Below, piece by piece: positions 1-64,000 of a DNA stretch of 64,000 bases. The stretch lies in NCBI GenBank assembly GCA_964023275.1, contig OZ029914.1:48810530-48874529 (forward strand), given 5' to 3'. Numbering within the stretch: the first letter of the stretch is position 1; every line of letters starts with the position of its first letter. Made by a program: the position numbers and the translations under genes. The DNA is from Norana najaformis (taxonomy: Eukaryota; Annelida; Clitellata; Crassiclitellata; Hormogastridae). Below the pieces are notes generated by a model. That model ran no database searches. It was given only the letters and a program-made list of their open reading frames with translations, and had not been told where the DNA came from.

Positions 1-245
1 CCAAGGCACGATTCCTGGATCACGAGCTCGAGGAAGACCCAAGATGAAATGAATTGATAACATCAAGTCCTGGACTAAATTATCGTTCAACCAGTTATTA
101 CAGGCCTTAAATCTTATTATATTGCCAAACACGTGTACGCAATTTTTCTCGGTTATCCTTCTCAATAAACTCGAAACAAAACACTCTGCCATGCAATCAA
201 GTGGACATATAAAAGAGGAGACCATTTTCTTAGCTAACTCCAAGA
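1..245. other. no recognised feature
   Basis: I see no coding frame, repeat or RNA-like structure that I can support in this stretch. Confidence 0.5.
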
Positions 246-476
246 GGTAACCATATGTATAAAGTGCTAACGACTTCATTTTCCTTAGCCTCGGTATATG
301 ACATTTTTCCGCGCCTCTTGATTGTTGGTCAGTGCACTTATTCTATCTGAGTTCGCTTGAGGGCGCAAGTGGAACAGAAATTTAGAAACATCTTTCTACC
401 TTCATTGGGATTTGAACCCCTAATCTCTAGGCTGAAAGGCCAGCAGGCTAACGACTGGACTATCGAGCACCCTTCA
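246..476 (-). repeat. SINE-B copy 1, tRNA-derived SINE
   Basis: Read on the minus strand, the head (about 476 to 395) looks like a tRNA gene: an A-box-like 'tagtccagtcgttagc' is followed by a B-box-like 'ggggttcaaatccc'. The body continues to about 246 and contains 'aacgacttcatttt' (plus-strand reading). The same order of tRNA-like head and 'aacgacttcatttt' body occurs at 39350-39566, also on the minus strand. Two dispersed copies with a shared body show a SINE and not a lone tRNA gene. The anticodon arm does not fold convincingly, so I do not call a functional tRNA. Confidence 0.6.
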
Positions 477-3084
477 AATGGGCACAATCTAAGTGCTTTC
501 GCACACAGCAAAGCTGATATTATAGCTTATCGTTGTTTTCAGCCAAATATTCTACTCGCCATGATATCTCAAATCATTCCACATTATGACAAATGCTGTG
601 CCGGTACAGGTTGGTAACGGCCTCAATTACACGAACTCTCACGAAGACCATCCCAAAAGCAAACCAGACCATCGCCAGTTTCATTCTGGAAAAGTTTTAA
701 AGTAGGTTATACTTTTCAAATGTGTCGTTCAGCACTCCGAGAAATACTTTATGCGTAACTAGAATGTCTTGGCTGAAGTTTGATTTAATAAAATTATCAG
801 TTTTAAAATATTTGGATTAGGCATATCTGTTAAAGTTTGGACAGACTCCAGCAGGACGGTTTATTGTTAAATTGTCAACAGTAGTAAGTGCAATGCAATA
901 TAGCAGTTAGAAATAGAACTACAACTGAAACCTATTGACAGCAAGACAATGGACATTTTCGCCCAATAAAGAACGTGCATAATCAGGAGTTGTATCAAAC
1001 AAAATCGGTGATTGTACTAAAAGAAAAATTTGTTGTGTTCGTCTGCGTCGAAAAAGGACCAGCAGGCGAACACGTTCTTCTTCCAGTACATTGGTAGCGA
1101 GAGGTGCTATTGTTCAGCGGCGGTTTAACATTCTGGAGACTTGGGCCTTCTCTGTAGCATATGAGTCCAGAACCGTGCGACTGATAACGAGACTTACCTT
1201 TTTGAATTACATAAATTAACGAAATATGTGCAACATATTTACAGCAACCTTTGCAAACAACAACTTCAAGAGTCCCTGGTTTGTTTCGATCAATGACTAC
1301 TCGTGGTCAACCCGTTTATGAGATGCACGCGTTATTTAATCTTTCGGCTCTCCAGATGTTGCCCGCTTGATCGTCACTTTGCGAATTCTCTCAATCCATC
1401 TTTACCTGTTTTAACGTCTTTCCTTTCCCGTCACCTTTCACCTCCATCTGTCAATCTTTTCCTCTTCCACATTCCAATCGGAGGGATCCCTGTCTGCTGT
1501 TCATGTTTCCCTTTCTCGGTCGTCCTTTGTCGCTTTTATGACAGGCGTATGCAAATTAGTCATGGCACTATAAATGATAATCCGGCCTAATAAATTAATA
1601 GTATTGTACTGATAAGTTAAGACAAAGGAATATACATGTAGTTAAACTAAACCAAATAACAAAATCTAGACTTGTGTTAAACTTATCTATCCAGCTATTC
1701 ACATTACCGAAGCAGTTTACCAATTTCGCACGTTGCATGCGAATTTGAGCCTTAGACAAGAAGATTAAAGGCTAGTGCTTTGGCAGTAGGTCATCCTACC
1801 AATGACTGCACAAGATTTGATAAAGTATCGATGTATCTTACTGGTGTCAATTTTGAAGTTTCAAAAACGAACTTCACTGGAATAAGTTTCTAGCAATTAT
1901 TAAAACTTCTAAAACCGAACTGATGACCTGTCTTCCAAAGAATTGTGCAGAAAACAGATATCCGTCAGGGTTCTGAAACGACATCTGAACAGTCAACTAC
2001 TCTACTGCAAGAAACCACGTGCGTTCGGATGTTATTAATGCCGTATTGCTAGATTATTTGCGACTAAACAGCAAGCGTAGGCCTTATATTTGAAATTTCA
2101 CTGCCATTGGCTCTTCACTGACAACGCACACATTCTAACGAATAATATCATAACACAGGTATAACTCCTTTGCAACAGACAACTGGTTATGCAATTGCAA
2201 AATCGATGATCCAAATAAAGCGAACGATCATAAAGAAATCAAGCCGTGAAGAGGTCTCCATGTCGACCCATTGTGTTTCAAGTCTATCGGTTTACCGGGT
2301 GTGCGAGTAGGTGACTTTCCAGCTCAGCAGGAGGGCATTGTTCAGAGTATTGATCCGGAGAGCGACCCATAGACCGCTGCAAGTAATGACCGATCCAGAC
2401 ATTAAATGCATGCCTCAGCGATAAAAGGAAACATAAAACCTGCCGAGAAGAGCATAACATCCAGTGGCGATGAGTGACGGGCCCTGACAAGGATGAGGCA
2501 ATTCAAAGGAAGACTGTTTGTTCGGTATTGAGTTTTATTGCGGTTAAACAAATTACTGAATGTTATGGGAACGAGACGTAATGACCAGTAATTGATATGA
2601 AACAAAGAACTAAAGCCTTCTGTACTCAAGAAGACGCGGTCGCATTTCACAAGCGAACACTGCATTTGAAGGCAGGTAGATAGACACGTTGTCATAACAC
2701 GCTAAGCATTAGGTGGTCGCTTAGACGTTTTAGGCCCAGACTTGAATTGGACATGGATCAAACAAATGTCCAAGCGGCGAGCAGCGGAGAGTAATTTTCC
2801 GCCGTTCGAGTAAGTCAGTGAAAACTTTGGGAGCCTAGTACGTGCCAATGGTTTTCTGTTTATCATCGTTATAAGACTGAAGCCTTTTGTCGTTCCTCTA
2901 AAAATCATCTTACATGAACTTTGCGCTATATAAATTTCCTAATGTCTGAAAATTTATATATGCCTTTTGAGAACCTTTCAGTAGCGGTTTCTTTGATTCA
3001 AATATGACATTTGGCACGTTAATCTTTAATTATTATTCTAATTATCATTAACTAAATTATAATTATAATTATTATTCTAATTAC
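477..3084. other. long stretch without a recognised gene
   Basis: Several short open frames exist here (for example 1303-1590 plus and 2402-2695 minus), but none shows a domain, splice-site support or repeat-family similarity that I recognise. No SINE or LINE tail is evident. I regard it as intergenic or old decayed repeat sequence. Confidence 0.45.
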
Positions 3085-3085
3085 A

Positions 3086-3141
<56 letters not shown>

Positions 3142-3158
3142 TACTATTATCATTATTT
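3086..3158. repeat. (ATT)n microsatellite
   Basis: About 17 tandem ATT units, then interrupted ATTACT/ATC units. It lies about 110 bp from a second triplet repeat of complementary composition (AAT, 3266-3391), so the two could form a long imperfect hairpin. Confidence 0.9.
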
Positions 3159-3263
3159 TAACCCGAGGTGGAAATGATTCCCAGGAACTAAAAAATTAAG
3201 TTAGGAGTATAAATCAGGCCTCGTCCCAGTAGTTTTCACAGACGTCTGAAAATAATATTATTA

Positions 3264-3392
<129 letters not shown>

Positions 3393-3400
3393 GCACATTC

Positions 3401-3925
3401 TTGGAGCCAGATTTAAGCGAAGACTGGCAATTCCAGAGAACAAACACCGTGCCTGAAGCCAAGGTTAAAGAAAAGGAGAGAACCTGGAACTGGTCGTCAA
3501 GACCCAGCCGACGGGCCCCAACCGATCCTCTGGGTCAAGGAGCCACACCGCCTGTCGAAGGTCAGCCGGCGGGTCGAGGTCGAGGAGACGTCGACGCTCG
3601 GGTCAGTGAAGCCCACGGCGCAGGCGCCTTCGAAGCAGACGACGACGGCGATGAAGAGGAGGGATTTGGTGGTGCTGGATGTTCGTCCGATCCACACCGT
3701 CGAAACTGTCCAGACTACATTAACGTTGCGAACGTGCTTCCTGGTAGAAATGCAGATCGCTCTCTCGCAGTTATGAAAAAAGCTAGCTCTTTTCCTGTCA
3801 CTGGAAAAGATGGCTACGATGAAAGCGATGATGACGATAGTTACGTAACTCCAAAGGCGTTAAAGCCTCCGATGTTCTCAGATGACATTCGACCTCCCAG
3901 CATTCACCAGCCTTCGAGTCATTAA
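3401..3925 (+). CDS. candidate terminal exon: acidic, tyrosine-containing tail
   Basis: An open frame of about 174 codons begins right after the TAA microsatellite and ends at TAA 3923-3925. It has no usual ATG start, and would be entered by splicing (there are 'ccag' acceptor-like sites at 3407-3410 and further in). The middle (3480-3740) is clearly GC-richer than its surroundings. The predicted peptide is Arg/Pro/Gly-rich, then has an acidic DDDGDEEE run, a 'DYINV' motif (a Y-x-N pattern of the kind Grb2-type SH2 domains bind), a second acidic run 'DESDDDDSY', and 'YVTP'. This composition suits the cytoplasmic tail of a membrane receptor. Since Ig receptor genes populate the window, I infer it may be the tail of a further, otherwise missing member. 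No upstream exon was recognised, and the frame could be a chance product of GC-rich sequence. Confidence 0.35.
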   Translation: MEPDLSEDWQFQRTNTVPEAKVKEKERTWNWSSRPSRRAPTDPLGQGATPPVEGQPAGRGRGDVDARVSEAHGAGAFEADDDGDEEEGFGGAGCSSDPHRRNCPDYINVANVLPGRNADRSLAVMKKASSFPVTGKDGYDESDDDDSYVTPKALKPPMFSDDIRPPSIHQPSSH

Positions 3926-4877
3926 CTTAAATGTCTTTGGAACTGTTGGGCAACCGACAGGACGGAGAGACATCGAAAGCCATTCTGACTCCAACAAATG
4001 AAACACTTTTTATACTGGCTCAGATTGCGTTTCGTGGCACAATAATAATTAATTAACAATAATAATAATAATATTAATAATTATAATATTAATAAAAGTT
4101 TAATTATTAAAAAAATAATAATAATAGTAATAGTAATAATAATTATTATAATAATTACAAAATAAAGCGAATGTAAGAAATGATGAGTTCTTGCCTAAGC
4201 TTCATGCCATCAGATTCCAAAATTCGTTCTTACTTTGATGTGTAATTTTCTTTGTTTCCCTTGGATTTCCGGCTATCTCACCACACTCGGAATTAAACTA
4301 AGATGTTCAGCATATGAAGTTCGGCAGTTAATAAACTAAGGGAGTTTGCATTATTAAGCACAGCTAGAAAACCGAACACAATAAATGACAGTTTACTGCA
4401 GACTGACTCTAGCCGTTGTATCACTCTTATTTTCATATAATTTTACCAAAATGCAAAGTAAAACAGTGTGTCCTGCCTAGCTTCCCGGACAATGCTTTCA
4501 CATTTCACACCAACGCTGTCATGTCAGAAGAAACAAAAACGGGAATATAAATTATATGTTATAGGACACTTAGGAGGCCTTGTTTTGACAAAAGCAAACT
4601 CATAAAGACTCTACTCAGTTTAAGCCACTTTTCTGGAAACACCGGCTACCAATTTGTAATTTCAGCCGAAAAATATTACTAAGCATGGCTGTAGAGAGTC
4701 GTCCTCTTTAATCCGCATTTGCTTTGTAATTCTGTACATACTTACTTGACTAGTTTTATCTCTGACTAGTTATCATAATTGGTTAGAAATTATTTAAGAA
4801 TAATTAGTTTTAGTATTAGCTTAAGCCGTCGAGCAATAATATAAGTAAATAGTTAAATGGTGAAGGCCAGTTGAGCT
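3926..4877. other. AT-rich stretch without a gene
   Basis: Between about 4041 and 4165 the sequence is a degenerate AAT/AATT repeat. The rest shows no recognisable gene or repeat family. It ends at the left target-site duplication of the RTE-like LINE (4878-4888). Confidence 0.5.
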
Positions 4878-7800
4878 AATTTATGAATCATCATCATCAT
4901 GATCCATGGACCAAGAGCCTGTAGGTGTCCACTGCATGCATTATCACTTGTCTCCACAGATCCCGATCTTGTGCTGTTCTTATCAAGGCGTGCAAGTCTT
5001 GCTTACACCAATCCCTTATATAATCTGTCCACTCCCTATTAGGTCTTCCTCGTCTCCCATTTCCGTCCATGATTCCCATCATCACGCTTTTTATTTTTCT
5101 ACTGTCATCCATCCTGCATGTATGTCCAAACAAGCGTAATTTCCTTCTCATGATTACTTGTATTAGATCTTTTATGCTCAGTCTTCTTCGGACCTCCATT
5201 TTGTTACCTTCATTGTCCAATTCAGATGTAATATTCGTCTATAACAGTACATTTCAAATGCGAATATCTTATCTTTATCCGTCTTTTTGATTGTCCATGC
5301 CTCACATGCATACAGAGCTGTGCTAAACACACATGTTTTCAAGACGTTTAGTTTGGTCTTGTGACTGATTTTCCTGCTTTTCCAGATGTTATTTAACCCT
5401 TCCATAACTCCCTTTGCCTTCACTATTCTTGCCTTGATGTCTTTTGCGCAATCATTATTCCATGTCATGAGACTCCATAAGTACACTAACTCCTTTACAT
5501 TTTCAATCACCTCATCTTGCACTTTAATTTCCATGTCTATTGTCTCCTTGCCAAATACCATTGTTTTTGTTTTATCCACATTTATTTTTAGTCCAGCACG
5601 TTCGGCAAGCAGGTTCAGTCCACATACATTTTCCTGCAGCCTGTCACAGCTGTTCTCCAACAGGTCAATGTCATCTGCAAATCATAGGTTATTAATGAGT
5701 TCTCCCTGCACTGAGATTCCACTTCCATTATCTTGTATGTCCTGCATGACTCTTTCCAAGTAAGTGATAAATATACTAGGTGAAATTGGATCACCCTGCC
5801 TTGTCCCTATTGTGGTTGCAAACCATCTTCCTAGTTCCCGTCCCACTTTCACTGCAGATTTTTTATCTCTCTCCAATGTTCTGTAGAATCTGTATCTTTC
5901 TGACGCCTACTCCATATGATTTCATATGATTTCAGTATTGCCCATGTAACATCATGCTTGATGGAGTCGAATGCCTTTTGGAAGTCCACAAACAGTTGTA
6001 TACAAGCCTGTTTTTTGTTTGGCTTTTCGGCAATCAATCGTAACATCAAAATTTGTTGGACTGTACTTCTATCCTTTCTAAACCCTGCTTGTTCATCTGA
6101 CATATGTTCTTCAGTTTTTGCCTTCAAACGTCTCAACAAGATTGTCATAAGCACTTTCCCCATATGGTTTATTAGTGCATTAGTTCTATAATTCTTACAC
6201 AATGTTAGGTCTCCTTTCTTTGGTATTGTTACAATATTGACTTTGTCCATTCCTCCGGTATTCTTCCTTCTTGCCACACCTGCTTACATATATTGTGAAT
6301 TTCTTGTATCAAATCCTGCTCTCCAGCTTTTATCAATTCTCCTGTTATTCCATCTGTTCCAGGGCTTTTATTGTTCTTCAGGCGGTTAACCGCCCATTCT
6401 AACTCTTCATATAGGATGTTATCATTCCCATCATCTTCAGCTGGTGGAGTCATACCTTGTAATTCTTCAATTAGCTCTTTGTTCTTTTGCTCCTTCACAC
6501 TGTATAGCTCGCTGCAGTACTCCGTCCATCGTTCTCTAATCTTTTCTTTGTCCATCAGAATATTTCCCTGTTTGTCCCTAATTGCTGTCTGTTTTGGTTG
6601 CCACTTTCCGTTTGTACTTTTTATCAGCTTGAACACTTCCCTTGTTTTATATTCCCCTGCATATTGTTCAATGTCACCACACTGTTTCTCCAACCAGTTC
6701 TTCTTGTCCCTCCTGGCTGATGACCTCACTATGTTACACAGTTTTCTGTACTCCAGTGTTGCATGTTCTGATTCCTTTGCCTTAATCTCATCTTCCTTTT
6801 TTCTTTTGCTAATTCTAGTGTTCGTTCACTTATCCATTTCTTCTTTGGTTGTTCTGCTAAAGGAATGACTGCTTCCACTGACTGCTCTTTGATCGCGCTG
6901 AGCACGGCCACCTTCCTTTCCATATCAAATTGTTCCATATCTGCGTCTTTAATTCTCTGTGCTATGTCATCTTCATATTGAGCCCGTACCTCCACATTGT
7001 CAAGAACTTGAATGTTTCTCTTCTTTACATATTGCTTGCAGGATATGCGTCTCAGCTTTAGCTTCAAATTGCAGAGCGCCAGGTTGTGGTCAGACGATAT
7101 GTCCGCTCCTCGGAATGTTCTGCACAGCTTTACTGATGTTTGCCATCTTCTGTCAATCAGCACTAAGTCTATCACGTTGGTGTGTTTTCCATCTGGCGAT
7201 GTCCATGTATACTTCCTGCAGTCCTTTTGTTTGAATTTGGTGTTGCAAATTATCATTTCATGTTTAGCAGCAAATTCCAGCAGTTTCTCTCCTCTCTCAT
7301 TCCTTGTTCCATACCCATATTTCGGCCTTTCTGGGTTCTCAAACTGTGTTGTCCTTACCAATCTTTGCATTCCAAACTCCAGATATGATCTTGATGTCTT
7401 TCCTTGGCAAGTCATTCAGGGTGTTCTCCAGGTTCTCATAAAACTCTTCAATATCTTCCTCTGTGCTGTCTGCTGTTGGTGCATATATCTGAATGATTGA
7501 TATGTTCAGAGGTTGTCCACTGAATCTAGCTGCAATCAACCTGGAGTTTACTGGCTTATACCCTAGTAATGCTGCCCTAGCTCTCGAGTTCAGTAGAAAT
7601 CCCACACCTCTCTGGTGTTCATGTTCCTCCCCTGACCAGATCACTTCTCCGCTGTTTAACTCCTAAGTCTCTGTCCATCGCATTTCCGACATACCCAGAA
7701 TGTCCCATCGATATGTTTCCATTTCCTTCCTCAGCAGCTCCAACTGTCCCGCAGCCCACAATGTCCTCACATTCCACGTTCCAACCGTAAGTTCATGCTT

Positions 7801-8257
7801 CACAAATCTCAGTTTCTGTTGATCTCTCCATTCTCCGGTAGCCAATTTTTCGACCCAACCCCGGTCAATCGGTTGGGGACGCGGACCTTGTTTGCCCGGG
7901 CGACGTCCGAGCCGGGATCCTCTATCTATGACTGTCATTGCATTGGATTTCCTTCGTCTGTTTCCTTTACGAACGGAGTATCTGCACCCATCCGTTCGAC
8001 CCTTGCACTTCTCTATGAAATGAGCTCCAGGCTTGGGACTGGCTCTGATATCCTTGTGGCACCAGAGGCGGCGGTGCCGCCCACGTTAGCCAGCTGTTTC
8101 AGGGTTCCTGCTGAGCCTGTCCACCTCGCGAAGCGACCTAGGTGGTACCTCGGCCAAGACCTTCACCACTGATGCAGCAGGCATTCCCCTACTTGGCTGA
8201 TTTCACCCTCTCACCACGTTGAGGTGTGAGTCGGACTTTGAGGGGGAATTTATGAAT
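4878..8257 (-). mobile_element. full-length RTE-like non-LTR retrotransposon with target-site duplication
   Basis: The element occupies 4889-8246 on the minus strand and is bounded by a perfect 11-bp direct repeat 'aatttatgaat' at 4878-4888 and 8247-8257, which I read as the target-site duplication. The 5' end (high coordinates) begins 'ccccctcaaagtccgactca', followed by about 300 bp of untranslated leader. The 3' end finishes in ATG repeats ('catgatgatgatgatt'), consistent with the short 3' tandem repeats of RTE-clade LINEs. One ORF encoding an APE-type endonuclease followed by reverse transcriptase fills the element. Its length of about 3.36 kb suits an RTE element. The clade call rests on ORF order, size and motif style, and other compact APE-type clades are possible. 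Confidence 0.9.
4897..7938 (-). pseudogene. RTE-like endonuclease/reverse transcriptase ORF, inactivated
   Basis: Reading from 7938 downward, the endonuclease begins with 'TVGTWNVRTL' and 'WDILGMSEMRW', then 'QIYAPTA', and ends with the diagnostic 'SDHNLALC'. The reverse transcriptase follows: 'KSPGTDGITGELIKAG', 'VDFQKAFDSI', 'GTRQGDPISPSIF' and a catalytic 'FADDIDLL' box near 5660-5680. The C-terminal 'RRKLRLFGHTCRMDDSR' with 'GRRGRPNREWTDYI' is typical of this LINE group. The frame is broken: stops near 7660 and 6728, frame changes near 7340-7415, 6229-6277 and 5849-5876, and a TGA immediately before the FADD box (5682-5684). All catalytic motifs are still legible, so the insertion is old but not ancient. 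It would have acted by target-primed reverse transcription. Confidence 0.92.
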
Positions 8258-9627
8258 ATTAAGTAGATTTTACTGGGGTTTGCTGTGTATTGACAGTTTT
8301 AACCATGACAAGGCGAATTTGAACGACAGCCATAACTCACCAAACGATCGGTCCAACCGTTGAAACTGCAACGCCGAGCAGGATAGTAAAGAATTTGAAC
8401 ATTCTGACATCATCAGCAGACGATCTTCTGCAAAGGATGTAATCGTGAAAACGGTTGAAATTCGGGAGTCTTACGAAAGGTAGCAGACGCGATGGTCGTT
8501 GTGGACGCCTCGCAATTCTCAAGTTGGAGTCTATTCGGTCGATTTGATGGTACTAAGTCGCCGTTTAAGACTTGTAGAATAGAAGTCTTAGCTTCAAGGA
8601 GCAGTCTTAAAGACTTACCTTTCGAAGTGTGTCGAATTTGATGCTGAAATCGGACGATGTAGATTTGTCGCGAGTGATAGCTAATCGAAGGAATTTAGAG
8701 CGTCGTATTCGAACGCGTCTTTGTTAGTGAAACTTTGGACTAACTCATCATCGAGTTAGGTCGTCAAATTAAGGAACTTTCAATCAACAATCGTCGAAAG
8801 AACAGCGACTGCTTGTATACCAAGTAGTAATCCAGCGTGGTATAGAGGAATCGCCGTATTGCCTCTTTATGTTGAAGGACTCTGGGAAAATAGCACTGCC
8901 ACATGAAAGATGGAAATGGATCCATACTTCTGCCGAAGGATTTTGGAGAATCTGACATGGAGGAGCTTATCTTGGGGAAGTTAAATTATATATTACCTTT
9001 AGCATAGATAATTGCTGGCCTTCTAAGTAAGGTAATTAGATTCTTTCATTGAATAAATGTATATGCACTGTTGGATATATTACATGGTTTTATCTTTAAT
9101 AAAACTTTTGAAATAGACATTTAACTAGCCATGAACTATTTATAAACTGAAGATAACAGTCAATACTTGAGTAAGATCAACTACAACACATGATCAATGT
9201 CTGTATCACGTAGCGGGCTCTAGTAATTAATTATATAGAGCTCCCTAAACATCTAATACAAAATAGTAAGCAATCCACACAGATAAAGAGATAATAAGTT
9301 AAAATGGAAAGTAACCGCTACAATCATGCAAGCGCTATCAGCCAATTTATAATCTATGTTTTGCACGAGAAAAAGATGAATGTTGCATGCGGTTACACCT
9401 TAAATAGTGAACGCTATATTTCAAAAAATATTCCACTCAGTCTGCATATGTAATGCACGCACCTGATTGTAATTTGTCTGGCAGACTCTATACATGTAAA
9501 ACATGATTGTACACAGATGGAGCAAGTTAGACAGTTTGCTTTCCCGTTCAGCAGATGGCACTAGTAACAAACTCCGCCATGCCGATCGCGTAACGACGCA
9601 AGCTTGTGGTATCAACCCTGCTCATTT
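8258..9627. other. no recognised gene
   Basis: Short open frames only, with no splice-supported exon, LINE motif or tandem repeat that I can identify. Confidence 0.45.
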
Positions 9628-9834
9628 TGCAACGAATTTATCGGGTGACGCTCCTTCAGCACAGCTGCCAGTTTGAATGGGCGCCACGCCATTTAAGGTC
9701 CTTGTGTACGGACCGTGCTAGCCCGAGACTCAAGTCTCTGAAATAAGTCACGATCGGGACGCGAACCGGGGATCCTGACGCACAGAAGCGCTTTGACGTA
9801 CGCATTAACCAATATACATAGCTAACAAAGCCAG
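9628..9834 (-). repeat. SINE-A copy 1, tRNA-derived SINE
   Basis: On the minus strand it starts 'ctggctttgttagctatgta', with an A box around 'tagct...ttggttaatgcg' and a B box 'ccggttcgcgtccc'. A body with 'ccatttaaggtccttgtgta' (plus reading) and 'gaatgggcgccacgcca' follows. The same structure occurs on the plus strand at 19673-19925 and 50215-50466, which establishes a dispersed family. The head resembles a tRNA but shows no clean cloverleaf in any copy. Confidence 0.8.
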
Positions 9835-11384
9835 TACAACAGCGCTATTCTAAGTTTAACTCGTTAGAGGGCGAGCTTTAGAAGTGTTTATATTTTAAAT
9901 CTTTTTGAATAACTACCATTGATGTCATCAGAAACATGCAAAAATCGGAACAAATTATAGCTGTGTTTGTTGGTACTAGTGATGAATGACTACTTGTTTT
10001 AAAGGCGATTTTTGTATACCGATTAGATTGGTGTTTGTGCTATGTTAATACTAATTTGTCGACGATAATCGTATAGCCATGCATTTGTCTGAAGTTATCT
10101 TCAGAATTTAGAAGATATTCTTCCGATTATGGAAGCGTTCAAAAACAAAGCTCCATTATTATAGAGTTCTATAGGCTTTGATTTTACTAAACTAAACTAA
10201 ACTAAACATGAGTTGAGAGCCTTTGAGGGGGCTGGTAGGATATTATAGTAAATATATACCCAATTTTGTTTCTATTTCTGTCCAGTTTACGGATCTTACC
10301 CAAAAAAGGTCCTCCCACTAAACTAATGTGGGAAGAGGCACAGGAGAAAGATTTTACGGACCTGGAAAATTATGTTTCGCATCCATAATTATTCAAATTG
10401 CCCGATTTTGGGAAGAAGTTTCTCCTGCGAACAGACGCGTCCACTGTTGGGATTAGAGTGGCCTTGCTACAATAAAAGCTAAGATAGATGGAAGTATTAT
10501 GTGGCCCATGCCAACCGGAAGTCGATGCCCAGGGAACTTGATACGCTACCAAACAGCAGGAGTGCCTAGCGTTTGACCAACGACCGCCCGTCCGCCGACG
10601 TTTCCGGCCGGCCACGACCGCCAGTCCGCTTAGAAAATTGAAGTCGCTTGCACTTCATGCTCATGTCTACCATTAGGAGCTAGTTTAAGCGATTGCTTCT
10701 CTGTAGCTGGCCCACGCTTTGCCACTGGTGCAAACTACGTCTTTTTTATACTAAGCATTTCAAACCTGAATAAAGTATTTTGGATACCATAAACTTGGAT
10801 AACATTTTGAGTCAAGAGCATCGATATTCTCGAATGTTCTTGTTTTTTTGTCCTTGCGCTTGTCCTTGTAGGTAGATTTTCAAGAAGAGATGAAAATTCT
10901 TCAGATGCACCTTCTTCTTCTCCAGTTCCCTCACAGCTCAATAAGAATGAAAAGTTCATCCGCAGGCGAATGGTGTTCGAATAGCTACAGAAGTCCTAAT
11001 TGACCGGCTGTCCCAAACACATAGAACCAAACCATCTAGTATATTGCAAACCATTGTAATCTAGATCGTCTGTAGACATTTATTTATTTATGTATTCATT
11101 TATGTATTTGTTTGTTTATTTATTTAACTGAATCGCACTCTGACCCCTTTGGAGGTTGCAATGAATCGATCCCAATTCCTTTACGAATCCACTAAACTCT
11201 TGGAATTTAATTTATTTTCTGTACGATTTAGCCTACTCAGAACAGCCAGCTGGTTATTTCAATCAACTATCATGTCATTCCCCAGGTGGCGATATGGTCC
11301 ATTGTCGTCCTGGCTGCACGCTGCTTCCTCTAACTAGACCCATGCTCCAGGGTGTAAGTCTATGTCTTCGACTCTTACCGAGAT
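9835..11384. other. no recognised gene; minor simple repeats
   Basis: Contains a short (ACTAA)n run at about 10186-10206 and a TTTA-rich stretch at about 11078-11128, of the kind left by LINE tails. A minus-strand open frame at 10735-10959 (acidic, then Arg/Lys-rich) might be a coding fragment, but I found no splice or homology support. Confidence 0.4.
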
Positions 11385-11500
11385 CGTATCACAGGTGCTC
11401 TTCTTTCTCAATATTGGCTTCCTGTACGTGAATATATCCCCTTCAAGCTGGCAATCCTCATGTACAAAACATATGCAAATCATGTGTTGTCCTACTCGTC
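11385..11500 (+). mobile_element. LINE reverse-transcriptase relic
   Basis: The plus-strand reading 'LSQYWLPVREYIPFKLAIL' followed by 'MYKTY' matches the standard CR1/L2-type thumb motif LHWLPVxxRIxFKLxxLxYK. Only about 35 codons are legible and the flanks are unrecognisable, so this is a short decayed fragment. Confidence 0.65.
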
Positions 11501-14500
11501 ATTCATGTATTAATGCGTGTATGTATGTATCTAATCTTTTATATAGCGCATTTTAGAACCTCTCAAAAGCACTTCAGTAAATGGCTACACCCTGCAGCTC
11601 TGTTGAGGGCCGATCCCATCTTAGATCAGCATCTTCTGGAAAAGTTATTTTTCCTGGTTTTAATGCAAGCTATGACTCCGAAAATCTATAACAATTTGGA
11701 TTAAAAGGGGAAGGCAGGAACCTCATCCCTGATTCCTACTTCTGAAACTGGGGCGGCATTATATACACAGAGATTATCCCTTATACGGAGTGTAAGTATG
11801 TAAGCAGTCCAAGATACACCAAGTCCAAAACCAGTAGCGCATAAATATGATCGCTTCAAATCATGAGTAGGCCTAAGGAAATAAATAAGTAAGCAGTTTG
11901 GCGTGATGTATGAAATTAGTGCTGAAGTTGCAAGGAATGATTTATCGTTGGAAGAAGCAAATTTAACAGATGTTGAAAATCGTGATTTATGTGAATTGTC
12001 AGATAATTTCGGTAGCGCCAAACAAGCCACATGATCCGCTTAATCTAAAAGGAAGTAATTATATAGCGCCTGATTCAGAATTTCATTCAGAAATAAAGTC
12101 AGAGTGATGTACTGAATCGCCTAGTAATGAGCTCAGCTACAATCAACGACTTCTTACAAATGGACCGCGACTGTACAATTAAGCAGAACAACAAAACAAG
12201 CTCGTCAAGGTTTACCAAGGCCAACACTCCTATGCTAACATCAGCCCATATGTAGATCCTATATAATAGCCCTTTGACTACAATCCAGCCCATCCTTTCA
12301 AGTCTCGATGACCTAAGTTGACATGAATTATGTATTCCGTTTAGTTACAGCTGCCGGTAGACGGGCGACGAAGGCCTGTCCTACACATATCCGTCGGTTC
12401 GAAGAATATCCAGACGCTGTGTCGTCTTCCATGTACGAGTGACTAGTGGACGGTGGGACAACCGTGAGCCATCGGCGGAAGATCACATCGCTGATAAATT
12501 TAATCTTCGAATGTACAAGAAAAGTTCAGTTATTTCGTAATAATCAAAACTGTCCAACTGTCTTGTCAAATTAATCAATCAAAAACAGTACTGTAAAGAC
12601 ACAGTAAAACACATACAATAAGAGTGTTCACTCCTGCCCTCTTACTGAACAAACTAAAAAGTAGTTTACTGCTACTGCCACCTATTGAATAACAGTTGAG
12701 TGATAATCATTATAATGTTTAACAATAGCCCTTCGTCGTTTCCTCATCACGGACGCTATGTGCTTCAGAAACTCCGAACATGCTGTCATCATTCAATTCT
12801 AGTAGTTGGGAACCTTTTGGTTTGGCTGTGCGTTTGTGCGCGAAGTTGCCACTGCTGACTCTTCTAGTCATCTGAGCAATGTTTACAAATGGATGAATGT
12901 TCCGTTCTTAATGACATTTGACATCGTTAGCACAGAGAGCGCCTCTAATGAGTTTATTTTGAACAGGCGCTATACAAATTTCAAATTACAATTACAATCT
13001 TCTCGACTAATTTTCCAAGTTTTCGGCATCAGTGGTTAGGCTTCAAGCCCTAGAGTTAAGAAATGCGGTGATGTTAGCAACCAATTGTGTTTAAAATTTA
13101 ACTATGCCAAATCCTGGAGCTTGGACATTGGGCAAAGACGTAATCCTTCTCTGTCTGGTGTGTTTCTATACCAACTAAAATGTCTGGTCATTGTTTTTTG
13201 CATTGGTTATAAGTTGAGATATGATTTGCATACTTAACTCTGTCGCAAAGCAGCACCAAGAAGCGCTAAGCAACATCAAGCATTTGGTACAGATATAACA
13301 CCTCATGGAAAGTAAACGGCAGGTCTTGGCTAAGTGTGCCAGATTTTGGGATTCGTTTCTTGCCGGTCCCAGGGCCGATGTGTGGGAAGTGAGTGTTCCC
13401 CAAGTTCCGCATGCGACTTTGTAACTTCACTTGAATCTATGCAATTATTATCTTCGTCTTCAAGTGGAAGGTTGATTTTAGTTTTCTTATAGTTTATTTG
13501 TGTATCTTTTCGTTGTCTGCCTTGTACGAAATGAAGTAATTATTGTTTCCATGGAATTTATACCTGATTCATCGAGGGAAGATTTGCTAATTGGAGGGCG
13601 TCTGACTGTATACAGAGGGTGTAGAATTGTCTCCTATTCCTGTGATGGTTGTCTTCTTGCGAAATCAAGGCTCTTGGGTTGCATGTCCTGCTAATGTAAC
13701 AAACAAAGTCCAACACACGTTCAGTTTAGCAAAAAATCCAGTACTGAACATTAAGCTCCAAGAAATATAGAATTGAAATCCTTATCTACCAAAAAAGTTT
13801 TAAGAAGCATGGTCCTGGCACAGAAAGATCTTCTTAGGAGCTGGCAAGCCTCAATTCAACATCACACTCTTCCTTTGATGCTTTTCCTGTTAAGTATAAG
13901 TTTACTACAATTGTAGAACTGTGTCCAACCTCGGAGGTCATTATTTTTAATGTGTCGTCATGAAGTGGCAAGTCCTTGTTAGAGTTAGGTTTGCAACAGC
14001 AGAGCAGATTAGCATTAATGGTGACATGGCTTAAACATACGAAATGGAGCTTTGACCTCTGGAAATCTGTAACTTCAGAACTTAATTGATTTCGAAATTG
14101 AAGCTGACTTTAAAGTTTATGGAGGTTAGTTATTGTGGAGATATATGTCCAAAAATGTTTAGCAGCGATCAGATAACCAATAGCAGCCCCACTTAACCCA
14201 ACATATGAACATTATGGAGCCACTTTTGGCAGTTTTAACTGTTTGGGCTTGTCTACAAATTAAATGCCTTGATTCATTTTGCACCATATCTTGTGGATGC
14301 CTATTCAACAACGTTAGCAGTGTGAGAAAAGGGACAATCCTAATCCAGAAATGTCTATAGAGCCGTTATCGTAACGATGATTGCTTCTAAGCAAAATCAT
14401 AAGCAAAAACACAATCCATTGGACAGAGCTGTGCACTTAAGATCCGTAAGGCCGCTGAAAACGGAAGACGGGTCTTGGTCGAAAGAAATAAGATTCCAGC

Positions 14501-16343
14501 CCTAAAGTACACGACAAAGCAGAACCAGAGGAAAGGACAGAAACATGCAGCGAATTCCAGATCCCAGAAAAAGACCGGGCGCCCAATATTGTTTTGATCA
14601 AGGCCACATTAAGAGTCAAAGAATGTGCACCTGTGAATACATAATTATGCTGGTTCATGTGACTGAGCTTTCTTTGGGCGCTGCGAAAATCTCGAGTCTA
14701 CGAAAACGATCACGAGCTTTCAGTCAGTGAGTGCAGTATTTGTGAATCTAAGGGCATGAAGGTTCACCGTTAGGCATGTGATGTAGAGATGTGCAGCCCA
14801 CAATGTTAGATGTTGGCCACGCATTTCGTTTGACATATCCAGGCCCACACATACGCCGATTATGCTCATAAGCAATGCGTTTATGAAAATGGTCGGCAGT
14901 GAAAAACATCAAGTGATGCAAGTAAAATGTGTGTCATAACTAATTTGGAATTAACGACAGTAGATCAAATAATTATTCAAGCTCGTTCATTTTTAAAATT
15001 CTAAACCCTTATATTAAATTAATTTTTTATAGAAGAAGAGTAAACTTCTCTCTTCGATTTGAAACTTGTAACTGGTGTCAACACTAAATGGAATTACTGG
15101 CATATCAAGATTTATTATTAAAATCCAAGTATTTCTTGTTACATTGGCAAAAACGCATTTCTGAGGCATTTCATGATTGAGAAGACCATCATAATATGGC
15201 TGCCAACCAAGAGACTGATTTTAGGAGAATATAACTACTCTGGAATGAAATCGAAAAACATATTCCACTAGAGAAAAATTACAGTGAGAGAACATGAATA
15301 TTTATAATATTTATTTATAACTTAAAGGCAGGCGTGCAGCAGTAGATGGCTAGGCAACAGTGTGTCGTTCAAAATCCCTAAAAAGAGACCATAATAGGAA
15401 GATTTGACCCTTGCATTGCAAAGAAGTGGTTAGACGCTATGTTATACAAAAGTTTTATATTTTTTTGCAGTGCAGCCTAGCTCAATTGGGCAAATATATT
15501 AATTAATAAATAGATTATAACTGAACCACTGGGGATGATCACTGGTTGACACATCATTTGATATAGTGCTGGTAAAACGGAAATAAAGGAGGTACTTTCC
15601 ACTGTCTTTAAAATTTATATATCAGTCCCAATATAAATGGTTTATCTTGTTGACAAATGATATACGTCAAATACTAAACTTCTTTAGTAGATACACGTAT
15701 ACATATACTAACTTTTTTCGGAATATTCAGAAAAATAACCCCGAACCCGTTTACGATCACGAACACAACATTTAGACATATTGAAAAAAATTACACCAAA
15801 GGGTGAGGGTGGAAATTTCACTGTCATCCTTTGGAAGGTGTTTCTTCTCCGAACCATTATAGGCTTTGACAAACAACATCAATAGCAGCTTTTATCCTAA
15901 ATATCTTCCACAAAGTGTTCATATGTATGGATTTAATACCAGCGATTAACACTAGTATCGAATCAAAATTCATAAAAGTTTAAGCATTTCTCAATAAAAA
16001 TGTACAAATCTGTCACTGCACAACTCTTACCTCACCACCAAAATCTTTACCAATACTTGTTGAGTATACAGTAGTTACTGCTTTGATGTTTGAAAATTGC
16101 TTTTTGAATTCCAGTAAATGGTGTTTATTGTTTACACTTCCATTAAAGGAAATCAGAGCAATTACTAGTAGTATACATGTTATCTATTATCTAACTGCAT
16201 ATTAATAGTGAATGTATGAAACAACACCTCAATATAGGGAAAAAGAAGACCCATATTCTTGACATATTTTAAGTTGAGACCAATATATGTGGTTACTTAT
16301 AAATAGCAATAAGCAAAAGACGTTGAGAAAGCTGAAGTCTAAC
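11501..16343. other. long stretch without a confident gene
   Basis: LINE-tail-like scraps occur near 11535-11560 and at 12960-12996 ('ggcgctatacaaatttc' followed by ATTACA units), so part of this stretch is decayed retrotransposon. On the minus strand, 16187-16045 reads as a short hydrophobic stretch 'ITCILLVIALISF' followed by a polar tail up to a GTAAGA donor. This could be a decayed transmembrane exon of gene A just upstream, but no acceptor gives the correct phase. Nothing else is supported. Confidence 0.4.
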
Positions 16344-17592
16344 CAAGCATTGGATCTTTGCAATCTGGAATATTCGTTGCGCTTGTCTCTGTGGGTTTTT
16401 CAGACTCCTCAAACTTCGTCTCACAGTAGATATTGTAAAATATGTTGCTATTGTTAGTATAAATCCAGGTGCTGTTTACCACACTATTGTCGGTTGGAGT
16501 GTTTCTTTCTCCCCAAGACAACAAATTCTTTGCTTACATTCCATTGTTTACATTTCAACACTGGAGCCCAGTTACCAGCAAACGCGACAGAACAGTTTAC
16601 GTTCACAGATTTAGTGATAACCATTGAATAACACCCCACATGGTTTTCTATGAAAAGACAAAAACAAATAGTAATGTTAATAAGTAAATTTTAAATTAAA
16701 AGATGCAAAAAAATTGTACACAGCGTTCTGGTGAAAAGCAGGAATTGGTTTTGCAGTTGACCTTGCTCAACAAACCCATAATTATACTAAAGTATCCTAA
16801 ACAACTTAAACTGGTAATGACAATCATAAGGAAAGCCTAGCTCTAGGGAAGCGAGATCTTCTGGTGGCTGAAAAATTTTCAAGGAGAACGTGTTCTCAAT
16901 ATGTCCACCCTGCTTCTGTTATCTTTTAGATTTGAAATGAAGTGCATTGCACTGGACTTATTCTCCATAGCCCGGCCTCTGACTAAAAGCAATGACCTGG
17001 GATCGACTAAATTTGGGCTGATGTGGGTATGTCATCAATTGATATACCTTGTGTATGATGGTCAGTTGGTTGAATGTTCACCTTGTAATGTGAAGAATAC
17101 AGATTCAAGTCTTCACTGAGATGATCATTGTGTAACAGCCTTAGTGCACAATTGCTTAACATCATCGCCACTGCTTTGTCTTTTTCAAAGTTTAACTATA
17201 AAATATAAAAACAATAATGATAATTAACGACAATGTTGAAATCATAAGATTATATTGTCTAGAATTTCGGAATTAAAACATGCAAAAGAATAAATTCTTA
17301 GTCAAAATTATCAGTTCTGCACTGGCTTCATTTGCAGAGGTAAGTTCCACACAAATGTATCGTTTGTCAGTTGACATTGAAGTAATAACATGCAAACTGC
17401 AGTTTTCATCATCTTCGTTGGAAACAGAAATACCCGAAACCAAGATGTTTCCAAAATAAACGTAGTTAGATGATGTTGTGCTACTCCATGCTATATTGCC
17501 TTTTCTGACGCTTGAAGCACAGTTTAAGGTAACAACTTGTTCATTCAATACAGCAACATTATCTGGCTTTATAACCAGTGTACATTCAACAC
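16344..17592 (-). pseudogene. gene A: two-Ig-domain receptor, pseudogene fragment
   Basis: Two exons on the minus strand. The Ig1 exon spans 17592-17302 (acceptor 'ttttatag', phase 1) and reads 'KPDNVAVLNEQVVTLNC', W about ten residues later and 'RYICVEL', a V/I-type Ig fold closely patterned on Ig1 of genes B and C. The Ig2 exon spans 16647-16344 (acceptor 'ttttcatag', donor GTTAGA) and reads 'VNVNCSVAFAGNWAPVLKC' and, later, 'YCETKF' and 'TSATNIP'. Two lesions are visible. The Ig1 donor is CTAAGA where genes B and C have GTTAGT or GTAAGT. The Ig2 frame shifts by one base around 16515-16535, between 'NWAPVLKC' and 'NSVVNSTW'. No signal-peptide exon was found upstream. I infer a dead family member, although a single-base assembly error could explain the frameshift alone. 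Confidence 0.75.
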
Positions 17593-19077
17593 CTATAAAA
17601 GTATTCAAATAATTCAATAAAAGCACAATTAAAATGTTTCCTAAGTAGTTTCACAAATAAAAATTGTTCAGCACAAATTCTGTAGCTCTATGTCCAGTGT
17701 CACCCATCATTTGTAAAGTCAAAGCATTTAACTGGAAATCTGCAGTTGAAATATGCATGTAAATTAGTCATTCAAAGAAAAATAGCATTAAGCAGATATT
17801 CCGGGTTGATGACATATTTTCGAATATGGAGGCTGTTGCTAACAATTTAAAAGACTTCTTTTCTGTTTTATGTACACCTTGCACCTGTACCACAGATAAT
17901 CTGAACTCTGAACCTTTAAATCGACTGAAGTCAACATTTTGCCAAATCAACAAATAAATTCCGCATTCTGTATTTAGGTAATTAACATTGATGCAGAAAA
18001 TCTTATACATATGCTCATACATATGCCTATGTCTACACGGTTAGACCAATTCTCTACACTAGTTTTTGGAGTAATCAGGCGTATATCCACTGCCAAACTC
18101 CTGAAGCAATGTTCTTAGCTGAGAAACTGTGACCGTTCTGAGAAAACCATCAGAGAGTTGAAAGTTATTTTGCCAGAAATGGGCTCGGAAGGCAAGTAGG
18201 TATAAAATTGGTAAAACCGAGGTCTTTGTTTATTTATATTCATCATTGTTTCAGCTATCATGCTGTAAGTCATTATGTGACTAAGCATTATGTTCATTAA
18301 GCATTTTTATTTTTATTTTTTATGATGCCCTGCTACAAAAAAATTAACATAGGCCTTGATGCTCTAATTTGAAGTCATGTGCATCGACTGTTATGCAAAT
18401 GAGCAAGTCATGTAAATATTCATCCTAATCAGTTTATGAGGAGATTTAATTGATGGCAGCCTGCAGGAGGTTTGAACGTGCTCCAGTTTACTATAGGCCC
18501 ACGTGACTATTACTTATCAGAAACCCTAGGCTCAGCAGCTTAGGACATGTCACATGTATAGAAAAATGTAATTAACGATTTCTCAAAAGTAGCTGTGAAC
18601 AAACCTACAATTATAAAAAAAGTATAACTTGTTATACTTTTGTGATAGAAACATACAATTTGTCATCTAATTATTCAACAATACCAGCCCAAACCAGTGC
18701 AATATCAAAATTACTTTTGATACATCCTGACCTTGTGAGGAGTTTCACAGGCAAATGTCACAAATGTTTCAGACAACTGAAATGCTCTGCTCATGCATGT
18801 CTCCAGCCAAATCCTAGAAAGACTCAAGTGATATTGTATTTGTAATTGTAATCTGACATTTATAAAGCGCCAAGTGCATGCTTCAAGAATAGACTCATCA
18901 GAGGCTTGGTAACGTTCAGTAGCTCCAAAATATACGTCTTTATATGTATTGTGTGCAGATCCATTTCCAAGTGCCTTCTTCTTACAGCTGTTCATGACCT
19001 CTGTGTGACCCTAGATCAGCAAATGCCCATGTGCAGACAATATGCCATCATTATCATCCGTTTCAGATCCACACTCT
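17593..19077. other. no recognised gene
   Basis: Short open frames without support. At about 18815-18870 there is a minus-strand LINE-tail-like end (ATTACAAT units followed on the plus strand by 'tttataaagcgcc'). Confidence 0.4.
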
Positions 19078-19078
19078 A

Positions 19079-19127
<49 letters not shown>

Positions 19128-19372
19128 CTCTCTCTCTCTCTCCATCTCTCTCTCTCTCTTTCTCGCTCGCTCTCTCTCTCTTTCTCGGTCTCTCGCTCTC
19201 TCTCATGCTCTCTCTGTCTCCCTGTCTGTCTCTGTCTGTCTATATCTCTCTCTCGCTCTCCCTCTCTCTCTCGCTCTCTCGCTCTCTCTCTCGCTCTCTC
19301 TCTCTCTCTTTGTCTCTGTCTCTCTCTCTCTCTCTGTATCACTATCTCTCTCTCGCTCTCTCTCTATATATA
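19079..19372. repeat. (CT)n microsatellite with CG and GT interruptions
   Basis: About 290 bp of CT dinucleotides, nearly pure at the left and broken by TCGC, TGTC and TCCC further right. The poly-Ser/Leu and poly-Arg/Glu frames here are artefacts of the repeat. Confidence 0.95.
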
Positions 19373-19672
19373 CATATAAATATATGCCAAAGATGCTTCT
19401 ACCTGATGCGTGCTTGGGTGGACTTTGGTAACGCCATTTACTCAGGCCTGCCTGCCTTTTTCAGGATTAATCAACTTCAGTCCGTCTTAAATGCTCAGCT
19501 AAATGGTGATTTTAAACAGTTGGCCACAACAGGGCCTATGTATACATATATATCGAAGCCAGACGTAATTTGTCAATCAATCATTCTTTCAAAGAATGAC
19601 GTACGGACCACCCACCTATGCTGGATTCCTTATCTCTCATATCCTGCAGAAATTGATATATCTCTTATATAA

Positions 19673-19925
19673 CTGGCCTATTTAGCTCATTGGTTAAAAC
19701 GTACGTCAAAGCGCTCTGTGGGTGAGGATGCCGGTTCGCATACCGATCGTGGCTTATTTCTGTGACTTGAATATCAGGCTAGCACGATCCGTGCACGGGA
19801 ACCTTAACTGGCCTGGCGCCCATTCAAACGGACAGCAGTGGTGATAAATAGATAACCCAATAAATTCATTAAAATGATGAGGGTTGAGGCCATTCAGTTC
19901 TGTATATAAAACCGTGCTTGTACAT
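19673..19925 (+). repeat. SINE-A copy 2, tRNA-derived SINE
   Basis: Begins 'ctggcctatttagctcattg', with A box 'tagctcattggttaaaacg' and B box 'ccggttcgcataccg', followed by the family body 'gcccattcaaacggacagca' and 'gataacccaataaattcatt'. The tail 'gttctgtatataaaaccgtg' corresponds to the 'gtcgctatagaaaatcgtg' end of copy 3. It is about 250 bp and appears full length. Confidence 0.85.
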
Positions 19926-20165
19926 TCTCTGACCAGCCCAGGAAATAAGCCACATTACCGAAATATGTCATATATGATATGGCAGGCGACTGTATGCTAT
20001 ACCTGGATTATAACCACAATAGGGCCTTTATGAAATAACGCTGCATGTCGTTAACCACCTTTGTGTGCTGAAGCCTGGCTAGGTTTATCCCAGTGCCATG
20101 GTTATGAATCGTGGTTTTCCAAGATGTCTGCTTATAAACATCTCATATCACACTTTGTTCGCAGG

Positions 20166-20173
20166 AAATGTAA

Positions 20174-20206
<33 letters not shown>

Positions 20207-20785
20207 ATATGCATACATGCATACAAAAACATGCAAAAATATGGCCTTCATGCATAGATACATAAATACGTATGCGCACGTACATATATATATTATATAT
20301 ATATATTATATATATATTATATATATGCATACATGCATACAAAAACACACACATATATATGCATACTAAAACATGCAAGCATAGGGCCTTCATGCATAGA
20401 TATATAAATACGTATACGCATGTACATCTATATATATATGCATACATGCATACAAAAACACACATATATATGCATACTAAAACATACAAGCATAAGGCCT
20501 TCATGCATAGATACATAAATACGTATACGCACGTACATACGTGCATGCATGCATGCATTTACATACAAACATAGCCTACATACATGCAAACATAGATACA
20601 TACGTACGTAAGTACTACACACATACATATATACATCTATACGTGCATATATGCACACATACATACTCAAATACATATATGCATGCATTATATGTATGCA
20701 GTCATGCATATATGCATGTGCGTACATATATATGCATACGCATATGCATGATCTATGTATTTACGCATGCATGTGCGTATTGCGT
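20166..20785. repeat. AT-rich minisatellite, ATGCATACA-type units
   Basis: Alternating TATA tracts and units such as 'gcatacatgcatacaaaaac'. A longer unit containing 'ggccttcatgcatagata' recurs at about 20242, 20386 and 20502, giving a higher-order spacing of 144 and 116 bp. The Tyr/Ile/Met-rich open frames on both strands are repeat translations. Confidence 0.9.
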
Positions 20786-20952
20786 TTAAACTTGTCTTTC
20801 GCTCTACCCTTAAAACTTACCTCTTCCAGTCTGCTTATGGTTCTTAATACTTCGCATAACCCGGCTTCAAGTGCACTTCTGAACTTTGTAAGGAGGGCAG
20901 TAACAAATTTTAGTTGTATTGTATTGTATTGTATGCATGTATTTCTTACAGG
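20782..20952 (+). mobile_element. LINE 3' end with TTGTA tail
   Basis: The plus-strand reading 'FKLVFRSTLKTYLFQSAYGS' followed by a stop is the usual C-terminus of CR1/L2-type reverse transcriptases. A short 3' UTR ends in four TTGTA units (about 20912-20934). Only the last 60 or so codons' worth of the element is present, the normal outcome of 5' truncation. Confidence 0.7.
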
Positions 20953-21439
20953 GTGTTAAAGCAGCTGTTTGCTTAAGCTTCAGATGTATTATGTGTTATG
21001 CTATTTTTTAAATAATGTTTTCCAGTTGGTCATATTATACCGTCTGTGACAGTTTGTAAAGACGCTATATAATTGGACAGCTGGCTGCCGGCTAATCGTC
21101 CTGCAACAGGATACGCGAATACAAGCCTGCGGACGTCTCCTATTGGTTGGCTAAAATTATAAGTAGGGCAGTAGGCGGTGACAGAGTCAGACGAGGAGGA
21201 AGCCATTTTTTTCGATCGAGTCAGATTCAGAATAAGTATCGTCTTTTCTAATGATTTGCGTGGTATCTGTAAGCCTTTTGTATAAATCTGAGGCTGACTG
21301 CGAATCGCTTAACTGCCTCCTGTGCTGCTCAGGAGGCTTATATATGCAGACAGGCCTAAGCATCTAAGATGGCGGAATCCGTCGCTAATGCATAGGCAAC
21401 TTTCCAGATCGCTTATCCGCCGTAGGCTGCCTCTCCTGT
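20953..21439. other. no recognised gene
   Basis: I see no supported feature here apart from the approach to the TA palindrome. Confidence 0.4.
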
Positions 21440-21477
21440 CCCATATATATATATATGGGACAGAGACGCTATCAATG

Positions 21478-21557
<80 letters not shown>

Positions 21558-21576
21558 CATTGATAGCGTCTCTGTC

Positions 21577-21617
<41 letters not shown>
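21440..21617. repeat. (TA)n tract inside a perfect 25-bp inverted repeat
   Basis: Arms at 21456-21480 and 21555-21579 are exact reverse complements (25 bp, containing 'gagacgctatcaatgtca'), and they flank about 74 bp of uninterrupted TA. Further TA tracts lie outside both arms (about 21443-21455 and 21580-21615). The whole is cruciform-prone. Confidence 0.95.
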
Positions 21618-21618
<1 letters not shown>

Positions 21619-21639
21619 CTCTTATTCGACTTAAAGATA

Positions 21640-22230
21640 CGGCAAACATTACTATAGCTTGATATTTGATACAGGCATTAGGATGCTTGAACAGTGCATG
21701 CTTTCACTGCATTCCTGGTTCTATCAAAATGGTCTTTGTCTTAATCCCAGCAAGACAGATGCAATTCTCCTTGGCACCCGTCAACGTTTTCGTCAGTTTC
21801 CTGCCATTCACCAAATTAATTTAGCTGGTACAAATGTGAGCCTTTCAGAAAACATTGCAACCCTTCGAGTCATTCTTGATGCCACCCTTACCTTTAAGCA
21901 ACATGTTTCTGCAGTCTGCAAAACCGCTTTTTTCCATCTTAGAGCATTAAGACATATTCGTTCAGTTCCCATGGCACTGATGATATGGCAGCTGCGATCG
22001 CCGTTGCTCTTGTCCAATCTAGACTTGACTATGTCAATTCTATCCTTTTCCACACCCCGCCTTATAATATCAGAAAATTACAGCGGGTACAGAACTTGGC
22101 AGCACGCCTTGTCCATCCTAACTGCAACCTTTCATCTGCTGGCATTCTCTCACAACTTCACTGGCTCCCGGTTTCATGACGCATTGATGTTAAAATAGCT
22201 ACAATCACCTATAGCCTGTTTACCGAACTA
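21640..22230 (+). mobile_element. LINE-B-type reverse transcriptase fragment
   Basis: Reads 'WFYQNGLCLNPSKTDAILLG', 'INLAGTNVSLSENIATLRV', then after a frame change near 21985 'LVQSRLDYVNSILF', 'KLQRVQNLAARLV' and 'LSQLHWLPVS'. These are the palm-to-thumb motifs of CR1/L2-type reverse transcriptases. The order 'NLAGT...LS..I.TL.V.LD' matches the minus-strand copy at 44988-45236, so both belong to one family. The YADD box is missing; the upstream side is occupied by the TA palindrome. The copy is broken by a frameshift and a stop (TGA at 22178). Confidence 0.85.
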
Positions 22231-22234
22231 GCCA

Positions 22235-22330
22235 GCCAGCCAGCCTGCAGCCTGCCATGGCGCCTGCAAGACAAATAGACAGACTGTCCAGACAGACAGA
22301 TAGACAGACACACGAGTGAAAAAGACTGAG
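22235..22330. repeat. short CAGC/GACA-rich simple repeat
   Basis: 'agccagccagcc' followed by 'gacagacagatagacagaca' just upstream of gene B's first exon. Confidence 0.7.
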
Positions 22331-22416
22331 GAACTATAACAGTGAAATGCTTTTAGGCATACAAAGACGGTGTTGATTTTGATATTGCCAGTTGATCAAT
22401 GCCCATCTACAACGCC

Positions 22417-22982
22417 ATGGCGAAATTTACCTACGGATACTGCCTGATTTTTCTATCCCTATATGGAATAGCAAATGGTAAGCAATTTTCATTTTAACAT
22501 ATAAACTTTTTCACTTATACCAGCATGTGCCACAGGCATTACAACTGACCCACGATTCGGCTAATTGATCCTTAGCAAATTACTTAGGCCTACCCACTGT
22601 AGGCTGCCTTCTGGTATTGCTGACCTACAGGTTTTGGACTTTGAACGGACTTAATCAACGACTGACTCATTGTGCATTACAATAATGGCGCTGTAGAAGT
22701 CTTCGATGTGGCGAAGCTTATCATTGATGAGATTGGATGGATTGGATTGGGCTGCGGTGGACTAGATTAGATTAGAATAGAACAGACCAATCTGCAATAG
22801 AATAGACTAGATTAGATTAAATAGCAAGTGATTAGTTAATCTGCGACCAGAATTACAGTTAGGTGAATGGGATGGACTAAAGGATGGAGGGATGGACCGA
22901 CAAATAACATTAATGCCATAAAATTTGCTTGCACTTATATTTCACTGCCAATGTTTCTTTCTATAAACAGTTTGCTTTATAT

Positions 22983-23054
<72 letters not shown>

Positions 23055-25700
23055 TAAAATTACAGAAAAGTTGAATCATGTAGGCCTACAAATAAGTCAT
23101 CAGTGAGCATCATTTTGAGTTGTTCTTAAAAGGCATCGTATGGATGATTGCTAGCACCAGTATAACTCTTATATATTGAATCTATATCGGGAGTTACACA
23201 ATTTTACAGCGGTGAAGGACGTGCCATGGACAGGCCCACCGTACAATGTTGCGTTACTGGACGGGGAAGTAGGAACCATTTGCTGCAACACAAATACCTC
23301 TCTGCACTGGCGCTCACGCAGTCCCACAGACGAAGGGCTGGCCAATGGAAAGAATCACACAAAACCAGGGTACAACGTCAGCCAAAGTCCACCTGGAAAC
23401 TACTGCCTACAATTTACTGCAAATAGTTCATCAACTCCTACCAAGATATCCTGTTCAGAATCGGGATCTGGAATCGAAAAGGAAGTCCACGTGATAGTCA
23501 TCGGTTAGTAAAGTATGGCTTATAGTCTAACTTTGAAGTAATAGACATTTCTACCAACAATCTGGCTGACCGGACATCTGATCTGATCTAAATACGTAAA
23601 CTTCTATAGCGCCGTTTCATTGCGCAAAAAGACATCAATCGGTGGTCGCTTCTAAGCCAAACCGCATTCGCTAATCTCACTGCAAACCTTTAAATGCAGA
23701 TATAGATTCTATACTTATCTGATAGTATAATTATCATACTACATATCTCGGCTTTTTCGAAAACGCTAGATGTTTACAATGTTAGGTAAGGGTTTGTTTA
23801 CATTTAGCTTTAACTCAAATTGCTTAAGTTTCCCAATAAAGTTGAGACGATATGTATTAGTCTAATATAATCTATTCTGAAAACTTCTATAGTGCCACTG
23901 TAATAATGCTCAATGCATCAAATGATGTTCGCTGATAAAGGAAATCGGCGTGCAAGCCAAAACCAGGGCAATTCCTGCGTATGACTTGGACGGGGCAGAC
24001 TTGCAAATCATGTTACTGTATTCAGTGATAGTTAAGCTATAGTTTCGATTACAAACACCTTAGTTTGTTGGTAGAATAGCATCATGTATGGTATCAATGA
24101 TTCGGTTACTAAAATACTCGAATAAAAATACTGAGAAACTGTTGCATGATATTCGAATTGTGTTGGCAGAAACTCCCTTCTGCAACAAAACAATAAACGC
24201 TGATGTCATCATAATAACGTGCTCCGCTGAGTTTCGTGGCGACAGTCAGTGGGGTCCATCTTTTGAATGCACAATAATCAACGGCTCCCAAAGAACTGTT
24301 GTCATGAATGGATCTTCCTCTTTCGGAAACGAAGCTGGTCTTCAAAGAACCACCAATACATTTTGGGTACCAAAACATTTAGAAAATACCAGCCTAGAGT
24401 GTTCAATGCAGTTCAGCAAAGATGGGTCTATTACCGAAGGAACTGCTACAAACACTCCAGAATTACACTGGAGATGGACATCACCTGGTCAGTCTAATCA
24501 TTATGACATTAGGTTTACAACTATACGGCAAAATACCTATGCACAGAAACATAAAAACACATACGGACAGACAGACAGGCAGGCAGGCAGACAGGCAGAC
24601 AGGCAGACAGATAGACAGAAATACACGTAGACAAACTGACAGACACAAAGACTCACAGACACAGACACACAGACACAGTTATACAGACACACGGACACAG
24701 AGATACAGACAGACCCACAGACGCACAGACACAGACACACACACGCAGACACAGACACACACACGCAGACACAGGCCCACAAACAGTCACACAGACAAAC
24801 AAACAGACATACAGACACATAGCAGCTTGCAAATGGTTAAGATTTGTAACAAGGTTTGTGTTTCATAATGATTACCTCAAAAACACAGTTCCAATATTGG
24901 CTCTGGGTTGACTGGTTCATAATGTTGCAAATCAAATTCATCAACCATAGGTCTAGTGATAGTCAATGTGTAAATTATTTAAAACATAAGTTTTAGTAAG
25001 CGATATATAATAAGATCCCAATATGGGCCGCTGTAACTGTCCAAATGACTTGAGTCTGTTGATTTGGCTGACCTACGACCACGTTGATTAAGTTAGAGAG
25101 AGAGAGAAAGACAGACAGACGGACACAGACACAGAAAGAGAAACAGACAGCAGACAGACACAGACACGCACAGAGAGAGATATAGAGAAACAGACAGTCA
25201 GACAGACAGACAGACACATACAGCGAGAGAGAGAGGAAAAGAGAGAGAGAGAGAGGAAAAAGCCGTTTGGTTTCGGTGTGTACTTGGTTCAAGAACGCCA
25301 AGAACGCTGAGGCTGTGACTGGGTCAGATTCAATTCCGAGTTTAGACCTATAGGATTCATATCACTGTAACAGGGTTATACATTTCCTTTTCGTAAAAAT
25401 TATTTCGTACAATCATGCAGCCTATACATCTCTCAAAGTGAGAGCACTGGGCTACATTTGACAGAAATAGGCTTTAAGAAGTGCAGTGTATTTCGATCGA
25501 CATTTAGAACAGCTGTTTCTTAATACTTAGAAAACAATGAATCACCGAGCCGTTCCTAATTCTGTAAATTAAAATTAATGTTTAACAGAACGTGAATTGG
25601 TCAAGTCAAAGAAGAATGATACTAAAGAAATTCCGCCGTGGGGAATCACCTTGATTGTCCTTACTGTTGTTGGAGCAGTATTTGCAATTGCAATCGTGCT
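22417..25700 (+). CDS. gene B: two-Ig-domain type I membrane receptor
   Basis: Four exons can be placed: 22417-22477, 23210-23503, 24170-24487 and 25589-25700. The ATG lies in a good context ('cgccatgg'). The first exon encodes a signal peptide (hydrophobic 'CLIFLSLYGIA') and ends in phase 1 at GTAAGC. Ig1 (residues about 21-118) has 'PPYNVALLDGEVGTICC', W soon after, and 'KISCSE'. Ig2 (about 119-224) has 'ADVIIITC', 'SQWGPSFEC', 'LECSMQF' and 'GTATNTP'. The last exon gives a basic, acidic stalk and then a membrane span 'WGITLIVLTVVGAVFAIAIV'. The first three introns are all phase 1, as usual for shuffled Ig exons. Several N-glycosylation sites (NHT, NVS, NSS, NKT, NGS, NTS) fit an extracellular protein. 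The final exon either continues through donor GTGAGT in phase 2 or stops at the TGA 25701-25703, leaving almost no cytoplasmic tail. Ligand and function are unknown. Confidence 0.8.
22982..23053. repeat. (AT)n microsatellite in gene B intron 1
   Basis: About 36 uninterrupted AT units. The same intron also carries a degenerate GATTA/GAATAGA stretch at about 22725-22870. Confidence 0.95.
24560..24830. repeat. CAGACA-type minisatellite in gene B intron 3
   Basis: Tandem 'cagacaggcaggcagacagg' units grading into 'cacagacacagacaca'. The Cys/Val-rich minus-strand frame is a repeat translation. Confidence 0.9.
25090..25258. repeat. GAGA/CAGA purine-rich simple repeat in gene B intron 3
   Basis: Alternating 'gagagagagaaagacagaca' and 'cagacagacagacacata' blocks, strongly purine-biased on the plus strand. 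Confidence 0.9.
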
Positions 25701-26056
25701 GTGAGTAACAAAAGCTTGGCCCACTTTAAAAAGTAGACCTAAATAAGAATTTAAGTAACAAAATTCTAGTATATTTATACTTGTATACTCAGAGATTCAT
25801 GTGTATGTATAGTAGGTCGTGGAAGCGGATTTTGTTTTATTACCATAAAAACGGTAATTTTGCGGCAAAGTAATGCCATCACTAAAGCATTCGAACACGA
25901 ATTTACTGTTTAAGACACTGTACTCTGTGCTAATAGGCAAATTACGCGCCCTCAGGTTTAAATCACTTTACTTTCAGCATTGTATTAGGAATTGCAGGTT
26001 TCAAGAGTACATAGGTCGTTTAGGTCGTGACAATGTCTGTCACAATGAGCATCCTG

Positions 26057-26058
26057 TA

Positions 26059-26113
<55 letters not shown>

Positions 26114-28591
26114 GATGATGATGTGTGATGATAAATGATGATGATTGATGATGATGATTGATGATTATGATGATGATTGATGATGATGAGTGATGATAAA
26201 TGATGATTGATGATGATGTTTGACGATGATGATGATTGATGATGATGATTGCTGATGATTGATGATTGATGATTATGATGATGATTGATGATTATGATGA
26301 TGATTGATGATGATGATTGATGATTATGATGATGATTGATGATGATTGATGATTATGATGACGATTGATGATGATGATTGATGATTATGATGACGATTGA
26401 TGATGATGATTAATGATTATGATGATGATTGATGATGATGATTGATGATTATGATGATGATTGAAGATGATGATTGATGATTATGATGATGATTGATGAT
26501 GATGAGTGATTATTATGATGATGATTGATGATGATTGATGATGATGATTGATGATTATGATTGATGATTATGATGATGATTGATGATGATGTTTGACGAT
26601 GATGATGATTAATGATGATGATTGATGATTATGATGATGATTGATGATGATGAGTGATTATTATGATGATGATTGATGTTGATGATTGATGATTATGATG
26701 ATGATTGATGATGATGATTGATGATTATGATGATGATTGATGATGATGATGATGATTGATGATGATGATTGATGATTATGATTGATGATTATGATGATGA
26801 TTGATGATGATGTTTGACGATGATGATTGATGATGATGATTGATGATTATGATGATGATTGATGATGATGAGTGATGATAAATGATGATTGATGATGATG
26901 ACGATGGATGATGATGATGATTATGATGATGATTGATGATGATGATTGATGATTATGATGATGATTGATGTTGATGATTGATGATTATGATGATGATTGA
27001 TGATGATGATTGATGATTATGATGATGATTGATGATGATGATTGATGATGATGATAATGATTGATGATGATGATTGATGATTATGATTGATGATTATGAT
27101 GATGATTGATGATGATGTTTGACGATGATGATGATTGATGATGATGATTGATGATTATGATGATGATTGATGATGATTGATGATTATGGTTGATGATTAT
27201 GATGATGATTGATGATGATGAATGATGATTATGATGATGATTGATGATGATGATTGATGATGATTGATGATTATGATGATGATTGATGATGATGATTGAT
27301 GATTATGATGATGATTGATGATGATGATTGATGATTATGATGATGATTGATGATGATGATTGATGATTATGATGATGATTGAAGATGATGATTGATGATT
27401 ATGATGATGATTGATGATGTTGAGTGATTATTATGATGATGATTGATGATGATTGATGATGATGATTGATGATTATGATTGATGATTATGATGATGATTG
27501 ATGATGATGTTTGACGATGATGATGATTAATGATGACGATTGATGATTATGATGATGATTGATGATGATGAGTGATTATTATGATGATGATTGATGTTGA
27601 TGATTGATGATTATGATGATGATTGATGATGATGATTGATGATTATGATGATGATTGATGATGATGATGATGATTGATGATGATGATTGATGATTATGAT
27701 TGGTGATTATGATGATGATTGATGATGATGTTTGACGATGATGATGATTAATGATGATGATTGATGATTATGATGATGATTGATGATGATGAGTGATTAT
27801 TATGATGATGATTGATGATGATGAATGATGATTATGATGATGATTGATGATGATGATTGATGATTATGATGATGATTGATGATGATGAGTGATGATAAAT
27901 GATGATTGATGATGATGACGATGGATGATGATGATGATTATGATGATGATTGATGATGATGATTGATGATTATGATGATGATTGATGTTGATGATTGATG
28001 ATTATGATGATGATTGATGATGATGATTGATGATTATGATGATGACTGATGATGATGATTGATGATGATGATGATGATTGATGATGATGATTGATGATTA
28101 TGATTGATGATTATGATGATGATTGATGATGATGTTTGACGATGATGATGATTGATGATGATGATTGATGATTATGATGATGATTGATGATGATTGATGA
28201 TTATGGTTGATGATTATGATGATGATTGATGATGATGAATGATGATTATGATGATGATTGATGATGATGATTGATGATGATTGATGATTATGATGATGAT
28301 TGATGATGATGATTGATGATTATGATGATGATTGAAGATGATGATTGATGATTATGATGATGATTGATGATGATGATTGATGATTATGATGATGATTGAA
28401 GATGATGATTGATGATTATGATGATGATTGATGATGATGAGTGATTATTATGATAATGATTGATGATGATTGATGATGATTGATGATTATGATTGATGAT
28501 TATGATGATGATTGATGATGATGTTTGACGATGATGATGATTAATGATGATGATTGATGATTATGATGATGATTGATGATGATGAGTGATT
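26057..28591. repeat. 2.5-kb TGATGA minisatellite with higher-order structure
   Basis: The array is built from TGATGATGAT, TGATTGATGATTA and related units and ends at the assembly gap. A marker variant 'tttgacgatgatg' occurs at about 26219, 26592, 26813, 27118, 27510, 27731, 28135 and 28523. Two pairs (26592/27510 and 26813/27731) are both 918 bp apart, so a block of about 0.9 kb has duplicated within the array. It lies downstream of gene B's transmembrane exon. The true length is unknown because of the gap. Confidence 0.95.
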
Positions 28592-28624
28592 NNNNNNNNN
28601 NNNNNNNNNNNNNNNNNNNNNNNN
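28592..28624. other. assembly gap
   Basis: A run of 33 N at the right edge of the minisatellite. Its small size is probably a placeholder, and sequence of unknown length may be missing here. Confidence 1.
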
Positions 28625-28788
28625 GTCAGTCCTCCGTTTCTAAAAATAGTTCTGTTGACAACTCCTCTCAACTACTCTCAACCAATGGTATCTTATTACA
28701 CACAGCAATCGAGTAGTAATCTACTTTCTCTTCTCAACTACTCTCAGTACTTCCGTCTATTAGCAACCCTCGATCTAAACTGTATTAG

Positions 28789-28996
28789 AGGTAGTGGCGG
28801 ATTTAGCTATAGTGGCGAATTTAGCTAATTAGTCGGCATATAATCAAAAAGGGAACGGAGGTTCGCCCTCCGTGTCCCTTTTGGTTATATGCCAGCGCCC
28901 CTGAGACCAGACCCGTGCATGGTGGACTGCCAGTATATGGGGCCCCTCTGGAAATGCTTTTGTCCCTCCCACGCAAGCAATCCTGGAGCCGCCACT
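28789..28996 (+). mobile_element. MITE with TAGTGGCGGA-type ends and internal hairpin
   Basis: Left end 'tagtggcggatttagct' and right end 'cctggagccgccact' are imperfect inverted termini. The inside contains 'cgcccctgagaccagacccg' and 'gggcccctctgg'. The same element in the opposite orientation lies at 51625-51797, and a fragment lies at 32766-32890. The terminal sequence and an 8-bp target-site duplication at the second copy point to a hAT-like non-autonomous element. An internal palindrome occupies 28834-28893. Confidence 0.75.
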
Positions 28997-29194
28997 AATC
29001 GGAGGAAATCCTTTGTGAGTTCTATTTTTATTATGTCTGCCTTTAGCTTTTAAAGCAACTTTATCTTGTAACACTTTTTTTTAGTCTAGACAAACAACGA
29101 GTTGGATTATTAATTCTAACTGAACTACACGTTAGGTGGATTTAAAAACTTTTATGCCATCAAATTTGCCCAATTCTATAACAGAAAATGTAAT
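28997..29194. other. no recognised feature
   Basis: Nothing supported between the MITE and the next LINE-A fragment. Confidence 0.4.
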
Positions 29195-29420
29195 TGTAAA
29201 TTAGAGATTTCTACAGCGATCAAAGAAAGCCGAGTCGGGGAAACTCGCTTATTCACAGGCCCTCAGTCACAACAAAATCGATAGGCAAGAATGGTTCGGT
29301 TCCAGGTCAAGATCCAAGAGTCAAACAGTCAATATGTCAGACGGCTATGGTGTGTGGTGTTTGGAATTAAATCTGCAGGATAGATAAGGGGAAGAAGAGG
29401 AGTAGGCTGAGGTACAGTGA
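29195..29420 (-). mobile_element. LINE-A 3' end fragment (copy 1)
   Basis: On the plus strand it reads 'gatttctacagcgatcaaag', 'cttattcacaggccctcagt' and 'ggttccaggtcaagatccaa', the reverse complement of the LINE-A 3' UTR seen at 37556-37690 and 62160-62285. Only the end is present, so this is a 5'-truncated insertion. Confidence 0.85.
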
Positions 29421-29833
29421 AAGAACTTTGATATGGAGATATGGTCCGGGGAACGAAGCAGAACAGTCGATATGAGGAGCCGAGAAAAAGCTAGCGGATG
29501 GAGTGGTCATCAACCCTTAACGTAGTCTACCACATATAGACTGAATAAATTTAACTATTTATTTAGCTTGATTTATTTAGCTTGAGTAAAATTTGTACAG
29601 CGTTGAGTCAGCTTATGCAAAAGCTCATTTTAAAAAGGCGAGAAGGAAAACTTCGATTTCAGGATGGCTAAATACAGATACGGTCGTTCAGTCGAGGTAG
29701 CAATACAAGTCCTAAAACATTTTTGATTTTGAGCCGCGCTCTTTCAAATATTTCTAATCCACCATTGTCGCTTCATTGCAATAAATCCATCCAGAGACAA
29801 AGAACCTATAAAGGAGAACATAAGTAAAAACGG
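29421..29833. other. no recognised gene
   Basis: No coding or repeat signal that I can support. Confidence 0.4.
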
Positions 29834-30432
29834 ATGGATGGATGGACGGACGAAAGGGCGGACGGACAGATCGATCGAACGATCGCTGGATGGATCGATG
29901 CATCGATGGATGGGTGACTGGATGGATGGATGGACGGATGGATGGATGTACGGATGGATCGACGGATGGATCAATGGATGGATCGACGGATGGATCGACG
30001 GATGGATCGACGGATGGATCGATGGGAGATGGAGGGATGGATAAATGGATGGGTGGAGGGATGGATGGAGGGATGGATGGATCGACGGATGGATCGATGG
30101 ATGGATCGATGTATAGATGGATGGATGGATGGATCGATGTATGGATGAATCGATGGATGGATAGATGTATGGATGGATGGATTGATGGATGGATGGATCG
30201 ATGTATGGATGGATGGATCGATGTATGGATGGATGGATGGATGGATCGACGAATCGATGGTTGGACGGATCGATGTAAGGATGGATGGATGGATCGATGG
30301 ATGGGTGTGTGCATGTGTGGGTGGATGGATAGATGGATGGATGGGTTGATGAATCGATGGATGGATGGATTGATCGATCGATGTATGAACGAATGGATGG
30401 ATGATGGATCGATGTATGGATGGATGTATGAT
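29834..30432. repeat. GGAT/CGATGGAT minisatellite
   Basis: About 600 bp of GGAT-based units with ATCGA and TGTAT variants ('ggatggatggatcgatgtat'). Long Met-Asp-Gly-Trp-rich and Ile-His-Pro-Ser-rich frames on the two strands are repeat translations. Confidence 0.95.
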
Positions 30433-30775
30433 AGAGTTCAGTTCAATCGATTATGATGCTGTGTTTCTTGTCCATATCGCAAGGTTCAGTTTTCATCGTT
30501 TATTTAGTTGATTATCATTCTTCACACGAATGTCTTTCGAAACATTGTCTAACAACGTGAGCGTATCTCTATTTCAACAGCTCTTGTTTAGACCGGAAAA
30601 CGGGGAATCGCATAGCATTACAACCCCACAAACCGAAAACCACGTAAACCGGGGAAGTCCCCGTTTCGGAATTCCATTAATAACGCATTTCTGGCATGCA
30701 AAATGGGTACCTAAGTTTGAAACTGCTTTTTTGAACTTTTCCCGTTTTCCGCTCAAATATTTTTTTCACTACCAG

Positions 30776-30886
30776 CGGTCGTAGTTTCTGATGCCAGACT
30801 GTTCCAAAACGAGGAACCAAAGTTCCCCGTTCCTCGGGATTCTGACGGTGACGTGATCGATGACATCACCCCGTGCGATGGTAGTA
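30776..30886 (+). CDS. candidate cytoplasmic-tail exon, possibly gene B
   Basis: A good polypyrimidine tract and acceptor ('ttttttcactaccag') precede an open 111-bp segment that ends at a strong donor GTAAGT. In the open frame it reads 'SDARLFQNEEPKFPVPRDSD' and then 'GDVIDDITPCD', an acidic, soluble sequence that would suit a receptor tail. It lies on the same strand as gene B, 5 kb beyond its transmembrane exon. The phases do not match directly (the transmembrane exon would end in phase 2, this exon needs phase 1), so a further exon would have to lie between them, perhaps lost in the minisatellite or gap, or the exon belongs to another transcript. Confidence 0.45.
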
Positions 30887-31087
30887 GTAAGTATGCAAAT
30901 AGGCACGTATTGCATATCCACTGATAGCATAAATAAAGAGCAGAATAAATTATAAATTATTGGTAAATTTGTTCATAATTTTTATAACGTGCAGTTTTTC
31001 TCTGTATTTTCTTTCACAAATTTAGAACGTCTTTGTCGTAAGAAAACTAACTTTACAACTACAACTGAAAGATCCCATATCTATTAA
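30887..31087. other. no recognised feature
   Basis: Nothing supported. Confidence 0.4.
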
Positions 31088-31285
31088 GCGTAATCGTAAT
31101 TCCGATATTTCTACAGCGCCCAACGAAAGCCGCGCCACGGGAACCAGCTTATTCACAGGCGCTCAGTCAAAACAAAATCGACAGGCAAAAGGGTCCGGTT
31201 CCAGGTCAAGATCCAAAAGCAGACAGAGAGACAGCGTGGCAGGCACGAGGGTGGTGTTTGGGGTTGGGTTTATGATGAGATATTG
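31088..31285 (-). mobile_element. LINE-A 3' end fragment (copy 2)
   Basis: The plus strand begins 'taatcgtaattccgatattt', then 'ctacagcgcccaacgaaagc' and 'cttattcacaggcgctcagt', the reverse complement of the LINE-A 3' end. It is severely 5'-truncated. Confidence 0.85.
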
Positions 31286-31451
31286 CAAGTTCACCGCTAG
31301 AAATATCAAATTAATCCCGAACAGTAATTAGGTCTATAATTCTTCACACACCGTACACCACACCCATAGACTACGAAAAATGCGAAGTAGATTTCCGTTA
31401 CAAGCGCTAATGTCTCCGCAACAAGCCTCGAAACGTCCAAGTTTTAGTGCA

Positions 31452-31660
31452 TTGTAATCGTAATCTCAAGATTTCTACAGCGTCCAAAGAAAGCCACGTC
31501 ACGGGAACCAGCTTATTCACAGGCGCTCAGTCAAAACAAAATTGATAGGGAAAAGAGTTCGGTTCCAAGTCAAGATTCAAAAGTCAGACGGAGAGACAGC
31601 GTGGCAGCTATGGGGGAGGGTGCTTGGGGTTGGAGAGGCGAGAGACATAAGAGGAAGGAG
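31452..31660 (-). mobile_element. LINE-A 3' end fragment (copy 3)
   Basis: Same signature as copy 2, 'gtaatctcaagatttctaca' and 'cttattcacaggcgctcagt', in the same orientation about 360 bp away. The sequence between the two copies is unrelated to LINE-A, so these are separate insertions or a duplicated segment that has diverged. Confidence 0.85.
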
Positions 31661-31689
31661 GGGTGTGCTCTTCACTTGTACGTGAAATG

Positions 31690-31776
31690 TAAACTGTAAA
31701 TGTACATGTTTTTCTATAGCGACCGTATGGCCTCGACCATGCTCACTTTTTCAATGAATTTTTTTATAGGTACGTC
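31690..31776 (-). repeat. SINE-A 3' fragment (copy 4)
   Basis: The plus strand reads 'gtacatgtttttctatagcg' and 'accgtatggcctcgaccatg', the reverse complement of the SINE-A tail at 50400-50466. The tRNA-like head is absent. Confidence 0.75.
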
Positions 31777-32239
31777 CGATCAGTTAAAAACAAGCAAAAC
31801 TATAGAAATTACAGTAATCTGACCCGAGAGAATTCGTCGCAATGATTCTTAATGTTTGTTCATGAAAACGCGACTAATATTCTATTTTGTAAGAAATAAA
31901 TTATAGGACTACCGAAATCAAAGTATTTCGATCGGAAATTAAAAGCTTTACGTTGGTGCCTAAAGTTAATGAATATTAATTATATGAGAATTAATACCCA
32001 TGAAGTACTTGGCATCAATAAATAAATACCTTGAGCCAAATGGGTGTTGGTAATGGGTGTTGATTATATGGTAATTAATTTACATGAAATTCTGGATGAA
32101 TAAGTAAGTACGTAATATTATTAACATCACTGTAAATTGGTGAATTTATGTATAGGTTCGCACATAACTTACTTTCTTCCGCCTTCCCTGGTTATTTTTC
32201 ATCCAACTTTCAGCACCACACTTAGGCCTGTAATACCAG
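31777..32239. other. no recognised gene
   Basis: AT-rich sequence without a supported feature. Confidence 0.4.
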
Positions 32240-32415
32240 ATCAGAGGATAATTATCATAGAAGTTATGCCCGTACAAACACTCGTCTATTTTCTATTAAA
32301 TGTGCTGGTCCTTCTCTATGGAACAATTTATCTCATGACAAAATTGCATTTTTGCCCAATATAAAATTATTTAAGCATTATATACGCGCATATTTAAATG
32401 AACTCAAAGAGTGAA
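32240..32415 (+). mobile_element. LINE reverse-transcriptase C-terminus
   Basis: The plus strand reads 'HRSYARTNTRLFSIKCAGPS', 'LWNNLSHDKI' and 'LFKHYIRAYLNEL' before a stop at 32412-32414. The pattern of Arg/Thr-rich stretch, G-x-x-LWN and a final FKxxLKxYL helix is the classic C-terminal end of Jockey/CR1-group LINEs. It is a different family from LINE-A and LINE-B. Confidence 0.7.
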
Positions 32416-32464
32416 TTCAGGTGAATGAATTCATTTTGTTAGTTAAGTTTTTTGATTCTTGTAA

Positions 32465-32765
32465 CAAATCGTAATCTCGAGATTTCTACAGCGCCCAGCG
32501 AAAGCTAAGTCGCGAGGCAAAAGGTTCGGTTCCAGGTCAAGATCCAGGAGTCAAGCAGTGAGACAGTCGGACGGATACGGTGGATGATGTTTGAAATTGA
32601 AGCGAGAAGAGACTTGAGGGGAAGAGGAATAATCTGGATAAGATTTTTGGAAAAGAAGTGTTTTCAGACTTGAGTGAAAGACCTGCGCAGAAACTGAAAG
32701 AGGTGAAGTGTAGGTGAGTCCATATGATGGACCAGGTAATTGTTGTAATTCTGACTGGAGTTTAT
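32465..32765 (-). mobile_element. LINE-A fragment with ORF C-terminus (copy 4)
   Basis: Besides the 3' UTR signature, the minus-strand frame reads 'SPLSVSAQVFHSSLKTLLFQ' and 'KSYPDYSSSPQVSSRFNFKH', nearly identical to the C-terminus of the LINE-A copy ending at 62150. The 5' truncation is abutted by a fragment of the TAGTGGCGGA MITE. Confidence 0.9.
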
Positions 32766-32890
32766 AGGGTATTTCCAGAGAGGCGCCACATTCTGGCAGT
32801 CCACAATGCACGGGTCTGGTGACTCTGGTCTGAGGGACGCCGGTATATTACCAACAGGAGCGAGAGGGAGCGAACCGCCCCCGCCCTATA
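32766..32890 (-). mobile_element. fragment of TAGTGGCGGA MITE
   Basis: Contains 'gaggcgccacattctggcag' and 'ccgcccccgccctatagc', which match the inside and right part of the copy at 51625-51797. The terminal repeats are incomplete. Confidence 0.6.
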
Positions 32891-35465
32891 GCATGGAAGT
32901 CGCAGGCATATTTATAAAATTCATTTATATAAAATAAATTTTATTTTATATAAATAAAATACAGGCCGAGATTATATGAAGAGAGTATAGCAAACGTGCT
33001 TCTACCATCTGTGCTTGCAAATAATTCTGTTTGTTTCTCGTTATGACATATGACAGACGGTCACATTTACCTTAGTCTTACATTTTTAACATGCCTCTGA
33101 ATCTTGTTGCCGGTTGACTGCAAAACTGCATATGTAATATCACTAAATAGTATTGTTAATGTACTCCAATTTCATGATGAAGTTTAACCAAACCTTTGTT
33201 GCTGACGCTTTTTTATTTTATTGTGTTATAATAAAACATAATAAATGACGGTTTGAAAGAGGATTGTGTTTGCCATTTTAAAAAATCAAGTTCAGACATT
33301 TTGATTCAAGTGAAACCGTTTTATTCAAAAACAACCGTAGTATAATATCGTAATCCATTGGAGAAACCCGGTCAAAATCCGACAGATCAGAAAAACTAGA
33401 AGTGAGACTATATTAGTCCTGCAAATGCTTCTGCACAGATGGCGAACCAGTAACACAAAACTTTAAGCACATAACTGTGAAAAATATTCATGTATAAATT
33501 GAAGCATACCTAAAACATCTAGTCATGCGTAATAACTTCTAAAAGAAAAATGCTGAACAATATAGCTGCATGAAAGTTCCCTGGCTAAAGGGTTGTCGAT
33601 CATGAGTAGGCCCCGGGGCTCAAGTTCCGGCAATATTTTGAGAAAAGGGCCCAGCTAAAAGTCGTGCCCAGCAATATTTACGCTGCAAAATGGGTAACAC
33701 AGCTTGGCGTCTCTTTTGACTAGCAATAAGATTCCAATTCAAAGAAGTTCCAAGTTTCAGTTGCAGGGCTCCCAATTTTCCCACTGGTTCGATGCCTCTG
33801 AGTGGCGACCATTCAAACAGGTAGTGGTGGTGAAAGACTTTATACAACATTTTAATGAAGGCGATTGAGGTTCATATGTCATTTCAAAAACATAACAAAT
33901 TAAAGTGCATTACACAGATGCAATACTTTGACTTTAGTTTGTTTTGATTAAATTGATAACGATATAAAAAAACGCGATGAAGTCGTAAAATCACCACAAG
34001 TATAAAAATGACAGGTTCACTTTGGAAAATGGTAAAAACTCTCAAAATTATGACTAGAAATGAAAATCCCATTATGAGTGAACCACGCAAATGAATTTAA
34101 ACTACTAGTATCGAACTTTTGATTATTAGAATCACCGGCAACAATAAAATATCACAAAATATAAGATTCTACAATTCACTTACATGAGTAGTTTGCTCGG
34201 TATAAAGTGCTAAATAGGTTGTCAAATATAAGACAATATAATTTATAAGCTTACATGAACAGATACGACGAAAAAATTATAGTCAAGAAGTCAATGAGGT
34301 ACAAGCATCATAAGCATGTAGTTAATTTCATATGTATGTGAGCTAAACATATTTTACGCTCTACGTAACTATTATCCCGCTATCAATTTTCAAAATGTTA
34401 TATCTGCTATACATGTGTTTCTGAATGATGAAAAATTCAAGATTTCTTGCTAAGCGTTTTGCTAAGCAACGCTCTAAAGGATAAATAAAATCCAAGAAAT
34501 AGACTAACAATGGAAATAGTAAGTTTCCATAATCGCAAATTTCTTATAATTTGAAACACTGAAGTTTTAATAAATACTTTAAGCTCAAAGGAGTAGAACA
34601 TGAAAATCATTAGCAGGTGATAATGAGCTATTTCTCTTAACCTAGATTTGCTGGGTGCTGACAAAGATATTTATTATAAATACACATAGTAGGCCTATAT
34701 ATTTAAAATGTAGGCTCTTCATGCGAAATTCTACAAGAAATATGCTGAACAATAAAGGTTCATAAAAATGGAGTGGTGACCATCCATTCAACAAAATTAA
34801 TAACAAATTGCATTAAACACATACTATATTTTGATTCTGGTTTGTTTTACTGAGCACAACACACTATATTACTTTTCTTCCGTTCCATATCTTCCTGACA
34901 ATGAAGTATCATTGACCTCGGCTGGTTCTGTAGAAAAGATTGATTTCATATTGTGGTTGGCTGTCGGTCCGCGGCCACTTTGTAGCTAACATTCAGCTTA
35001 AGCTTAAGGCCGTTCCATTATCTGCCAACCGTGGACGCGCTGGGTTACAGTTACAGCTTGCCAACTTCCCAGATTTTCAAAATTACAAAATATTATCAGT
35101 CTTGCTCAGTGTTTGCACTGCATGGACGACTGCGGAAACCCTGAACTAATAGCTTGAAACTTTTGACACATGGCATATCAGGACTTTGAAGAATATCTGC
35201 ACCCATCGCAACAGCAAATTATGCCAGTTGATTAGTGCAATCGAAAACTCGTTTTCTTATTTTCTATCTAAAGTTTATAGTAGTCACCTGCTTCTGCCAG
35301 GTAAATAGCTTTGCAAGTCTGAAGGCGAAGGGTTTGACTTTGCACTTTTACTTCGCAATCGAAACTGCGAGTGCCATGTTTCTTCAGCACTCAGCAAAGC
35401 TAGATGAAGAGAAATAACTAATTCTACTCTGCTAATGAGTTTTAAGTTCTACTCGTCTGAGCTTA
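32891..35465. other. mostly featureless; SINE-A 3' fragment at 33765-33875
   Basis: At 33765-33875 the plus strand reads 'ggcgaccattcaaacaggta', 'gtggtggtgaaagactttat' and 'aatgaaggcgattgaggttc', a diverged SINE-A body and tail. The remainder is AT-rich with only short open frames and no feature I can support. Confidence 0.5.
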
Positions 35466-35469
35466 AAAA

Positions 35470-35660
35470 GTAATTAATAAAACCTCAATGTTTCAAATTA
35501 TAAGAAATAAGTGGCAGTAAAAAAATGAACTTTTCTTACATGCTGGCCGATAACCAATACAAAACCTGTATATTTCAAATTACAAGTTACAAGTGCTTTA
35601 ATAAATAAAAAAGAAATAAGTGGCAGTAAAAAATGAACTTTTCTTACATGCTGGCTGTAA
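35470..35660 (+). repeat. tandem copies of a LINE tail-like unit
   Basis: The unit 'gaaataagtggcagtaaaaa' with 'atgaacttttcttacatgct' occurs twice about 100-110 bp apart, linked by 'acaagtgctttaataaataa'. The last motif is the reverse complement of the LINE-B 3' end at 40560-40620. A second array of the same unit lies at 38440-38640. Confidence 0.75.
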
Positions 35661-35995
35661 CCCCTGTCTTCCTCTCTCGTGTCTAGGTGTTGGTGACTAT
35701 TTGTTACAGCCACTTACTTAATAAATAATCCTTACTAGCTTGCTTAGCAAGTAAGTAGATAAACACACTAATCGGGGTTCATTCACCTAATATGATAAAT
35801 ATAGGTCTGACTTAAATTAGCATGTTACACCTTGTGGAAATTGTACTGATGTTACAATGGCTCGTAGTTTAAACAACCATATTATATTATAACGCAGTAT
35901 TCACGGACTAAATGCAAGACTGTCAGACGATAGTTACACGACACAAACTATGTCTTTTCTCAACGATACGCAGGCTGAACACCTGTAACATTATT
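35661..35995. other. no recognised feature
   Basis: Nothing supported. Confidence 0.4.
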
Positions 35996-37707
35996 TGGTA
36001 ATATCATTACCAAAATAGCTAATCTCTCCTTATCTACGGGTAATTTCCCCCTCCTATTCAAACACTCTCTTGTTACCCCTCTTCTCAAGAAATCATCTCT
36101 CGACAAGGAAGTCCTTTCTAACTACCGGCCTGCTTCTAACCTGACTTTTATCTCCAAATTAACTGAACGGATTGTTCTATCTCAAATCAATGACTATTTA
36201 GCTTCTAACTCACTCATTAACCCACACCAGTCTAGTTTTACTAAACGCCACTCAAACGAAACTCTGCTGACATCTCTCTACAACAAGCTTGTTTCTGCCA
36301 TTTCTCATCAACAGGTTTCTTGCCTCTGTCTCCTCGATATCTCTGCAGCCTTCGACACCATAGATCACAATATCTTACTCCACCGACTTTGAACCTGGTT
36401 TGGTTTTGCTGACACTGCTCTCCTATGGATACAGTCTTATCTCTCCTCCCGCTCTTTCTCTGTTAAAACTTCGGAAGCCTCTTCTCAGTCATACCCTCTC
36501 ACTCGCGGAGTTCCACAAGGCTCCGTTCTTGGACCTCTTCTGTTTATCCTCTACACTACCCCACTCAGCTCACTCATTAAAGCATCCTCCGTTGACCATC
36601 ACCTCTATGCTGATGACACCCAACTATTCATCTCTTTCTCTCCAAATTGTTTCAATGAATCTACAGATCATCTTCTTTGTGTGGTTAAATAAATCTCCTC
36701 TTGGATGACATTTAATCTCTTATGCCTGAACCCATCTAAAACTGAATTCATACGTGACCAGCTCAAGAAAATTCCTGACCCTTCTATCTCCCTCATCCTA
36801 GACTCTGCCTCCACCCACACCTTTAATACTAACTCTTCTGTCCGTAATTTAGGTGTTATTTTCGACCAGAACCTTACTTTTTCTGATCACCCATCTTTCC
36901 CGCTCTTGCTTTATGCATATCCGCGACCTTCGCAGAATTCGCCCTATGCTTGACTTCAAAACTGCATCTACCATTGCCACATCCATAGTCCATGCAAAAC
37001 TTGACTACTGCAATTCACTTTTCCTCAATATTGACACAATCCAGATAAACCGCCTTCAAAGTATCCAGAATGCTCTCGCACGTGCTGTCACCGAAACCCC
37101 CAAACACCATCACATCACCCGTGTTCTCAGATCACTTCATTGGCTTAAAATACCAGAACGAATAGAGTACAAAGTCTTATCCCTTACCAGTCACACACTT
37201 CAAAGCTCCCAACCCTTCTATTTTCGTCAATTATTTACTATCCAACCCCTCCGTCCAACCCGCTCTTCATCTGTCCTAACACTTCTTCGCCCTCCCGTCA
37301 CCTCATCCTTAAAATTTGGAAATAGCTCCATAGCCATAGCTGCTCCACCCCTTTGGAATAAACTCCAGCCAGAATTGAGGCAGTTGTCTGGTCAATCATA
37401 CGAACTCACCAACACTTCACCTCTTTCAGTTTCTGCGCAGGTCTTTCGCTCAAAACTGAAAACACTTCTATTCCAAAACTCTTATCCTGATTCTTCCTCT
37501 TCCCCTTATCTCTCTTTTCGCTTTAGTTTCAAACACCATCCACCGTAACCGTCCGACTGTCTGAGTGCCTGACTCCTGGATCTTGACCTGGAACCGAACC
37601 CTTTTGCCTATCGATTTTGGTTTGACTAAGCGCCTGTGAATAAGCTGGCTCCCGCGACTTATCCTTCGTTGGGTGCTGTAGAAATCTCGATATTACGATT
37701 ACGATTA
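35996..37707 (+). mobile_element. LINE-A, 5'-truncated copy
   Basis: Begins inside the reverse transcriptase at 'attaccaaaatagctaatct' and runs to the 3' tail of ATTACG units (about 37690-37715). The sequence is nearly identical to 60606-62302. It contains the finger motif '[20 protein letters not shown]', '[15 protein letters not shown]', 'GVPQGSVLGPLLF', the catalytic 'LYADDTQLF' and the C-terminal 'LHWLKIPERIEYKVL'. It shares with the longer copy a TGA after 'DHNILLHRL' (36390-36392), a TAA after 'LLCVV' plus one residue, and a frame change near 36900. No target-site duplication is evident, as is usual for CR1/L2-type LINEs. Confidence 0.95.
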
Positions 37708-38439
37708 CGATTATCCGCTCATAATACGAGAACGCAGTTCGACTCAGTAGTCCGCAACTGACGATTTTCTTCTCGGAGTTACGCTAGATTGCGACGAAGA
37801 CCTTTCCAGTTCAACATCTAGCCGTCAACTGATTAACCACAACGGTTTTCACATCGAATGTTCTGCATCGTTGTAACGTTGCTGTTGGCCGAGATGGTCG
37901 TCTGCCATTTTCACCTATCTTTCTGTGTAGTTTCATAGTTCTTCTATAAAAGATTCGTCTGCACAGTTATTGACATTAGATAAGAAGTCACGACTATGGC
38001 GTCACCTCATTGGCTAACGACTTCCTGTAGCAACGCGTCGCCATTGGTCAAAAAATCACACACGGTAAAATCGTGATTGGCTGGCAATCCAAACATCCGT
38101 TTGAAATATCGTCCGTATTGATTCACAAACTATGGCAAATTGCGATCAAATTAATCCATCAACCTCCAAGTTGATTGCCCGTAAAATTAGTTCAGACAAT
38201 CATCTTATATTCCCCGTACTTAACAGATTTTAGAATTTACGCTGGCCTAGCTATTTTTATTAGTTAAAACGTCTAAAGCCGGTCAAACATTTAAGTAAGT
38301 AATCACGTTAGTCAACGCAAACTCTTATTCTAACACACGCGTAGATACGTCAATAATACACAGTTAATATAACGGTAAATTCTATTGAAATTGCTAAACA
38401 TGGCGAGAATATACATAGACTACACTGGCCAAAAACCAA
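37708..38439. other. no recognised gene
   Basis: Nothing supported apart from the approach to the tail-repeat array at 38440. Confidence 0.4.
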
Positions 38440-38640
38440 TAGAAACCTTAATGTTTCAAATTATAAGCGTTACAAGTGCTTTAATAAATAATAAATAAAT
38501 AAATAAATAAGAAATAAGTGGCAGTAAAAAATGCACTTTTCTTACATTCTGGCCAAAAACCAATACAAAACCTTAATGTTTCAAATTACAAGCATTACGA
38601 GTGCTTTAATAAATAAATAAGAAATAAGCCAATATATTGT
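38440..38640 (+). repeat. second array of the LINE tail-like unit
   Basis: Contains 'gcgttacaagtgctttaata' followed by AAATA repeats, then 'gaaataagtggcagtaaaaa', then a diverged second round ending 'gagtgctttaataaataaat'. It is homologous to 35470-35660. Confidence 0.75.
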
Positions 38641-39349
38641 CATTTTATCTTTAAAACTTTAATCCAGTGTGAATATTTGCGAAGATACAGCGATGTTGAA
38701 AGTGGTATAAGATTTATTCCGTTTGACCAAGATTAGACCGGCATGCTAAAAATAAACAGCAACAGATAATCTGTTAGATAAAGCAAGTATAACACACACA
38801 TTGATGGGATTAAATACTATTAATAAAACAGTGACACCATGAATGTTCGCATCATTGCAATATAAACCCATCCAGTGGCAAACAACCTAAGAAAGGAACA
38901 GAAATAAAAATAGAAATATGGAAGGATGGATTGAGGGATGGATGGATAGATGGATGAATGGATGGCGTCAAAGGCAACAAAGCATCATTCGATGGTCGCT
39001 TCTAAGCAAAAGCACATTCTGAAATCAAAATCTTTTGCATAGAGCCAGTCAAGATCAGTGTGGGTCCAAAAACCCCAAGAACAGCGACAAATAATAAGCA
39101 GTCCAAAAGTTGAGATTTTATCAAAAACCTGAACAAAATCAGATAAACTGTACAGCGAACACTAACTGGCAGCGAATTGTCCAAAGATTTTTCATATAAG
39201 AAGAATTCGTTTTGTCAGTTTGTGTCAAATTTTGGCATTTAATTCACAACTTTACGATTTGGCTTCTTGTTCTCATGCCATTCTTTATCATATTTAGGAT
39301 AAGTATGAATCACACTGCTTAACATTTATATGGAATTCCTAGCAGGTGA
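38641..39349. other. no recognised gene; short GGAT run
   Basis: A small GGAT repeat sits at about 38922-38965, and 'gatggtcgcttctaagcaaa' at 38992 resembles scraps at 23645 and 14380, probably a low-copy dispersed repeat. Nothing else is supported. Confidence 0.4.
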
Positions 39350-39566
39350 ATTGGTCCCTTTAGGTTAGCCCCTTGAGTAAGCCCTATTAACGACTTCATT
39401 TTCTCAGCCTCTGCTAGAATACAGTGTACAGTCGAAGTACTCATTTATAGCTAAGTGCAATAGAATGTTGCCGTGGAAGAAAAATTTTGATTCACCATTC
39501 CACGTTGGTGCAGTTTTGAACCCCTCATGTGAGCGCAGCAGCCTAACCACTAAACTAATATGCCAT
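39350..39566 (-). repeat. SINE-B copy 2, tRNA-derived SINE
   Basis: On the minus strand the head reads 'tagtttagtggttaggctgc' then 'gaggggttcaaaactgc' (A- and B-box-like). The body, read on the plus strand, carries 'aacgacttcattttctcagc'. Orientation and order match copy 1 at 246-476. Confidence 0.6.
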
Positions 39567-40330
39567 AAGTGCCAGTAAAAGAAACATAAAAATAATGAAC
39601 GTACAATTCATTATCTTGATTACAATTTGTCTTCTGGAACATTTCCTCGTTTTGTTTTTCTGCTACATTGTATGACAAATACACGTGTTCACAGATTGAC
39701 GTAATCAAAATAAGGCCATATATTTCTTCTGGCAGCACAAATATAGGTCCTTCTGAATGTCGAGTCATTTACAATGTCGTCGGTCAACGTTTGTGTAGCC
39801 GGAAATATTTATTGATATCATACAGAACTTAAAATTGACTCTGAATACTACCGACAGAGGATGAGGGTATGAGAGAGTCTATGGTCTAAAATGGAGTTAA
39901 ACTTACAAATATATGAACTTATTACTTAAGGATAAATTATTTCGACACAATAATGGAATAATCGAACATTCATGTTTAAGTATAGGCCTACTATCTTGAC
40001 TTTATTCCTACTACAAATGTCGCTTGTTAGTTTTTGAAGAGTCGTAAAGAAATAGAGGATGACGGTGTGAGCGAGCAAGCTAATAATTAGAATCGGACGT
40101 CATAACTGCTAGTAAACAAAACAGAAAATGTAATGAAAGTACCGTTCCTCAAGTTTCACTCAAGTAACCTTCTCTTCTTGAAAACTCCTACCCTAGTTTT
40201 TCCATTACAACGTATGAAGTGTAGAGAACTACATATTGACGTGATCAAAATTAGGCTATATAATTCTCTTGGCAGTATAAACTGAATCTGGTTTACACTG
40301 ATAGATTTTCGTCTCCGTCGGTGTGTTATA
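39567..40330 (-). repeat. diverged duplicated segment (two units)
   Basis: Segments 39567-39780 and 40095-40310 are related. Minus-strand readings 'FVLPEEIYGLILITSICEH' and 'FILPRELYSLILITSICSS' align, as do the plus-strand motifs 'ttgacgtaatcaaaataagg' and 'ttgacgtgatcaaaattagg'. They are about 530 bp apart. I do not claim that either encodes a protein. Confidence 0.55.
39895..40015 (-). pseudogene. relic of an Ig receptor gene 3' end
   Basis: The plus strand has 'ggagttaaacttacaaatat' ... 'catgtttaagtataggccta' ... 'cttgactttattcctactac', which parallels 'agagttaaacttaaaaaaca' ... 'gtgtttaagtataccacctt' ... 'ctttattcttttacagcgaa' at 45464-45580, the 3' UTR and end of the transmembrane exon of gene C. 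The coding part is no longer legible. I infer a duplicate of gene C's 3' end that has decayed. Confidence 0.5.
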
Positions 40331-40514
40331 GGGGCGTGTAAAATGTTATTTTCAACCTGTAGCGCAACCTTATACATGTACATGTAGATGTCATAGATGT
40401 ATTAACAATCGTAATTACAGGTACTGTGATGAAAAGAATGTTTTGAGCTAGAGCGATGATCTCTGCATGTCTAATACAGACACAACATCAAATGGCTTCA
40501 AGTGACCCTGTCTT

Positions 40515-40870
40515 AACTTCTTACGAAAAATGGATGTCACGAATTTTGTGCTGATCTTATAATTTATTATTATTTATTTATTTAATTAATTAAAGCACTT
40601 GTAACGCGTGCAATGTCAGTACACCTGAATCTGAGGCTCGGGTATATGTTCACTAGGGGCCAAGATGGAATCATGCAAACGCCAGGTTGAAGTACGTAGT
40701 CTTAAAAAGTGATTTAAAAGATGATAGCGAGTTTGCAAGTCGGGCCTTTGGTGGTAGGCGATTCTAAATGCGAGGAGCACAGCAGCTAAGGGCACGTGAG
40801 CCTACAATTGTCCTGAACCTAGGTTCTTGCAACAAACCAGCATCAGAAGAACGCGCGACTTTAAGAGGGC
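40515..40870 (-). mobile_element. LINE-B, 5'-truncated copy 1
   Basis: The minus strand reads 'GLLQEPRFRTIVGSRALSCC' and 'APRIWNRLPP', then the 3' UTR ending in AAATAAAT-type units. On the plus strand the shared signature is 'gcacttgtaacgcgtgcaat' and 'gtcagtacacctgaatctga'. Copy 2 at 41262 is in the same orientation and shares even the flanking 'ttacgaaaaatggatgtcac', so the pair may be a tandem duplication and not two insertions. Confidence 0.85.
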
Positions 40871-41261
40871 GATATGACTGCAGCGTTTGTGTTGTGTAAA
40901 TGATAATAAGTGACATTTTAATTACGCTGCATAGTATACTTAATACCAAGTTCGCCTTCACATTGTGATAGAACCACCTAATTTAAATAACCTTTTTGTG
41001 CATTGCAGAGCCGGACATGGTCTGTGGAAAGGCGAGACTGGAAAGTTGAATAAGCCACCTTCAGTTCCTGAATGAACCCAAAGAATGTTCGTCGAAGAAC
41101 TTTAACAATCGGCTAGCCTTTGGTAACAAAAACATACACTAGACCTCAAACCAGTGGGAGCCTGTAATGTTTATGGATGACAGTACTTTATCCAAGTTTA
41201 CAGTTTCTGCAGGCATACGAAGAGACACCAAACCAACTGCATAATCCCAAGTATGTCAAGT

Positions 41262-41590
41262 ATGTTACGAAAAATGGATGTCACAAATTTTGAGTTAATC
41301 TTATAATTTATTATAATTTATTTATTTATTTATTTATTTAAAGCACTTGTAACGCGTGCAATGTCAGTACACCTGAATATGAGACTCCGATGTATGTTCG
41401 CTAGGGGCCAAGATGGAATCATGCAAACGCCAGGTTGAAGTATGTAGTTTTAAAAAGTGATTTAAAAGATGATAGCGAGTTTGCAAGTCGGGCCTTTTGT
41501 GGTAGACGATTCTAAATGCAAGGAGCACAGCAGCTAAAGGCACGCTATTCTACAATTGTCCTGAACCTAGGTTCTTGCAACAAACCAGTA
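41262..41590 (-). mobile_element. LINE-B, 5'-truncated copy 2
   Basis: Nearly the same sequence as copy 1 about 745 bp away, including 'ggccaagatggaatcatgca' and 'gtcctgaacctaggttcttg' (plus reading). Truncated at almost the same point of the ORF. Confidence 0.85.
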
Positions 41591-41794
41591 GATCTCATCA
41601 ACAAAATAATTGCCGTATGGGTGTGCGAGGTAACACCCGAGTTCTGAAAAAACTGGCCCCCAATCGACGCCGCACAGCAAACAGTCATAATGAAGAAGTG
41701 ATATAATTGAAAAAACTAACTCATGCTGTCTGGTGACATCAAACATTTCACAGACACTTGAAACAGCGCAAATAGCGGTTATTTTGAATTGAAT
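41591..41794. other. no recognised feature
   Basis: Nothing supported. Confidence 0.4.
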
Positions 41795-42315
41795 TTAAAA
41801 TTGAATTTATTGAATCACCAACAACCAACAATCTAAACAGTTACAACAGTTTCACCTAAAAGATTACAAGTGCTGGCGTCGAAGGGCAATCCAGAAGGAA
41901 CAATTGTCCCACTATACTATGGATTACCCTTTCACATGATTGATATACAGGCGCTTAATGCAATACGGCATGTAAGCCCAAAACTGATTCAAAGTCAAGT
42001 TTAATTTTATACAAAATAAACCCAAACAGTGCAGTGCAAAGTGAAACAGTGATAAATCATGTGAAGAATTTAAATCTGTGAGAACAATAAGTAGCGTTTC
42101 AAAAGTGCCTTAAAGAGACCAAGGCTAGGAACTTGAGTGAGGTCAGATGGAAGAGTATTCCATAATTTAGGGCCATAATTTAGTAAATGGTAAAATTCTG
42201 TAACCCGATTCCACTCCCATTTTATAAAGAACTTCAGTACATTAGTATCATTAGTACAAGCTCCATGATAACTGTAGTGACTGGAGGACCTAGTGTTGTG
42301 GCTGTGTATCATGTA
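41795..42315 (-). mobile_element. Jockey/CR1-group LINE C-terminus
   Basis: The minus strand reads 'MIHSHNTRSSSHYSYHGACT', 'NYGPKLWNTLPSDLTQVPSL' and 'FKALLKRYLL', the canonical C-terminal arrangement of these reverse transcriptases. The 3' side runs to TTCAAT-type repeats near 41800-41820. It differs from LINE-A and LINE-B. Confidence 0.8.
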
Positions 42316-42361
42316 CCTGGCCGGAAGAAGTTATCAAAGGTCACAGGTAATAATCGATTAT

Positions 42362-43605
42362 GATCAGTAAGTTTCAGTAAATGGTAAAATTCTGTAACTG
42401 AGATCACCAGGGGGTGGAGTTTTCATGGAACAGAGTTTGAACCCGTTTCAACTCCCAAAGCTGGGTGAGAAAGCCACTGAAAAGCACTTATGCTAGGAAG
42501 CAACAAATTAGAACACCTTACTATTTATACAAGCTCATTTTAATCATATACAACAAGATCAAATCCTTGATTTAACCAGCCACTGCAATTTCCATTACTG
42601 ATAAAAAAAGTTAAAGGAAAAAAAAGATTAAACAATCCAAAATTTGTGAGAAAACTTTCAACTGAAGTGCCAATACAATGACAACAGCCCAGTATAAAAC
42701 AACTCAACTTTTTAAATTCCACAATGGGCATTGATGCTCAAATATCCACCCTAGCTGCATGGAGGGCTAATTTGGCGCAAATATATTTTAAATAACAATA
42801 TGATAACCATTAACAATGAACAGCGAACACACGTTAACTTCACAGCCAAAGCTAAATAGCAATAAATCTTTACTGCAATGATCAGTAAGCTTCAGTAAAT
42901 TACAAAATTCTGTAACTGAGATCAACAGGGGGTGGAGTTTTCAAGGAACAGAGTTTGAACCCGTTTCAACTCCCAAAGCTGGGGGAGAAAGCCACTTATG
43001 ACAGGAAGGAACAAATTAGAACACCTTACTATTTCTATTTAAAAAGATCAAATCCGTGATTTAACTAGCCATTGCAATTTCCCTTACTAACTGATATTCT
43101 GAAAAAAAAGGTAAACGAAAAAAAGATAAAACAATACCAAATTTGTGAGAAAGCTTTCAACTGAAGTGCCAATACAATGACAACAGTCCAATAACGCACC
43201 TCAACCTTATAATTCCACAATGGGCATTGGTGTTCAAATATCCACCCTAGCTGCATAGAGTGCTAAGTTGGCGCATATATATTTTCAATAACAATATGAT
43301 AACCATTAACAATGAACAGCGAACACACGTTAACTTCAGAGCCAAAGCTAAATAGCAATAAATCTTTACTGCAAATCTTTACTGCAATGATCAGCATAAC
43401 ACCATAAACAACATAAACAATAAATAAATTATAGAATAAATTATAAACTAAATTAATTAATAATAATAAATTAATTAATAATAAAATAAATTATAAAATT
43501 ATGTAACTAAGATCATCAGGGGTTTTTTTGTCGGGGTAGAGTTTGAACTTGATTCAACTTCCAAAGCTGTGGGAGAAAGCCACTGAAAAGCACTTGTGCC
43601 AGAGA
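42362..43605. repeat. tandem repeat, unit about 515 bp, 2.4 copies
   Basis: The start motif 'gatcagtaagtttcagtaaa' occurs at 42362, again as 'gatcagtaagcttcagtaaa' at 42880, and weakly at 43389. Internal landmarks 'agtttgaacccgtttcaact', 'gaagtgccaatacaatgaca' and 'gaacagcgaacacacgttaa' repeat at the same spacing. The third unit is partial (to about 43605) and more diverged. Units 1 and 2 differ by small indels. No coding function is evident. Confidence 0.9.
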
Positions 43606-43620
43606 ACTATGATCAACATC

Positions 43621-44033
43621 TACACTGTGTCCGGAAAAATTCCAAGGCTTTACGGTAAATATGAAAATAATTAGTAAACATTAATCGATTTTTAAAATTC
43701 CAAAAACAGTTTAATCCTGAAATATTATTGAACTATAATTTATGTTCAAAATGTCCGCCATTGGCTTCAACGCAAGCTTCGAGACGTACACGCCACTGAC
43801 TAACTGTCTTCCTCGCTGAACGCCATTTTTCTAGCAACTTTCTTTACAAAATATAAAATTCAAATACGTCACTGTGACGTAATTTTAAACGGGCGCCGTT
43901 AATAAATTACAAAGAATTTTGTTGGTAATTATGTACGGATCAAAAAGGTTTTTAAATTTTTAAATTGATTATTATCTACTATAGTTTTTTCATTCATATT
44001 TTAGAGCCTTGGAATTTTTCCGGACACAGTGTA
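43621..44033 (-). mobile_element. 413-bp Tc1/mariner-type MITE
   Basis: Perfect 29-bp terminal inverted repeats (43621-43649 and 44005-44033) begin 'tacactgtgtccggaaaaat'. Both ends carry TA, consistent with TA target-site duplication. The interior minus strand at about 43815-43760 reads 'RLEACVEANGGHFEH' and then a stop, which resembles the extreme C-terminus of mariner/Tc1-group transposases. The element is therefore an internally deleted derivative that kept the last codons of its parent's transposase. The transposase assignment is inferred from that short motif. Confidence 0.9.
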
Positions 44034-44424
44034 TTTCTGAGCCATGACCATAACTGTATTATGAGGGTACCTAGAAATTTCCATTCTGCATCTCAATCTC
44101 TGTTTCCTCATAAAGTTTCAGGTTTTAGCAAGTTCACTTCCTGAAACAACAAAACGACTGCAGTAAACCATCATTAAACAATTACTATAGCACCAATAAT
44201 ACAACAACAATGTAAACAGTAGAGCAATATTTGTAATTTTGCCATTAGTGTACAAACTTGGTAAAACTCTGTCATATATTTCAGAAACAGAAAATTATGG
44301 AACTATGTTTTCGTTACAAAAGTGAATTCATTTTAACAGTATTTATCTTCAGTTACATATGCCATCAAAGCCATAGCCCAGGCTCAGTCTTGAAGTGTTG
44401 ATTACAGAAACAGAGCATGCATTA
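44034..44424. other. no recognised feature
   Basis: Nothing supported. Confidence 0.4.
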
Positions 44425-44575
44425 AATAAGATTTTTCCAAGGCATTTGACAAAGTACCTCGTGTAAGACTGGCCAAATGTTGCAAGCACATGGGATTAAT
44501 GAGCATGTGATAGCATGGATTCAAAGCCGGTTATTAGACAGGAGACAAAAGGTGAGCATGGAGACAAATATTCAG
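44425..44575 (+). mobile_element. CR1-type LINE reverse-transcriptase fragment
   Basis: The plus strand reads 'FSKAFDKVPRVRLAKCCKHM', then, after a frame change, 'EHVIAWIQSRLLDRRQKVSM'. This is the A-box region of the reverse transcriptase (FSKAFDKVP carries the first catalytic Asp). It is an isolated old fragment. Confidence 0.8.
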
Positions 44576-44594
44576 GTTAGACAAGTGTACTAAT

Positions 44595-45240
44595 CAGAGT
44601 GCTCACAGCAGCTAAAGCCACGCGGTTCTACAATTGTCCTGAACCTAGGTTCTTGCAACAAACCAGTGTCAGAAGAACGCAAGAATCTGGGAGGGTGATA
44701 AGGAGTAAGCAAAGATTAAAGATATGAGGGAAGGCTAGTGTTTTGAGCCATAAAGATCAAGCATGCAATTTTAGGCTTAATACGCCACTCAACAGGGAGC
44801 CAGTGAAGTTCACGAAGGCGACCTAATGCATTTGACGAAGAAGAACATGTAACAACTCTGGAAAGAGAGTTTTGAACCCTCTGGAGCTTTTTTGCATTAA
44901 TAGAAGATATACCTTATAACACTGCATTTGCAAAGTCTAATCGAGAACTAACAAGTGCACATGCCACTGTTTTAGCCACATAAATAGTCAGAGAATGTCT
45001 GCGACGAAATGCCTTGATCTGGTAGAAACAAGACCTGCAAATCGAAAAGATACGTGTGAAGTCATAATGAGCGAGTTATCAAGGGTGACACCGAGAGTTT
45101 TAATTTTGCCTGATAGTGGGATTTGGGTTCCTGCAAGGTCAATAGAAGAATGCGAAGTGAAAGACTGCATAGGCTGGTGAGTTGTTAAAAGAATTGCCTC
45201 TGACTTATCTGGCTCAGAATACTGGCCTTCCATCATATCT
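44595..45240 (-). mobile_element. LINE-B copy 3, longest of the minus-strand copies
   Basis: Reading from 45240 downward: 'DKSEAILLTTHQPMQSF', 'IDLAGTQIPLSGKIKTLGV', 'LVSSRLDFANAV', 'KLQRVQNSLSRVV', 'LRELHWLPVEWRIKPKIACL', then 'GLLQEPRFRTIV' as in the shorter copies. Stops and a frame change interrupt it. It links the palm motif seen at 21640-22230 with the C-terminus seen at 40.5 and 41.3 kb, so all belong to one family. Confidence 0.85.
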
Positions 45241-45562
45241 TAATACTTTGCTGACGCCATATCTTATAATCCGATGAACAATTCACTTTCTCATGAATAT
45301 GGACAAAGATCATCAGGAAGGATATTTAAGATGAATAATGGACTTCCATCAGAATAGAATTGGCGATCGATTGATATTGAGATTAGAAGAGCTGTAGACA
45401 GTCTTTGAACTTCAATAAAAATTATTGTGGATGAAGGTATGACTGAGATTTGAAGTTAAAATAGAGTTAAACTTAAAAAACAAACAACTTATTACACATA
45501 GAAAATTATTCTGGCGTAGTAATCCAGTACACGAATATTTGTGTTTAAGTATACCACCTTCT
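45241..45562. other. 3' flank of gene C
   Basis: This would hold the 3' UTR of gene C. An AATAAA motif overlaps the predicted stop codon (minus strand, about 45562-45567). The segment 45464-45562 is duplicated in diverged form at 39895-40015. Confidence 0.5.
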
Positions 45563-48500
45563 TTATTCTTTTACAGCGAAAATCGCTATGAGACCTCCTG
45601 TTAGGACTACTAAGCAACACGATACCACATTTGCAACATTGTAGCTCGGAGGATCTGAAAGTAAGAAAGAACATTAAAGAAATACAACACAAGATATAGT
45701 TTGATACTTCAAAATGCGAATGGTTTGATGTGAAGCAGTTTAAAAACGCTATTTGAAAACAGCCACACCTATCGAACTTCAAGCCAACGTGTTCTTTAGT
45801 TTCAGATTTAAATACGGTAAAAAAAACTAATTTTCTACGCCTGAAGCAGGTTGTCATTAATAGCTCGCACCACTATCGTGGCATTCTGTGATCCGTTCAA
45901 TTTGCAAAGAGGCGCCTGTGTTGGACGTGGCTTTCCAATGGATTATAATTTTGTTTACGATTAGGGCCTATATTAGAGTCATTGCAGCAGTGGACTATCA
46001 CTTGAGTGACTAATAGATCTGTTATTACTCTTAAGAAAATCTACAATTTCTCTATTATTCTAAGTCGGATTTGAATATTGCAATATGAAGCGAATAACAA
46101 TAGAGGCTAATGAAAGGTAGGATTAATCACTTGGGGCCCAATGCATAGTGTAAACGGGATCCTTGTGCATGAGTTAATGGAATATCGTAAAGAAATGCTA
46201 CAACGGTGGATTGTATTTATATTTAAAGAAATGGGAAGGTGGCGGATTAGATCGATTAAGGTTAAATTTCTTGAAAAGGTGGGTCTTCACTTTGAATGGA
46301 AAGCCTGCGGAGTGATAGAGGAACTTGAGATATGTTTTCGGAAGAGGGATAAAAACATCAGACCAACCATCAAGCTTAAATGGAGGCGACTTCCATTCAT
46401 CAGAGTAGTTTGGAACATTCGCTGCTGTCACTTCAGCCGGTTTGTCAGTTTCACTGAAGTATACAATGGCGGTATAAAAAATCTCCTTGGTCGTCAATGG
46501 CATCGTTAATGTGCTGTTTACTTGACCATTCTCCACAGATCTTCTGGCTTTGTTCACCTCTTCTCCATCGCTGGTATTCCATTTAATCTGCGGGGCCCAT
46601 TCTCCATAAACTCCGATAGCACACAAAATTGTTACGTCATTCTCAGTCTCGTTGAATGTGCAGTTTAGATCCAACTCTTAGAAATAGAAGTACAGATATT
46701 CATGATATATCCAAAGTAGCAACACAACCAAGACTCCAGATATTCAAAAAATATCTCTAAGTATTGTTTAATTTTACTAGTAAACGTTACACTTAAGATG
46801 TACCTTTGGTATTAGGAGCTGGAAAACTGGAATTCATGTAGTGTTTCCCCACTAGATGGCCAATCAAGCGAACTATTCGCTTTAAGCTTTGGTTATCTCT
46901 CGAGTGAGACTAGTTTCCGTTTTGGCCAATTTTCCGGTGAAATGCGTTATATATTCAAGAAATATCTTTGAAGTTGTCGCAAAGAGTAAAAACATGCGAA
47001 CTGAGTTGCCTAGGCGTCTCAAGGATAGCAGACGCACGAATGTGTTTTAATGCCTTTGATAACTTAGCTGCGCTTAATTTCTAAACTGGCAAAAGCCAAA
47101 CCACTTTTTGGTTATAGACTGGAGTTAAAATCGATGACACACTTCTTATGACCGAGCTATCCAGCTAGGCCTGTGCTGTCCTTGTGCATAAATTTTCCAG
47201 ACGTGGGGGTGCAAAGGGGTAAGATGGACCCTTTAAGCACTGTTTGATCAATAATGACCATAATTATCAGATTCTGAACATGTTTTTTAACATTTTTAAT
47301 ATTCAAGCACTTCAGTATTGTTAATCAGCAGTAAACTGTCTTCTCTGCTTATAATATTTCTGTCCTATAGGCTATATTGAAGTATGACCTCAGGGGTCCA
47401 TCTTGTCCTGCGAACTGGGGTAAGACGGACATAATGTAGGGGTAAGACGGACAGTCAAGATCTGGTCATCTATAGTACTACAGTTACTTTAAAATTTTAA
47501 GGGCCTATGCTAAGAAACTAAGAATGCTAAGAAACTGCATGTGATCATGACAGGCCTATTGCCTTTAATGTCACTGTTCACAATCTCTGCACATAAATGA
47601 ATCCTGGATGTGCTTGGGCTTTCCCAGTACACCGGCACATGACAACTCGTACCACGTCTGACATTTGATGCAGGCAATCCAATCTTCAACTGATTCGTCT
47701 TCGATCTCTCCACATCCTGCACAACACACTGTAGGCTTATTAGCCTTACTTTTCTTTCCTAGATGGATGTTTGCCTTTTTCTTCTTCATTTTCTTCTTAG
47801 AGTCAATGCTGCGGCCTCTTGGTTTATTCTCTCGGCATGTCAGCTTCTTTTTCTTGTGGTTCTTTTTAGATCCAGAATCAAGACAAACTCTCTTTTGTTC
47901 TGTGACTTTGAACTGCAAGTCCAACTTTCTTTTCTTAGGCTTATCTTCATAAAAGCACAATTCCTTTTCTAAATCAGTAAGGTGCTTTTGTGACGTCAAC
48001 ACACGAGAACTTGTAGCACGGCTTTTTCGTTTTCCTTTATTGTCACTGAAGACTTTCTTAGGCAGGGGCCTCAATACTTCAAATCTGTTGCTTTTGATGG
48101 AATGAAGATCCCTTTTTGATGCATTTCCATCACCTTCAGACACTCTAGCTGACTGATCTTGTCCATCAGAATGACGTTGTCCGCTGTCAGTTGCAGTTGA
48201 TTCAGGTGGTCTATCAAAGTCAGATTTTTCACTAGTGGTCACGATTGATAGAATCTGTGCATCAGACTGAAGCTGTCTAATTTGGTTCACTTCAGCTGAC
48301 TGACCTGGTTCATCAGATTCAGCTTGCTCACCAGTGATCATGCCAGTGGGCTGAACCTGAGACTGAAACTGTCTGTCGCGGCATCTGCATAAAACACAGG
48401 CCTAAGTTAACCAAACATAGTCCACAGTACCGTATCACATTCATGGGGTAAAAAGGACACTTATTCTGCAGTGATAATAAACTGAACTGATACATAGTAG

Positions 48501-51471
48501 TATGCAATATGAACTCCCAGAAAAATAACTACTTACAGTTAATGTAAATAACACTCTTTGGGTTATCTGTTGTGAAACATAAACCGGGTGATAAACTTTC
48601 GTGTAGGGGTAAGATGGACAGACAACACTACCCTTCGGTATCAGATAGCTGTTACAGTATATGCGACCACAAAGCGTATGTTTTAATACGCTAGATAACA
48701 AGCTAATATATATGCCTATTAAATAAAATACTATTTATAGGCGAGGGATACTTACTGTCCACACAGTCTCCTTAGCCGTTTATTTAAGTTTTTTATTTTA
48801 CTTTCGCCGAAAAACACTTTCTTCCGCACAGCTGTTGATCATCGATACGCCACGCCCTTTCCGGTAGACTGGTACCCGACTTTGCATGTTTTAATAACGC
48901 GTCGATAAATAATGTCCATCTTGCCCCCGTTACGGGGTAAGATGAACATTAAGAAATGTACGTTTTGATGGGTTTTGCGTTGAGGGTCCATCTTACCCCG
49001 GGGTCCATCTTCCCCCTTATGACCTACCCAGCGCTTTTGCGAGATACCTGCAGGCGCTAAAGAAGTGTTCGAATACACTCGTACATACATACAAATCTGG
49101 GAACGCAGGAAATTTAAGTCCACCCTTTAATCCATAAACAATCATATATAAATCTTGATATGCAAGAAATGTAAATTCAGCCTAGAATTTTGGACTAGAT
49201 CAACAGAAAAGATAGGGCACCACAATTATTTGCAAGTACACAACATGACAGCAATAGCACAAATATCATAAATAAGAAAGAATCACGAAATGGATATGAA
49301 CCGGTCATCAAACCATGACAATTACAGAAGTTGATTTGACAAAGAAAAAGTCTAAGGAATTGAACTCCCTGACACAGTTAGTTCTGAAGAAAAAAATTGC
49401 AAAGACAGCACAGATTCAAGAAGCTGACAAATGGAGGAAAGCTATCCACTGCCTGAGAGAAGAAAAAAGTTAAGAAGCCTGCATATATTTATTAAGATCT
49501 ATTTGTTATTATTATAAAATAGAACTCGTAAATACCGTTGATAATAATAGATATTTTTGTATTTCACATTTTCAGGACTTACCAATAACGATGAGGTCAG
49601 CGCTAACTCTCATGAGCGTGCCCGGTTCGGTGCACATGTATCGTTTGGCGGTTTCCTCTCTAGCTGTTATGTTCAAGTTGTACTTTCCCGGTTCATGATT
49701 TTCAATTTCACAGCATGAGCAGGGACATGCTTTTGGGTTCAGAGCATATCCATTCCAGAGTTCCTCTTTTTGTGAGTTGTTTCCAAGTAAATGCCACTGT
49801 AACTTTCGGTCTTCGTTATCCGATTTGCATTTAATAGTGGCCGATTCGTTGAGCAGCACCACTGCGTTCTCTGGTTGCTCAATAAGAATCGCATATGTCA
49901 CTGAAATAAAAACAAGCATCTTTTATTTCTTATTGTTTAAAAAATCAATAGTCGTATAGTATAGCAACGAAGAAGGCAGGTAGTAAGCGTCTTGCCTATC
50001 GATTTTGTCTTGACTAAGCGTCTGTGAATAAGCTGGTTCCGCGACTTAGCTTTCTTTGGGCGTTGTAGAAATCTCGAGTTTACGATTGCGTTAAGCTTCA
50101 TATATTCAGCCATCTTATAGGCGCTCAGACGTGAATTGCAAACATGAACTTCGACTGGATGGCCTTTGTACTCGAGAGTTTTATTTTCATATTATGTGAA
50201 CAATATGCCCTACTGGCCTAGTTAGATACATTGGTTAAAGCGTACATCAAGGCGCCTCTGTGCGTGAGGATGCCGGTTCACAAACCTACCGTGGCTTGTT
50301 TCAGAGATTTGAATCTCGGGCTCGTACACGGGGACCTTAAATGGCGTGGCGCCTATTCAAACGGGCAGCGGTGGCGAAGAGTCTCACCCGATAAATTCAT
50401 GGAAAATTGAGCAGGGTCAAAGCCATACGGTCGCTATAGAAAATCGTGTACATGTACATTTTACAATGTAAAGTTCATGTTTACTAAAGAATAACACAAG
50501 TAGTGAATATTAACGTTCAGTTAGAGCATACATATCTAACTGACACAAATGGTGTTCTAAATTTTCTTGAATGCGAGATAATAAAGTATTTGAAACTTTT
50601 AAACAATTGAATTACAGTAATTATGCTTACAGGACATTGAGTTGTAAAATGATAGGTTCTCTATAATATGCAGACTATAACTCTGGCTTCGTGAAACTAA
50701 GATATTCTGGATAAATAAGTAATTATTTAATTAATCCAACAAGTTCTTGCTACCTCACACATTAAATGGCTGATAATGAAAGAATTTTATCTTACCTTCT
50801 ATTAGAACGAAGAGACACAAAGGAGTTAAAGTTTGGCTTCTTGAACCCCAAAGTCTTCGGGTTTTTCCTGAAAATCAGATGTTAGACAACAATGCATAAG
50901 TTGATCAAAGTAGATTAACAAGTGGCTTGGTTGTCATAAATTACATCTACATCTTTAACAACATAAAGCAGATGTTTTCTAGATACTTTGTAATGATCCA
51001 TTAAATGACAACCTTTTCGGTGCTGGTTTCCTAGTTTAACAACAAACTCACCGACAACGGACAGTCGGTCTGTTGTGGTGAGTTTGTTGTTAAACTAAGA
51101 AACCAGCATTGCAGAAGAACGAATCCTGTGTTCTGAGAGAAGCCAACCTTAGGATGTTGCCCCACTGGCGACCGCGGAAGAGGCAGAGTCGAATCCTGAG
51201 ATAGAACTTTACAGCGTTGCCTCCCTTAAAAGCGACCAATCTGGACCTTCCTTGAAGGGAACAGACACTAAGGGCAGAGATGGTATTGAAAGGCCATTTT
51301 AAGTCAAAAGTAGAAGGTGCAGTGAGGCGAGTGGCTCGGAACGTAATACTGGGTTTGAGTCAACCTCGCCTAGCGAAATAATGCACCGTCCGCGACCCCC
51401 ATAAATAAATATATATATATATATAGGCCCTAGTGAGCATTTTAGCCAACGGTCCACTTACTAATTTCCAT
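45563..51471 (-). CDS. gene C: two-Ig-domain membrane receptor, complete five-exon model
   Basis: Exons in transcript order: 51471-51462, 50867-50796, 49900-49583, 46676-46368 and 45654-45563. Every listed junction has GT and AG, all four introns are phase 1, and the total of 801 bases gives 266 codons plus stop. Exon 1 supplies only ATG and two more codons. Exon 2 gives a basic stretch and hydrophobic 'LTPLCLFVLIEG' (signal or anchor). Ig1 (residues 28-133) has C52, W63 and 'RYMC' (C117), with an unusual 'CPCSCC' cluster at 86-91. Ig2 (134-236) has C139 and C152, 'GEWAPQIKW' and 'VTAANVP', but lacks two cysteines present in genes A and B. The last exon gives a membrane span (about 246-263) and a tail of only a few residues. 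The Ig1-Ig2 intron contains a DNA transposon. A role in recognition or adhesion is an inference from the architecture only. Confidence 0.8.
47213..49020 (-). mobile_element. DNA transposon with GGGGTAAGATGGAC-type ends
   Basis: Left end 'aaaggggtaagatggaccct' (from 47213) and right end (to about 49020), whose reverse complement is 'aagggggaagatggacccc' and then 'ggggtaagatggaccct', form inverted termini about 1.8 kb apart. Extra internal copies of the motif occur near 47409, 47440, 48444 and 48605. The element lies entirely inside the Ig1-Ig2 intron of gene C and carries the PHD-like ORF on the minus strand. The superfamily is not certain; the ORF suggests a pogo-like element. Confidence 0.7.
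47571..48384 (-). CDS. C-terminal part of pogo-like transposase with PHD-type finger
   Basis: An open frame of about 270 codons runs from an acceptor-like site ('gttttatgcag', exon start about 48384) to the stop at 47571. The first third is Ser/Gln/Asp-rich. Next comes 'LRPLPKKVFSDNKGKRKSRA' and 'VLTSQKHLTDLE', a layout typical of the region after the DDE_1 domain in pogo-like transposases, then a Lys/Arg-rich stretch. The C-terminus is a zinc-finger-like 'CCAGCGEIEDE', 'DWIACIKCQTWYELSC' and 'FMCRDCEQ'. In PHD fingers the residue after WY is normally His; here it is Glu, so one zinc ligand is missing. No DDE catalytic domain was found nearby, so this is a remnant or the final exon of a split gene. 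Confidence 0.6.
49315..49473 (+). CDS. small Lys-rich open frame, uncertain
   Basis: ATG at 49315, 52 codons, stop TAA 49471-49473. It reads 'TITEVDLTKKKSKELNSL', 'QLVLKKKIAKTAQIQEADKW' and 'RKAIHCLREE', an amphipathic, helix-like composition that looks more protein-like than its neighbours. It lies antisense in a gene C intron, between the DNA transposon and the Ig1 exon. It could be a fragment of a retrocopied gene. I recognise no family. Confidence 0.25.
   Translation: MTITEVDLTKKKSKELNSLTQLVLKKKIAKTAQIQEADKWRKAIHCLREEKS
49985..50090 (+). mobile_element. LINE-A 3' tail fragment (copy 5)
   Basis: Reads 'cttgcctatcgattttgtct', 'gcgtctgtgaataagctggt' and 'cgttgtagaaatctcgagtt', then a single ATTGCG-like tail unit. 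Only about 100 bp of the LINE-A 3' end is present, in a gene C intron. Confidence 0.85.
50215..50466 (+). repeat. SINE-A copy 3, full length
   Basis: Begins 'ctggcctagttagatacatt', with A-box-like 'ttggttaaagcgta', B box 'ccggttcacaaacc', body 'ggcgcctattcaaacgggca' and 'ctcacccgataaattcatgg', and tail 'ggtcgctatagaaaatcgtg'. It is the best copy for defining the family's 3' end. It lies in gene C intron 2, about 130 bp downstream of a LINE-A tail. Confidence 0.85.
51021..51108. repeat. imperfect inverted repeat, about 37-bp arms
   Basis: The left arm 'tgctggtttcctagtttaac' plus 'aacaaactcaccgacaac' (51021-51058) is mirrored by the right arm ending at 51108, with a loop of roughly 12 bp. Mismatches are few. 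It lies in gene C intron 1, and may be a small foldback element. Confidence 0.85.
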
Positions 51472-51865
51472 TTAAACTGATGTCAAAATTTTCTCTCCTG
51501 ACTGGAACAGGCAAACTGCAACAACAGAACCAGAAATTTTAGTTTATTTTATACCAAGCCTATGAAGATTGTTACTGTTGTAGAGTAACCGTCTCTCTTT
51601 TATCATTTACTAGTAATGTAACGCATAGTGGCGGCTCGAGGATTGTTTGCGTCGGGGGTCAAGAAGATTTCCTGAGGGGCGCCACATTTTAGCAGTCCCC
51701 AGTTCATGGGTTTGGTGTGAGGGGCGCCAGCGTATAACCAAGAGGGGCGCGTTGGCAACACTCCCCCGCGCCTATAGCTAAATCCGCTACTGGTAATGCA
51801 ATGTAAAAATGACAATTTACCGAGCATTTAAGTTAGCTATTAGAAGCGTCGTTAAAACATTCAAT
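51440..51865 (-). repeat. segmental duplication, copy 1: gene C first exon and upstream
   Basis: The segment contains gene C's ATG exon (51471-51462), a splice-acceptor-like 'ttgttgcag' upstream of it, and flanking DNA. It is homologous to 62625-62760 plus 63870-63990: 'cacttactaatttccattt' pairs with 'cacttactgatttccattt', and 'gagcatttaagttagctatt' pairs with 'gagcatttaagttagcgatt'. Copy 1 differs by carrying the MITE at 51625-51797. Confidence 0.85.
51625..51797 (-). mobile_element. TAGTGGCGGA MITE, reverse copy, with empty-site support
   Basis: Left end 'catagtggcggctcgaggat' and right end 'agctaaatccgctactgg', with inner 'gaggggcgccacatttt' and 'ggggcgccagcgtataacca'. It is flanked by 'taatgtaa' and 'taatgcaa', an 8-bp near-perfect duplication. 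The duplicate locus (63915-63945) reads 'actaataatgtaacaatgta' without the element, an empty site. This supports a hAT-type transposition event after the segmental duplication, or precise loss in the other copy. Confidence 0.85.
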
Positions 51866-52504
51866 ATAATCAGCAGCCATGTCGGTTGTTGACTAACCTT
51901 CTGTGTCATTTTGACGAATTCTTTGTCTTAAAGTGGAACTTTCTGGACAATTTCTGACATGTTTGGACGTTTGCTGTTGCTTAGGTTGCGTGCAGAAATT
52001 TATCTTAGTTTCCGCAGCAGATTTAGACCATTTTAGACAGTATTTTTACACACAGGCCTACCATCTTGGCGTTCGTGACTGCATGAGGAGGTGTACAGCT
52101 TCGACGAAGGAGGAGCGAGGGGAGTATTTGAAGTAACCTTGACCGTCAGTCATGGGTAGCTTTGGTCTGCCGACCTGCAGGCGACGAAACTTGTTCTAAT
52201 AAGACCCAACGGTTCGAGGGATGTCCATACTTTGTGACATTACCACAAATGATTTGAAATGAGGGACTGTTGGGATGGTGGCGGTCCAGAAAGGAGAAGT
52301 TCAGGGCAAAAATGCACAGGAAAACTCGGTTCCTTTTGAATTTTTCTTTGTCATAATCCTGACTACAATGGTCTTAATCGCTTTTTAATAAGAAGAAGAC
52401 ATTCTTAAAGCGTTACTATGTAGACGACTTAAATTTGTCATCCGGGTCAAACTCATCCAAGAAAAAATTTGCATTTGCTTGTATTTTTGAACATTAGCTT
52501 AATG
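51866..52504. other. no recognised gene
   Basis: Nothing supported. Confidence 0.4.
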
Positions 52505-53341
52505 CAGTGCTTCCCAACCTGTGTGCCGCGGCGCACAAGTGTGCCGTGAGCGCGGCAGAAGTGTGCCGTGGCCGAATGTCAGAAATCAAAAGTTTTAAAT
52601 GACAATAATATCACTCAATCAGACTATAATCGCTGTCCCAGAATTATAAATTAGTCAAGTACAATTTCTTATCAGGCTGATTTAGCTGTATGTGCAATGT
52701 TGAATGCATTGAATTCGTGTATGTACGGCAACGATTCAAACATACTGTCTGTTACTGACAATCTTTTGTAGCACTTGCTTTTCGTCGTAAACTTCTGATG
52801 AGGAGAAATGAAATAGAAACAAATCAAACAACAAATTCAAGTTCTATGTTTCCTCGCGCAGTTGAAGTTGATGCAGGTGCATTTGTGTTACATGACATTC
52901 TTACTGTGCATTTATCAGATTTGGAAGACAAGTTGCAATATTATTTTCCAAGTTTAAATGTCTGACAAAGACTGGGTCAGAAACCCATTTCATCACCAAC
53001 TAGATTTGTTTGGTCTACAAATTGCGGAAAAGGAACAGCTGACTGACATTTCAGCTGACAGAACACTGCGACTTAAGCTCGCAGAAATGAATTTAACAGA
53101 CTTCTGGATTATGGTAGAGAAGGAATACGCCTTGTTAGGTGTCAAAGCTGTCGGCATACTGCTGCCCTTCTGCACTACTTAACTGCGTGGAAAGGCATTC
53201 TCAGGAATGACACCAATCAAAACGAAACACAGAGGGTGTTTACAGTGAGTCGAAAGCGACTTACGAGTGTGTTTGTCAACCGCCGTTCAAGCTCGTGTTG
53301 ACACCATTTCACATTCTTTGCAAAGTCATCCGTCCCATTAG
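52505..53341 (+). pseudogene. truncated hAT transposase (ZBED/SCAND3-like) with 5' terminus
   Basis: The left end 'cagtgcttcccaacctgtgt' followed by 'gccgcggcgcacaagtgtgc' is a typical hAT terminal sequence (CAGTGCTTCCCAA...). From about 52850 the plus strand reads 'DILTVHLSDLEDKLQYYFP', 'DWVRNPFHHQLDL', 'LAEMNLTDFWIMVEKEY' and 'GILLPFCTT', then past a stop 'GKAFSGMTPIKTKHR', and ends 'LRVCLSTAVQARVDTISHSL' with 'QSHPSH' before a stop at 53339-53341. This is the C-terminal dimerisation and catalytic end of hAT transposases. The catalytic front part is deleted and stops occur at 52961-52963 and 53180-53182. Confidence 0.9.
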
Positions 53342-53639
53342 CCATGGTTCTCATTCTAGTTTGCAGTCTGCTTTTAATTTATTTGTGCAGGTCATCTGGT
53401 TTTTAAAACAACGGCTGACAATTTCTGATTATCAGTACTGACGTCGACATAACGACATTGTTTTATCATTAATACACAGTTACAGACTGGCCAATGAAAT
53501 TGAATTGTGTACAAGTGTTTAGAACTGTATGCGAAATAGGTGGCGTATACAAGATTGGTGGGGCGTTTGGGATAAGGCTAAAGGTCTCCAGCACTTCAGC
53601 CTGGAACGAAAATTACAATTTATAGAAACAGAGAAAAGG
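53342..53639. other. no recognised feature
   Basis: Nothing firmly supported; the last part may hold decayed 5' sequence of the transposase-like pseudogene. Confidence 0.4.
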
Positions 53640-54675
53640 ATTTGCTGCCATTCTTTACCGAAGACAACAACCTAGTATTCTGTAATTGACATCAGCAACT
53701 TATTGAAGAAAATTGGTCTGTCGGATTACAGCCCAGATGAGTGGCGTCTTTTTATCGACAGTTCAAAACGTAGTCTGAAATGTGTGCTTTTAAATAACGC
53801 AAACAAATTTGGTTCTATTCCAATCGGTCACTCCACCAGGATGAAAGAAGAGTACAATGCCATCTCTTTAGTACTGGAAAAGATAAAATACAAAGAACAT
53901 CAATGGGTAATTTGTGTAGACTTGAAGATGGTAAATTTCCTCCTTGGTCAACAAAGTGGCTACACAAAGTATCCCTGCTTTTTGTGTCTTTGGGACAGTA
54001 GAGCCAAGCATGAACATTGGACAAGAAAAGATTGGCCTTCGAGGAAAGACATGGTGGTTGGAGCTCAAAATGTAATCAAGGAATCTTTGGTGGCACGAGA
54101 TAGGATCATACTGCCACCACTACATATAAAGCTAGGCCTGATGAAACAATTTGTCAGGGCTTTGAATAAAGAAGGTTCATACTTCGAATACATAGTACAC
54201 AAGTTACCAGGAATTACAATGGAAAAATTGAAGGCTGGAATCTTCGATGGTCCACAGATCAGGCAACTTATGAATGACCCACTTTTCATACCATCAAAGA
54301 ATGAAATCGAATCTTGTGCCTGGTCTTCCTTTGTTCTTGTAACTAAAAATTTTCTTGGCAACAAGAAGGCAGACAATTATGCACAACTAGTAGAGGATAT
54401 GCTTCTTCATTTCAACAAGCCTGGCTGCAACATGAGCATTAAAGTCCATTATCTCCACAGTCACTTCGATCGCTTTCCAGAGAATCTTGGTGACTTCAGC
54501 GAAGAGCAAGGTGAAAGATTTCACCAAGACATCAAAACAATGGAAAATCGATATCAAGGAAGATGGGATGCACACATGATGGCAGACTATTGCTGGAATA
54601 TTATGTGCGATTGTTCCGGCAGATGACACACTCGGAAATCGTACAAAAGGAGCTCCTTCGGTGTCGAATGACTTG
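53640..54675 (+). pseudogene. transposase-like gene, decayed paralogue 1
   Basis: The frame reads 'DEWRLFIDSSKRSLKCVLL', 'HQWVICVDLKMVNFLLG', 'GYTKYPCFLCLWDSRA', 'ILPPLHIKLGLMKQFVRAL', 'KAGIFDGPQIRQL', 'KNFLGNKKADNYAQLVE', 'VHYLHSHFDRFPENLGDFS' and 'EEQGERFHQDIKTMENRYQG'. It aligns end to end with the intact gene at 56451. A frame change around 53683 separates an upstream 'FFTEDNNLVFC' from the body, and a TGA at 54624-54626 precedes 'HTRKSYKRS', the counterpart of the intact gene's 'THKRKSKC' end. The N-terminal cysteine-rich domain is not legible. The family is found as uncharacterised proteins in many invertebrates, and its RNase-H-like layout suggests a DDE-type transposase origin. Confidence 0.8.
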
Positions 54676-55841
54676 AAATTTTTATAACAAACTTGTTCTG
54701 TTTGGTATCATATAAGTACAGTTTCAGGTACTACCATTTTCTTTTAAGTATTTGTATTATTATGTTTATTTAGTGTATCACATAATAAATTGAGCACTAC
54801 ATAATTATAGCTATAGCCTTATGTTTTATGGGCGAGCAGAGGCAAGAACTGGTATATGGCATAATGTTCTATATCTCGAAAACTAGACCTGCTGGGAGAA
54901 AACTGGTGCCTTTTCTGGAATCAGCAGGTCAAATATACCCAGAAACAGTTCTAACATTGGAGGCAACAAATTATGTGTTGGCCAGTGTTATCGGCTTGAA
55001 GCAGGAAAGTGATTTGCGAAAAATGGAAAATAGAATGTTTGATTCAATTAAACTGTCGTATTTGCAGACGCAATAATTCGTATCTACCACCTGAGTATTA
55101 TTGCCAGCGCACAAGTGGTAGTTAAGAGAACTTTCAATAAGTAGTGAACTCAGTGGTCTGTTATATATAGTGTGAAGGATTGTGAACAGCAGTGGTAAAA
55201 GTACAGAGCTATGTGGAACGCCGCTTTAAGGAGTTAATTCATTGATACGAATTGATTGAATATTACTTGTAAAGGTGTCCGGCCCCAAGATGTTGTTTGT
55301 CAATACATCTTTTTTATTTCATGTATTGAAGAAAGTAGGTAGCAAATATATTACGCTTTGCATGGTTAAACGTTGAAGAAGCACAGGCCATGCTTTCTAC
55401 TCGTAATTTAACAGGCTAGATAGGCTACCCTTTAGCCATTAACTTTATTAACTTGCCATTAGCTTTAACCAGAAGATCTCAATTCGACAGCCCTAATATA
55501 ATGTCATGACTTTGAGTATTTAAGTGTTTAATAGCTCTATCAGTTTAGACTGACATTTTGCATATAAGTATGAAAGCATAATCTAAAGAACTTTGTGACA
55601 AAGTAGTTTACTTAGAAATGAAATATATGACAAGTTTTATTGATTCACCAACAATTTCTACAACATTCAACGAGACATAATGCAAACTTAGGCTTGCTAG
55701 CATAAAAAATCCAAAAATGTCAACGTCTCGCTGAATACTGGGTTGCCCCATTTACAAAAAGAATTTATACAGTCGGTTTCAGTTTCAATATATTTTAAAA
55801 TTTAAAAATAAATTCACATTAAAAGTGAACACAAATCACCG
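54676..55841. other. no recognised gene
   Basis: A plus-strand open frame at 54828-55076 reads fairly protein-like ('GRKLVPFLESAGQIYPETV') but I recognise no family and see no supporting splice sites. The rest is AT-rich. Confidence 0.4.
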
Positions 55842-55995
55842 GTGTTGGATAGTTACTTTTAAAAAGTAATTAGTTACAGTAACTAGTTATGAGGCAGGAA
55901 AAAGTAACTAGCTATCATAAAAGTTACTTTAGAAAAAGAGAAACTTATTACTTATGACAGTTCCTTATAAAAGTAACTAATAATTGTTTAGTCAC
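55842..55995. repeat. TAACTAGTTAC-type terminal repeat of a DNA element
   Basis: The sequence 'gttggatagttacttttaaa' followed by 'aagtaattagttacagtaac' and a diverged second round ('aaagtaactagctatcataa', 'aaagtaactaataattg') resembles the CAGTGTTGGG..AAGTTACTTTTAAAAAGTAAT termini known from hAT-type elements. It lies about 450 bp upstream of the intact transposase-like gene. No matching right end was found near 58.1-58.5 kb. Confidence 0.5.
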
Positions 55996-56450
55996 TGCGT
56001 GTGGGAATATTAGCATCAAACTTGGCAGCATTGGTTGTCTAACATAGCATAATAACTAAAATAGTTAAATCTGTATGACATAGTATAACAGTGGATCACA
56101 ACGATTTTGCTACTGAAAGTAATGCATGTGCCTTATATTGATTCAAATGTGAAGTCAGAATCTGCCCAGCACGTCTAGATTTTAAGTTATGCATGCAATC
56201 AAGTAATGACGTAAGGACTCGTTTTCGGTTATGTCTGTACATTCTGTTGTATGTGTCTCCACGATTGCTGCCAGTGATACGTGCATGCCTGCAAGTGTCA
56301 CCTGAAATATTCCTAACAGCAAGCCTGCAGCAGCCGCTAGACATGATTGGGCATGTCAGCATCAATACCAGTATATAAGGCGAGATTGCGTAGAACGAAG
56401 GTGAAGTTTTCTTATATAGCTGTAGCTAGTGTGTGAGATTTAATTTTGAA
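55996..56450. other. 5' flank of the intact transposase-like gene
   Basis: No coding feature. It would contain the promoter of the gene beginning at 56451; I see no clear core promoter element. Confidence 0.35.
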
Positions 56451-58124
56451 ATGAATAGGCGAGGCTGTGTTAACCATCCAGACAATTGTTGCTATGTTTG
56501 TGGTAAATATACTCTTTGTGACCAGCGCAAGAAGTTAACTAAGAGAGTGATGATTGCTTACAAGTATTATTTTGGATGTCAAATCGGAGACGTGGATAAA
56601 AGTTGGGCACCTCATGTCTGCTGCACCGTGTGCTACTCTGGGCTTACACAGTGGCTGAATGGCAAAAGGAATTCAATGCCGTTTGCTGTGCCTATGGTGT
56701 GGCGCGAGCCAAGAAATCATCATGCACACTGTTATTTCTGCATTACTAAAGTTGCTGGATTTTCAAAGAAAAATAAGTCTAAAATCGTTTATTCTGATTG
56801 CGAGTCCGCTCTAAAGCCAGTGCCGCATGATGAAGAGAATCCAGTACCATTTCCGCTTGCTGCGGGTGCTGATGAAACGGACAGTTCTGATGGTAATACA
56901 GAAGATGACGTTACTGTTTATGAATCCAGTGATCAAGATTTGGAAGAGGGTAGGCCGCATTTGATAAGGCAAGGTGAGTTAGATGATCTGGTGAGGGACC
57001 TATCTTTGTCAAAGGAGAAATCTGAACTGTTAGCCTCCAGACTAGGGGAGTGGAACTTGCTTCAAAAAGGTACCACAACATCACACTTCCGTTATCGTCA
57101 CAAACAGTTAGCTACATATTACAAGCTGAAAAATGATATCTGTTTCTGTACTGACGTGAACGGTCTCATGCTGAATTTAGGTTGCGAATATGTTTCTGAT
57201 CAGTGGAGACTGTTCACAGATTCCAGCCAAGCGAGCTTGAAAGCTGTGTTGGTGCACAATGGTAACGAAAAGCCGTCTGTTCCTATAGCCCACGCTGTAG
57301 GCCTCAAAGAGACATATGATTCAATGAAACTCATTTTGAAAGTGATCAACTACTCAGACCACAAATGGAACATCTGTGCGGACCTCAAAGTGGTAGCACT
57401 TATTCTAGGCCTACAGCTGGGCTACACAAAACATATGTGCTTTTTGTGCTTGTGGAACAGTCGTGATGACAGCAACCATTACAAAGTGAAACTGTGGCCT
57501 CCTAGATCTGAGCACATTGTTGGTCGGCACAACGTGCAACACGAACCATTGGTTGATCCATTGAAAGTGTACTTACCACCAATTCACATTAAACTCTGCC
57601 TCATGAGGAATTTCGTAGTGGCAATGGATCGTACTGGACAAGGCTTCCAGTATCTGAGAGATAAATTTGGAGCCGTCAAAACTGATGCTAAGCTGAAGGC
57701 TGGAATTTTTATTGGGCCAGAAATCCGCGAACTAATGCGTGATACTGTATTTAGAACCAAGCTCAACCCACTGGAATTTGCCGCTTTGGATGCATGTACG
57801 TTGGTGGTGCAAAACTTCCTTGGGAATCACCGAGCTGAGAACTATGCTGAACTCGTTAGCAACATGCTGACAGCATATAAGCAACTCGGCTGCCGGATGT
57901 CACTAAAAATACATTTCTTACATTCCCATCTGGATTTTTTCCCACCAAACTTGGGTGATGTAAGCGATGAGCATGGAGAGAGATTCCATCAAGACATCTC
58001 CACCTTTGAAGCAAGATATCAGGGCCACTGCAATTCCAACATGATGGGCGATTACTGCTGGTTTCTGCAGAGGGCAACAGCGGCCACTCACAAGCGCAAG
58101 AGCAAGTGTCTAAAGCACTTTTGA
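56451..58124 (+). CDS. transposase-like gene, intact single-exon paralogue 2
   Basis: An uninterrupted 557-codon frame starts at ATG 56451 and stops at 58122-58124. The N-terminus is a cysteine/histidine-rich, probably zinc-binding module: 'CCYVCGKYTLC', 'YYFGCQIGDVDKSWAPHVCC', 'TVCYSGLTQW' and 'NHHAHCYFC'. An acidic linker follows ('ETDSSDGNTEDDVTVYESSD'). The body has 'DQWRLFTDSSQASLKAVLV', 'HKWNICADLKVVALILGL', 'GYTKHMCFLCLWNSR', 'LPPIHIKLCLMRNFVVAM' and 'HFLHSHLDFFPPNLGDVSDE' with 'HGERFHQDI'. The conserved Asp in ADLKVV and the His/Asp/Glu-rich HSHLD..DEHGERFH block are candidate catalytic or metal-binding residues. It lies 1.8 kb downstream of a decayed paralogue in the same orientation. 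No flanking inverted repeats were identified, so it is either a young element whose ends I missed or a retained, possibly domesticated gene. Confidence 0.8.
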   Translation: MNRRGCVNHPDNCCYVCGKYTLCDQRKKLTKRVMIAYKYYFGCQIGDVDKSWAPHVCCTVCYSGLTQWLNGKRNSMPFAVPMVWREPRNHHAHCYFCITKVAGFSKKNKSKIVYSDCESALKPVPHDEENPVPFPLAAGADETDSSDGNTEDDVTVYESSDQDLEEGRPHLIRQGELDDLVRDLSLSKEKSELLASRLGEWNLLQKGTTTSHFRYRHKQLATYYKLKNDICFCTDVNGLMLNLGCEYVSDQWRLFTDSSQASLKAVLVHNGNEKPSVPIAHAVGLKETYDSMKLILKVINYSDHKWNICADLKVVALILGLQLGYTKHMCFLCLWNSRDDSNHYKVKLWPPRSEHIVGRHNVQHEPLVDPLKVYLPPIHIKLCLMRNFVVAMDRTGQGFQYLRDKFGAVKTDAKLKAGIFIGPEIRELMRDTVFRTKLNPLEFAALDACTLVVQNFLGNHRAENYAELVSNMLTAYKQLGCRMSLKIHFLHSHLDFFPPNLGDVSDEHGERFHQDISTFEARYQGHCNSNMMGDYCWFLQRATAATHKRKSKCLKHF

Positions 58125-58485
58125 ACTCGTATAGAGTTAAGCTAGAGACAAAATTTCGAAATGTATGCTTTCATCTGAGTAACATACATATATTTATATT
58201 ACATTTTAAAACATATTTTAATTTCAAGTTATAAAAGAATAACATTTTGTTTCTTGTTATGAATACTCTGAGTTTGCATAATTACACAGTTATAAGAAAA
58301 TACTAGTTCTGTAAAGAGTTTGCATAATTATTAGCATGTTTGCTGCATATCTTAAGACCCTGACGTGCTACACAAAATCTGACTTCAGATTTGGAATCAG
58401 CAGATTCGATTTAGTGTAGTACACATAACATATGCCTAGTAGCAGGCGAAAAAAGTTTTCGTGTGATCCAGTGTTATACTTGAGA
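58125..58485. other. AT-rich spacer
   Basis: No feature supported; it contains two repeats of 'agtttgcataatta' at about 58271 and 58317. Confidence 0.4.
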
Positions 58486-58743
58486 AGGGAACCAGCGTCG
58501 CGGCGTCTGCGCTTTATATCTCAATTCTATATTTTCTAACTTTTCGACGTCTTTTCTGAATTTTTTAATTGTTCTTTCTTACCGGATTTATGCTCTGTCT
58601 TTGGTGAGTTCGTTCCTATTTGTTTCAACATTTAATCAACTTAAGATTCGCCTAATTTTTGTCCTTTTTGCACTCGTTCGCCTGCGTCTTTACCTTCCGC
58701 CATTTTAGCTTCATCACACTGCCACGTCATCTTAGATCACATA

Positions 58744-60414
58744 ATGTACAATTCAATCATTCTTCTTATTTTCGGTCTACGTTTCATGATCGCCTTCCAT
58801 ATTAGTTGCCAACCCTTCCACACCCGCTTGCCCTACATTGTTCCTACAGCCAAACATTCTTACTGCGCCCAATTTGGCACAACGACTATGCAGTATGGAC
58901 GTATGTGTTTTATTCCTTTATCGTTCTTCCTAACTTCATATCTCAGGCGACCACCGCAGCACCTCACCCGCCATATCATCTTCAACATACTAGACCTGCT
59001 TTCCGGGGACATCCACCCAAATCCTGGCCCACTGGATTTTTATTCATGTCCACCTCCCTCAACTCCTACCTATCCTGCTCCTTCCAGAATTTCTTCCTCC
59101 AGCATCCTCGACAATGCTCAAAATACTGACAACAGCCGCTTCTTACTTTGCACGCTAAATATTCGATCATTACTACATCCTGCACATTCCCAAGAAATCA
59201 GTGATATAGCCCTCCCTTCTCACCCGCCTGACATATTTGCCTTATCTGAAACCTGGTTTAATTTAAGCACCACTCTTGCGCAATATGAAGACTGTATTCC
59301 TCCTGGCTACCATCTTTACAGCACACCTCGTCCCTGCAAACCATCTAGCCCTTCTCATAAAAATCCAACTGGCGGTGGTATTGCCTTTCTCACCCGAGAA
59401 CCTGCCACAGTTTTAGACTCACCTGGTTACTGTTTCCACTCTTTTGAATGTGCATCAGTTACGCTTAAACTTTCTCACACAAATCTGACTACCTTTAATG
59501 TATATCGCCCTCCATCCTCCTCTTCATATTCAAGTCCTCCATCGGTCTTCTTGAAAGAATTTACCACCCTCCTCTCTACTGCCGCCACTACACCTCATGA
59601 ATTTCTGATTACAGGTGACTTCAATATACATGTCGATAACCCCTCTGACACATTTGCTTCTGAATTCCTCACCCTTTTGTCCTCAACTAATCTGCTTCAA
59701 CATGTCAAATTCCCCACCCACATTCACAATCACACACTTGACCTTATTATCACATCATCATCATCCACTCTATCACCTGATATATCTTTCTCTTTTGACA
59801 CGCCATCTGATCATTACCCCATCTTTACATATCTTAACATTCTTCCGACACCACGTCCTGATCCTGTCTTTCATTCTTTTCGTCGCATCAGTTCAATAAA
59901 TATTGAAGCCTTCATACAAGATATTTCCTGTTCTGACCTCGTTTTAAATCCACCCTCCTCCCTGAATGACCTTCTCTCTTCCTATAACACCACTCTTTCC
60001 ACTATCCTTGACAAGCATGCTCCTATTATTACCAAATCCCGTTCTCACTCTAACAATCCTTGGTTCAATTCCTATCTCCAGGCCTTCAAATCTTTCCGGC
60101 GACGCCTTGAGCGTGCCTACAAACGCACCAGGGATCCTCAGCTTCTCTCTGCCCTTAAATCTGCCACAAATAAATACCATCGCCTTCTTACTGCAGCTAA
60201 ACAGAGATTTTACTCCTCACTAGTTCGTTCTCGATCCTCTAGTCCTCGCCTTCTCTGGAAAACCATTAACCAACTACTCCATCGGAACTCATCTAGCCCA
60301 CTTCCAAATTCTCTTCCGTCTTCTTCAATAGCCGACTCGTTCTATTCTTTCTTTTCGAACAAAATTAGTACCCTCCGTCTCTCTTCAATCTCTCCTCCCC
60401 AAAGCCACCAATAA
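58744..60414 (+). CDS. LINE-A ORF, N-terminal and endonuclease part
   Basis: ATG at 58744, 556 open codons to TAA-type termination at 60412-60414. Residues 1-22 are hydrophobic. Residues 89-96 are 'DIHPNPGP', a 2A-like motif. The APE endonuclease follows: 'CTLNIRSLLHPAHSQEIS' (about 130-150), 'DIFALSETWF', 'NPTGGGIAFLTRE', 'FNVYRPPSSSS', 'FLITGDFNIHVDNPSDTFA', 'HTLDLIITSS' and 'SFDTPSDHYPIFTYL', so the key Asn, Glu, Asp, Asn and His positions of the fold are present. The frame ends prematurely by a one-base shift around 60385-60410; beyond it the reverse transcriptase continues in another frame. This part looks recently functional. Confidence 0.9.
   Translation: MYNSIILLIFGLRFMIAFHISCQPFHTRLPYIVPTAKHSYCAQFGTTTMQYGRMCFIPLSFFLTSYLRRPPQHLTRHIIFNILDLLSGDIHPNPGPLDFYSCPPPSTPTYPAPSRISSSSILDNAQNTDNSRFLLCTLNIRSLLHPAHSQEISDIALPSHPPDIFALSETWFNLSTTLAQYEDCIPPGYHLYSTPRPCKPSSPSHKNPTGGGIAFLTREPATVLDSPGYCFHSFECASVTLKLSHTNLTTFNVYRPPSSSSYSSPPSVFLKEFTTLLSTAATTPHEFLITGDFNIHVDNPSDTFASEFLTLLSSTNLLQHVKFPTHIHNHTLDLIITSSSSTLSPDISFSFDTPSDHYPIFTYLNILPTPRPDPVFHSFRRISSINIEAFIQDISCSDLVLNPPSSLNDLLSSYNTTLSTILDKHAPIITKSRSHSNNPWFNSYLQAFKSFRRRLERAYKRTRDPQLLSALKSATNKYHRLLTAAKQRFYSSLVRSRSSSPRLLWKTINQLLHRNSSSPLPNSLPSSSIADSFYSFFSNKISTLRLSSISPPQSHQ
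59008..59031 (+). other. 2A-like ribosome-skipping motif in LINE-A ORF
   Basis: The codons encode DIHPNPGP, preceded by 'NILDLLSG'. The 2A consensus is D-[V/I]-E-x-N-P-G-P; here E is replaced by H while NPGP and the upstream Leu-rich stretch are retained. Similar NPGP motifs at the N-terminus of non-LTR retrotransposon ORFs are known from sea urchins and other invertebrates. If active, translation would release a 95-residue leader peptide with a hydrophobic N-terminus and restart at the Pro. Activity with the E-to-H change is not certain. Confidence 0.65.
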
Positions 60415-60419
60415 CCAAC

Positions 60420-62150
60420 CTGATGATGCTCCCTCCCCCACTCATGACTCCCCACCCTTCCCACCTCGATCCTCATTATCTGTCTTTCAACCCACTTCAG
60501 AGTCTGAAATATTGCACCTGTTAAAATCACTTCCAAACAAACAGTGCGAACTTGACCCTATACCCACCTCCTTACTGAAAGACTGTGCAGCTGTCCTTGT
60601 CCCAATCATTACCAAAATAGTTAATCTCTCCTTATCTACGGGTAATTTCCCCCTCCTATTCAAACACTCTCTTGTTACCCCTCTTCTCAAGAAATCATCT
60701 CTCGACAAGGAAATTCTTTCAAACTACCGGCCTGTTTCTAACCTGACTTTCATCTCCAAATTAACTGAACGGATTGTCCTCTCTCGAATCAATGACTATT
60801 TAGCTTCTAACTCACTCATTAACCCACACCAGTCTGGTTTTACTAAACGCCACTCAACCGAAACTCTGTTGACATCTCTCTACAACAAGCTTGTTTCTGC
60901 CATTTCTCATCAACAGGTTTCTTGCCTCTGTCTCCTTGATATCTCTGCAGCCTTCGACACCATAGATCACAATATCTTACTCCACCGACTTTGAACCTGG
61001 TTTGGTTTTGCTGACACTGCTCTCCTATGGACACAGTCTTATCTCTCCTCCCGCTCTTTCTCTGTTAAAACTTCGGAAGCCTCTTCTCAGTCATACCCTC
61101 TCACTCGCGGAGTTCCACAAGGCTCCGTTCTTGGACCTCTTCTGTTTATCCTCTACACTACCCCACTCAGCTCACTCATTAAAGCATCCTCCGTTGACCA
61201 TCACCTCTATGCTGATGACACCCAACTATTCATCTCTTTCTCTCCAAATTGTTTCAATGAATCTACAGATCATCTTCTTTGTGTGGTTAAATAAATCTCC
61301 TCTTGGATGACATTTAATCTCTTATGCCTGAACCCATCTAAAACTGAATTCATACGTGACCAGCTCAAGAAAATTCCTGACCCTTCTATCTCCCTCATCC
61401 TAGACTCTGCCTCCACCCACACCTTTAATACTAACTCTTCTGTCCGTAATTTAGGTGTTATTTTCGACCAGAACCTTACTTTTTCTGATCACCCATCTTT
61501 CCCGCTCTTGCTTTATGCATATCCGCGACCTTCGCAGAATTCGCCCTATGCTTGACTTCAAAACTGCATCTACCATTGCCACATCCATAGTCCATGCAAA
61601 ACTTGACTACTGCAATTCACTTTTCCTCAATATTGACACAACCCAGATAAATCGCCTACAAGCTATCCAGAATGCTCTCGCACGTGCTGTCACCGAAACC
61701 CCCAAACACCATCACATCACCCGTGTTCTCAGATCACTTCATTGGCTTAAAATACCAGAACGAATAGAGTACAAAGTCTTATCCCTTACCAGTCACACAC
61801 TTCAAAGCTCCCAACCCTTCTATTTTCGTCAATTATTTACTATCCAACCACTCCGTTCAACCCGCTCCTCATCTGTCCTAACACTTCTTCGCCCTCCCGT
61901 CACCTCATCCTTAAAATTTGGAAATCGCTCCATAGCCATAGCTGCCCCACCCCTTTGGAATAAACTCCCGCCAGAATTGCGACAGTTGTCTGGTCAATCA
62001 TACGAACTCACCAACACTTCACCTCTTTCAGTTTCTGCGCAGGTCTTTCACTCAAGACTGAAAACACTTCTTTTCCAGAAATCTTATCCTGATTCTTCCT
62101 CTTCCCCTTATCTCTCTTCTCGCTTCAATTTCAAACAGCATCCACCGTAG
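60420..62150 (+). pseudogene. LINE-A reverse transcriptase part, interrupted
   Basis: Motifs in order: 'PTSLLKDCAAVLVPIITKIV', '[20 protein letters not shown]', '[18 protein letters not shown]', '[15 protein letters not shown]', 'TRGVPQGSVLGPLLF', 'LYADDTQLF', 'LNPSKTEFI', 'KLDYCNSLFL' and 'LHWLKIPERIEYKVL', ending 'WNKLPPELRQLSGQSY' and 'FHSRLKTLLFQ'. Interruptions are TGA at 60992-60994, a TAA near 61291, and a frame change near 61500. The catalytic YADD is intact. The same interruptions are found in the truncated copy at 35996-37707. Confidence 0.92.
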
Positions 62151-62302
62151 CCGTCCGACTGTCTGAGTGCCTGACTCCTGGATCTTGACCCTTTTGCCTA
62201 TCGATTTTGTTTTGACTGAGCGCCTGTGAATAAGCTGGTTCCCGCGACTTAGCTTTCGTTGAGCGCTGTAGAAATCTCGAGATTACGATTACGATTACGA
62301 TT

Positions 62303-62624
62303 CCCCAGATTTTATAGTCTACAGGATTTAGGTTTGGACTGTTTTTGCAGGAGGTATGAATTCAGGAGTTTCATTCGACATCAGTTTTTCGGTTTCACAA
62401 GTGACGTTACAGTGACGTCATTTATTAACGGTCCAAGATTTCAATGAGCGTTAGCCATTACAGTCATGATTAAATTCCATTTGAATTTTCTTTCAATTAT
62501 GAATATTTTGCAGTCATAAACAAGAATTGTAGGGTTCGCTTTTTCACTCACGGTGTATAGGCTACACATTGACGGTTGGGCTGACTACGGGACTTCACTG
62601 TGACAATATTATGTCCTTACTGAA
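62303..62624. other. no recognised gene
   Basis: Intronic-looking sequence downstream (minus-strand sense) of the duplicated gene C first exon. I found no copy of gene C's signal-peptide exon here. Confidence 0.4.
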
Positions 62625-62760
62625 CTCTTGAGCCAACTGCCCACTTACTGATTTCCATTTCCACTGCGGTCAAAACTTTCTCTCCTGTTCCGTACTAGGC
62701 GAACACTGTGTTTACTGCAATGACAAAACCAGCAACTTAAATGGCGTTAACTGTTCCAAT
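62625..62760 (-). repeat. segmental duplication, copy 2 left part, with first-exon homologue
   Basis: Homologous to 51440-51540. The minus strand contains ATGGAAATCA followed by donor GTAAGTGG (exon homologue 62658-62649), matching gene C's ATGGAAATTA plus GTAAGTGG, and an upstream acceptor-like 'gtcattgcag'. This is either the first exon of a further receptor gene whose remainder was displaced by the LINE-A insertion at 58.5-62.3 kb, or an orphan duplicate. Confidence 0.8.
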
Positions 62761-62765
62761 TTATG

Positions 62766-62912
62766 ATAATGATGATGATGATGATGAGATGATGATGCTG
62801 ATGCTGCTGATGGTGTTCGTGGTGATGGTGGTGGTGGTGATGATGATGATGATGATGCTGCTGCTGATGATGATGAAGATGATGAAGATGATGAAGATGA
62901 TGATGATGACTG
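62766..62912. repeat. (GAT)n microsatellite
   Basis: GATGAT units with GCT, GGT and GAA variants. It marks the left edge of the roughly 1.1-kb segment that splits the duplication. Confidence 0.9.
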
Positions 62913-62941
62913 TGGACTAATTATTCTCCTTCTTCATCTAG

Positions 62942-63335
62942 CGCATGCGATTCCTGCCAAGCCCAATGCATTCGTCATCACCAGAGAGGTGGAGTCAATA
63001 GACCCCACACTGAAGCGTGTTTTCAGACAAGCAATGTTGCACAAAAGGATAAACAGCCTGATCCCATTTGACGAGGATGCATGCACAGCAGCCCTGGCCA
63101 GTCAGGCATCGGTTAAGTGCAGACCAGACAGTTACACGTAGGCCGAGCGACGCCATACAGGGAAACAACGCACTGTTGCTGCGTAGCAGAGCAAGGGTGG
63201 GAGTTCTTAATGTCTGTGCTCTGGCGCCCAAGTCGAGCCAACGAGTTTGCTCAGCAGGTTTTATCGAACGCTGATCTTGGCTACAGTCTTCAGGTGGAGA
63301 TGGAATGTAAGCGACCTGTACAGAGTCATCCTAAG
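62942..63335 (+). CDS. two candidate exons of an unrecognised gene
   Basis: Candidate exon 1 is 62942-63111: acceptor 'tccttcttcatctag', open in one frame ('HAIPAKPNAFVITREVESID', 'LKRVFRQAMLHKRINSLIPF', 'DEDACTAALASQAS'), donor GTTAAG, phase 1 to 0. Candidate exon 2 is 63255-63335: acceptor 'gtttgctcag', 'QVLSNADLGYSLQVEME' and 'CKRPVQSHPK', donor GTATGT, phase 0 to 0. The phases are compatible. I recognise no domain. Both lie in the segment that interrupts the duplicated gene C upstream region. The model rests on splice-site quality and open frames only and may be fortuitous. Confidence 0.3.
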
Positions 63336-63454
63336 GTATGTAGGAGTCTTTCATTGGCGATGCAGTGGCAGTTCAGTCTGACGTTAAATTTGTGCTCTGC
63401 TTTGCATTGTGGAGACGTTCCTCAAGGGTCCTCCCAACTGACATCGCAACACCA

Positions 63455-63540
63455 CAGTATTTATTTATTTTGCTTATTTAAAGCACTGATTACACGCTCA
63501 ATGTCAGTACACCTGAATCTGAGGAGCGGGAAAGTAGCTA
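63455..63540 (-). mobile_element. LINE-B 3' end fragment
   Basis: The plus strand reads 'tttatttattttgcttattt', 'aaagcactgattacacgctc' and 'aatgtcagtacacctgaatc', the LINE-B 3' end signature seen at 40.56 and 41.32 kb. Confidence 0.75.
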
Positions 63541-63654
63541 TGCAGGTTTTCTTCTTGCTCTTTTCTCTGCCTATATTTCGCCACCGATTAAAGACCATTC
63601 TGTTTGATTGTGGTCAGGTGCCATCAGTTTGGAAGCGCCCGAGTAGTTTTCTTG

Positions 63655-63705
63655 AAGAGGAGCTATATAATAGTCCAATTACGATTACGATTACAATATA
63701 TATAT
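63655..63705 (+). mobile_element. LINE-A-like tail
   Basis: 'gtccaattacgattacgatt' followed by 'acaatatata', a short ATTACG-unit tail after sequence not otherwise recognisable as LINE-A. Confidence 0.55.
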
Positions 63706-63869
63706 TGACGCTGATGTTGAAGACGATGATGACGTCGCTGATGATGATCTTGGTTATAGTGGTGATAATGATGATTTCATTTTATGACTTTGATGACGAT
63801 AACGATAATGACAACGGGGGCGATACCCCATTGATAATAATTTTGACGACAATGAAGATGTTTTACGTG

Positions 63870-64000
63870 AGACGAAGCCTACGAGGATTTTTACTGTTGT
63901 CTTCCTTTTATAATTTACTAATAATGTAACAATGTAAAAATGACTATTTACTGAGCATTTAAGTTAGCGATTCGAGGCCTTATTGACTCCCATTTCTGTG
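63870..64000 (-). repeat. segmental duplication, copy 2 right part (MITE empty site)
   Basis: Homologous to 51565-51625 joined to 51797-51865, without the MITE: 'aagcctacgaggatttttac', 'tataatttactaataatgta' and 'acaatgtaaaaatgactatt'. It continues to the window edge. Confidence 0.85.

Follow-up and report, generated by a model that had tools for sequence, protein, structure and literature searches.

Three loci with paired Ig exons

The window, the whole 64-kb stretch of DNA analysed here, is predicted from its sequence to contain two genes (A and B) and one broken gene (C) for small cell-surface proteins with two immunoglobulin (Ig) domains, to which we assigned the following features.

Locus C
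16342..16690, minus strand: remains of the Ig2 exon in two reading frames (profile matches and translation)
17300..17592, minus strand: Ig1 exon, open, without a GT donor in the sequence (profile match)

Gene A
22417..22477, plus strand: signal-peptide exon MAKFTYGYCLIFLSLYGIAN, with ATG and a GTAAGC donor in phase 1
23210..23503, plus strand: Ig1 exon, phase 1 at both ends (profile match)
24170..24487, plus strand: Ig2 exon with G.W.P motif (profile match)
25589..25700, plus strand: stalk and transmembrane exon; the TGA immediately 3' overlaps the splice donor CT/GTGAGT
25978..26014, plus strand: last coding exon, with an acceptor and then IVLGIAG; end of the membrane span and tail IVLGIAGFKST, stop

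Gene B
40196..40563, minus strand: displaced 3' flank, an 83% match to positions 259-625 of paralogue L039
45563..45654, minus strand: transmembrane exon ending ...IFAVKE stop, with a similar exon in paralogues
46368..46676, minus strand: Ig2 exon, with at least 150 scored genome matches
49583..49900, minus strand: Ig1 exon, phase 1 at both ends (Ig_3 E = 4.1e-4, under the Pfam cut-off)
50796..50867, minus strand: probable signal-peptide exon (TRRLWG...LTPLCLFVLIE/G), with acceptor, open frame and donor region kept in L014 and L011

The family profiles were built from relatives (27 Ig1 and 11 Ig2 sequences), with B included as L009 and L043, and with A and C excluded. Searched with filters off against 1676 open reading frames (ORFs) from the window and eight ordinary Ig loci, the Ig1 profile recovered B (E = 4.6e-41), C (1.5e-10) and A (0.0035), and the Ig2 profile recovered B (3.2e-42), A (4.7e-11) and C in two frames (7.9e-9 and 9.8e-7). 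Among ORFs of the 64-kb window only these three loci rose above the family-profile threshold, the best of the remainder scoring 0.48 for Ig1 and 0.87 for Ig2, and ORFs of the ordinary Ig loci scored at best 0.3 and 0.028, respectively. The profiles thereby recover the three loci of the initial annotation, with common Ig1 and Ig2 exons, both orientations (A plus, B and C minus) and one pseudogene. The common plan of signal peptide, Ig1, Ig2 and membrane span proposed there is complete only in A; the first exon of B and the signal and transmembrane exons of C were not located. Locus C is a pseudogene: its Ig1 exon has lost the splice donor, and the reading frame of its Ig2 is broken. Mobile elements are abundant in the window.

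The five exons of gene A total 822 bases and 273 amino acids (summed from coordinates), and the phase-1 introns claimed for these genes can be seen in the sequence at its joins. Its exon order (signal, Ig1, Ig2, transmembrane, short tail) is found again in a paralogue on contig C11 (L055), where the signal exon is 50% identical over 20 amino acids and keeps its donor, although no ATG stands at the corresponding place. After the membrane span, a donor of the form GTRAGTA occupies the same place in all three sequences examined (A, L055 and L056), and an acceptor followed by IVLGIAG in a phase-2 frame is common to A and L055. Relatives of the A Ig1 exon include copies on C11 (71%) and at 49.39 Mb (57%) and 48.73 Mb (47%) of contig C2, while the A Ig2 exon has 50 genome matches at E ≤ 1, itself counted, many of them coinciding with match sites of B Ig2. 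The expectation of a short tail was borne out for gene A, whose tail (FKST) contains no cytoplasmic tyrosine motif (ITIM/ITAM); the L055 tail, 17 residues with one tyrosine, showed no ITIM or ITAM by eye.

Gene B keeps its order of Ig1, Ig2 and transmembrane exons in four close paralogues, which, by alignment, also share with it the lack of the second canonical cysteine in Ig2; its transmembrane exon is 59-82% identical in L039/L045 (one place), L044, L046 and L047. The 50867-50796 exon has no ATG, so the start codon must be sought elsewhere. Compared with L039, L046 and L047, the B stop comes after a one-base gap and ahead of a conserved donor position. Tail exons of B, of L040-L042 and of their partners were looked for and not found; one candidate, the open frame at 40156-40401, was rejected on visual inspection. 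The gene also carries two large insertions. In L039 the 3'-flank sequence is contiguous with the transmembrane region, whereas in the window about 4.7 kb is inserted between the two. The sequence at 39.9-40.6 kb, the candidate for what had been annotated as a 3' relic, is mostly this displaced flank, and only the part at 39.86-40.02 kb is a duplicate (70-74%). The claim of a duplicated first exon did not hold up: its likely source, a match between 51428-51500 and 62615-62687 (81% over 73 bp, plus two further short matches), is short and non-coding, with no shared reading frame seen.

Domain assignment of the Ig exons

All five Ig exons of the window fall under the Pfam gathering cut-offs. Gene A Ig1 matched only REJ, below cut-off, and gene A Ig2 had no Pfam match; the best of five Ig2 members reached 2.9e-6 for Ig_3 and 4e-5 for Ig_2. 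Against PDB, a 3-sequence Ig1 profile matched Robo1 (1.9e-5, whole chain) and neurotrimin (2.6e-5), a 27-sequence Ig1 profile matched an antibody light chain (3.2e-4), and the Ig2 profile had no significant match (best 0.36). By these sequence profiles the family is placed in the immunoglobulin superfamily, with an Ig fold predicted for both Ig1 and Ig2. Because the exons lie under Pfam cut-offs, many such genes are liable to escape domain annotation.

Distribution and constraint across the genome

A genome-wide count of paralogues yielded 102 matches to B Ig1 at E ≤ 1 (itself and fragments counted), 95 of them on contig C2, and at least 150 matches to B Ig2, including 134 on C2. At E ≤ 0.01, 73 of 77 Ig1 matches and 123 of 138 Ig2 matches lie on C2, which makes up 8.5% of the genome, so that the family is concentrated on one chromosome. 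The two domains are also paired genome-wide: an Ig2 match lies just downstream on the same strand for 57 of the 77 stronger Ig1 matches, upstream for 5 and on the other strand for none. The clustered two-Ig membrane-receptor family first described, with duplication, loss and both orientations, is supported and is far larger than originally claimed. There is some decay within it, since 7 of the 102 Ig1 matches hold in-frame stops (95 have none, fragments included). In other subfamilies the membrane span is followed by basic residues and a donor, so some of their members may carry long tails.

Mean pairwise dN/dS was 0.48 and 0.54 for Ig1 (two groups) and 0.80 for Ig2 (B's group), and values above 1 occurred in 2 of 10 Ig2 pairs and 0 of 12 Ig1 windows. 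These means below 1 show coding constraint on the family. The description of these genes as fast-evolving fits the diversity of the paralogues, but not this average constraint. In the groups compared, Ig1 is more constrained than Ig2, the opposite of a simple hypervariable-tip model.

Comparison with known receptor systems

Vertebrate leukocyte Ig receptors (KIR/LILR, CEACAM) are clustered in the germline, have phase-1 exons and undergo gene birth and death. The present family is like them in these features of layout; unlike them, gene A offers no charged-transmembrane or ITIM evidence. Among invertebrate systems, the layout suggests a resemblance to Hydractinia Alr or Botryllus fester. A mark of an Alr-type complex is strong polymorphism among alleles, from which fusion or rejection can be predicted. 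Cellulose synthase is a tunicate marker, and PF03552 has 0 matches in the genome, so the host is not a tunicate, which speaks against membership in the Botryllus fester/FcoR system; it is possibly a protostome. Codon use in COX1 fragments, which are nuclear copies and may be mutated, also argued against Botryllus, with AGR at several universal Ser positions and ATA at universal Met positions. Pointing the other way were one AGR at a universal Gly position and AAA at two universal Asn positions, as an echinoderm code would give.

As described in PMC11067881, Hydractinia Alr comprises clustered single-pass membrane genes of the Ig superfamily (IgSF) that share little sequence identity, and many gene models in the one large region they occupy look like pseudogenes. 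In the family studied here, too, single-pass IgSF genes are diverse and clustered and include pseudogenes, a likeness of layout; Alr, unlike this family, is cnidarian. For Botryllus, the corresponding portion of PMC12065747 describes fester and the fester co-receptors (FcoR) of fuhc as large polygenic families of signal-peptide/Ig/membrane-span receptors in polymorphic blocks, and our family is again large and polygenic with the same three elements. That text also describes a sushi domain, three membrane spans in fester, and long FcoR tails able to carry ITIM/hemITAM, none of which is in the gene A model, with its two Ig exons, one span and short tail.

Interpretation and alternative explanations

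We consider it an even call that A and B belong to a very large family of germline recognition receptors, with C as one of its dead copies. Its products would be small type I membrane proteins with a signal peptide, two Ig domains and one membrane span, in which V-like Ig1 would be the outer domain and C2/I-like Ig2, which carries the G.W.P motif, the inner one; a conserved stalk leads to the membrane, and the tail is very short in A at least. Ig1, perhaps together with Ig2, may bind a ligand exposed on the surface of a microbe or of another cell. The tail of A is too short to hold a signalling motif, so A would depend on a partner chain for signalling or serve in adhesion. Local duplication and the insertion of transposons would enlarge and reduce the repertoire, in the manner of immune and allorecognition loci. 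We infer the immune or self-recognition function from this layout; counted against the reading as a whole are the possible long tails of other subfamilies, the stronger constraint on Ig1 than on Ig2, the PDB result for Ig2, the modest family-profile value of A Ig1, and the missing ATG at the L055 signal exon.

A bolder proposal, which we hold to be rather doubtful, is an undescribed chromosome-scale recognition complex, probably protostome, in which a single chromosome would carry nearly all of the paired V-like/C2-like genes, numbering no fewer than 57 and perhaps well above 100. They would serve germline self/non-self or pathogen recognition, comparably to the complexes of Hydractinia and Botryllus but with an independent origin. 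Provided that they are expressed and polymorphic, the genes would form a large germline recognition repertoire, probably protostome, that Pfam-based annotation could largely miss. One could then test whether separate animal groups build recognition systems on the same V-like plus C2-like two-Ig plan, and ask why the outer domain is the more constrained here.

It is possible, if on balance unlikely, that the family has already been described under another name in this animal group. Hydractinia Alr and Botryllus fester/FcoR, as presented in PMC11067881 and PMC12065747, show that such families exist, yet among the titles and abstract openings listed, mainly from open journals, none described a two-Ig membrane family of this kind in a protostome. 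Papers on immune families of oyster, pearl oyster and snail were among those listed.

That this expanded family works in adhesion, in neurons or in gamete recognition, and not in immunity or self-recognition, seems rather unlikely to us. Such a role would agree with purifying selection on average, with the short A tail and with Robo1 and neurotrimin heading the PDB list of the 3-sequence Ig1 profile; family size, single-chromosome clustering and pseudogenes, however, are more typical of recognition repertoires. Less probable still is a largely non-functional block in which many copies, perhaps A and B among them, are decaying remnants. The dead locus C, the stop-bearing Ig1 matches, and the one-base gap, early stop past the membrane span, unlocated start and two large insertions of B all point that way, but most Ig1 matches lack stops, mean dN/dS is below 1, and the A model is complete and open. 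Finally, the wealth of mobile elements in the window might suggest that transposons encode the Ig-like sequence, or that the frames are open by chance. Either view is scarcely credible given profile matches above threshold at A, B and C only, ordered Ig1-Ig2 pairing across the genome, and splice sites kept between paralogues.

A two-Ig receptor family concentrated on one contig

The window occupies C2:48810530-48874529 of a 608-Mb animal genome assembled in 17 contigs. Across this assembly, the Ig1 exon (outer, V-like domain) of gene B matched 102 places at E ≤ 1, including B itself and fragments, 95 of them on contig C2. Its Ig2 exon (inner, C2/I-like domain) matched at least 150 places (the best 150 of 248 candidates scored), with 134 of the 150 on the same contig. 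At E ≤ 0.01, contig C2 held 73 of 77 Ig1 matches and 123 of 138 Ig2 matches (the latter from the best 150 of 248 candidates). Most of those on C2 fall at 39-44 and 47-50.5 Mb, and Ig2 has further matches at 0-2 Mb. Among the 41 Ig1 matches at 47-50 Mb, 34 lie on the plus strand and 7, including B's group, on the minus strand. When an Ig2 match was sought within 8 kb of each Ig1 match at E ≤ 0.01, 57/77 had one downstream on the same strand (median distance 1090 bases), 5/77 upstream, and none on the opposite strand. Two loci on another chromosome (L028 and L029, C8:12.09 and 12.12 Mb) encode identical Ig1 proteins, each followed by an Ig2 match.

Family profiles, for which B was a training member and A and C were not, placed only A, B and C above the inclusion threshold in the window and separated them from eight ordinary Ig loci. 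A's Ig1 score was weak taken alone (E = 0.0035); A is tied to the family by its Ig2 (4.7e-11) and by the Ig1 of its relative L056 (4.4e-5). As a genome query at E ≤ 1, A's Ig1 returned five matches: itself, three relatives and one weak match.

The Ig1 profiles match PDB domains of Robo, neurotrimin, T-cell-receptor V and antibody light chain. Pfam Ig_3 matched B Ig1 (4.1e-4), C Ig1 (0.05) and B Ig2 (0.023), while A's Ig1 matched REJ only (9.1e-4) and A's Ig2 had no Pfam match; all five Ig exons of the window score below curated cut-offs. At E ≤ 0.1, Ig_3 was matched by 6 of 27 Ig1 members, none of which reaches the cut-off, since the best is B, itself below; two of five Ig2 members matched (best 2.9e-6). 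A genome search with PF00047 placed none of its best 150 of 1317 candidates at C2 40-44 or 47-50.5 Mb. Dense PF00047 groups apart from this family occur at C2:10.3-12.8, C15:22.4-23.7, C3:5.39-5.58, C1:63.62-63.64, C7:27.2, C8:33.1 and C13:15.2 Mb.

Gene structures

22417-26014, + strand: gene A (signal exon, Ig1, Ig2, transmembrane (TM) exon, short last exon)
50867-50796, − strand: probable signal exon of B (open frame; acceptor kept in B, L014 and L011)
49900-49583, − strand: B Ig1 exon
46676-46368, − strand: B Ig2 exon
from 45654, − strand: B TM exon

In A, the joins among signal, Ig1, Ig2 and TM exons are phase 1, and a phase-2 donor after TM leads to the short last coding exon. A good donor overlaps the stop codon directly 3' of the TM exon, an arrangement common to the paralogues L055 and L056. 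L055 shares both the last-exon acceptor and, in the matching frame, the peptide IVLGIAG; on this basis A is taken to be a protein of 273 residues, a few of them intracellular. L055, on contig C11, matches all four preceding exons in order (signal exon 50% over 20 aa, without an ATG; Ig1 70%; Ig2 61%; TM exon 52% over 25 aa). A long GATGAT-type array (26060-28591) lies right behind A's last exon and ends at an assembly gap.

The probable signal exon of B has no ATG in B, L014 or L011, so B's start codon lies elsewhere. Past TM, a one-base gap relative to the close paralogues L039, L046 and L047 gives an early stop; AG|GTAGTA at this site is kept in 4/4 paralogues, and a search past TM found no tail exon. 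The second canonical cysteine is missing from Ig2 in all five sequences of B's group. Insertions at 47189-49023 (Ig1-Ig2 intron) and ~40.5-45.3 kb (beyond the TM exon) are both absent from L039, L046 and L047, the L044 sequence being too short at the latter. The intron insertion is DNA-transposon-like, with GGGTAAGATGGAC-like repeats by eye near its ends and an ORF (47574-48401, −) weakly matching a PHD finger (E = 0.0099, below cut-off). In L013, a signal-peptide-like sequence of L040 type (2496-2549, −; 78% identical) upstream of a B-type Ig1 hints at exon exchange between subfamilies.

In pseudogene C (−), Ig1 is still open but has lost its donor, and the reading frame of Ig2 is broken; neither a signal exon nor a TM exon was located for C.

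Constraint and possible function

Taken descriptively, pairwise Nei-Gojobori dN/dS for Ig1 averaged 0.48 in B's group (10 pairs, 0.35-0.80) and 0.54 across 16 relatives from 30 fetched loci (120 pairs; 0.41-0.89 over 12 windows), and was 0.34 in each of two close pairs. Ig2 in B's group averaged 0.80 (10 pairs, 0.47-1.25), exceeding 1 in two of ten. For A, Ig1 and Ig2 gave 0.72 and 0.90 against L055, and 0.25 and 0.54 against L056. As read from these sequence comparisons, the pattern is one of constraint with relaxation and, on average, not of positive selection, which could nevertheless act at single sites beneath these averages.

The layout, together with A's short tail, points to a contact receptor dependent on a partner chain, or to an adhesion molecule, in which recognition would presumably fall to Ig1. 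An immune or self-recognition role may be proposed by analogy with Hydractinia Alr (PMC11067881) and Botryllus fester (PMC12065747), both of which serve here as analogues in layout. A tunicate origin of the genome, as in Botryllus, is contradicted.

Mobile elements and other neighbouring sequence

36003-37712 and 60605-62302: two copies of a non-LTR retrotransposon 3' part, 96.7% identical
58645-60411: non-LTR retrotransposon endonuclease
60332-60994: non-LTR retrotransposon reverse transcriptase, partial

Mitochondrial COX1 was found only as nuclear copies, with fragments on contig C15 at 412 kb and 570 kb; their codon reading favours the protostome code, with some positions contrary. Two long ORFs (53676-54626 and 56430-58124, the second with no Pfam match) look related by eye, and a weak match to both adjoins the paralogue L044.
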